Positions 1 to 32,897 of a stretch of 32,897 nucleotides of DNA are shown here, piece after piece. This DNA comes from Candidatus Sumerlaeota bacterium. GTDB taxonomy: Bacteria; Sumerlaeota; Sumerlaeia; JAPLSS01. Both the position numbers and the translations under genes were made by a program. Positions within the stretch are counted from its first letter, which is position 1; each line of letters begins with the position of its first letter. The DNA is taken from assembly GCA_026398515.1 (NCBI GenBank), contig JAPLSS010000758.1:1-32897 (forward strand). The letters run 5' to 3'. Under the pieces are notes generated by a model. It made no database searches. It was given only the letters and a program-made list of their open reading frames with translations, and was not told where the DNA came from.

Positions 1-2306
1 ATGGCCGACGGGGGAATGCCGGCCAGTTGCGCCGCGTAGATGCCGTAGGAGCGGTCGGTCGGTCCCGGCACGATCTTATAGAGGAAGACCACGCGGTCCG
101 CTTCCTCCAGCACGGCGACGTTGTAGTTGCGCACGCGCTCCAGCAGGTTCTCCAAGTCGGTCAACTCGTGATAGTGCGTGGCGAAAAGCGTCTTCGGCCG
201 GCAGTTCTTGCGATTGTGCAGATACTCGATGACCGCCCACGCGATGGACAAGCCGTCGTAGGTCGAGGTCCCGCGTCCGATCTCGTCGAGGATCACCAGG
301 CTGTCGCTCGTCGCGTTGTTCAGGATGTTGGCGGTCTCGCTCATCTCGACGAGGAACGTCGATTGCCCCTTGGCCAGCCGGTCCATCGCCCCGACGCGGG
401 TGAAGATACGGTCGACCAGGGCGATCCGCGCCGACTTGGCCGGCACGAACGAGCCGATGTGCGCCATCAGCGTGATCAGCGCCACCTGCCGGATGTACGT
501 CGACTTGCCCGCCATGTTCGGCCCGGTGATCAGCAGGATCTGATTGGCGCCGCCGTCGAGCAGCGCGTCGTTGGGCACGAACGGCTCGCCTAGGCGCAAC
601 GTCTCCAGCACCGGGTGGCGGCCCTCGTGGATTTCGATCGCGCCATCGTCGGCGATTTGCGGCCGCGCGTAGCCGCCCGCCACCGCCGCCTCGGCCAGCG
701 CCGCGAGGCAATCCAACTGCGCCAGCGCCTCGCCCAGGCGCTGGAGAGAGGCGATTTGCCGCTCGACCTCGGGCGGCGCGAGATGGCGGTAGGAGTTGGT
801 GACCTCAATATAATAGCCAAAAACCTTGTTGTATCCGATCTTGAGGTTCGGGATGCCCGTGCGTTCGATCTCGCGCTGGCGCATGCGCTGAATCCAGCCC
901 TTGCTGTCGCGCGTGATCGAACGCAGTTCGTCGAGCTCGGGGTTGAACCCGTCGCGAATCAACCCGCCCTCGCGCACCAGGATCGGCGGCTCGTCGACCA
1001 GCGCGGTTTGCAGCGTCTGGCGCAACGCCTCGGCGGCGCTTGCGCCGCCTGTCGCCTCGGCGGCGCTTGCGCCGCCCGTCGTTTCGTGCGGGTCCATCTC
1101 CCGGGCCACCCGCGCCAGGAGAGCCGAGCGCGCCCCGGCGAGCGCCGCGGCGATCTCCGGCGCGCGCTCCAGCGTCAAGCGCAGGCAGACCAGATCGCGG
1201 GCGTTGGCCGAACGGCAGGAGACGCGCCCGAGAATGCGCTCCAGGTCGTAGATCCGCCCGAGGGCCTCGTTCAACCGCCCGCGCAACCCGACCTCGTTGT
1301 AGATTTCTTCCACTGCGTCGAGCCGCTCTTCGATCGCGCGCCTGTCCTTGAGCGGCTGGAGAATCCATTGGCGCAGGAGGCGCCCGCCCATCGCGCTGGC
1401 GGCGCGGTCGAGCACGCCGAGGAGCGTCCCCTGCTTCCCGCCTCCGTGCAGCGCTTCGACGAGCTCCAAACTGCGCTGCGTCGTATAGTCGAGGATCATG
1501 TAATCGGCGGCTTCATAGACGCGCAGCCGATTGATGTGCGCCAGGGCCTGCATCTGCGTTTCGCGCAGGTAACGCACAATCGCGCCCGCCGCCGAGACCC
1601 CGCACTTCCGGCCCTCGGCGCCGAAGCCCGCGAGGTCGTGCACCCCGAGCTGCTCTTCAACCAATTTGCGCGCCCGCTCGGGCTGGAAATACTCCTTGTC
1701 CAGCGGCGCCAGCGTCGCCCCCAGCTCGGGGTCGACCAACGCGCGCGCCTCGGCTTCCAGGTCCGCGGGCACGAGCAGTTCGGCCGGCCGCAGGCGGCAG
1801 ATCTCCGTGCGCAACGCCGCCGCCGCGCGCTCGCCGGCGAACTCGGTCAGGCCGAAGACGCCGGTTGAGAGGTCGCACAGCGCCACGCCCCACTGTTGTC
1901 CCATGCGGCAGACCGCCGCCAGGTAGTTGTTCGCCTTCTCGTCGAGGAGCGAGGCTTCGATGATCGTGCCCGGGGTGACCACGCGCACCACCTCACGGCG
2001 CACCACGCCCTTGGCCAGCTTCGGGTCCTCGACCTGCTCGGCGATGGCGACCTTGACCCCGGCCTGCACCAGTTTGGCCAGGTAGCCGTCGAGCGCGTGC
2101 CAGGGGATGCCGGCCAGCGGCATCGGCTCGCCGTTCTTCTGCCCGCGTTTGGTGAGCGCGATGTCGAGGAGTTGCGCCGCGCGCTTGGCGTCGTCGTTGA
2201 ACGTCTCGTAGAAATCCCCCATGCGATACAGGAGCAGGTGGTCGGGATACCGCGCCTTGATAAGGTTGTACTGGCGCACCATGGGGGTCAGTTGGTCTTT
2301 GCCCAT
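1..2306 (-). CDS. mutS: DNA mismatch repair ATPase MutS (3' end outside window)
   Basis: MutS recognises base mismatches and small loops in DNA and recruits MutL. The frame is open from an ATG at 2306 to the window edge, giving 768 codons; roughly the last 100 residues of a typical MutS are missing. Visible are the mismatch-binding GDFYETF (Phe32-Tyr33-Glu34), the connector and core domains, and the C-terminal ATPase with Walker [10 protein letters not shown] near residue 593, [12 protein letters not shown] (Walker B and signature) and [10 protein letters not shown]. The start at 2306 gives the standard MutS beginning, with LTPMVRQYN at residues 6-14. An 18-residue Gly/Ala/Ser-rich in-frame insert lies near residues 410-427 (separate entry). 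The gene is divergent from the squalene synthase gene. Identification is secure. Confidence 0.97.
1026..1079 (-). repeat. 27-bp palindromic tandem repeat inside mutS
   Basis: Two adjacent 27-bp copies (1026-1052 and 1053-1079) differ at one base. Each contains the hairpin GGCGGCGC-TT-GCGCCGCC. In the mutS frame they encode TGGASAAEA twice, so length and frame are preserved. The insert lies in the linker before the clamp domain, where MutS proteins usually have only a short acidic loop. Confidence 0.8.
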
Positions 2307-2360
2307 CGTCGCGAAACACCGGGTCGATTTGGAAACGGTCCACTCTCGTCGAAGGAGCCG

Positions 2361-2500
2361 CGGCTGTCCAGCCGTATGTAGCGCCGGCTGTACGTGGCGC
2401 AGGCTTCCCAGCCTGCGTTCTTGGGCATAACGCGGCGGTTCGAACATGCGCAGCCTGGAAAGCCTGCGCCACTCACAGGCCGAAAAGCCTGCGCCACACT
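2361..2500. repeat. Cluster of AGGCT-type hairpin repeats between mutS and squalene synthase
   Basis: At least four short hairpins lie side by side: CGGCT-GTCC-AGCCG (2361-2374), CGCAGGCT-TCCC-AGCCTGCG (2398-2417, perfect 8-bp stem), a degenerate copy with one stem mismatch at 2450-2466, and CAGGC-CGAAAA-GCCTG (2476-2491). Two end in the same tail, GCGCCAC. A related copy with the loop GGAA lies at 23596-23620. The cluster fills the divergent intergenic space and stops at the putative -35 box of the downstream gene. Confidence 0.8.
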
Positions 2501-2528
2501 TGACACCGTCCGCCGGCCCGCCAACAAT
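2500..2528 (+). promoter_or_regulatory. Putative sigma70-type promoter for squalene synthase
   Basis: A perfect -35 box TTGACA (2500-2505) is followed after 17 bases by AACAAT (2523-2528), which matches the -10 consensus at four of six positions. It lies 32 bases before the start codon and directly after the tail of a hairpin repeat. Inferred from sequence only. Confidence 0.45.
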
Positions 2529-2560
2529 CGCCACATCCCTGGGATGGACCGGATGACGCG

Positions 2561-3529
2561 ATGAACCCCGCCGAACGGGCCCGCATTTCCCGCCTGCTGC
2601 TGGACGCGGTGTCGCGCAGCTTCGCGCTGGCCATTCCGTTGCTCGACGGCGCCAAACTGGCCGAAGTGGAGAACCAGTATCTCCTCGACCGGCTGTTGGA
2701 CACGGTCGAAGACTCGGATCACTCGCTCGAGGACAAGCGCCGGCTAATGGGCGGGTTCGTCCAGGCGTTGCGCGACGAATCGTCCTCGGGCCTGGCCGCC
2801 TTGCTGGCCGCGCTGCGCGAGCGGACGATCAACGAGCACGACAAGACGCTCATCGATCAATTCGACGCGGTCTTCGAAACGTTCCTTTCCTTCCCCGAAG
2901 CGGTCCGCGCCATCGCTGTCGAGCAGCTCGTCGAAATGGGCGAGGGAATGCTGGAGTTTCGCGAACGGCCGGTTCTTACGTTCGACGATCTCGATGAGTA
3001 TTGTTACTATGTCGCCGGCACGGTGGGCGTGTATCTTACCCGACTTGTAGAGATCAAAGACAACGTGGCGCTCCGCCGCGACCACGCCGTGCAATTCGGA
3101 AGATACCTTCAGAAAGTGAATATCATAAAGGACTTCTATAAAGACTATCTTGAAGGAAGGCTCTTTTGGCCGTGTGAGTTGTTCGATCATGCATCGCCGG
3201 AAGATATAATCAACCACAAATCGGATCGCGGGGAGAGAATGCGCATTCTTGACGCGATGACCGCTTCGGCGAAGCAGGAAGAGTCGGCCACCTTCGAATA
3301 CATCAAGGCCATCCCCGCGCATCTCAGGAATTACCGCAGTTTCTGCTTGATTCCGGCGCTCATGGCCCGCGAGACCCTGAAGCGCATGGAGGGGAATGAC
3401 GGCGTATTCTTCCGCGAAGAGGGGGTTAAGATCCCGCGCGCGCTCGTCATGGCCATCGTCGCCAAGGATCAAACCGGATATTACACAAACGCTCAGATAG
3501 ATAAGTATCTGGATACCAGTTTGGAGTGA
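2561..3529 (+). CDS. Squalene synthase, eukaryotic-like (squalene/phytoene synthase family)
   Basis: Predicted to condense two farnesyl diphosphates to squalene through presqualene diphosphate, using Mg2+ and NADPH. The 322-residue protein has [11 protein letters not shown] (18-28), the first aspartate motif DTVED (47-51), [17 protein letters not shown] (146-162) and the second motif with Asp191 and Asp195 in [14 protein letters not shown], followed by FWP. The YVAG and LQK-NII-D-LEGR-FWP pattern is that of eukaryotic squalene synthase. Bacterial routes usually use the split HpnC/HpnD/HpnE system. The C-terminal membrane anchor of eukaryotic enzymes is absent. The stretch 3040-3260 is visibly less GC-rich than the rest of the gene. 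No hopanoid or sterol gene is adjacent. Family assignment is secure; the exact product is inferred. Confidence 0.88.
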
Positions 3530-3577
3530 CGGCTTAAGCCGTTGCAATGAATACCGCCTAAAGGCGTCACTACGAAC
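3529..3577 (+). repeat. Two hairpin repeats, the second with the CACTACGAAC tail
   Basis: The first hairpin is the perfect 14-bp palindrome ACGGCTTAAGCCGT (3529-3542), which shares its first base with the stop codon of the squalene synthase gene. The second, CGCCT-AA-AGGCG (3555-3566), is followed by TCACTACGAAC (3567-3577). The tail ends 14 bases before the ATG at 3592, so the ribosome-binding site (AGGGAG) starts right after the repeat. Confidence 0.85.
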
Positions 3578-3591
3578 AAGGGAGCGATTGC

Positions 3592-6231
3592 ATGCGAACG
3601 ATGAACCTACTTGCTCTTGCGTCAATGTCATGTGTTGCATCGGTGTCCGCGGAAGAGGTTGCCCCACGAGCGTTCGCGCCGGCGAAGGTGGGGCAAGTCG
3701 CGGAATTCGCCCTCCCCGCGCCGACGAACGCTGACAATCCCTACGATCCCGCCGTCGCCGCGCTGGACGCGGAGTTCCTCGCGCCCTCCGGCAAGCGCAT
3801 CGTCACATCAGGCTTTTTCATGATCCCACAGAAACCCGTGACCGAACCACCCAAGGCGCCGATCGTCGCGCGTCTGCGAATCTACTTCAGCGCGCAGGAA
3901 CTGCCCGCCGGCGGACCGGTCGAACTCCTGTTCGACGACGTGCGGCTCGTCGACTCCGGGAAACGGGAGAGCGTCCTCGTCGACGATTGCGAGTCGGATC
4001 CGTCATGGAAGAGCCAGGGCGCGGAGATCGCCGCCGAGACCGGCCAGGCGCATTCCGGTCGGCAATCCTTGCGTGTTGCCGTGCAGAAGTCGGAAGGCAA
4101 GTCCTGGCCGGGCTTCGACCGAACCATTGCAAACGAGGATTGGTCGCGATTCGACGAACTGCGCTTCTGGCTGTATCCGGCGACGGCGTTGCGCCCGAAC
4201 ACGCTCGGCGTCGAGTGTTACACCATCGACGGGCAGAAGATCCAGAAGTCGGTCGACCTGGGCCTCTTCCGAACGGGGGAGTGGAAGGAAGTCGTCTGGC
4301 GCCTCCCCATTCCCCAGGAAACGCAGCGATTCGAGCCGGCGGGCGCCCCGCAATGGCGCGCGCGGCTCATGCCCCAGGAAGCCGGCGCGTGGAAGGCGCG
4401 TTTCACGTACCGCGACAATACTGGCGAGAAAGCATGGGACCTGCCGTTCAATGTCGCCGAGGGCCAGACCGACGGCTTCGTCCGCGTCAGCCCGCGCGAT
4501 AAACGCTACCTGGAGTTCGATTCCGGCAAACCGTTCTTCCCGGTCGGCATGAATCTCCTCGGGAAGGACTTGGTCCTCTATCGGCGCTACGTGGAGCCGC
4601 TCGCGCGGAATGGCGGCAATTACGTCCGCATTTGGTTGTCCATGAACAATCTCGGCTTCGAACTGGAGCCGAGTCGATACGCGCAGGACCGCGCGGCGCA
4701 GTTGGACGCGCTGTTCGATTACTTCCGCGAGCGCGGCGTCTACACGATGGTTTGCCTGAACGATTTCCGCGAAGTGGGCACGTTCGGCCAAGGCTCCTAC
4801 TGGGACAAGTCGGTGTTCAACGCCGCCGTCGGCGGCCCTTGCGCGCGGCCCGAAGACGTCTTTACCAATCCGGCGGCGATCCAACTATACGAACGCAAGC
4901 TGCGCTACGCCGTGGCGCGCTGGGGCGCATCGCCCGCGGTGATGGCCTGGGAGTTTTTCAACGAGTTCAACTACACCGAAGCGTGGAAGGCGAACCCGCA
5001 AGCCGCGCGCGACTGGCACGCAAAGATGGGCGCGTGCCTGCGATCCATCGATCCGTACGGACACCTCATCACCAGCAGTTTCAGCGGCCTGGAGGATGAT
5101 GCTTTGTGGACGCTGCCGGTCATGGACATCGTTCAGCGCCATTTCTACCTCCAGGCGGGCCGGTCGTTCACGGATTACGCGACCGCGGCGATTGCGTTCC
5201 TGGCGCCGCACGGGAAGCCGGCGCTCATCGGCGAGTTCGGCCGGAAGAAGAACGAACACGCCGACGCCGACGCGACGGGCGTCAGTCTGCACGACGGCCT
5301 GTGGGCGTCGGCGTTGTCCGGCGGCTGCGGCGCGGCGGCGACGTGGTGGTGGCAATGGCTGGAGCAATACAACCTGTGGAGTCAGTTTGCGCGCCTCCAG
5401 GAATTCCTCCAGGGCGTCGACTGGCCCGCCGAGCAGTTCGCCGCGCTGGAGGCCGATCTCGCCGCCCAGCCCGATCCGAAGAACGGCTTCGGCCCGCTGC
5501 GGATCGCGCCCGTCAAAGGCTCGTTCAAGCCCGCGCCGTTCAACCAGCCGGTGGAGGTCGCGCTGGGGTCGGACGGCAAGCCCGACCATCCGGAGTTGCT
5601 CGCCGCCCATTTGCACGGGCTGCGCAACCACAAGGAGTATCACAACCCGGTCACGTTCCACGCCGACTACGAGCGCGCGGGCGAATTCGCCGTCTTTGTC
5701 ACGCAGGTCTCGCAGTCCGGCGGCGCGGGGCTGACGATCTCGATCGACGGCGAACCGCGCCTGCAAAAGGATTTCCCGCTCGACCCGAAAGACCCCGCGG
5801 CGGCCGTCAAGACAACCGCGGAGTATGCGGGGCGCTATGCCGTGCCCGTGGCGCCGGGCCGGCACGCCATTCGCGTGGAGAACACGGGGAAAGACTGGCT
5901 GGTCGTCGGCCACTACGAGCTGGAGGGCGTGCGCGCGAGGCCGCCGCTGCGCCTGGTGGGGCTGCGCGGGCGGACGACGGCGCTCGTCTGGCTGCGCAAC
6001 ACGGCCAACCCGTGGGACAAGGCGATTCTCTCGCAGCCGGACGTGACGCTGCGCAACGTGTCGGCCACGTTGCGCGGCTTGCCGGCGGGGCGCTGGCGCA
6101 TCCGCCCGTTCGATCCATGGACGGGCCAGTGGGGGGCGGCCTCCGAAGCCGCCGTCGCCGCGGATGGTCGGTTGGCATTGTCGGCGGGCGAGTTGGCCAC
6201 GGATGCCGCTTGGCGGCTGGAGAGGAAATAG
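3592..6231 (+). CDS. Secreted glycoside hydrolase, DUF5060 + GH5-like barrel
   Basis: Probable exported endo-acting polysaccharide hydrolase of clan GH-A. The 879-residue protein starts with a signal peptide (about 1-20, ending SVSA). A DUF5060-like domain follows, split by what looks like an inserted carbohydrate-binding/CIA30-like beta-sandwich (about 105-250, with VDDCESD and FDELRFWLYP). The TIM barrel begins near KPFFPVGMN. The acid/base is Glu458 (WEFFNEFNY) and the nucleophile Glu548 (LIGEFGRK), about 90 residues apart as expected for strands 4 and 7. The C-terminal 300 residues look like beta-sandwich modules. The substrate cannot be fixed; beta-mannan or beta-glucan is plausible from the fold. 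AGGGAG lies upstream of the ATG. It opens a block of four secreted sugar-active genes. Confidence 0.85.
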   Translation: MRTMNLLALASMSCVASVSAEEVAPRAFAPAKVGQVAEFALPAPTNADNPYDPAVAALDAEFLAPSGKRIVTSGFFMIPQKPVTEPPKAPIVARLRIYFSAQELPAGGPVELLFDDVRLVDSGKRESVLVDDCESDPSWKSQGAEIAAETGQAHSGRQSLRVAVQKSEGKSWPGFDRTIANEDWSRFDELRFWLYPATALRPNTLGVECYTIDGQKIQKSVDLGLFRTGEWKEVVWRLPIPQETQRFEPAGAPQWRARLMPQEAGAWKARFTYRDNTGEKAWDLPFNVAEGQTDGFVRVSPRDKRYLEFDSGKPFFPVGMNLLGKDLVLYRRYVEPLARNGGNYVRIWLSMNNLGFELEPSRYAQDRAAQLDALFDYFRERGVYTMVCLNDFREVGTFGQGSYWDKSVFNAAVGGPCARPEDVFTNPAAIQLYERKLRYAVARWGASPAVMAWEFFNEFNYTEAWKANPQAARDWHAKMGACLRSIDPYGHLITSSFSGLEDDALWTLPVMDIVQRHFYLQAGRSFTDYATAAIAFLAPHGKPALIGEFGRKKNEHADADATGVSLHDGLWASALSGGCGAAATWWWQWLEQYNLWSQFARLQEFLQGVDWPAEQFAALEADLAAQPDPKNGFGPLRIAPVKGSFKPAPFNQPVEVALGSDGKPDHPELLAAHLHGLRNHKEYHNPVTFHADYERAGEFAVFVTQVSQSGGAGLTISIDGEPRLQKDFPLDPKDPAAAVKTTAEYAGRYAVPVAPGRHAIRVENTGKDWLVVGHYELEGVRARPPLRLVGLRGRTTALVWLRNTANPWDKAILSQPDVTLRNVSATLRGLPAGRWRIRPFDPWTGQWGAASEAAVAADGRLALSAGELATDAAWRLERK

Positions 6232-6469
6232 GGAGTGGCACAGGCAGTCGTGTCCGCGCGCTTCTGCGTCCAGAAGGGAATGAGAGGCTTCCGCGGAACA
6301 TGTGTCGCAGAGGAAGACGCGTGGATGACCTCCATCGGCCCCATGCTGGAGAAATACCAGCACATCTGCGCGAATCCCAAGGGCCAGGAGCGCGAGTCAG
6401 TCGACGCCTTGCACAAGTGGATTCAGCCGTTGCGGTGGAGCGACTGAAAGGCAAACAGCTGAGGGTTGA
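6232..6469. other. Intergenic stretch with a doubtful 70-codon frame
   Basis: Between two convergent hydrolase genes a GTG-started frame runs from 6235 to 6447 (70 codons). It has a GGAGAGG within the preceding gene as a possible ribosome-binding site. Its product matches nothing I recognise, has no signal peptide or repeat, and could be chance in GC-rich DNA or a gene remnant. Confidence 0.3.
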
Positions 6470-6493
6470 ACGGCTGAAGCCGTCGCTACGAAC
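6470..6493 (+). repeat. Hairpin repeat with CGCTACGAAC tail abutting a stop codon
   Basis: Perfect hairpin ACGGCT-GA-AGCCGT (6470-6483) followed by CGCTACGAAC (6484-6493). The next three bases (6494-6496) are the complement of the TGA stop of the minus-strand hydrolase, so on that strand the repeat begins at the first base after the stop codon. Member of the fixed-tail family seen at 3555, 21296, 25814 and 31282. Confidence 0.85.
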
Positions 6494-7618
6494 TCAATTC
6501 TGGTTTTTATCCCCACTGGCGTACAGCGCGGCATAATCCGCCAGAACTTGCTGAACCGCGGCGTCGGAACTGAGCACGTCCTCCTCATAGATCTCATACC
6601 ACGCCGGGCGGTCATTCCAGGCCTTGTCCAGCGCGTCGCGCAGGTTCGTGGCGGGATCGCTCTGGCCCATGCGCTTGTTCGGATCGTTCACCGCGGACCA
6701 GCCCATCTGATAGGCGATGTCGCATCCCGTCGTTCGTTTCAGGTTGGCCAGCAGGGCGCTGAAGTCCTGCCATTTCCGTTCGCTCGCTTTGGCCCGCGCC
6801 TCGCCGTAGCGCGACCACTTGGCTCCGCCAACCAACCCGTTGTTCTGGGCGATGAACCGCTCCGGCCCCACCTGCTGGCAGGTCGACTCCAGCAGGATCT
6901 CGCGCAGGGGGCGGTCGGTCTTGTCGTCAAACGGGAGGAACGCGTTCTGCCCCATCATCAGCGCGAGCCGCTTGGACGGGAACGACTCCAGGAACGCGTC
7001 GACGATCTTCTTGTGCGCTTCCTGGAGCGACGAGCGGTCGCACCCCAGCGAGACGAGCAGGTCGCGCCCTTCCTCGGCGTTGCCCCCCATATCCAGCCGC
7101 CCATATTCCCCCGTCGAGGCGTTCATCCCGGTGATTTTGACGGCGCTGAGGAGCGGCTCCTTGGCCACATGCTCTCCGGCGGCGCGAATCATCCCCAGCC
7201 AAGCCTCCAGGTAGATGGGATCGGTGGGAACGGGGGCCTTGCTCTTGGTCTCGCCCCCGCGCGCGTCGACGGGATAACTGCGAGCGCCCTTGGCATAGAC
7301 CCACTCCGGCGCGCTGATCCCGGGGTTGATATGAATGGAAAGGGCCTTGCCCGTCTTGCGGACGAGGGCCAGCGCCTTGTCCAGCGCGGTCCAGTCGTAT
7401 TGCCCCTCGGACGGCTCCAGCGTCTTCCAGTGGATCCTTGAGGCGAACCCGACGATGGAAGGATTCGCCACCGCCTTCTCATCCGTGTCGGTCCGGAAGT
7501 TGCCCAGCACGTACAACCCGCGCCGGAGCGATTCGTCCTGGCCCCCCTGCGCGCGATTCGCCGCCACGAGAAGAGCCAGTGCGGCAGCCCCGGCGACAAC
7601 CAGTGAGTTGGATCTCAT
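6494..7618 (-). CDS. Secreted TIM-barrel glycosidase-like protein
   Basis: A 374-residue exported protein, probably a glycoside hydrolase of clan GH-A. After a signal peptide (about 1-25) it has the first-strand pattern GFASRIHWKTLEPSEGQYDW, typical of GH42, GH5 and GH39 barrels, then SIHINPGISAPEWVY and further barrel strands. I could not assign the catalytic glutamates: no clear NE motif is present, and the Glu in ASTGEYGR is only one candidate. The start at 7618 has an excellent ribosome-binding site (AGGAGAG) and gives the signal peptide; in-frame codons further upstream do not. It converges on the GH5-like gene and diverges from the esterase. Family assignment is moderate, substrate unknown. 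Confidence 0.7.
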   Translation of the reverse strand: MRSNSLVVAGAAALALLVAANRAQGGQDESLRRGLYVLGNFRTDTDEKAVANPSIVGFASRIHWKTLEPSEGQYDWTALDKALALVRKTGKALSIHINPGISAPEWVYAKGARSYPVDARGGETKSKAPVPTDPIYLEAWLGMIRAAGEHVAKEPLLSAVKITGMNASTGEYGRLDMGGNAEEGRDLLVSLGCDRSSLQEAHKKIVDAFLESFPSKRLALMMGQNAFLPFDDKTDRPLREILLESTCQQVGPERFIAQNNGLVGGAKWSRYGEARAKASERKWQDFSALLANLKRTTGCDIAYQMGWSAVNDPNKRMGQSDPATNLRDALDKAWNDRPAWYEIYEEDVLSSDAAVQQVLADYAALYASGDKNQN

Positions 7619-7808
7619 GAAAGCGTCTCTCCTGTCCGCGATCCATCGTCGACGATTGCGCATCCTATTGCGCGATTGTCGGGCCGGCGCCAGACCTTTT
7701 CCGCGCGGCGCCGGCGCATCCCGCCGCCGCGGCCCTTGACAACGCGGGAGGCGGACAGGTTGACTTGCATGGGGAAATCCCAAGGCGAAAACCCCGAGAA
7801 GGAGGACA

Positions 7809-8696
7809 ATGGCTATGAATGAGATGTTTTGCACGGTCAGGCGATGGGCGATCGGCCCGTTTACGTTGATGGCGATTCTGCTTCCGTTCCACAGCGAAGC
7901 CGCCGCGGCGCAGGCGCAGGCCAAGGCGGCGTCGCAGCCGGCCTCGAAGGGAGCCGCGCGGGCGAAATCGAAAGCCGGGCCGCGGGCCGCGGCGACCACT
8001 AACAATCCGAATTTCCAGAAGCGCTCGTTCACGGGGAAGGATGGCGAGACGCTGGAGTACTGGCTGATGACGCCCAAGGACTACGATCCGAAGGAGAAGT
8101 ATCCGCTTCTGTTGGCGCTTCACGGCTCCGGCGGCACGACCCAAGCGCCGAGCGCGCTGGGGACCGACGAGATGCGCGAGAAACACCGCTGGTTCGTCAT
8201 GGCGCCCAAAGCCCCGGAGGGCTGGTCGTGGGCAAGTGCGCGCCTGTTCAGCGAACGCATCAGGGAGCTTAAGCCGCGCTTGCCGCTGGTGTTCGAGGCC
8301 ATGGACGCGTTGGAGAAAGAATTCTCGATCGACCCCCGGCGCCTGTACGTGACCGGCCAGTCGATGGGGGGCGTGGGAACCTATGGCGCGCTCGCGGCGC
8401 ATCCCGACTGGTTCGCCGCCGCGGCGCCGGTCTGCGGCGCGTGGGACGTGGAGGACGCGCCGAAATTCGCCGGCGCGCCGATCTGGATCTTCCATGGCGG
8501 CGCCGATCCCACCGTGCCGGTCGACTTCTCGCGCAACATGGTCGAGGCGCTGAAGAAGGCCGGCGCCTCGCCTCGCTACACCGAGTTCCCCGGCGTCGGA
8601 CACAACAGCTGGCTCAACGCCTATGCCATGCCGGAGTTATGGGACTGGATGGAGGCCCAGCGCCTGGCGGCCCCGGCCGGCGCGCCGGCGAAATAG
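7809..8696 (+). CDS. Secreted alpha/beta-hydrolase esterase (PHB-depolymerase/feruloyl-esterase-like)
   Basis: Probable exported serine esterase that removes acyl or feruloyl groups from polysaccharide or acts on similar esters. The 295-residue protein has a signal/anchor segment (about 12-34), a low-complexity Ala/Lys/Gln linker (about 34-65), then an alpha/beta-hydrolase core with oxyanion region LLALHGSGG, nucleophile Ser185 in GQSMGG, Asp233 in FHGGADPTVP and His265 in GVGHNSW. All three catalytic residues are present. AAGGAGG at 7799-7805 is only 3 bases from the ATG at 7809 but 9 bases from the ATG at 7815, so translation may start at 7815. Its position among glycosidases supports an accessory role in glycan breakdown. 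Confidence 0.82.
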   Translation: MAMNEMFCTVRRWAIGPFTLMAILLPFHSEAAAAQAQAKAASQPASKGAARAKSKAGPRAAATTNNPNFQKRSFTGKDGETLEYWLMTPKDYDPKEKYPLLLALHGSGGTTQAPSALGTDEMREKHRWFVMAPKAPEGWSWASARLFSERIRELKPRLPLVFEAMDALEKEFSIDPRRLYVTGQSMGGVGTYGALAAHPDWFAAAAPVCGAWDVEDAPKFAGAPIWIFHGGADPTVPVDFSRNMVEALKKAGASPRYTEFPGVGHNSWLNAYAMPELWDWMEAQRLAAPAGAPAK

Positions 8697-8754
8697 GCGA
8701 AGGCCCCGGCGCCGCGGTCCTTGCTTTTCCGCCGCGTCGGCTGTCGCCGTTCGC

Positions 8755-10263
8755 TCACGGCGTTTCTCCGGCCGTCGCTTCGGCGGGGTTCATTTCCAGG
8801 AACAGCTGGTGGGCGGCATTCCAAAGCGCATTCCGCGAAGACATTTCCGGAATATATCCCCACCAGAACCCGCCCAGAATGCTGTTCTCGTAGCCGGCGG
8901 CGGCGGCGTAATGCCAGCGGAGAAACTCCGGGCGCGTATCCTCCGGCGCCGCCGCTGCATTGCCCCACCACCAGACGCGATCCGTTCGAGGCAGCCAATA
9001 GTCCAATTCCCCAACGCCGATCTTCCCGTCGGGGAAGGCGTTCTGGAGGCGAGTCATGAGTTCATCAAAACACACGGGGCCCAGGGGGTACCCTTCGGGA
9101 TACATGCTGACCAGCCAGAGATCGACGTTGCGCGTCAGAACGGCCGAAGAACGCGCCGCGTGATTGATATAATCAAAGGTGGTATAGGCGCCGTTGCCTT
9201 TCTTGCCGTATCCCGTTCCGAGTTGCCAGAAGAGAACCACGGCGATCCGCGACGCGGGGGCATTGCGCTTGATGTAGTCCGCGGCGTATTCCATCTTCTC
9301 GATCATCTGGGGAAACGGCTCCATGTTGACTTCGTTTCCGATTTCATAAGCGTCAACCTTGTCTCCGAAGGCGTCGACGTAGTCCCTGACCCGCTGGTTC
9401 GACTGGTCGAGCGACGTTTTCTTATTGTCCACCGAATCGAGAATCTGAAGGAGGATATGAATCCGGCGCGATCGGGCTTCGGCGATGATCGGTTGATAAT
9501 AAGACGGCTTGTTCCGCTTGTCGCAGACCAGGCGAATCCATCCTTTGTCCGACGGGGCGACCAGCTCCTGAATGGGAAGAAGATATTTCGCGTTGTCTTT
9601 CGCGACGCGGTCGATCGTGAATCCCCAGCACAGGCCCTGTCCGCCAATGGCGCGCGAACGCTGAACGCCGTAGTCCCGCAGGAGAAGGTTGTACGCCTGC
9701 AGGAAGCGGTCCAGGGCAACTTGGCCGCACTTCCCCTTGTCCGAATCCGATGGCGCCGCGTCCGCCTGCCGCAGCAACGATTCGCCTTCCGAACGCAGCG
9801 TCGCAAACGCGGCGCTTTGCGCGTAGTCCGGCCTGGCCTTCAGCGCGTCGCCGAGTCGTCTCCGAGTATCCTTGGCCGCCTGCAGGTTGAAGAGGATTGA
9901 CGCGTCGGACTCCCACCCTTTCCCCTCATTGTCCAGAAGCAGGTTGTTGTATCCCGTGTTTTCCGTCGGCCAGGCGACGCTGAGAAGGCAACGGCCCTTC
10001 GCCTCGAACGCCAGGTTGCCGCCGATCGCGTGGAGCGGCTGCATGGCCAGGCAGTCGTAGCTGTCCGCCTGCAACAGGCAATCCGTATCCCACCCCTTGT
10101 GGAGCGCGCAGTTGGAGACGGCCTTGAACCGCGCGAAATCGCACGAGGCGCCCTCGCCGTTCTCATCGAACGCCTGGAGCGTGACGGTTCCCGCGCGCGC
10201 CGCGCAAACCGTCGCCGCCTCGACCATCGCGAGGGCCAGCAGCCAGCGTTTCGGACATGTCAT
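8755..10263 (-). CDS. Secreted clan GH-A glycoside hydrolase-like protein
   Basis: A 502-residue exported protein. It has a signal peptide (about 1-25, ending CAARAG), an N-terminal domain (to about 160) that looks like a beta-sandwich with KGWDTDC and WPTENTGYNNL, a helical linker (about 160-210), and a TIM barrel. Acid/base Glu311 is in YEIGNEVN and nucleophile Glu419 in GVGELDYWLP, followed by a Trp-rich WWWGN and GGFWWGY. This pattern fits GH39, GH53 or GH5-like enzymes; I cannot separate them. The start at 10263 is chosen because it puts the signal peptide at the N-terminus; a GTG at 10302 is the alternative. The gene converges on the esterase gene with 58 bases between them. Confidence 0.75.
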   Translation of the reverse strand: MTCPKRWLLALAMVEAATVCAARAGTVTLQAFDENGEGASCDFARFKAVSNCALHKGWDTDCLLQADSYDCLAMQPLHAIGGNLAFEAKGRCLLSVAWPTENTGYNNLLLDNEGKGWESDASILFNLQAAKDTRRRLGDALKARPDYAQSAAFATLRSEGESLLRQADAAPSDSDKGKCGQVALDRFLQAYNLLLRDYGVQRSRAIGGQGLCWGFTIDRVAKDNAKYLLPIQELVAPSDKGWIRLVCDKRNKPSYYQPIIAEARSRRIHILLQILDSVDNKKTSLDQSNQRVRDYVDAFGDKVDAYEIGNEVNMEPFPQMIEKMEYAADYIKRNAPASRIAVVLFWQLGTGYGKKGNGAYTTFDYINHAARSSAVLTRNVDLWLVSMYPEGYPLGPVCFDELMTRLQNAFPDGKIGVGELDYWLPRTDRVWWWGNAAAAPEDTRPEFLRWHYAAAAGYENSILGGFWWGYIPEMSSRNALWNAAHQLFLEMNPAEATAGETP

Positions 10264-10376
10264 CTTGGAGCCCGCCGTGTAAAGATGATGCGTTGGCAAC
10301 ACGTGTCATATTCCAGGATCTAAGTACGCCCATTGCAAAATATGGTCACGAATTTCCGTATTCCCAAAGGGGAATG

Positions 10377-10556
10377 ATATGAATAGCCGTGGGCGTCAGC
10401 CCACGGACACGCGCCCGCCGAGGTCTCGACCCTGGAGGGGTCGAATAAGGCCGTTCGCCGCATTGTTCGACCCCTTCAGGGTCGGTTTCGTTGTTGGTCG
10501 CTGTTCCGCGGGCTGGCGCCCACGGCTATTCATATTCAACCCCTTGCGGGGTTACA
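10377..10556. repeat. Nested palindrome element, 180 bp
   Basis: The outer arms 10377-10407 and 10505-10535 are inverted copies of 31 bp with two mismatches. Inside, 10427-10443 and 10468-10484 form a second inverted pair of 17 bp with one mismatch, and each of these is also close to self-complementary (CGACCC...GGGTCG). Right of the outer arm lies AACCCC-TTGC-GGGGTT (10538-10553). The element occupies most of the 393-bp gap between two minus-strand genes. I see no gene in the rest of that gap (10264-10376 and 10557-10656). Confidence 0.85.
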
Positions 10557-10656
10557 AAACCAAACCTCAGTGTCGGCCAAATCGCTTTTCCCTAAAACAC
10601 ATGACCGAACTTTCCACCACGAGTACTAGGTTTTTGCCTTGGACTCCCACAGGGCG

Positions 10657-13041
10657 TCACGCGCCGTATTCCGTGCGCGCGATGATCTCGTCCTGCAACT
10701 TGCGATCGAGATTGCGAAAGTACTCGGAGTAGCCCGCCACGCGGACGATCAGGTTGCGGTGGCGGTCGGGATGCTCCTGAGCCTCCAGCAGGGTTTCGCG
10801 ATCGACGAACGTCAGTTGCGTCTGGCAGCCGCCCTTCTCGATGTAGGTCTTCAGAAGCGCCTTCAGATTCGCGCCGCCAGTCTTTCCGGGCACAAGCCCC
10901 GGGCTCAGCCGCATGTTGAACGCGCAGGCGCCGCTCATCCGATGGTGCCCCAGGGACGTCACCGAGTGAATGAGCGCCGTCGGGCCGCGGCTGTCCTTGC
11001 CGGGGCTGGGCCCGATGCCGTTGCTGACCGTTTCGCCCTTCCGCCGTCCGTTGGCCGTCGCCAGCACGCCTTCGCCCTGGCTGACGTGTCCGGTGTAGCT
11101 GAACATGACGGTGACGAAGGGGCCGGCGACGGAGCCGTCGTTGCAGCCGTGGACGGCGTCGGTGTAGGCGGCGAAGACGCGCTGGGCGATCGAGTCCACC
11201 TCGGGGTCGTCGTTGCCGAAGCACGGCATGCGCCGCTCGATTTCCGTGCGCAGCGCCTCGTGGCCTTGAAAGTCGTTCTTCAGAATCTCCCACAGCTCGG
11301 AAAGGCGCAGACGCTTCTCGTCGAACACGAGCTTCTTGATCGCCGCCAGCGAATCGGCGACGGTGGCGATGCCGGAGCTGCTCACGGGCCGGATCGGCGG
11401 GAAACGGCTTCCGCCCTGATACATGTCAAGGCCCCGCTCCAAGCAATCGTCGATCAGGGCCGATCCGAAGGGGTCGAGGCGATGACTGTCCCCCCGCCGT
11501 TCTTGCTCCCGGACGCTCTCCAGGTTGCGCCGGGCCGCGTCCTGAATCTGCGCGATGTAGGCGTCGAGGAACTGCTCGAAGGTGTCGAAGGAATCAAGCG
11601 GAGAGATCGCGGCGGCGCCGTCTCCGCCGCCGGCGCGTTCGGCGTCGCGGAACGTTTGCTCCAGTATGGGTGCCAGGGGGATGGCGCCGGCGCCCGCCCA
11701 GTGGCCGGTCTGCCCCTGGATCATCATCTCCACGCAGCCCATGTTGTAATAGTCGCGCGCCGCCTCGACAGGCAGCCCGAGCCGCTGGAAACTCGGAATC
11801 CACGTCTCGTCGTTGAGGAGCATCGGATGCCCGCCGCCCGACCGGATCGTCTCCACGATTTCGTCCCACAGCCACTCCGGCGTGGCGCGACTCACCCGCA
11901 CCGAGAGGTTGGGATACGGCTCGTGCAGCTCCCGGCAGACTTCGAGGCACAGGCGGGTCAGTTCGTTGGCGCCGTAAGAGCCATCGGGCCGCGTCCCCGC
12001 GAGGCAGAGGCTTTGCACCGTGCGCATGTGGGGCTCGTTTACTTTCAGCCACAGGCAACTAAGCAGTTCCTTCGCCTCGTCGCGGGTGATCGCTCCCCGC
12101 GCCAGGTCCCGCGCGTAGAAGGGATGCATGTACTGGTCGAAGCGGGCAAAGGAAAGCGCCGCACCGTCGCCGACATTGGCGATCACGTGCACGAGCCACA
12201 CCAACTGAATGGCCTCGCGGAAACTCTCCGGCGGGCCCTCGGCGACCCGGCCGCAGACGTCGGCCATCTCGCTCAGCTCCGCCGCGCGGGCCGCATCCAC
12301 CCCGGCGCTCTTGCGCTCCCGAAGCAGCGTGTCGGCATAGCGCCGGATGAAGCGAATGGCGGCTTCGACGGCGATGCGCGTCGAATCGTAGAAGACACGC
12401 GTCTCCTCGTCCCGGGCTTCGCCGAGGCGCGTGAGAATCTCCCGGCGAATGGCGCCCAGCCCCCGGCGCGCCGACTTGCCGTAGTTCAGATCGCAGTGGT
12501 TCGCCGCCGCCCACGGCAATTCCCGCATCAGCCGCTTCTCTTCGCGGAAATTGAACTGAAAATGCTCCTCCAGCAACAATCCGATTTCGCGGTGATCGAC
12601 GTCCCGCGCGCCGGCATAGCGTTCGTCCATCTCGGCGATCAGGCGCTGAAGGTCCTGAAACGCGATGCTAGCGTCGTAATGGTCGCGCAGCATCAGGCTG
12701 CCCCAGCGCCTGCCCCCGTGGGCTTGCCCGGTTTCCCGCTTGCGCCGGCGGTACTGCTCGATGGTCTCGATGGCCTCTATCCGGCGCCCCTCGTACGGCG
12801 GCAGCCCCTCGGCCACCGGCCACATGCCCACGATGGAGCCGGCCAGCCGCTCGTGCGGCAGCACGGCCTGCGCCACGTGGTCCAGCAGATGGGCGAAGGC
12901 CTTGGCGCGGCGCAGGGGCCGCGGCTCTCCCACGGTTTCCTGGAGCGACTCGGCCACCAGCCCATACAGCGCGCTACGGCGGACGCCGGCGTCGTTGAGG
13001 CCGTGGATGTGTTGCTGGAGTTTCTCGATGCGTTCGTTCAT
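10657..13041 (-). CDS. Glycyl radical enzyme (PFL/dehydratase-like, substrate unknown)
   Basis: A 794-residue member of the pyruvate formate-lyase/glycerol dehydratase family of anaerobic radical enzymes. The thiyl-radical cysteine is Cys436 in YYNMGCVEMM, followed by the Glu438 typical of eliminating dehydratases. The glycyl radical site is Gly770 in RVAGYSEYF, 24 residues from the C-terminus as usual. The G-C-x-E pattern argues against pyruvate formate-lyase, which has Cys-Cys. The sequence does not match choline lyase, benzylsuccinate synthase or hydroxyproline dehydratase closely enough to call. The start at 13041 gives the family-typical MNERIEKLQ; an ATG at 13068 has no ribosome-binding site. 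No radical SAM activating enzyme is in the window. The gene is the last of a four-gene minus-strand run after HEPN, MNT and an FGGY kinase. Confidence 0.9.
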   Translation of the reverse strand: MNERIEKLQQHIHGLNDAGVRRSALYGLVAESLQETVGEPRPLRRAKAFAHLLDHVAQAVLPHERLAGSIVGMWPVAEGLPPYEGRRIEAIETIEQYRRRKRETGQAHGGRRWGSLMLRDHYDASIAFQDLQRLIAEMDERYAGARDVDHREIGLLLEEHFQFNFREEKRLMRELPWAAANHCDLNYGKSARRGLGAIRREILTRLGEARDEETRVFYDSTRIAVEAAIRFIRRYADTLLRERKSAGVDAARAAELSEMADVCGRVAEGPPESFREAIQLVWLVHVIANVGDGAALSFARFDQYMHPFYARDLARGAITRDEAKELLSCLWLKVNEPHMRTVQSLCLAGTRPDGSYGANELTRLCLEVCRELHEPYPNLSVRVSRATPEWLWDEIVETIRSGGGHPMLLNDETWIPSFQRLGLPVEAARDYYNMGCVEMMIQGQTGHWAGAGAIPLAPILEQTFRDAERAGGGDGAAAISPLDSFDTFEQFLDAYIAQIQDAARRNLESVREQERRGDSHRLDPFGSALIDDCLERGLDMYQGGSRFPPIRPVSSSGIATVADSLAAIKKLVFDEKRLRLSELWEILKNDFQGHEALRTEIERRMPCFGNDDPEVDSIAQRVFAAYTDAVHGCNDGSVAGPFVTVMFSYTGHVSQGEGVLATANGRRKGETVSNGIGPSPGKDSRGPTALIHSVTSLGHHRMSGACAFNMRLSPGLVPGKTGGANLKALLKTYIEKGGCQTQLTFVDRETLLEAQEHPDRHRNLIVRVAGYSEYFRNLDRKLQDEIIARTEYGA

Positions 13042-13071
13042 GACGCTTCCCACCAATGAAACAACCATTTT

Positions 13072-13494
13072 CTATTCTTGTTTAGAGAATTCGCGCGGAA
13101 TGCGCCTCTGGACTTCAGCCTTGACATCTTCCGCCCACTCCAGGGCTTGGCGGGCCTCGGCCAGGGTCAGGTCGGGAAGATCTCCGGGATAGCGGTATTC
13201 AGAAGCGAATATGGAAAGCCGGATTGCCTTTTGCAGCGGGGCAGGAGGCTGCCCTTCCGGCCAGTCGACCAATTCGATCAGTTTTCGGATGTCATGTGTC
13301 TTGGGAAACTCTCGTTCCAACCAGACCAGGAGAGCCTTTATGGCCTTTTCCGCCGCTTGTTGGGCATGGAAAGCCGAACCAAACGCGAATTCGGTCGGCC
13401 CCGAGAGCAAACTGCGCGCCATACCCAGGTCCGCCTCCGCTTTGGAGATCCATTGCCGAACGAATCTTCGTTTGACTTCCTCAGGCGGCCTCAT
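13072..13494 (-). CDS. HEPN domain protein (toxin half of an MNT/HEPN pair)
   Basis: A 140-residue all-helical HEPN protein. It has WISKAEADLGMAR (15-27), the core helix FHAQQAAEKAIKALL (42-56), THDIRKLIEL (66-75) and SEYRYPGD (98-105), the YP signature of this subfamily. In related pairs the HEPN protein is an RNase-type toxin and the MNT protein modifies and silences it. Here the classical R-x4-6-H RNase motif is not obvious, so nuclease activity is uncertain. Its start overlaps the end of the MNT gene by 14 bases, showing translational coupling, and it is followed after 30 bases by the glycyl radical enzyme. Confidence 0.85.
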   Translation of the reverse strand: MRPPEEVKRRFVRQWISKAEADLGMARSLLSGPTEFAFGSAFHAQQAAEKAIKALLVWLEREFPKTHDIRKLIELVDWPEGQPPAPLQKAIRLSIFASEYRYPGDLPDLTLAEARQALEWAEDVKAEVQRRIPREFSKQE

Positions 13495-13807
13495 AGATCA
13501 CCCTTCCATACTTGGAAGCCGGATAGGCGATTCCTCCGATCACATTCCGCGTTTCTTCGAAACGCTCCACGCTCATGACGATCACATCCACCGGGACGGG
13601 GACGCCGACTAGGTTCTCGTGAATGCCAACCGCTTCAGCCCGCGGGTCTTCCACCTCGCGCATGAGGACGAGCAGATCAACATCGCTGTCGGACGTCATG
13701 TCGCCGCGCGCGGCTGACCCAAACAGGATGATCCGCGCGGGCTGGCTTCGCTTGACTATGCGATGGGTGATGTCCTCTAGAATCTGGCGCAGATTGCCGT
13801 CTGTCAT
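13481..13807 (-). CDS. Minimal nucleotidyltransferase (MNT), antitoxin-like
   Basis: A 108-residue polymerase-beta-fold nucleotidyltransferase. The active site is visible: Gly30-Ser31 in LFGSAARGD, Asp42 and Asp44 in SDSDVDLLV, and the third acidic residue Asp74 in VPVDVIVM. MNT proteins paired with HEPN partners AMPylate or otherwise neutralise them. The first gene of the coupled pair, it has GGAGG upstream of the ATG. It lies 132 bases downstream of the FGGY kinase and on the same strand, so the pair may be read with the metabolic genes or have its own promoter; I see no strong promoter in the gap. Confidence 0.88.
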   Translation of the reverse strand: MTDGNLRQILEDITHRIVKRSQPARIILFGSAARGDMTSDSDVDLLVLMREVEDPRAEAVGIHENLVGVPVPVDVIVMSVERFEETRNVIGGIAYPASKYGRVIYEAA

Positions 13808-13939
13808 TCCGCAAGCCTCCGCCCATTAACTTGCCAGCTTCCGCCCATGTGATCAAGTGAGTTCGTGCCGTCGCCTTCCTGCTTGCGACTTTCGGCCTCC
13901 CGATCGCAATCCGCCGGAAAAACGTGGCCCCCGACTCTC

Positions 13940-15436
13940 CTAACGTTTGATCGCCCACATCGGATACACCGGCCGAAGGGCGGGATAGAGGGCGCGATAG
14001 ATGGAATACGGGCGCGAGTAGCGCTCCACGCCCTCGGGCTCCGGCCGCGTCTCCTCGACCACCGTGATCCCCCGAACGCCTTCCGGAATGCTCGCGAACA
14101 TGCCCACGCCGACGCCGGCGGCGATGGCGGCCCCCACCGAGGTGGCGTCGGCCGCCTGGGTGGACACCGTGTGAAGGCGGACGTTGCACACGTCGGCCAG
14201 AATCCGCCGCATGGCTTCCGATTGCGCTCCGCCCCCGATCAAGCGCAACACCGCCAAGTCGTCGTCGGATTCCCGAAGCGCATCCAGGACGCTGCGCAAG
14301 GCATAACAAACGCCCTCCTGCACCGCCCGGATCAGATGACAGCGCTCGTGAAGGGGAAGCAAGCCGACAAACGCGCCATTGGCCCGAGGGTCCCAGATGG
14401 GCGAGCGCTCGCCGTCGAGATAGGGAAGGAAGATCAGTCCCTGGCAGCCGGGTTCCGCGCGCGCGCAGGCCTCGGTCAGCGCGTCGTAGTCCGCTCCGAA
14501 CAGGTTCAGCACCCACTGGAGCGAGCGGCCGGCGGCCTGGATCGTGCCGAACACGCCGCAGGTCTCGCCGTCGAGCGACAGGATGTTGAACACCCTCCGT
14601 TGCTCGTCGAGGAACGGCTGTTCCCGCGTGCGGGCGAGCCAGGCCGTCGTGCCGATGCAGCAATAGGCGTCGCCGGGCTGGACGGCCCCCGCGCCGACGG
14701 TGGCGCACGAGCCGTCGCCCCCGCCGGCGACGACCGGAATCCCGGAGGGCAGGCCCAGGGCCTGGGCGCTCGAATCGGTCAGGCGGCCCACCACGTCGGT
14801 GGACTTGTGAATCGCCGGCAGTTTGCGCGGGTCCAGGCCGACTTCCTGAAGGATGCCGACGGCGTAAGCCCGGTTGCGAATGTCGAGCAGTTGGGCGTGG
14901 GAGGCGTCGGAGAAGTCGGTCGTATCGAAGCCTCCGGTGAGCCGGCCCACCACGAAATCCTTCGACTGGAGGAAAAACGCGGTCCGGGCGTATTCCTCAG
15001 GGGCGTGGCGCCGCACCCACAGCGCCTTGCACAGGGGCGAGCGCGGATCGAGGACGCATCCCGTGATACGATAGAGAGCCTCGTCTCCGAAGCGCTCGCG
15101 AACCTGGTCGCACTCCCGCGCCGCCCGGCCGTCGGAGTGGATCATGGCGGGCAGGAGCGGCTCGCCGGCGCGGTCGACGGGCAGGCAGCCGAGCATGTGT
15201 CCGCTGACCCCGATCGCCGCGATGGCGCGTCCGGCCTCCGGCCGGCGCTCCAGAAGCGCCTTGGTATTGCCGCAAACTCCCCGCCACCAGTCCCACGGGT
15301 CCTGTTCGGCCCAGCCCGGTTTTGGAGCGTGCGTCGCGATGGGGCGCGACTGGGAGTCTTCGATGGCGCCGTCGCGGCGAACGAGAGCGGTCTTGACCGC
15401 GCTGGTGCCGATGTCGTGGGCCAGGAGGTATTCCAT
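13940..15436 (-). CDS. FGGY-family sugar kinase, xylulokinase-like
   Basis: Predicted to phosphorylate a ketopentose or related sugar with ATP in the cytoplasm. The 498-residue protein has the N-terminal phosphate-binding HDIGTSAVKT (7-16), SDGRAA, the catalytic base Asp241 in AGGGDGSCATVGAG, the FLPYLDGERSPIWDP segment typical of xylulokinases, and the second-domain IGGGAQS. Length fits the family. The start at 15436 is set by GAGGGGTGG upstream and by the family-typical beginning; the upstream in-frame extension lacks a site. Substrate within FGGY is uncertain because xylulose, fuculose and erythritol kinases look alike. It heads the run kinase, MNT, HEPN, glycyl radical enzyme. Confidence 0.85.
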   Translation of the reverse strand: MEYLLAHDIGTSAVKTALVRRDGAIEDSQSRPIATHAPKPGWAEQDPWDWWRGVCGNTKALLERRPEAGRAIAAIGVSGHMLGCLPVDRAGEPLLPAMIHSDGRAARECDQVRERFGDEALYRITGCVLDPRSPLCKALWVRRHAPEEYARTAFFLQSKDFVVGRLTGGFDTTDFSDASHAQLLDIRNRAYAVGILQEVGLDPRKLPAIHKSTDVVGRLTDSSAQALGLPSGIPVVAGGGDGSCATVGAGAVQPGDAYCCIGTTAWLARTREQPFLDEQRRVFNILSLDGETCGVFGTIQAAGRSLQWVLNLFGADYDALTEACARAEPGCQGLIFLPYLDGERSPIWDPRANGAFVGLLPLHERCHLIRAVQEGVCYALRSVLDALRESDDDLAVLRLIGGGAQSEAMRRILADVCNVRLHTVSTQAADATSVGAAIAAGVGVGMFASIPEGVRGITVVEETRPEPEGVERYSRPYSIYRALYPALRPVYPMWAIKR

Positions 15437-15737
15437 GTCCACCCCTCGTTTCCCCGGTCTCAGGCAGCCCCGCCCCAGACGCCGGGCCTTCTTGGATTTC
15501 TGCATGGTGAGAAATCCGAGCTATCGCCTTCCGGCGGGCCATGCGACCGATGCGCGGCGTCGTACATAGCACGGCGCCGGGCATTTGGGCGAGCGCCATC
15601 TCGCCAGGCCGCGCAGGACATCGTGTTTAGGCCGCCGGCGTTGAGAAGGTTCGGGTGCATCCCGCGGTGTAGCTGATGCTTGTCGTCCATTCCGCTGTTT
15701 TGCCGGTGTGACACGATTCGCCGGCCAACGTTCTCTT
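15437..15737. other. Intergenic DNA without a recognisable gene
   Basis: This is the first part of the 902-bp gap between the FGGY kinase and the first pseudopilin. Frames on both strands are short, lack ribosome-binding sites and encode nothing recognisable. It should contain the kinase promoter, but I see no convincing boxes. Confidence 0.6.
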
Positions 15738-15945
15738 CGCCCCGCAGGGGCCGACCGCGCGTAGCCGGGGGCGCAGGCGAAGCCAAGCCCCCGGCAACGA
15801 TCGCCCCTGCCGGAGCCCCAACGGGGCGACAGATTCCCGCGGCATGACTTCTGTCGCCCCTTAGGGGCTTTCGGGTTGGAGGTGCGGTCCGGGGGCTTGG
15901 CTTCGCCTGCGCCCCCGGCTACGCGCTGTCGGCCCCTGCGGGGCG
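15738..15945. repeat. 208-bp nested palindrome with 57-bp arms
   Basis: Arms 15738-15794 and 15889-15945 are inverted copies of 57 bp with a single mismatch. The 94-bp centre holds a second inverted pair around GGGGCGACAG and CTGTCGCCCC, with flanking AGCCCC/GGGGCT. The whole is a palindrome inside a palindrome, and each arm itself contains short hairpins such as CCCCGCAGGGG. Too long for an ordinary terminator; best read as a composite dispersed repeat. Confidence 0.9.
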
Positions 15946-16010
15946 TCAACGATACGGCATTCCTGAATCCCGGCGCCGAGCTACGTGGCGGGACGCGCCC
16001 AACACGCTCC

Positions 16011-16225
16011 GGGTGCACGACATGAATGGGGGTTTCCGTCTCCGAAATGCAGATGCCTATGAAAAACCCCAATGAATCAGGGGGTCAGTTTCCTTGACTT
16101 GGAACGCGATGAGCACCCAGAGCGCCGATTTCCAGGGAAAACCAGGCTGTGTAGTAGAGCTTACAGTACAAGAGGCACGGGAATCCTAAGAGATCTGCGT
16201 AGACCCCCATTCATGTCGTGCACCC
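16011..16225. mobile_element. MITE-like element with 23-bp TIRs and 9-bp target duplication
   Basis: The element is 215 bp. Its ends 16011-16033 and 16203-16225 are perfect inverted repeats of 23 bp (outer end GGGTGCACGACATG). It is flanked on both sides by the direct repeat ACACGCTCC (16002-16010 and 16226-16234). Perfect terminal inverted repeats plus a target-site duplication are the mark of a transposed DNA element. It is too short to encode a transposase, so it is non-autonomous. A 9-bp duplication is usual for several IS families, including IS4-type and IS1, so the helper cannot be named. The right end lies 26 bases before the -35 box of the pseudopilin promoter. Confidence 0.85.
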
Positions 16226-16251
16226 ACACGCTCCGTCGGTCGCTTTCCTGA

Positions 16252-16280
16252 TTGACAAAATGCTTCCGGTGGGATAAAAG
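16252..16280 (+). promoter_or_regulatory. Sigma70-type promoter of the first pseudopilin gene
   Basis: Perfect -35 TTGACA (16252-16257), 17-base spacer, -10 TAAAAG (16275-16280). It is 58 bases upstream of the start codon and just beyond the MITE-like element. The second pseudopilin has a comparable promoter. Confidence 0.65.
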
Positions 16281-16338
16281 ACTCTTTGAGCGAAAGGAGT
16301 ATTTCGTCTCACGATTCTTTAGGCAGGAGGGGGAGAAG

Positions 16339-16995
16339 ATGTTGTGGACCGATGGAAAGTGGCGGGGGAGGGCCTTTACCCTGATTGAATTGCTGATCGT
16401 CGTGGCGATCATCGCCATTTTGGCGGCGATCGCGGTGCCGAACTTCCTCGAGGCGCAAGTTCGGTCGAAGGTGTCGCGGGCCAAGTCGGATCAGCGCTCG
16501 CTGGCCACCGCCATCGAAGCCTATGCCGTGGACTGGAACCGGGCGCCGGTGTCGAACAAGGAAGGAACGAAGACGGGGCCCGCCTGCGTGGCCTATACGG
16601 ACAAGAACTATTGGAGCAACATCTTGGCGCAGTCGAAACTGACGACTCCGGTGGCCTACATCAGCGCGATTCCCATGGACGTGTTCAAGTTCGCCGGCGT
16701 GGTCAATCTGAAGTCGGGAAATCCCGGCTACGGCGACTGGTTTGGGTATGAGACCTTCTTGTGCAATAATCTCAACAACAATCACAAGACGGCGCACGCG
16801 ATGGGCTACGCCTGGTCTCTGGAAAGCCCCGGCCCGTCGAGGAACACCGGGGGCAACGTCACGGGGATTCTTATTGGGGATCCCAACGCCAATCCGGGCA
16901 CGACGAGCTACGCCTACGATGCAACGAACGGAAAGGTGTCGTGGGGCTCTATCATCCGCACGATCAAGGGCATCTTCTCCGTGGCGGGGTCGTGA
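16339..16995 (+). CDS. Pseudopilin-like protein with prepilin methylation motif (copy 1)
   Basis: A 218-residue type IV pilin/type II secretion pseudopilin-like protein. The class III signal is RGRAFTLIELLIVVAII with the cleavage site before Phe13 and mature Glu5 at residue 17, followed by a hydrophobic helix to about residue 35. The residue before the cut is Ala12 rather than the usual Gly. The C-terminal part contains aromatic and Asn/Gly-rich segments and ends KGIFSVAGS. The start at 16339 follows GGAGGGGGAGAAG; the in-frame extension upstream lacks a site. It is a paralogue of the next gene (same N-terminus, same SWG-IRT-KGIFSV end). No other secretion or pilus gene is nearby, so these may be stand-alone surface or sheath proteins; function unknown. 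Confidence 0.88.
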   Translation: MLWTDGKWRGRAFTLIELLIVVAIIAILAAIAVPNFLEAQVRSKVSRAKSDQRSLATAIEAYAVDWNRAPVSNKEGTKTGPACVAYTDKNYWSNILAQSKLTTPVAYISAIPMDVFKFAGVVNLKSGNPGYGDWFGYETFLCNNLNNNHKTAHAMGYAWSLESPGPSRNTGGNVTGILIGDPNANPGTTSYAYDATNGKVSWGSIIRTIKGIFSVAGS

Positions 16996-17025
16996 TTCGC
17001 GCCGCAACGCGCTGGGTTGGACTTC

Positions 17026-17060
17026 AAGGGGGAAGCGGGCGAGCCGCTTCCCCCTTGTTG
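17026..17060 (+). terminator. Rho-independent-like terminator after pseudopilin 1
   Basis: Perfect 13-bp stem AAGGGGGAAGCGG / CCGCTTCCCCCTT with loop GCGAG (17026-17056), ending in TT then GTTG. The U-tract is weak, but position and its twin after the second pseudopilin support the call. Confidence 0.7.
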
Positions 17061-17119
17061 CGTTCAGGGCTTCCGTTGTCCTCCGAATGCCTTGCGGCGC
17101 ATGCGAATGCAAGATCCAA

Positions 17120-17149
17120 TTGACATTTCTCGCCCCAAAGTGCTACAAG
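17120..17149 (+). promoter_or_regulatory. Sigma70-type promoter of the second pseudopilin gene
   Basis: Perfect -35 TTGACA (17120-17125), 18-base spacer, -10 TACAAG (17144-17149), 61 bases before the start codon. The spacer differs from that of copy 1, so only the -35 box and geometry are shared. Confidence 0.6.
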
Positions 17150-17210
17150 TGACGCAGTTGGATTCAGAAGATCGTAAAGCATCCATCTTTTGCGAGGGGA
17201 GGGCAGGGAG

Positions 17211-17855
17211 ATGTGTGTCGGATGGAGACGGGGTTTTACTCTCATTGAGCTGTTGATCGTGGTGGCGATCATCGCCATTTTGGCGGCAATCGCGGTGCCG
17301 AATTTTCTGGAGGCGCAGACACGGTCGAAGGTGTCGCGGGCCAAGGCGGATCAGCGCACTTTCGCCACGGCGAACGAGGCGTACGCGGTGGATTGGAATC
17401 GGTGCGCGTTGGCGAACAACGAATATGGGAAAGTTGGTCCCCCGAATTGCGTGGCCGATCCCACTGACCCGCGGTGGGACAACGCGTACGCCCAGTCGCG
17501 CCTGACCACCCCGATCGCCTACATCACTTCGCTGGTCAAGGACCCCTTCAAAGCCTCCAGCGGGGTATGGAACTCGAATACGGGCCTGCCGGGGCATGGC
17601 GTCTATATGACCTATCATGCCTTTGTCTGCTCGGCTCTCAACAACAACCACAAGCAGGCATACTCCCAAGGCTACACCTGGTGGCTGAGCAGCGACGGCC
17701 CGGCGCGAAACACCGCGGGCAACCCTACACAAATCCTGCTGGGGATCGCCAACCCCGGGCAGACCGAGTGCGCCTATGATCCAACCAATGGCACGATGTC
17801 GTGGGGCTGGGTCATCCGCACGAACAAAGGCATTTTCTCCGTGCCCGGATCGTGA
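17211..17855 (+). CDS. Pseudopilin-like protein with prepilin methylation motif (copy 2)
   Basis: A 214-residue paralogue of the preceding protein. The prepilin signal is canonical: RRGFTLIELLIVVAII with Gly8 before the cut and mature Glu5 at residue 13. The first 60 residues after the cut are almost the same as copy 1, including SKVSRAK-DQR and EAYAVDWNR. The middle diverges and the end SWGWVIRTNKGIFSVPGS again matches. The start at 17211 is preceded by AGGGAG; an in-frame TTG at 17190 is less likely. The pattern (conserved ends, variable middle) suggests related but not redundant surface subunits. Promoter and terminator are its own. Confidence 0.88.
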   Translation: MCVGWRRGFTLIELLIVVAIIAILAAIAVPNFLEAQTRSKVSRAKADQRTFATANEAYAVDWNRCALANNEYGKVGPPNCVADPTDPRWDNAYAQSRLTTPIAYITSLVKDPFKASSGVWNSNTGLPGHGVYMTYHAFVCSALNNNHKQAYSQGYTWWLSSDGPARNTAGNPTQILLGIANPGQTECAYDPTNGTMSWGWVIRTNKGIFSVPGS

Positions 17856-17914
17856 TTCCGGGCATTGACCCGGCACCCGCGGAGCAGGGGACTTCTGGGC
17901 GGCACGAAAAGCGG

Positions 17915-17951
17915 ACGGGGGAAGCGCGAGCCGCGCGCTTCCCCCGTTTTC
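17915..17951 (+). terminator. Rho-independent terminator after pseudopilin 2
   Basis: Perfect 14-bp stem ACGGGGGAAGCGCG / CGCGCTTCCCCCGT, loop AGCCG, followed by TTTT. The stem core GGGGGAAGCG is the same as in the terminator of copy 1, showing that the duplication included the 3' flank. Confidence 0.85.
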
Positions 17952-18002
17952 CTTGGGAGAGCGAAGCAGGGAGCGCCACTTCCGCCCCCGGCTCTTGTCG
18001 CG

Positions 18003-18782
18003 CTATCCCCAATGCTCTCTCAAGAACGCGAGATCCCGCCGCGCCCCCGCGAACAACCGCTCCACGTCCTCCCGGGGCGCGCGCACGCCGGATGTGAACT
18101 CCAACGTGAACGAGCCGGCGAACCCTTCTTCGCGCAGGATGCGCAGCCCTTCCTGCGCCAAGTCGGCCTGCTGATCCAGGCGGACAAACGCGGCGCCCTC
18201 GCGGATCTGAACGTGGACGTGGGTGATCCTTGGCCCCAGGCGGCGGAGCCAGTCGCGCAATTCGTCGGTGTCGGGCCGGAAGGGATGAACGATCGCCTCA
18301 AACCGCTCGCGTCCGAGGGCGTCGAACAGTGCGGCGGCCTGCGCCGGCGTTTCGGCGAGGGTCCCGGGGTGGCACTCGCATAGCGCGCGACAGTTCTCCG
18401 GGAGCAAGTCGCGAAAGCGGCGGATATTCCTCAGATCCGCGTCGCGCCGGGCGGGGTCCTTTCCGAAGTTGAACTTGACCCCTTGCGCGTTGAGTTCGCG
18501 CGCCAGTTCCGCCGCGCGCCGCCATTCGCCCTCCGCCTCGTCGCCGAAGTTGCAGTAGGAATTGAACACGGCGGCCGGGAAGCCGGAGTCGACGATGGCC
18601 TTGCGTTCTTTCGCGTCGGCCAGGGCCGCGTGGTTCTCCCAAAGCTCCATGCCGTCGAATCCGGCGGCGCGGAACCGTTCGATCCATTCGCTGACCCGAT
18701 AGGTCGGCGTCTTGCCCGTCGCCCAGCGGTTCGGCTCGAGGAGGATGGTTCCGATGTAGAATTCGCCGTTGAAGTCGGACAT
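18003..18782 (-). CDS. Sugar phosphate isomerase/epimerase family TIM barrel
   Basis: A 259-residue protein of the xylose-isomerase-like/AP endonuclease 2 superfamily, predicted to isomerise or epimerise a sugar or sugar acid with a bound divalent metal. Metal-ligand regions are visible: FDGMELWENHA (42-52), CECHPGTLAETPAQA, a His-containing VHPFRPDTDELRDW, ITHVHVQI and the C-terminal LEFTSG. The start at 18782 has AAGGAG upstream. It lies downstream of the SDR gene on the same strand, separated by a 95-bp gap with a large hairpin, and both may act on the same sugar acid. Exact reaction unknown. Confidence 0.8.
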   Translation of the reverse strand: MSDFNGEFYIGTILLEPNRWATGKTPTYRVSEWIERFRAAGFDGMELWENHAALADAKERKAIVDSGFPAAVFNSYCNFGDEAEGEWRRAAELARELNAQGVKFNFGKDPARRDADLRNIRRFRDLLPENCRALCECHPGTLAETPAQAAALFDALGRERFEAIVHPFRPDTDELRDWLRRLGPRITHVHVQIREGAAFVRLDQQADLAQEGLRILREEGFAGSFTLEFTSGVRAPREDVERLFAGARRDLAFLREHWG

Positions 18783-18800
18783 GGAAAAGGCTCCTTGGTT

Positions 18801-18870
18801 GGCCACAGAGAGGCACAAAAGACACAAGAGAGGTGAAGTCCTCTTGTGTCTTTTGCGCCTCTTTGTGGCC
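18801..18870. repeat. Inverted repeat of the GGCACAAAAGACACAAGAG type
   Basis: Arms 18801-18830 and 18841-18870 are inverted copies of 30 bp with two mismatches around a 10-base centre. The purine-rich arm resembles short repeats I have met often in intergenic DNA of many environmental bacteria. It fills the gap between the SDR and isomerase genes and would form a strong hairpin in their common transcript. No T-run follows, so it is not an evident terminator. Confidence 0.85.
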
Positions 18871-18877
18871 CAATCTT

Positions 18878-19711
18878 CTACACCCCACTGAACGCCGAGA
18901 AGCCGCCGTCGATGGGAATCACAATTCCGGTGACGAATTCCGCCGCCGGCGACAAGAGCCATAGCACCGCGCCGATCAGGTCCTCGGGCTTGCCGAAGCG
19001 GCCCTGCGGCGTGTGGCTGAGGATCGTCTGGCCGCGCGGGGTCCAGCCGCCCGTCTTCTCGTCCACCAGCAGGAAGCGGTTCTGCTGGGTGAGGAAAAAG
19101 CCCGGCGCCAGCGCGTTGACGCGAATGTCGGGGGCGTAGTTCTGGGCCAAGTGGACGGCGAGCCACTGGGTGAAGTTGGCCACGGCGGCCTTGGCGGCGC
19201 TATAGGCGGGGATGCGCGTCAACGGGCGCAGCGCGTTCATCGAGGCGATGTTCAGGATCGTCCCGCGCTTCCTGGCGGCGAACTCGCGCGCGAAAACCTG
19301 CGACGGAATAATCGTTCCAATACAGTTTAGATCGAACACCCACCTCACGGCCTCCGGCGGCAGGTCGAAGAACGACAGCGCCGGCGAGGTGGTGGCTTCG
19401 GCCTTGTTGCCGCCCGCGCCGTTGATCAGCGCGTCGACCGCGCCGAACTCCTCCAGCGTCGTGGCCAGCGCGCGTTCGACCGCCGCTTTGTCCAGCACGT
19501 TGACGGGCGCGGCGATGGCCTGGCCCCCCTTGGCGACAATGGCGTCGGCCACCTTCCGCGCGGCGCCCAGCGCGACGTCCAGCACGGCGACCTTGGCCCC
19601 GACGGCGCCCAGCGCCTCGGCCATGGCGGAGCACAGCACGCCCCCGCCGCCGGTGACGGCGACGACCTTTCCGTTCAGATCGAAAAACGCGGCGGAATCG
19701 AAGGCGGCCAT
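18878..19711 (-). CDS. SDR-family oxidoreductase, D-mannonate oxidoreductase-like
   Basis: A 277-residue short-chain dehydrogenase. The N-terminal FFDLNGKVVAVTGGGGVL and the segment GFFLTQQNRFLLVDEKTGG with TPRGQTILSHTPQGRFG are typical of the SDR mannonate/fructuronate oxidoreductases (the Bacillus YjmF type). These interconvert fructuronate and mannonate with NAD(H) in hexuronate breakdown. The catalytic set Ser157, Tyr170 and Lys174 (AYSAAK) and NGAGG (97-101) are present. The last Gly of the cofactor-binding turn is replaced by Cys27 (TGGGGVLCSA). The gene is followed by the isomerase/epimerase gene and diverges from the sulfatase-fold gene. Confidence 0.85.
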   Translation of the reverse strand: MAAFDSAAFFDLNGKVVAVTGGGGVLCSAMAEALGAVGAKVAVLDVALGAARKVADAIVAKGGQAIAAPVNVLDKAAVERALATTLEEFGAVDALINGAGGNKAEATTSPALSFFDLPPEAVRWVFDLNCIGTIIPSQVFAREFAARKRGTILNIASMNALRPLTRIPAYSAAKAAVANFTQWLAVHLAQNYAPDIRVNALAPGFFLTQQNRFLLVDEKTGGWTPRGQTILSHTPQGRFGKPEDLIGAVLWLLSPAAEFVTGIVIPIDGGFSAFSGV

Positions 19712-19786
19712 GGAGGAGGTCCTTTTTGCGCGGAATGGCGCTTCTTCCCCTAGCGATTCTCCCCGGCGAATGCAATGGAAAAGGAG

Positions 19787-19807
19787 GCCGCCCTCGGCGA
19801 GGGCGGC
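19787..19807 (-). promoter_or_regulatory. Perfect hairpin in the SDR leader
   Basis: GCCGCCCTC-GGC-GAGGGCGGC, a 9-bp perfect stem with a 3-base loop, lies 76 bases before the SDR start. Read on the minus strand it is followed by CTCCTTTTCC, a weak T-rich run, so it could act as a leader attenuator or 5' stabilising hairpin. The role is a guess. Confidence 0.35.
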
Positions 19808-19900
19808 GTCCACGCGAGATTGTGGTTGAACTCTCCACGTGGGGTCGCCAAGGTCATGGTTTGCCGTCAGCGCGTGATATGACCCAAGAGGAGAAGAGCC

Positions 19901-21295
19901 ATGCCCGTCAAAGCGAAGGCGCCGGAGGTTTCCGGCAACCGCCCCAACATCCTGATCGTCCTGCTCGACACCGCCAGCGCGCGGTTCCTCTCGTGCTACG
20001 GCTACCCGAAGAAGAACACGCCGCTCATGGACCGGCTGGCCGCCGAGGGCGCGCGGTTCGCTTATTGTTACGGCAATGGGCCGTGGACCCCGCCGGCGCA
20101 CGCCTCGCTGTTCACGGGGCTGCCGAGCATCGTCCACAAGATCAACCACGACCACATCAACCAGAAGACCAAGGCCATGTTCCAGCGGGTCCGGTTCCGC
20201 GGCCAGTTCCCCACGCTGGCCAGCCTGCTGTCGGACAACGGCTACCAAACGGTCGGCATTTGCGGCAATGGCTGGGTGCATGAGAAATCGAACGCCAGCT
20301 ATGGCTTCCAGTTCTGGGACACCATGCGGCGGCCGGACGATCAACACGCGGCCCCGAAGCAGCGGGAAATGCAGATGCGCGGCCGCTCGACCGTTTGCAT
20401 GCTGGAATGGGCGGATACAAAACGCGACCCGTCGAAGCCCTACTTCGCCTTCGTCAACTACCTGACTCCTCACCTGCGGCGCCGGCCGCCGATGGAGTAT
20501 CAGAAGCGCTTCGTCAAAGGCCCCTGCCCCGAGTATTTGCATGACATCACCAGCCTCAACTGCTTCGGCTATCTCTGGAACGGCGTGCTCAAGCCCGAAC
20601 ACATGGAGGCGTTCAAGGGCTTGTATGCCGCGTTGATGGCGCAGACCGACGACCAGATCAAGGCCCTGCTCGACGGGTTGAAGAAGCGCGGGATGATGGA
20701 CGACACGATCGTCGTCATCACCGCCGACCACGGCGACGAGAACGGCGAGCACAACCTGCTGGACCACCAGATGTGCGTCTACAACACGCTGATCCACGTG
20801 CCGCTGATCTTCTGGCATCCCCAGCGCATGAAGGCCGGGCGCGTCGAGAACCGCCCCGTGCAGCTGAGCGACGTGGCCCCAACGCTACTCGACCTCGCCG
20901 GCCTGGAGAAGGTCCGCCAGCGGCAGAAACAAATGAAGGGCCTCGACCTGTTTGCGGAGGTCCCCCAACTCAAAGGTTCGCGTCCCATCGTGTCCGAGCA
21001 CGGCGTGCCGCGCCTGATTATCCGCAACGCCATCGCCGGCACGCCGACCGTGACGCCGGAGCAATACACGCCCTACCTGCGCCGCTTGAAGTGCATCATC
21101 TTCGACGGCTGGAAGCACATCTGGGGGAGCGACGGCCGCGACGAACTCTACAATCTGAAAACGGACCACGCCGAGACGGCGAATGTGATCGAGAAATACC
21201 CAGCGAAGGCTAAAGAGCTTCGCCAGCGTCTGGAACGTTGGGTCAAGTCCTACGGCGAGACGCTGGAGCGCGACAAGCGCCGCCCGAAGCCGTGA
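19901..21295 (+). CDS. Sulfatase-fold hydrolase with Thr at the nucleophile position
   Basis: A 464-residue member of the alkaline phosphatase/sulfatase superfamily. Metal-binding Asp23 (ILIVLLDTASARF) and Asp276-His277 (ITADHGDENGEH) are present. The motif that in sulfatases reads C/S-x-P-x-R is here W-T63-P-P-A-H-A-S-L-F-T-G: Thr instead of the Cys or Ser converted to formylglycine, and His instead of Arg. Thr nucleophiles occur in phosphodiesterases of this superfamily, so a phosphoester or phosphonate substrate is as likely as a sulfate ester. No signal peptide is seen, so the enzyme is probably cytoplasmic. AGGAGA precedes the ATG. The stop codon is directly followed by a hairpin repeat. 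Confidence 0.85.
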   Translation: MPVKAKAPEVSGNRPNILIVLLDTASARFLSCYGYPKKNTPLMDRLAAEGARFAYCYGNGPWTPPAHASLFTGLPSIVHKINHDHINQKTKAMFQRVRFRGQFPTLASLLSDNGYQTVGICGNGWVHEKSNASYGFQFWDTMRRPDDQHAAPKQREMQMRGRSTVCMLEWADTKRDPSKPYFAFVNYLTPHLRRRPPMEYQKRFVKGPCPEYLHDITSLNCFGYLWNGVLKPEHMEAFKGLYAALMAQTDDQIKALLDGLKKRGMMDDTIVVITADHGDENGEHNLLDHQMCVYNTLIHVPLIFWHPQRMKAGRVENRPVQLSDVAPTLLDLAGLEKVRQRQKQMKGLDLFAEVPQLKGSRPIVSEHGVPRLIIRNAIAGTPTVTPEQYTPYLRRLKCIIFDGWKHIWGSDGRDELYNLKTDHAETANVIEKYPAKAKELRQRLERWVKSYGETLERDKRRPKP

Positions 21296-21319
21296 GTTCG
21301 TAGTGCGACCTTCAGGTCG
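21296..21319 (-). repeat. Hairpin repeat with CACTACGAAC tail at a gene junction
   Basis: On the minus strand: CGACCT-GA-AGGTCG followed by CACTACGAAC. On the plus strand the tail begins at the first base after the TGA of the sulfatase-fold gene. The stop codon of the broken PIN gene (21312-21314) lies inside the hairpin. The repeat therefore forms the exact junction between two convergent genes. Confidence 0.88.
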
Positions 21320-21611
21320 TAATCGTTTCAAACAGAAACGCTTCATCCATGGCGTCCGGAAGCGGGGCGGCCAACGGGGCGCCGGACACGAGCACACCCG
21401 TGTGCATCAGGTGGTCGATAAAGGCCGCCACCGACCCTGCATCGAATCCGAAGCGGGGCCGCTTGAGGACCTCCGTGTACTCGGCAATCAGGCGGGCATC
21501 CAGGCAAAGCCGGACCTCGCCGGACACGACCCAGCGGACGATGTCGCCGGGCGGCGAGAAGGGGGACAAGAAGCCCGACACGAGAACGTTGGTGTCGAGC
21601 ACGATGTTCAT
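21312..21611 (-). pseudogene. PIN-domain toxin, 3' end replaced by a repeat
   Basis: A PIN-domain ribonuclease toxin of the VapC/COG1569 type, 99 residues long instead of about 135-140. MNIVLDTNVLVSGFL (Asp6) and AEYTEVLKRPRF (Glu44/Glu47) are intact, and the expected PD-x-DEAFLE segment starts correctly. After EAFL it runs into FETITT and a stop provided by the hairpin repeat at 21296-21319. The last conserved acidic residue and final helices are lost, so the product is probably inactive. The start at 21611 gives the classical N-terminus and overlaps the old antitoxin stop as ATGA. Confidence 0.85.
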
Positions 21612-21807
21612 CGCGATCGCTTCCGGCGCACGGCGGCGATTTCGGATTCGATCTCTTCCGCGCTCAGGCGATCCAATCCGCGTTCCACCGATTGCCGCTG
21701 CATTCGAACCACCGCCGGTTGGTGACCACCAGTTCACGCTCGCGCGCCAAATCCTTCCAGACTTGGGCGGACTTCCCACGCAAATCCCGGACGGTCAGGA
21801 ATTTCAT
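21608..21807 (-). pseudogene. Phd/YefM-type antitoxin, internal deletion and frameshift
   Basis: The N-terminus MKFLTVRDLRGKSAQVWKDL and ARERELVVTN is that of a Phd/YefM antitoxin. The frame then shifts, and translation from the ATG at 21807 stops at 21664 after 47 residues. In another frame the expected C-terminus is still present down to 21608: MQRQSVERGLDRLSAEEIE and then SEIAAVRRKRSR, with its stop overlapping the toxin ATG. About 40 residues, including the usual NGRPIALL core, are missing between the two parts. GGAGGGG still precedes the start. Both halves of the toxin-antitoxin locus are thus broken. Confidence 0.85.
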
Positions 21808-21831
21808 CGCGCCCCTCCATTGTGATGCAAT

Positions 21832-21859
21832 AGTGTACACAGTTGCGGACCAGTGTCAA
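21832..21859 (-). promoter_or_regulatory. Promoter and YefM-type operator of the decayed toxin-antitoxin locus
   Basis: On the minus strand TTGACA (21859-21854) is followed after 16 bases by TACACT (21837-21832). The palindrome GTGTACAC (21833-21840) overlaps the -10 box. TGTACA is the reported core of YefM operator boxes, which fits autorepression by a Phd/YefM antitoxin. The regulatory site appears better kept than the genes. Confidence 0.55.
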
Positions 21860-21894
21860 GGAAAGCGGCGCATCCCTGGGAAATCCGGAGGGCG

Positions 21895-23379
21895 TCAGTA
21901 TCCGGCCGCCGGCTCCGGCGCGAAGCGCGCGAGAACCAAGTCGGTCACGCCGTGGAATTCGCCTTGCGCGGCGTTGCACAGCGGGAAATCCGAGGATTGG
22001 GACATGCCGGCGGCGTAGAGATCGCCCGACTCGCCCGCGATCGTGTCGCGCAAACTATCCTCGCCGTTCCCGCCCAGATAGGTCGCGTAGAGAACCGTGG
22101 ACAAGTCTCCAGAGAGTTTGGCCAGGTAGCCGTCGCGTCCGCCGCGGTTGGCGCGTTGAAACGCCGCGGGCGTGACCGGGAAGTCCGTCGAACTCGTCCC
22201 GCCGCACACGATCGCCTCGCCCGCGGCGTTGACCGCGATCCCTTCGGTCAGTTCCGCCCCGTCGCCGCCGAGAAGCGTGCTGGCCACGAGCTCGCCCGAG
22301 GGAGAGAACTTGGAGACGAACGTGTCGCTCTTTCCGCGCAACATCCGTTGGAAGGCGCCCGCCGTCGTGGGGAAATCGGGCGACGGGGTGAAGCAGGAGA
22401 CGTACGCGGCGCCCTGCGCGTCGATGGCCAGGCTGTGCGTGCCGAGGAACTCGCCGCCCGAGCCGCCGAGGCAGGTGGCGTAAACCAGGCCCGAGCCGTC
22501 GGGCGTCAACTTGGCGAGATAGTAGTCGTCCTTGCCCGCGCGCTTGCGCGCCGTCTCGGCCGGAGCGAGGGGAGCGTCGTCCGATTCCGTCGAAGTCAGC
22601 ACATAGACGAAGCCCTTCCCGTCGACGCGCACCGAGCCGGCGCCCGGCTCGTCGGCCGATCCGCCGAGATACGTGGCCCACAGCACGCGCGAGCCGTCGC
22701 CCTTGACCTTGATGACGACGAAGTCCTTGCCGCCCCGCGGCTCCTTCTGGAAGGCGTGGGCGAACCACTCTTTGGGCATCGGCGTTTGCTTTGACGCCGG
22801 GTCCCAGGCCGACGTGACGTAGATGTCCCCCGCCGCGTCGATCGTCATGTCGCGGTGCTCGTAATAGCTGCCACAGTAGCTGAGCCAAACCAGGCCGCTT
22901 CCGTCGGGCTTGAGTTTGGCGATAAAGCCGCAGGCGGGCCGAGAGATGTTGCTGGGGTGGTGTCCAACAAATTGTGGCTGAAAGACATCAGGCGTCGTCG
23001 GCAGCCCGTCGGACGCCTCACCCGCCACGTAGACGGGGCCTTGCGCGTCGACGCGAATCGAGAACCCCTTTGACGGCCCGCCGCCCGCGCCGCCGATCAG
23101 CGTGCACCAGACGGGCTTGCCCTCCGGCGTCCACTTCGCCACGAAGATGTCGCCTTGCGTTCCTTTGGGGGTGCGGCTGAACGCGCCCGGAGTGGTGGGG
23201 AAACCCGGCGAGTCGGTGCGCCCGGTGATATAGAGGTTCCCCTCGCGATCGAGCGTGATCCCGCGCGTCTCCTCATGCGCCGCCCCGCCCCAGTAGGTGG
23301 AAAACACGGGCTTATACGGCTCGGCGGCGAACGAGACGCCGGCCGAAACGGCCAGACAGATTGCCACCAGGATCTGCAT
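21895..23379 (-). CDS. Secreted SBBP-repeat seven-bladed beta-propeller
   Basis: A 494-residue exported protein built of SBBP (seven-bladed beta-propeller) repeats. After a signal peptide (1-19, ending SFAA) there are seven repeat units, each with a strand of the type W/Y-x-T-Y-L-G-G (YWGG, LIGG, YCGS, YLGG, CLGG, LLGG, YLGG). The usual D-x-G-x-x-Y-V-x-G and FPTTPGAF motifs lie between them. Seven units would close one complete propeller. Such proteins are thought to be extracellular binding or adhesion modules; no enzyme activity is implied. No sorting domain is visible at the C-terminus. The start has GGAGGGGC upstream. Neighbours are glycan-related. Confidence 0.88.
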   Translation of the reverse strand: MQILVAICLAVSAGVSFAAEPYKPVFSTYWGGAAHEETRGITLDREGNLYITGRTDSPGFPTTPGAFSRTPKGTQGDIFVAKWTPEGKPVWCTLIGGAGGGPSKGFSIRVDAQGPVYVAGEASDGLPTTPDVFQPQFVGHHPSNISRPACGFIAKLKPDGSGLVWLSYCGSYYEHRDMTIDAAGDIYVTSAWDPASKQTPMPKEWFAHAFQKEPRGGKDFVVIKVKGDGSRVLWATYLGGSADEPGAGSVRVDGKGFVYVLTSTESDDAPLAPAETARKRAGKDDYYLAKLTPDGSGLVYATCLGGSGGEFLGTHSLAIDAQGAAYVSCFTPSPDFPTTAGAFQRMLRGKSDTFVSKFSPSGELVASTLLGGDGAELTEGIAVNAAGEAIVCGGTSSTDFPVTPAAFQRANRGGRDGYLAKLSGDLSTVLYATYLGGNGEDSLRDTIAGESGDLYAAGMSQSSDFPLCNAAQGEFHGVTDLVLARFAPEPAAGY

Positions 23380-23595
23380 TTGCGCCCCTCCGGAAGCAAT
23401 GAGGAATCGCGAGTATAGAGTCCGCCTGAAGGTGGCTGCGGAAGGACTTCCTCAGAAGGACCGATGACCCGGCGGAAGATGTCCGCCTCATCTCCCATGT
23501 CCGCATTATGTGGAGTTCAGGTGTGCCGCTCAATGACCAAATGTCGTGGGTGGCGACGACCGCAGGCGTTTCGGGCATATCCGCCTTACCAAAAC
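23380..23595. other. Divergent intergenic DNA, no gene seen
   Basis: First part of the 332-bp gap between the propeller gene and the beta-galactosidase gene. It should hold the propeller promoter. I find no convincing boxes, coding frame or repeat in this part. Confidence 0.5.
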
Positions 23596-23620
23596 ACGCA
23601 GGCTGGAAAGCCTACGCCAC
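23596..23620 (+). repeat. AGGCT-type hairpin repeat
   Basis: GCAGGCT-GGAA-AGCCTACGCCAC: stem AGGCT/AGCCT (23600-23604 and 23609-23613) with tail ACGCCAC. It belongs to the same family as the cluster at 2361-2500. Confidence 0.75.
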
Positions 23621-23652
23621 TCGGCCTCCACTTCTACCACGATCCATCGCCC

Positions 23653-23681
23653 TTGACCTTCGCCGCCGGCGCCCGTATCGG
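23653..23681 (+). promoter_or_regulatory. Possible promoter of the GH42 gene
   Basis: TTGACC (23653-23658), 17-base spacer, TATCGG (23676-23681), 31 bases before the ATG. The -10 box is poor, so this is a weak call. Confidence 0.3.
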
Positions 23682-23711
23682 TATGCCCACTCTGGCGAAA
23701 GGCGAGAACGG

Positions 23712-25700
23712 ATGCTGCGCAGGAACTTTCACCTGGGTTTCGACTATTATCCCGAGCACTGGGAAGAGGAGATGTGGCCGGAGGATCTCAGGCTGATGCG
23801 CGAGGCGGGCGTGACTTGCGTGCGCATCGCCGAATACGCCTGGTCGCGCATGGAGCCCGAGGAGGGGCGGTTCGAGTTCGATTGGCTCGACCGCTTCTAC
23901 GCGCTGGCCGAGAAGAACGACATCCGCGTCATCCTCGGCACGCCGACCTCCGCCGCGCCGCCGTGGGCGTGGCGGAAATACCCCGACCTTGTGTTGCTGC
24001 AGGAGGACGGGCAGCGCTGTTGCACCACGTCGCGGCGCTACAACTGCCCCACCAGCCCCGACTACCTGCGCCTGTGCGACCGGATCATCGAGGAGATGGC
24101 CAAACGCTATGGCCAGCATCCTCTGACGATCGGCTGGCAGACGGACAACGAGATCAGTGGCCAGGTTTGCTTTTGCGAGCATTGCCAGACGGCGATGCGC
24201 GAGCATCTCAAGGAGAAGTTCGGCACGGTCGAGGCGCTGAATCAGGCGATGGGGTTGGTCTTCTGGGCGCACGAAGTCACGGACTGGGACCAGGTCGTCT
24301 ATCCGCGCCCCGGCATGGACCACGCGCACCCGAGCCTCCGGCTGGAGATGCATCGCTTCTTCTCGCGCCAGTGGTCGCGGTTCGCCCAGAGGCAAACCGA
24401 CTTGATCCGCAAGCGCTCGCCGGGCCGTTTCGTCACCCACAACCTGGCGGGTTACGGGAGTCGGGTCGATCTGTTCGATTTCGCCGCGGCGCACGATTTC
24501 TTGTCGATGGACCTGTATCCCAAGGCGATGATCGATCCGCCGGGGCGCGTCGCCCTTGCCAACGACGTCACGTTCAGCGCGCAGAACCGGCCGCATTGGG
24601 TCCTCGAATTGCAGACGGGCACGCCGTGCACAAAGTTTTACAAGGCTCCCGTGCCGCGCGAGGGGCAGTTGCGGTTGTGGGCGCACCAATGCGCCGCGCA
24701 CGGGGCCGAGGGCGTCGTCTATTTCCGCTGGCGCAAGAGTCCCGTCGGCCAGGAGATGTTCGGCAACGGCCTGTTGGATCAGGACGCCCGCCCGCGCCGC
24801 CAGTATGCCGAGATTCAGAAACTGGGCGAGGATTTCCGGAAACTGGCCGAGGCGCTGCCGGGCTATCATCCGGCGTCCGAAGTGGCGGTGGTCTATGATT
24901 TCGCCGAGCGCATCAACGCTGAGATCCACTCGTTCGCCATCGATACCGACTATTGGAACCATTTGCGCGAGTGGTGGGAGGCGGCGCGCGCTCTGGGATT
25001 GAACGTCCGCTTCGTGCGGCCGACCGACGACCTGCGCCCGTTCCGGTTGGTCCTGGCGCCGCAGCAATACACGACCTCGCCGGAGATCGTGGCCAACTTC
25101 ACGAACTACGTGCGCGAGGGCGGGACGCTCGTCGGCGCGCATCGCATGGGGTGGTTCGACGTCCATGGCAAGCCGTCGCGCCAGACGCTGCCCGGCGGCA
25201 TGACGGCGCTCTTTGGCGCGGAGGTCGAGGAATACGAGCGCGTGATGGACGTGAATCCAAACCGCGTCGTTTTTAATAAGGAGATCGGCCCGCCCGCGGA
25301 GTGCCGCGGGTGGAATTACTACTTGAACAGTCTTGTAGCGAAGCCGCTCGGGACGTTTGAGTCGCAGTTCTATGCCGGGCGCATGGCCGCGAGCGAGCAT
25401 TCGTTCGGCAAGGGCCGCGCGATTTACGTCGGCACGCAGCTCGGCCCGGAGCCGTTGAAGCGATTGGTCGCCTGGCTCGGCCGCGGCGTCGGGCTGCCGT
25501 TGATCGCGGAGAACTGGCCGAAGGACGTGGAACTCGCGCGTCTGACGGACTTCAACCTTGATGAGGTCTGGGCGCTCCTGAATCACTCTCACGAGCCGCG
25601 CGCGGTCGAATTGCCCAAGCCGGCGACCGATTTGCTGTCGAAAGAAGAATCGCAACGCTTTGAGATGGCGCCGCTCAGCGCGAGGTGGGTGAGATTGTGA
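23712..25700 (+). CDS. GH42 beta-galactosidase
   Basis: A 662-residue family GH42 enzyme that removes terminal beta-galactose from oligosaccharides. FHLGFDYYPEHW (6-17) and CVRIAEYAWSRMEPEEGRF are the family-typical start. Acid/base Glu147 is in WQTDNEISG and nucleophile Glu299 in WVLELQTG. The Zn-binding cysteine cluster is present (RCC...NC and CFCEHC). A Rossmann-like trimerisation domain follows (about 390-600), then a small C-terminal beta-domain. Length fits the family. There is no signal peptide, so it likely works in the cytoplasm on imported oligosaccharides. The start at 23712 gives the family-typical N-terminus; the upstream in-frame extension runs through a repeat and is unlikely to be coding. 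Its stop codon is fused to a large inverted repeat. Confidence 0.93.
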   Translation: MLRRNFHLGFDYYPEHWEEEMWPEDLRLMREAGVTCVRIAEYAWSRMEPEEGRFEFDWLDRFYALAEKNDIRVILGTPTSAAPPWAWRKYPDLVLLQEDGQRCCTTSRRYNCPTSPDYLRLCDRIIEEMAKRYGQHPLTIGWQTDNEISGQVCFCEHCQTAMREHLKEKFGTVEALNQAMGLVFWAHEVTDWDQVVYPRPGMDHAHPSLRLEMHRFFSRQWSRFAQRQTDLIRKRSPGRFVTHNLAGYGSRVDLFDFAAAHDFLSMDLYPKAMIDPPGRVALANDVTFSAQNRPHWVLELQTGTPCTKFYKAPVPREGQLRLWAHQCAAHGAEGVVYFRWRKSPVGQEMFGNGLLDQDARPRRQYAEIQKLGEDFRKLAEALPGYHPASEVAVVYDFAERINAEIHSFAIDTDYWNHLREWWEAARALGLNVRFVRPTDDLRPFRLVLAPQQYTTSPEIVANFTNYVREGGTLVGAHRMGWFDVHGKPSRQTLPGGMTALFGAEVEEYERVMDVNPNRVVFNKEIGPPAECRGWNYYLNSLVAKPLGTFESQFYAGRMAASEHSFGKGRAIYVGTQLGPEPLKRLVAWLGRGVGLPLIAENWPKDVELARLTDFNLDEVWALLNHSHEPRAVELPKPATDLLSKEESQRFEMAPLSARWVRL

Positions 25701-25790
25701 AGTATGGAGTCCCGCCTTCAGGCGGAATGCTGGGAGTCGAGGTGATGCTGGCCTCCAACGATTCCGCCTGAAGGCGGGACTCCATACTTC
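25699..25790. repeat. GGAGTCCCGCC inverted repeat, copy 1 (perfect 30-bp arms)
   Basis: Arms 25699-25728 and 25761-25790 pair perfectly over 30 bp around a 32-base centre. The left arm starts within the TGA stop of the GH42 gene. Each arm contains its own hairpin CCGCCT-(GA/TC)-AGGCGG next to the tail GGACTCCATAC. Could act as a terminator or mRNA 3' end, but no T-run follows. Confidence 0.9.
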
Positions 25791-25813
25791 CGGTTTACGG
25801 GCGAGGGTGGGAA

Positions 25814-25837
25814 ACGCCTAGCGGCGTCACTACGAAC
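25814..25837 (+). repeat. Hairpin repeat with CACTACGAAC tail upstream of the IMPase gene
   Basis: ACGCC-TAGC-GGCGT (25814-25827) followed by CACTACGAAC (25828-25837). The tail ends 14 bases before the ATG at 25852, the same distance as at the 3592 gene, with GAGGAG in between. Confidence 0.85.
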
Positions 25838-25851
25838 TTGTGAGGAGTGGG

Positions 25852-26742
25852 ATGGGACTTTCTCAGGAACAGCTGAAACACTGCCTGAACGCCGCGATCG
25901 CCGCCGCGTACCAGGCCGGCGCGCGGGTCATGAAGCACTATGGAACCGCCGTCGACGTCGGCTCGAAGGGCGGCCTGTTCATCGCCGGCGACGTCGTCAC
26001 CGTCGCCGACCGCGAGGCGCAGGACGCGGTCTTCGGCGTGTTGCGCGGGTTCGACGACTCGATCGGCATGTTGTCCGAAGAGGAAGAACCCGCGGCGGCC
26101 AAGTCGCGCTTCGAGAAGGAGTGCTTCTGGTGCATCGACCCGCTCGACGGCACGCTGCCCTTCCTCGAGCGCACCAACGGCTTCGCGATCTCCATCGGGC
26201 TGGTGTCCAAGGAGGGCGAGCCGCTGATGGGCGTTGTCTATGCGCCGGCGTTCAGCGACCTCTATTGCGCCATCCAGGGCGGCCCGGCGCTGAAAAACGG
26301 CCAGCCGCTCCGCATCGGCGAGCCGAAGGGGACGTTCCACCTCTCGACCAGCGCCAACGACGCCGTCACGCCCGAACGCAACCGGATGCTCAACTTCGTC
26401 ATGGAAGGCCTGGCGAAGCTCGATCCGAAGCGCAAGATGAACCCCGTCCTGCACGCCGGCGCGGTGGTCAAGGCGTGCTGGATCATCGAAAATCCGCCCG
26501 CCGCCTACATCACCTTTCCGCGTCCCGAAGGCGGCGTCAGCGTGTGGGACTGCGCCGCCACGGCTTGCATCGTCAAGGCGGCCGGCGGGTGGGTCAGCGA
26601 TTTTTTTGGCAACCCGTTGGAATTGAACCGCCGCGAAAGCACGTACATGCACCATCGTGGGCTGGTCTATGCGTCGAACGAAACGGTTGCCCGCACGGCC
26701 ATCGAGCGTTACGCGGAGTGGCAGAAAACGAAGGAATCCTGA
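25852..26742 (+). CDS. Inositol monophosphatase family phosphatase (CysQ-like)
   Basis: A 296-residue Mg2+-dependent phosphatase of the IMPase/CysQ superfamily. The metal-binding set is visible: LSEEEEP, Asp96 and Asp99 in WCIDPLDGTLPF, and Asp233 in VSVWDCAATACIVKAAGG. Candidate substrates are 3'-phosphoadenosine 5'-phosphate, inositol phosphates or fructose 1,6-bisphosphate; the sequence alone does not choose. The start at 25852 follows GAGGAG; a GTG at 25840 is the alternative and would place the site inside the coding region. It lies between two repeat clusters and shares no operon with its neighbours. Confidence 0.85.
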   Translation: MGLSQEQLKHCLNAAIAAAYQAGARVMKHYGTAVDVGSKGGLFIAGDVVTVADREAQDAVFGVLRGFDDSIGMLSEEEEPAAAKSRFEKECFWCIDPLDGTLPFLERTNGFAISIGLVSKEGEPLMGVVYAPAFSDLYCAIQGGPALKNGQPLRIGEPKGTFHLSTSANDAVTPERNRMLNFVMEGLAKLDPKRKMNPVLHAGAVVKACWIIENPPAAYITFPRPEGGVSVWDCAATACIVKAAGGWVSDFFGNPLELNRRESTYMHHRGLVYASNETVARTAIERYAEWQKTKES

Positions 26743-26756
26743 TGAGGACGCCCCAG

Positions 26757-26864
26757 GTATGGAGTCCCGCCTTTAAGCGGTTCGTTAGCGGAATGCTGCG
26801 AACGGAGACCGGGCCTGTCATCGCACATTCCGCTAACGAACCGCCTAAAGGCGGGACTCCATAC
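26757..26864. repeat. GGAGTCCCGCC inverted repeat, copy 2 (39-bp arms)
   Basis: Arms 26757-26795 and 26826-26864 are inverted copies of 39 bp with one mismatch around a 30-base centre. The outer part (GTATGGAGTCCCGCC) is identical to copy 1, but the inner part (GGTTCGTTAGCGG) is different and again matched on both arms. It starts 14 bases after the stop of the phosphatase gene. Confidence 0.9.
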
Positions 26865-26898
26865 TCTCTGGCCGCGTGTGTTGTTGTTTTCTATCGTT

Positions 26899-26919
26899 CA
26901 ATCGGCAATCGGCAATCAC
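26899..26919. repeat. Short tandem repeat CAATCGG
   Basis: CAATCGG occurs twice in tandem (26899-26912), followed by a partial third copy CAATCAC. It overlaps the stop codon of the UroD-like gene (26916-26918). Confidence 0.6.
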
Positions 26920-28034
26920 AACTTCCCCCTCAGCAGCTTCTCCTTGCTCTCCAGGTAATACTGAAAATTCGGCCAACTGATGTCGGGCGGGACGGTGTGA
27001 TCGACCGTGGGGATGAAGCCGCCCTCTTCGATCAACGGGAGGAGCGTGCGCAGATGCGCGTCGATGGCCTTGGGCCCCTTGGCCAACTCGCGCTTGTCCA
27101 CGCCGCCCCACAGCCGCAGCGTCTTTCCGAACTTCTTCCGCAGTTTCAGCGGGTCCTGGTCCGCCGCGCGCTCCAGCGGCCACAGCGTGTCCACCCCGGC
27201 GTCCATCAGGAGCGGCACGAGCGCCTCCGGATTGCCGTCGGTATCGACGTTGATATACCGCACCCCCTTGGAGCGGCAGAACTCCACCACCCGCTTCATG
27301 TGCGGGAAGATGAATCGGCGATACGTGTCGGGGCTGAGTAGCGGGCCGCTCTTCATCGACATGTCTTCGTTGATGCAGACGTAGTCGACGGCGATCTCGT
27401 CGAGGACAGGCCGCGCCGCCTCGATCAGGAAATCGCCCCAGAATTCCATCATGTCATGCATCATGCCGGGTTGGTCGTACCAGGCGTACGACAGGTTCTC
27501 CGTGCCCATCCAGACGCGCGCGATCCAGTAGAACCCCAGGGTCGAGCAGTTGGGGCCGAAGATCAGCGGATGATCGCGCGTCTTCCAGCGTTCGACGTGG
27601 GAGCGCCAGTCCTTGGCCAGACGCGAAGGCTCTCGCGGATCGTAGCGCTTCTTCATCGCCTGCCAATCCTGCATGGTCTCCACGGGAAACCGCAGGTATT
27701 GGTCCATCGACATGCGCGCGCCGCCGATGGAGCCTTCCTTGAGCGCCCGGCGGACCCGCCCGCCCGTGTCGCGGATCACGACGGTCCGCTCGTCTTCTTC
27801 GAGGATCTCCTGCGGGAACGGCGGGACCATGTGGCTATGGAATGGGATGAACTCGCGGGGGTCCATGCCGAGGGCCTCTTCGCCCTTGAACCAGTTCCAA
27901 TGGAATTTCCTCCCATCCAAACCTTCCGCCGCCCAGCGCTCGCGCGTCTGCGCCCACGCCCCGGCCTCCCAGTTGGGCACGCGGTCCACGGGTTTGTAGT
28001 CCATCACGGCAAGGAAACGCTCCCGAGGGTTCAT
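26916..28034 (-). CDS. Uroporphyrinogen decarboxylase (URO-D) family protein, not HemE
   Basis: A 372-residue protein of the URO-D/MtaA/CmuA superfamily, starting MNPRERFLAVMDYKPVDRVP, which is the usual opening of catabolic URO-D-like proteins. FGPNCSTLGFYWIARVWMG, the DYVCINEDMSMKSGPLLSP segment and RYINVDTDGNPEALVPLLMD follow the barrel order. The late GVDKRELAKG and DHTVPPDISW are also family-typical. True HemE has a different N-terminus with R-x-P-x-W-x-M-R-Q-A-G, absent here. Members of this group act in methyl or corrinoid transfer or are uncharacterised. The start at 28034 follows GAGGTGA. No corrinoid protein or methyltransferase partner is in the window, so function is open. Confidence 0.82.
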   Translation of the reverse strand: MNPRERFLAVMDYKPVDRVPNWEAGAWAQTRERWAAEGLDGRKFHWNWFKGEEALGMDPREFIPFHSHMVPPFPQEILEEDERTVVIRDTGGRVRRALKEGSIGGARMSMDQYLRFPVETMQDWQAMKKRYDPREPSRLAKDWRSHVERWKTRDHPLIFGPNCSTLGFYWIARVWMGTENLSYAWYDQPGMMHDMMEFWGDFLIEAARPVLDEIAVDYVCINEDMSMKSGPLLSPDTYRRFIFPHMKRVVEFCRSKGVRYINVDTDGNPEALVPLLMDAGVDTLWPLERAADQDPLKLRKKFGKTLRLWGGVDKRELAKGPKAIDAHLRTLLPLIEEGGFIPTVDHTVPPDISWPNFQYYLESKEKLLRGKL

Positions 28035-28126
28035 CGGCTCACCTCGACGCATTTGGTGTTTCACGGAACGACCATCTGCCAAGAGAGCATGACGGCGGGC
28101 TGATTTCCACAAGGAAAGAGCTGTGA

Positions 28127-28212
28127 GCATGGGGTCCCGCCTTTAGGCGGATTGTTGCGAATCGAGTCAAGGCGGATCATCGTGAATTCCGCCTGAAGGC
28201 GGGCCTCCATAC
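28127..28212. repeat. GGAGTCCCGCC inverted repeat, copy 3 (degenerate)
   Basis: Arms 28127-28153 and 28186-28212 pair over 27 bp with five mismatches. The tail reads GGCCTCCATAC on the right arm and GCATGGGGTCCC on the left. The inner hairpin CCGCCT-GA-AGGCGG is intact on the right. It lies in the divergent gap (28035-28322), where no gene is visible. Confidence 0.8.
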
Positions 28213-28322
28213 CCTCTATCTGAAAGGTCTTCCATTCCTTGGCATTCTTTTCGCTTTGCCTTATTGATCGAATTGAACGAGGCTGACTTGTCGGCCATCC
28301 AAGACGGGACGGAGAGATTCCC

Positions 28323-29936
28323 ATGATTGTCAGGCGGCGGTGCGTCACCCTTCTCATTCTCACGATCACGCTGGCGGCGGCTCTGGCTTGGCCGCTGGAG
28401 GGCAAGAAAGCCAAGGCGCGGACAACGGCCGCGGCCGCGGCCGCGAAATCTCCAAGGAACCCCGACGAGACGTCTCTGGTCGTTCAACAAGGCGAGGCGG
28501 TCGACTTGGCGCTCTTCGGCGTCAACGACGACTGGAGCGGTGGGGTCGCCGATCTCGACAACCGCTTCCTGACCGCCGGCATGCGCGCTCTGGGCGTCAG
28601 CGCCGTGCGGTTCGTCGGCGCGGCGGCCGGCAGCCTGTGGGATTGGCAGGAGGCGCGGTTCGTGGAGACGGAAGCCCTGAAGGAGTTCCCGCCGCAATGG
28701 CTGGATTTCTACGCCGGGATGCGGAAGGCCGTCGCCGAGGCGCCGGGCGGGGGATTCACCCTGGATCGCTTCGTCGGCTTCGTCTCGCGCATCGAGGCGC
28801 AGCCCGTCTGGGTGTTCAACCTGGCGACCCCTCCTTCGGAGCGCGCCGAGCGCATGGCCGACTACCTGGCCACGAAGAAGTTTCCCGCGCCGTTCCTGGA
28901 ATTGGGAAGCGATTACAACCAGCCGCAGTTCCGGAGCATCTTCGCCTCCAGCGAGGACTATATCCAGCGAGCCCAGTCCCTGTTCGCCCGCCTTCGCAGT
29001 TTCCTGCCGGAGGCGAAGATCGGCGTCGTCGCGGATGGCGATCCGCTGTTCGAGCCGCAAACCGCCCAGGCGAAAGACGGGTGGAATGACGGACTTCTGG
29101 CGCATCGCGACCGCTACGACGCGTGGGCGGTCCATTGCCGGGGAATCCGCCCCGAGACCCTGCGGGCGTTCCCCCGGGACGAATGGACCAAGGTCGTTCT
29201 GGCCTGGCCCGACGCCGCCATCGACAACGCCGCGGAGAAAAGCCGCCGCGACTACGACGCGCTGCCGCTCTGGCTGAGCGATTACAGCATCGGCTACGCG
29301 GCGAAGCCCGGCGCGCCTCAGGGCGGGGACGCCGCCGAGGCGTTCGCGCAAGGCCTCGCGGATTCGCCTTTGAACGCCTTGCGCGTCGCGGCGTACCTGA
29401 TCGCCGGAGCGCAGAACAACGACGTCTGGGACGTGATGCTCTATCACAACCTGACGGGGACCGCCGGCCAGGGCATGTTGCGCCCCACCGACAACGGATT
29501 CCAGGTCAACCCGGCCGGCCAGGTCTTCGCGCACCTGGCCATGCTGGCGCGGCAGGCTAAGCGGATGCACAACGTGCGGACCGACGGCGGGCCGGGCCTC
29601 GATCTGGCGTTGCTGGGCGAGGAGGGCCGCCACGCCTTGCAGGCCGCCGCCTTCTCCAACGACGACATGCTGGCGCTGGCGATCCTCAACCGCGCCGCCA
29701 AGCCCATCCCCATCGTTCTGGCGAAGACCGAGGGCTTCGAGAACGCGAAGCGGACCGTGTATTCCGCCGAAGTTGCGCCCAAGGAGACATGGGCGGCGCT
29801 GACCGTCCAGCAGACGGAAACCTTCCCTTGGCCGGGGCCGATGCAGCCGGACACGCAGGACCTGGCCCTTTCCGAAGGCGCGCCGTTGCGCACGGAGATT
29901 CCCGGCTACAGTTTGGTGATTCTGGAATTGCGCTGA
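28323..29936 (+). CDS. Secreted clan GH-A-like protein with Asp at both catalytic positions
   Basis: A 537-residue exported protein. It has a signal peptide (about 1-22), a low-complexity Lys/Ala linker (about 27-45), a TIM barrel (about 60-390) and a C-terminal beta-domain. The layout resembles GH51, GH39, GH30 or GH79 enzymes. At the end of strand 4, where those have E-I-G-N-E, this protein reads LELGSD (Asp197). At strand 7, where they have a T-E-Y/F, it reads LWLSDYSIG (Asp320). Both are Asp in place of the expected Glu. It may be a non-catalytic binder or an altered enzyme; my alignment is by eye. GGAGAG precedes the ATG. It converges on the nitroreductase gene. Confidence 0.7.
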   Translation: MIVRRRCVTLLILTITLAAALAWPLEGKKAKARTTAAAAAAKSPRNPDETSLVVQQGEAVDLALFGVNDDWSGGVADLDNRFLTAGMRALGVSAVRFVGAAAGSLWDWQEARFVETEALKEFPPQWLDFYAGMRKAVAEAPGGGFTLDRFVGFVSRIEAQPVWVFNLATPPSERAERMADYLATKKFPAPFLELGSDYNQPQFRSIFASSEDYIQRAQSLFARLRSFLPEAKIGVVADGDPLFEPQTAQAKDGWNDGLLAHRDRYDAWAVHCRGIRPETLRAFPRDEWTKVVLAWPDAAIDNAAEKSRRDYDALPLWLSDYSIGYAAKPGAPQGGDAAEAFAQGLADSPLNALRVAAYLIAGAQNNDVWDVMLYHNLTGTAGQGMLRPTDNGFQVNPAGQVFAHLAMLARQAKRMHNVRTDGGPGLDLALLGEEGRHALQAAAFSNDDMLALAILNRAAKPIPIVLAKTEGFENAKRTVYSAEVAPKETWAALTVQQTETFPWPGPMQPDTQDLALSEGAPLRTEIPGYSLVILELR

Positions 29937-29954
29937 ACGGCTGGGCGCGAGAAC

Positions 29955-30530
29955 TCAGGCGGGGCCTTTTCGCTCCCCGTCTTTGGCGGAACCCGCCGCC
30001 CCATACCGATTAAACCACGCGCGCTCCTCGAACGGCTTCTTCGTCTGGCGTGGCGCGTTGGGATCGGCCGGGCGGCCGAGGGGCAGGATGACGCGAACCG
30101 TCTTCCCTTCCGGCGCGCCGAGGAGCCGGGCGATCGTCTCTCCGCGCTCGTCGCCGCGCAGCCAGCCGTCGACCCACACGGTGGCGTAGCCCAGCGCGGT
30201 GGCGGCCAACAGGATGTTCTCGACCGCGGCGGAGCAGTCCTCCACTTGGAACGACAGGCCCTCGTAGACGCCTATCGGCGCCTTGTCGACGAGGCAGGCG
30301 ATGTAGGCTCTGGCCTGCCGCATGGCGACGTTCTTGGGGTGCATCGCCTGGATCTGTTGGCGCAAGGCGGGGTCGTCGACGATCACGAAGGTCGTAGTCT
30401 GCTCATTGCAGCCCGACGGCGCCAGGAGTCCGGCCTGCACGATCCGGCGCAGGTCCTCGCGCGGCACGGGCTGGTCCAGAAACGGCCCGCGGTAGCTGAA
30501 GCGATGGGCGATGGCGTCGAAGAGATCCAT
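29955..30530 (-). CDS. Nitroreductase-family FMN oxidoreductase
   Basis: A 191-residue nitroreductase-fold flavoprotein. MDLFDAIAHRFSYRGPFLDQPVP (FMN-phosphate contacts around Arg10-Arg14), LLAPSGCNEQTTTFVIVDD and the later AAVENILLAATALGYATVWVDG segment follow the family order; the C-terminal part has ILPLGRPADP and a Lys/Glu-rich tail. It probably reduces quinones, nitro groups or flavin with NAD(P)H; the natural substrate is unknown. The start at 30530 has GGGAGG upstream. It converges with the GH-A-like gene, 18 bases apart, and diverges from rpmE. Confidence 0.9.
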   Translation of the reverse strand: MDLFDAIAHRFSYRGPFLDQPVPREDLRRIVQAGLLAPSGCNEQTTTFVIVDDPALRQQIQAMHPKNVAMRQARAYIACLVDKAPIGVYEGLSFQVEDCSAAVENILLAATALGYATVWVDGWLRGDERGETIARLLGAPEGKTVRVILPLGRPADPNAPRQTKKPFEERAWFNRYGAAGSAKDGERKGPA

Positions 30531-30653
30531 GTGTTCCTCCCGGGGCGATGGGTGAGCGTGAACCGCCAGTATGGCGGATTCCTCGAAGCCCGCAACGGAA
30601 TACGACGTGCGAATAGGGTATGCCGGCGGCGTTCGGTCTATCCGCGACTGGAA

Positions 30654-30681
30654 CGCCTACGCTACTACGCCTACGCTACTG
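30654..30681 (+). repeat. 14-bp tandem repeat related to the AGGCT-type repeats
   Basis: CGCCTACGCTACTA is present twice in a row (30654-30667 and 30668-30681, last base different). The preceding TGGAA and the word GCCTACGC match the right half of the AGGCT-type hairpins, so this looks like a truncated and duplicated copy. It ends 4 bases before the rpmE -35 box. Confidence 0.65.
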
Positions 30682-30685
30682 GGGC

Positions 30686-30714
30686 TTGACACGGGCGGTT
30701 GGGCGTCGTAGCGT
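30686..30714 (+). promoter_or_regulatory. Putative rpmE promoter
   Basis: Perfect -35 TTGACA (30686-30691), 17-base spacer, TAGCGT (30709-30714). The leader to the rpmE ATG would be about 95 bases. Confidence 0.45.
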
Positions 30715-30814
30715 TCCGCTCCGCTCTTGAAAAACACGGCGGCGCGGAGGGGTTTTTGGCCGCGGTTCGACGTGCGTGAACCAAGGGCGAATGCAGACGG
30801 AGGGTTTCCCGGCA

Positions 30815-31018
30815 ATGCGCAAAGACATTCATCCGAAATACACGCTGACGACCATCGCCTGCGTGTGCGGCAACAAGTTCCAGACCCGTTCGACGAAGCC
30901 GAACCAGCGTCTGGACATCTGCTCGAAGTGTCACCCGTTCTTCACCGGCCAGCAGAAGTACGTCGACACGGCCGGGCGCGTGGAGAAGTTCTTCGCGCGC
31001 TACGGCGAGCAAAGCTGA
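30815..31018 (+). CDS. rpmE: 50S ribosomal protein L31, zinc-binding (C+) form
   Basis: A 67-residue ribosomal protein of the large subunit. MRKDIHPKY is the classical L31 start, and the zinc ligands Cys16 and Cys18 (CVCG) and Cys36 and Cys39 (CSKC) are all present, followed by HPFFTG. The ATG at 30815 is preceded by GGAGGG at a good distance; a frame extension upstream to 30776 is not needed. It has its own terminator. Confidence 0.95.
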
Positions 31019-31044
31019 TTTTTCCGGGGCAAGTCGAATCACCG

Positions 31045-31087
31045 CCGGGCGGCGGGTCGGGATTTCCGACCCGCCGCCCGGTTTCTT
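31045..31087 (+). terminator. Rho-independent terminator of rpmE
   Basis: Perfect 16-bp GC-rich stem (31045-31060 with 31066-31081), 5-base loop GATTT, followed by TTTCTT. Confidence 0.88.
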
Positions 31088-31281
31088 GCGCGGAGGCCAG
31101 GAAGCACGCCGCTCTTGCCCCTCGGCTCCGCTCGGGAACTGCCTTTGAGGCCGGCTTTGGTTCGCCCATGCTCCGCTCCGAGTTCATCACTGAGAGTCCG
31201 CCCCGGCACGGCGGCAGGGCGGACCGATTCTTTTCCCCCTTGCGTTGCTGAGCGGCGTTTTTGACAATGCGCAACTTCGTA
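31088..31281. other. Intergenic DNA between rpmE terminator and tyrS
   Basis: No gene seen. A perfect TTGACA at 31261-31266 could be a tyrS -35 box, but no acceptable -10 box lies 16-18 bases further on, where a hairpin repeat begins. Confidence 0.4.
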
Positions 31282-31311
31282 CGACCTGGAAGTCGAGGTC
31301 GCACTACGAAC
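31282..31311 (+). repeat. Hairpin repeat with CACTACGAAC tail upstream of tyrS
   Basis: CGACCT-GGAAGTCG-AGGTCG (31282-31301; a second pairing CGAC-CTGGAA-GTCG is also possible) followed by CACTACGAAC (31302-31311). The tail ends 17 bases before the tyrS ATG. Confidence 0.85.
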
Positions 31312-31328
31312 GCAGGACGGACGCTCCC

Positions 31329-32597
31329 ATGACGGACAAACCCGTTCCCCCGGCCGAATCTCAGGAAGGGCCGGTGGAGATTCCCGCCGAGATCGCCGAG
31401 GACTGGGCCCGGATTCGCGAAGGGGCCGAGGAGTTGATTCCCGAGCGCGATTGGGTGGACAAACTGGTTCGCTCCAGACGCGAGAAGCGCCCTCTGCGCG
31501 TGAAACTGGGATGCGACCCGTCGTCGCCCGATTTGCACATCGGCCATTCGGTGGTCCTGCGCAAACTGCGCGAATTCCAGGACATGGGCCACCGGGTCGT
31601 CTTCATCATCGGCGACGCCACCGGGCGCATCGGCGACCCGACCGGCCGCTCGGAAACCCGCCCGCAGTTGACCGAGCAGCAAGTGAAGGCCAACGCCGAC
31701 ACGTATTTCCAGCAGGTCTTCCGCATCCTCGACGAGGCTAAGACGGAAATCGCTTTCAACAGCCAGTGGTTCCGCTCGCTGACGTTCGAGGACGCCATTC
31801 GGCTCTTGGCCCAGATGACCGTGGCGCGCATGCTCGAACGCGACGATTTCGAGAAGCGCCACGCCGCCGGCCATGCCATTCACCTGCACGAGTTCCTGTA
31901 TCCGCTGATGCAGGGATACGATTCGATCATGGTGCGCGCCGACATCGAAGCCGGCGGCACGGACCAGAAGTTCAACCTGCTGGTGGGGCGCGACTTGCAG
32001 CGCGAGGCGGGCCAGGAGCCGCAGGTGATCCTGACGATGCCGCTCCTGGTGGGGCTGGACGGCAAGAACAAGATGAGCAAGTCGCTCGGCAACCAAATCG
32101 GCATCTGCGAGCCGCCCGACCAGATCTTCGGCAAGGCGATGAGCATCACCGACGAGATGATGGAAGAGTATTACCGCCTGGCGCTGGGCTATCCGACGGC
32201 CGAAGCCCGCCGCCTGATGGAGGAATGCCGCGCCGGAACGGCCCATCCCCGCGATTTGAAGGCGCGCCTGGCGCGCGAACTGACCGCGCGTTACCACTCC
32301 GAGGCCGCCGCGCGGGAGGCCGAGAAGCGTTTCAACCGCGTCCACCGGGAACGCGAACGGCCCGAGGAGATGGAGGAGCTGAGGCTTCGCCTGGGGTCCG
32401 ACGGGAAACTGTGGATTTGCGAAGCGCTGGTGCAAGCCGAATTAAGCCGGTCGAACGGCGAAGCGCGCCGGCTCATCCGCCAGGGCGGATTGAAGATCGA
32501 CGGCCAGAGAGTCGACGACGAGATGCTGGAGTTGGGGCGCGGCTCGTTCGACGTGCAGGCCGGCCGGCGGCGGTTCCTGAAAATAACGTTGACTTGA
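31329..32597 (+). CDS. tyrS: Tyrosyl-tRNA synthetase
   Basis: A 422-residue class I aminoacyl-tRNA synthetase that charges tRNA-Tyr. GCDPSSPDLHIGHS contains the HIGH motif at 70-73. IGDATGRIGDPTGRSETRP and the tyrosine-site Q-GYDS region (LMQGYDSIMVRADIEAGG) follow. The KMSKS motif is at 248-252 and an S4 RNA-binding domain at about 355-420. The W-D/N layout and ADIEAGGTDQKFN fit the TyrS type with KMSKS rather than the KFGKS type of E. coli. The first 25 residues are an acidic Pro/Glu-rich extension not needed for the fold. The ATG at 31329 has a weak upstream AGGACGG. Confidence 0.95.
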   Translation: MTDKPVPPAESQEGPVEIPAEIAEDWARIREGAEELIPERDWVDKLVRSRREKRPLRVKLGCDPSSPDLHIGHSVVLRKLREFQDMGHRVVFIIGDATGRIGDPTGRSETRPQLTEQQVKANADTYFQQVFRILDEAKTEIAFNSQWFRSLTFEDAIRLLAQMTVARMLERDDFEKRHAAGHAIHLHEFLYPLMQGYDSIMVRADIEAGGTDQKFNLLVGRDLQREAGQEPQVILTMPLLVGLDGKNKMSKSLGNQIGICEPPDQIFGKAMSITDEMMEEYYRLALGYPTAEARRLMEECRAGTAHPRDLKARLARELTARYHSEAAAREAEKRFNRVHRERERPEEMEELRLRLGSDGKLWICEALVQAELSRSNGEARRLIRQGGLKIDGQRVDDEMLELGRGSFDVQAGRRRFLKITLT

Positions 32598-32770
32598 GCT
32601 CTCGACGGGCAAGAATGTCGAAGGTTTGAACCGCGTTGCCGTGACATGCAAGCCGCCTGCGCGGAAGGGGAGAGGCGGTTCCTGGCGGCAGGGGCGGCCC
32701 TGCCGGCGTCGAGGGTTCGCACGGACACGACGGTCCGCGCCACACTTCATCGAATGGGCAAAGACACCCC

Positions 32771-32897
32771 ATGCTGAAGCAACTGCGATCGAAGCGAGTG
32801 ATGAAGCGGGTCATGAAGGTCGTGCTGATCCTCGTCATTCCGTCCTTCGTGACGTTCTACGGCTGGTCGGCGCTCGATCAACGGCGTCGGGAAGGTG
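32771..32897 (+). CDS. SurA/PpiD-like periplasmic chaperone-isomerase, N-terminus only
   Basis: The last 127 bases encode a start, MLKQLRSKRVMKRVMKVVLI, then LVIPSFVTFYGWSALDQRR, open to the window edge. Basic residues followed by one hydrophobic segment and a short polar stretch match the N-terminal anchor of SurA_N/PpiD-type peptidyl-prolyl isomerases. Only 42 codons are visible, so the call rests on this N-terminal pattern. The gap to tyrS (32598-32770) shows no gene and no clear terminator. Confidence 0.55.
   Translation, partial: MLKQLRSKRVMKRVMKVVLILVIPSFVTFYGWSALDQRRREG

Follow-up and report, generated by a model that had tools for sequence, protein, structure and literature searches.

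Hairpin repeats with one tail and several stems in a Candidatus Sumerlaeota genome: a probable GTAG-type REP family

The contig JAPLSS010000758.1 of Candidatus Sumerlaeota bacterium, analysed here over 32,897 nucleotides (the window), contains five hairpins that share a tail and differ in the stem preceding it, which raises the question of how pairing can be kept in a stem whose sequence is not. The preliminary description of this DNA suggested that either a structured RNA or single-stranded DNA is selected, or the copying mechanism regenerates the second arm of the stem. We conclude with high confidence that the hairpins belong to a GTAG-type REP family, organised mostly in outward doublets (REPINs) and probably mobilised through the tag, the loop and the shape of the hairpin. 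The observations behind this conclusion are the anatomy of the element, its copy number, the doublets, the three stem types, and the link, in other genomes, of tag and loop to a single clade of genes for REP-associated tyrosine transposases (RAYTs or TnpA-REP, which are Y1 HUH enzymes).

Repeats of the window and their copies in the genome

All five hairpins with the common tail are present in the window sequence at the positions first reported for them, and they are accompanied by one opposite-strand partner and by related doublets:

3522..3544 (approximate, placed by eye), minus strand: type C hairpin ACGGC-TTAA-GCCGT with a GGAG-type tag (tail CACTCCAAAC)
3554..3577, plus strand: REP of type B with the outer pair mutated, CCGCC-TAAA-GGCGT plus tail CACTACGAAC, the right half of a doublet
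6470..6493, plus strand: REP of type C, ACGGC-TGAA-GCCGT plus CGCTACGAAC
21296..21319, minus strand: REP of type A, CGACC-TGAA-GGTCG plus CACTACGAAC
25702..25787, unstranded: related REP doublet of type E, CCGCC-TGAA-GGCGG plus GACTCCATAC, tags outward
25814..25837, plus strand: REP of type B, ACGCC-TAGC-GGCGT plus CACTACGAAC, 26 bp past the preceding type E doublet
26757..26864, unstranded: related REP doublet of type E, tags outward
28127..28212, unstranded: related REP doublet of type E, tags outward, tails partly decayed
31282..31311, plus strand: REP of type A with an enlarged 8-nt loop, CGACCT-GGAAGTCG-AGGTCG plus CACTACGAAC

The strand opposite the tail reads GTTC-GTAG-YG, a 5-bp stem, TTYA, and the second arm of the stem. 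The hairpin is thus preceded by GTTCGTAG (or GGAG), an unpaired tag of the kind that defines REPs; tail variants reach CTCCGAAC, which corresponds to the GGAG tag. The stems fall into three discrete types, A (CGACC, 62 copies), B (ACGCC, 38 copies) and C (ACGGC, 18 copies), and a related type E has the stem CCGCC, mostly with the tail GACTCCATAC. The stems in the window do differ, as first described, but the five copies represent only three types (two of A, two of B and one of C), the supposed separate stem CGCCT at 3554-3577 being a type B copy with a one-sided mutation in the outer pair. The hairpin at 3522..3544 is the opposite-strand doublet partner of this copy, and the doublet 3522-3577 folds with z = -2.6. 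The 8-nt loop at 31282-31311 is probably an internal duplication. The repeat at 6470..6493 lies directly against the 3' end of a convergent gene, 6494-8077(-).

In the 7.61-Mb genome, exact matches to the tail CRCTACGAAC number 144, compared with 28 for a reversed-pattern control; separately, CACTACGAAC occurs 73 times (control 7) and CGCTACGAAC 71 times (control 21). These counts are genome-wide, and 144 exact tails lie within the tens to hundreds of copies per genome characteristic of REPs. The same tail was not clearly enriched over the control in 40 same-class or more distant relatives, and a search of a plasmid collection gave no match. A relaxed definition yields 170 elements in about 1.14 Mb of non-redundant contigs around the copies, a set chosen for carrying the tail, so that element densities in it are biased.

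Neighbouring elements no more than 150 bp apart form 56 pairs, of which 51 point their tags outward, five are in tandem and none points inward; the spacers of the outward doublets are 9-55 bp long. This is the REPIN/BIME layout, two inverted REPs with outward tags in a range of about 100 bp. By composition the outward pairs are AA (24), BC (13), BB (7), EE (6) and CC (1), type A never being paired with B or C. Two doublets taken as examples and folded as single-stranded DNA greatly surpass shuffled sequences (z = -6.3 and -10.7).

The elements are largely extragenic. According to a simple codon-usage gene caller, whose gene calls are crude, 84 of the 170 lie in tandem gaps, 38 in convergent and 11 in divergent gaps, 22 at contig edges and just 15 within predicted genes. 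The gaps available for comparison are 410 tandem, 119 convergent and 87 divergent, and divergent gaps are therefore under-used by the elements. Sparse use of divergent gaps has been reported for REPs.

Origin of the coupled stem differences

The pairing itself is not fortuitous. In a genome with 65% GC, 1.2% of random positions carry a qualifying 5-bp stem, and short GC-rich palindromes could be expected to stand by chance beside a common 10-mer. However, complete upstream sequence is available for 142 tails, and at 54 of these a perfect stem of 5 bp or more stops 0-1 nt short of the tail, whereas shuffling the upstream bases gives on average 0.7 and 0.8 such stems for the two tail forms, about 1.5 in total. 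Taken with the excess of tails over the control and the regularity of the outward doublets, this refutes chance palindromes, whose probability we consider negligible. The preliminary description had allowed that its claim would fall if the bases next to genomic copies of the tail were self-complementary no more often than shuffled ones; given the 54 stems, the claim survives. A palindrome of variable sequence adjoining the tag, here with three types, is again a property of REPs.

The statement that both sides of the stem change together holds between the types and fails within them. Among 47 copies that deviate from their own type (by one tally 45 from types A, B and C and two from type E; a few of those that deviate most perhaps owe their tail to chance), 45 carry one-sided changes, either a mismatch or G.T, and only two carry compensated double changes, CGGCC/GGCCG and ACGAC/GTCGT. 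Coupled differences thus separate the founder types. Rebuilding of the second arm from the first on copying, for instance by hairpin-primed synthesis, would make the arms always match, and perfect stems of differing sequence behind one tail speak for it. Since the changes within types are almost all one-sided and stay uncorrected, no arm appears to be regenerated on copying; besides, the stems form discrete types and no continuum. We therefore abandon this part of the earlier proposal as very improbable.

Selection for pairing after transcription, in an mRNA stabiliser, attenuator, terminator or other cis-regulator, also seems improbable, if less extremely so. In the window, three of the five copies are followed within about 70 nt by a predicted start codon on the same strand, the intergenic position with few elements in divergent gaps and many in tandem and convergent ones would suit an RNA element, and REPs in general are able to act in mRNA. 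On the other hand, the window has no Rfam match at the gathering score, pairing is broken on one side in most of the deviating copies, and the elements face genes in both orientations, the tail pointing to a gene end in 81 cases and to a gene start in 52. In addition, no run of T follows the stem, so the element is not an intrinsic terminator, and RAYT genes of other phyla have this tag and loop in their flanks. Of the two selected forms originally proposed, single-stranded DNA is retained, as recognition by shape, and RNA is not, there being no Rfam match and almost no compensation within types.

RAYT genes in the genome and in other phyla

The preliminary description rightly recommended a search for a Y1 HUH gene. 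Of the Pfam Y1_Tnp matches in the genome (five in all), C460, C289, C888 and C893 are IS200-like genes, and their adjoining hairpins are devoid of the family tail. The REP-specific model NF047646 identifies three RAYTs, C782, C752 and C676, the last apparently broken and the first intact. C782 is a textbook REPtron with outward doublets of GTTCCTGGGAGC-GCCGACGTCCTCGTCGGC on both sides. The repeats at C752 are CACAGGC...GCCTGTG-CCACC and those at C676 are CCCGGC...GCCGGG-GCTACTG, one REP type for each gene. The REP family of the window flanks none of the three, and no RAYT of the clade described below (clade A1) was found in the assembly, which is 92.6% complete.

In other genomes the cognate pair is seen, with the tag and loop of the family on the flanks of a RAYT gene. 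Among the matches listed from a pattern search of the whole collection, the hairpin and tail occur with other stems in many phyla; this search was constrained in the 3' arm and at the inner base, and the argument is carried by the set of RAYT flanks, where the stem was unconstrained. Three RAYTs of different lineages, flanked by the family tail, fall in one clade with an HYH motif. The profile of clade A1 was seeded from these three, which were selected for their tail-type flanks, out of genomes themselves selected for the repeat. Against NF047646 (REP_Tyr_transpos, Y1 HUH) members score 83.7 and 97.1 bits and, in one case just below the cut-off of 80, 79.3 bits. The profile finds full-length clade A1 genes in about 14 genomes; beside nearly all of them stand CT(A/C)C(G/A)A(A/G)C tails, whose hairpins have TTYA loops and stems that differ.

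When every such tail in the clade A1 loci is counted, with or without a hairpin, full pairing is found in 40 of 56 distinct elements, compared with 3.2 (at most 10) for shuffled arms. The loop is TTYA in 39 of these 40, which comprise 14 distinct stems; pair types differ at all five stem positions, least at the loop-closing C-G. Several stems can occur at one gene, such as AGCAC/AGGAC/AGTGC/AGGGC in Anabaena azotica, or CCGGC together with a CGCC-type stem on both sides of the gene at locus L366. A tree built from 72 RAYTs places all 13 tail-positive genes in a single clade of 16 with support 99/97, and the tail label requires four changes, compared with 12.2 for shuffled labels. Two other members of the clade, one of them at a contig end, have no such flank, and one has a variant tag. 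C782 and C752 lie outside this clade.

We propose that a RAYT of clade A1 would bind the single-stranded form GTTCGTAGTG-hairpin. It would recognise the GTAG guide, the TTYA loop and the intactness of the hairpin, after which the doublet would be cut and rejoined, or else copied. Recognition by fixed tag, loop and hairpin shape, and not by the stem, would let different stems share one tail. Because stem sequence would barely be read, a paired stem arising beside a fit tag and loop could found a new subfamily; elements with broken stems would not be mobilised, and such a filter on integrity would make the stems look covarying. Inserted copies decay without repair. We infer the mechanistic step from the architecture of the elements and their association with the genes, and transposition of the family by clade A1 RAYTs is likewise putative.

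As all RAYTs of the genome itself fall outside clade A1, the mobilising enzyme is not seen in the genome that carries the elements; the genome may have lost it, or the gene may sit in the unassembled part. Alternatively, one of the three resident RAYTs, acting across families, mobilises the repeats, a variant of our explanation that leaves the REP identity intact. In its favour, C782 is intact and has on either side outward doublets (GTTCCTGGGAGC-GCCGACG) with a tag that begins with the same GTTC. Yet each of the three genes is flanked by a different REP of its own, and C782 and C752 are outside the clade linked to the tag and loop, so that we regard this variant as unlikely.

A further reading, possible and put forward tentatively, is that one RAYT clade, spanning Cyanobacteria, Chloroflexi, Planctomycetota and Verrucomicrobia/Lentisphaerae, recognises nothing but tag and loop (GYTYG[T/G]AG, TTYA) and that the stem is an almost free label, repeatedly swapped by lineages, with doublets that often have two different stems, like the left and right ends of IS200-type elements. 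If so, stem turnover would found separate mobile populations with the enzyme unchanged. The observed set, one tag and loop with at least 14 paired stems and one RAYT clade in several phyla, forms a natural stem-swap series that allows a direct test with one enzyme and many stems. Our explanation also accounts for the covarying look of REP stems with neither a selected RNA nor arm repair.

Comparison with known REP systems

REPs moved by TnpA-REP proteins had been named as the nearest parallel, and the copies indeed prove to be GTAG-type REPs, an ordinary and well-understood class; the kind of repeat is already known. The accompanying views, that REP stems are conserved in sequence and that no family with a constant tail and interchangeable stems had been described, do not agree with the literature. 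In the published definition, REPs combine a conserved GT(A/G)G with a palindrome "with variable base composition"; orthologous RAYTs are flanked by different stems (Nunvar 2013, PMC3686654). "Selection for complementary mutations" had been proposed before (Nunvar 2010, PMC2817692). GTAG repeats comprise 24 families, with subfamilies that have alternative complementary stem residues, and occur in Cyanobacteria, Chloroflexi and the PVC group (Di Nocera 2013, PMC3733652). Together PMC3686654 and PMC3733652 already describe a constant tag with interchangeable stems. REP classes are also abundant in strains without a cognate RAYT (PMC3686654), hence an orphan family is not unusual. Three things appear to be new: the occurrence of this family in the genome, the heterotypic doublets, and the association across phyla of a single RAYT clade with a tag and loop that stay fixed while the stems are free. 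A full-text literature search for the literal tag TTCGTAGT returned no relevant paper.

With the GTAG superfamily, which includes the SMAG, Pseudomonas and E. coli REPs, as presented in PMC3733652, our family shares the unpaired GTAG at the end of the palindrome (here also GGAG), alternative complementary stems, outward dimers and intergenic location; the GTTC extension and TTYA loop common to several phyla are not stated in the text consulted. The comparison with the 24 families was made by text, and our family may equal one of them. The REP classes of Pseudomonas and Stenotrophomonas and their "orthoswitch" (PMC2817692, PMC3686654) likewise combine a constant head, several stems and orthologous RAYTs, but within genera, whereas here the same tag and loop extend over several phyla. 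As in REPINs (Bertels and Rainey 2011, PMC3116915), the apparent unit is two inverted REPs within tens of bases; in contrast to REPINs, more than half of the doublets formed by types B and C join two different stems, in which they resemble the Y-Z BIMEs of E. coli.

A further likeness, in architecture and loop, the two features compared, is to the REPtron Mb of Marinomonas sp. MWYL1 (Corneloup 2021, PMC8266576), whose REP-Mb has GTAG, a 2-nt spacer and a 5-bp perfect stem, the spacer, stem length and loop being those of the window family. Three of the four bases of its T-T-N-A loop are essential, a stem mismatch seriously lowers cutting, and the effect of exchanging the whole stem for its complement is moderate (PMC8266576). 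The stem series of clade A1 fits this published TnpA-REP biochemistry, which depends on the tag, the TTNA loop and a stem without breaks and little on the sequence of the stem.

Hairpins within the window

A second REP type, of the form CCGCC-T(G/A)AA-GGCGG with the tail GACTCCATAC and a GGAG tag, is present in the window as three doublets (type E):

25702-25787, type E REP doublet, 26 bp from copy 4 (a type B REP)
26757-26864, type E REP doublet
28127-28212, type E REP doublet

The minus-strand ORF 21312-21779 terminates at a TGA stop codon (21312-21314) located in the loop of copy 3, a type A REP, and therefore the insertion of this copy may have supplied the end of the gene.

Nonamer repeats near type A hairpins

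Degenerate 9-bp repeats resembling GGACCTATA are found immediately ahead of type A hairpins (stretches L081, L056, L006, L140, and L077). Such a repeat lies at most 90 bp away from 16 of the 77 type A copies, whereas the same is true of only one of the 93 other copies and of 0.7% of random stretches. These repeats are possibly a target array.

RAYTs and IS200-like genes

Outward doublets GTTCCTGGGAGC-GCCGACG... lie on either side of the intact RAYT C782 (L119, 4230-5030), and this locus is a complete REPtron in the window's genome, with a REP family of its own. The RAYTs C676 (L357), which looks interrupted by a stop codon, and C752 (L356) each have their own tagged hairpins, with the tails GCTACTG and GCCACC, respectively. 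The IS200-like genes C289 (L032), C460 (L031), and C893 (L034) are flanked by long hairpins of other kinds, a CCGTGGGCTGGCGCCCACGG-CTATTCATAT hairpin being located on each side of C289. In Anaerolineae CP059258, approximately 20 REPs, whose stems are GCGAC and ACGAC, form an array (L364, 2120-2861) that directly adjoins a clade A1 RAYT.

Follow-up and report, generated by a model that had tools for sequence, protein, structure and literature searches.

A gene-less element of 215 bp lies directly upstream of the promoter of a type IV pilin-like gene in the window analysed here, a contiguous stretch of 32,897 nucleotides. The locus raises the questions of what this element is and whether it came to lie beside the promoter by chance. 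An earlier note on this DNA had described it as a MITE-like element that was moved by a transposase encoded elsewhere and landed at this site. We conclude that it is probably a non-autonomous (MITE-type) derivative of the ISKra4 group (p-MULT 4, Mutator-like) that was placed by the promoter targeting of its transposase and not by chance.

Structure of the element

The element begins with GGGTGCACGACATGAATGGGGGT, the perfect reverse complement of which forms its other end, and both ends are bordered by a copy of the 9-bp target duplication ACACGCTCC (Table 1). The similarity between the termini extends to 28 nt at 93%. All of these boundaries coincide with those in the earlier note, as does the finding that the element has no coding capacity, its longest stop-to-stop stretch being about 54 codons. 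The G+C content is 53% for the whole element and 51% for its interior, compared with 65% for the window. A scan with a strict promoter pattern gave no match within the element.

Within the window, no other inverted pair of 16 nt or more, separated by 60–600 nt, is bounded by a direct repeat of 8–10 nt. As a control, 40 Markov shuffles yielded 3 inverted 16-mer pairs, none of them with a duplication. Because its strong inverted ends adjoin a promoter and it folds better than shuffled sequences (z = −5.8), the structure might be read not as a transposon but as a palindrome with a regulatory or RNA function in the pilin operon, although the folding effect is due to the inverted ends themselves. 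This reading is highly implausible and largely refuted by the exactness of the 9-bp duplication and by the occurrence of the same type of end beside transposase genes, both on other contigs of this genome and in further genomes.

Table 1. Coordinates of the element, the adjoining promoter and related features. Positions refer to the window unless a locus is named.
Feature	Position	Strand	Remark
Left copy of the target duplication, ACACGCTCC	16002–16010		9 bp
MITE-type element	16011–16225		215 bp
Left terminal inverted repeat	16011–16033	+	23 bp, perfect; extended by 2 bases, identical to the right end of the C416 ISKra4 copy
Interior	16034–16202		169 bp, non-coding; no similarity to the IS or to any other sequence compared
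Right terminal inverted repeat	16203–16225	−	23 bp, perfect; promoter-facing
Right copy of the target duplication	16226–16234		9 bp
−35 hexamer TTGACA	16252–16257	+	26 nt past the element end, 17 nt past the duplication
Probable −10 hexamer TAAAAG	16275–16280	+	17-nt spacer
Type IV pilin-like (pseudopilin) gene	16339–16995	+	Pfam N_methyl; N-terminal methylation motif; start and ribosome site read directly
C416 transposase gene	L011:8512–9822		436 codons
End matching the element	L011:9823–9847		directly behind the C416 transposase gene

Promoter and pseudopilin gene

The pseudopilin gene starts with ATG at 16339, 3′ of the arrangement TTGACA-N17-TAAAAG, and the −35 box is at the distance from the right end that the earlier note had reported. 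Since the register of the insertion spares the promoter core, a change in pseudopilin expression is possible at most; it could follow from the displacement of regulatory sequence further upstream.

Two other features of this region were observed. Two pseudopilin genes lie in tandem (16339–17855), are 70% identical over 620 nt and have numerous paralogs genome-wide. Just 5′ of the element is a separate 208-bp palindromic repeat (15738–15945) with arms of 57 nt that are 98% complementary. Partial or full matches to it at roughly 70–97% identity were found at about 16 other sites in the genome, which makes it the true multicopy repeat of this intergenic region.

Ends shared with an ISKra4 transposase gene

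The genome that contains the element is a 7.6-Mb draft in 1012 contigs, 93% complete. The full element is present in one copy, which is why we call it a MITE-type element and not a proven repeat family, and its end occurs in two additional places, on contigs C416 and C859. On C416, an end identical to the terminal 25 bp of the element (25/25) lies directly behind a transposase gene. The encoded protein passes the NCBIfam ISKra4 model NF033572 (267.6 bits against a cut-off of 205, E = 2e-79) and falls below the cut-off of the ISLre2 profile (87.3 against 200 bits). Its presumed catalytic DDE residues D190, D278 and E389 and a DxxH motif at 299–302 are in invariant columns in a comparison with three annotated ISKra4 proteins, from Tolypothrix, Pseudanabaena and Thiodictyon. 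A DUF6788 gene (orfA) precedes the transposase gene. We sought the left end of this copy upstream of orfA and found that a different transposase-like gene abuts orfA there instead. Having lost its left end, the C416 copy would be unable to move itself. Its transposase frame is intact, making the enzyme a candidate for the helper proposed in the earlier note; the 215-bp element would have been moved by this transposase or by a sibling that has been lost or is unassembled. On C859, a variant of the end (GGGTGTACGACATGAAAGTGGGT) is followed by a DUF6788 gene and by the beginning of a related transposase, which is apparently truncated.

The surroundings of the C416 copy (L011:6300–13400) form a cluster of mobile elements comprising the transposase-like gene, the left-truncated ISKra4 copy, pieces of a group II intron-like reverse transcriptase and an apparent further transposase. 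Three distant transposase relatives, about 25–30% identical, are encoded on other contigs of the same genome (L039, L040 and L042 on C881, C902 and C937).

We also searched 39 other genomes of the phylum, all from outside the family of the host genome, and found related ends beside transposase C-termini or DUF6788 genes in four (G001, G006, G014 and G022); a control pattern with the letters of the end in backward order had no match in any genome. The IS is multicopy in G022, so that contigs of this genome break inside it. Pairing left-end flanks (L080, L087) with right-end flanks (L046, L048) recovered the exact 9-bp duplications TTCGCGGCA and GCGTAATCC. Both pairable insertion sites thus show a 9-bp duplication, and the chance of any such pair is about 6e-5. 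Annotated ISKra4 copies in Tolypothrix, Pseudanabaena and Calothrix start with GGGTG and have duplications of 8–9 bp. In a relative, contig C204 of G009 carries an ISKra4-type end in two directly repeated copies, 41 bp apart (L086:2660–2723), possibly a remnant of nested insertions.

The 25-bp end shared with C416 and the 9-bp duplications made by related IS copies bear out the earlier view of a transposed, non-autonomous element, and its perfect ends are consistent with the recent movement proposed there. The search for the 23-bp end that the earlier note had suggested thus returned a transposase gene with the same end and no full copies elsewhere. A structure found once only was to have spoken against the proposal; the full element was indeed found once, and amplification as a family is therefore not supported, yet the shared end and the duplication stand regardless of copy number. 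A scan of genome contigs gave five matches, of which one is real (L033); the other four (L034–L037) look like coincidences in coding sequence and have no transposase match. Full copies were not found in plasmids, nor were exact end patterns in viral contigs. Relatives align only from inside the pseudopilin gene onward and none has an alignable upstream region in which an empty ACACGCTCC site could be recognized; within this limit, no copy with the same flanks was found in distant relatives.

A solitary structure of this kind might also be left by an ISKra4 copy whose genes were deleted in situ while both ends survived, with no jump of a MITE; its ends and duplication would look alike. We regard such a deletion relic as unlikely: the 169-bp interior contains no trace of orfA or transposase, and the two ends of the element are identical, whereas in a relative, paired IS copies have left and right ends that diverge at several of the 23 positions.

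A fixed distance to the promoter

The distance between the end of the element and the −35 hexamer equals the 9-bp duplication plus 17 nt. This offset of 26 nt, fixed beforehand by the element, was then looked for at 31 further end-like junctions of the phylum. TTG occurs at exactly 26 nt in seven of them, against 0.5 expected (P about 6e-7): at C859 (TTGACC), at four junctions in G022 (TTGACA, TTGACC, TTGACT and TTGCGC), and in G014 (TTGCCT) and G001 (TTGTGC). The mean promoter score peaks at the same offset (z = 5.1), with the promoter-facing end of the MITE excluded. The junction set contains some chance end matches, which weaken the signal rather than create it. Where the side of the end is known, the register is present at 6 of 7 left (orfA) ends and at none of 6 right ends (Fisher P = 0.005).

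These data bear on whether an ISKra4 MITE could simply have come to rest beside a promoter, in a lineage that has no promoter preference and owes its intergenic placement to selection alone. Many junctions, namely all six right ends and several uncertain ones, lack a promoter at the register, as might be expected of such chance landing, and few independent lineages contribute. We nevertheless consider it improbable given the exact peak at a single offset, its restriction to left ends and the published precedent in the ISKra4 group (PMC3942029). A register of a single base is not explained by selection for intergenic sites. Since the element has ISKra4-type ends and related copies lie at the same distance from promoters, its position was probably set by the enzyme. 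The earlier statement that the element landed next to a promoter holds for its position, for which insertion targeted to a fixed register is the better explanation.

In the targeted insertion that we favor, an ISKra4 transposase acting in trans would recognize both identical 23-bp ends and make a staggered cut of 9 bp in the target, leaving ACACGCTCC on either side. Sites chosen by its lineage would lie upstream of housekeeping-sigma promoters at a constant distance, which the transposase might sense by contacting the promoter DNA or the RNA polymerase bound to it; insertion at this distance would spare the promoter core and the 26 nt upstream of it.

Several observations stand against this explanation: (i) The full element is single-copy, and several copies at different sites of the genome would be expected of an ISKra4 MITE; the shared ISKra4 ends, a duplication of 8–9 bp and the short length without a transposase gene do agree with one. 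(ii) No left end remains on the sole copy with an intact transposase. (iii) The interior of the MITE is unrelated to the IS. (iv) Autonomous copies face the promoter with their left end, and the ends of the MITE are both similar to the right end of the C416 copy. (v) The fixed distance upstream of the −35 box agrees with promoter-targeting p-MULT elements, but their published distance is 13–17 nt, not 26, and one junction, G001_L, has a −35-like site at 34 nt.

The evidence leans somewhat toward a broader proposal, that the ISKra4 lineage of this phylum targets promoters in a register of its own, placing its left end 26 nt from the −35 box, and that gene-less derivatives inherit the targeting. 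If so, no ISKra4 MITE with programmed placement upstream of promoters would have been described before this one. Its ends and a −35 register precise to one base tie a gene-less element to a promoter-seeking transposase family, and such a register would explain how elements of this kind accumulate beside promoters without breaking them. With its perfect ends, a substrate of 215 bp would also be convenient for asking whether promoters are found through contact with RNA polymerase or through DNA shape.

Comparison with known systems

Guerillot et al. (2014; PMC3942029) reported ends of 18–39 bp and repeats of 8 or 9 bp for the superfamily. In their account, TnGBS/ISLre2 and some of the ISKra4 group insert upstream of sigma-A promoters, with the −35 box 13–17 nt from the IR–genome junction. 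They proposed RNA polymerase as a route to promoter targeting and left open how the transposase finds promoters. With the ISKra4 group (p-MULT 4) our element has in common the family of the C416 transposase, ends starting with GGG and duplications of 8–9 bp, and several members of the group insert upstream of sigma-A promoters as the MITE does. It differs in being gene-less and in its distance to the −35 box, a discrepancy that may be real and specific to the lineage or may come from how the distance was counted. In ISCasp3 and in cyanobacterial (Nostoc) ISLre2 copies, used to calibrate the published distance, neither offset coincides with a clear promoter. The present lineage has its left end toward the promoter, whereas promoters on both sides were described for 13 promoter-targeting ISKra4 ISs, members with nearly perfect ends (PMC3942029). 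In TnGBS/ISLre2 (p-MULT 3) it is the right end that faces the promoter, and the C416 transposase scores far below the ISLre2 cut-off (87 vs 200 bits).

No ISKra4 MITE was found in our literature search, which was limited to open-access papers, and a review of bacterial MITEs names no ISKra4 parent (PMC10969869). Like MITEAba12 and the Correia elements (PMC10969869), the element is short and gene-less, has inverted ends and a target duplication and would be moved in trans; it differs from them in its ISKra4-type ends, 9-bp duplication, single copy and lack of a strict promoter pattern inside. The Pack-MULEs of plants (cited in PMC3942029) are eukaryotic and bear fragments of host genes, unlike the element described here, but they too are non-autonomous Mutator-like elements, and they prefer the 5′ ends of genes.
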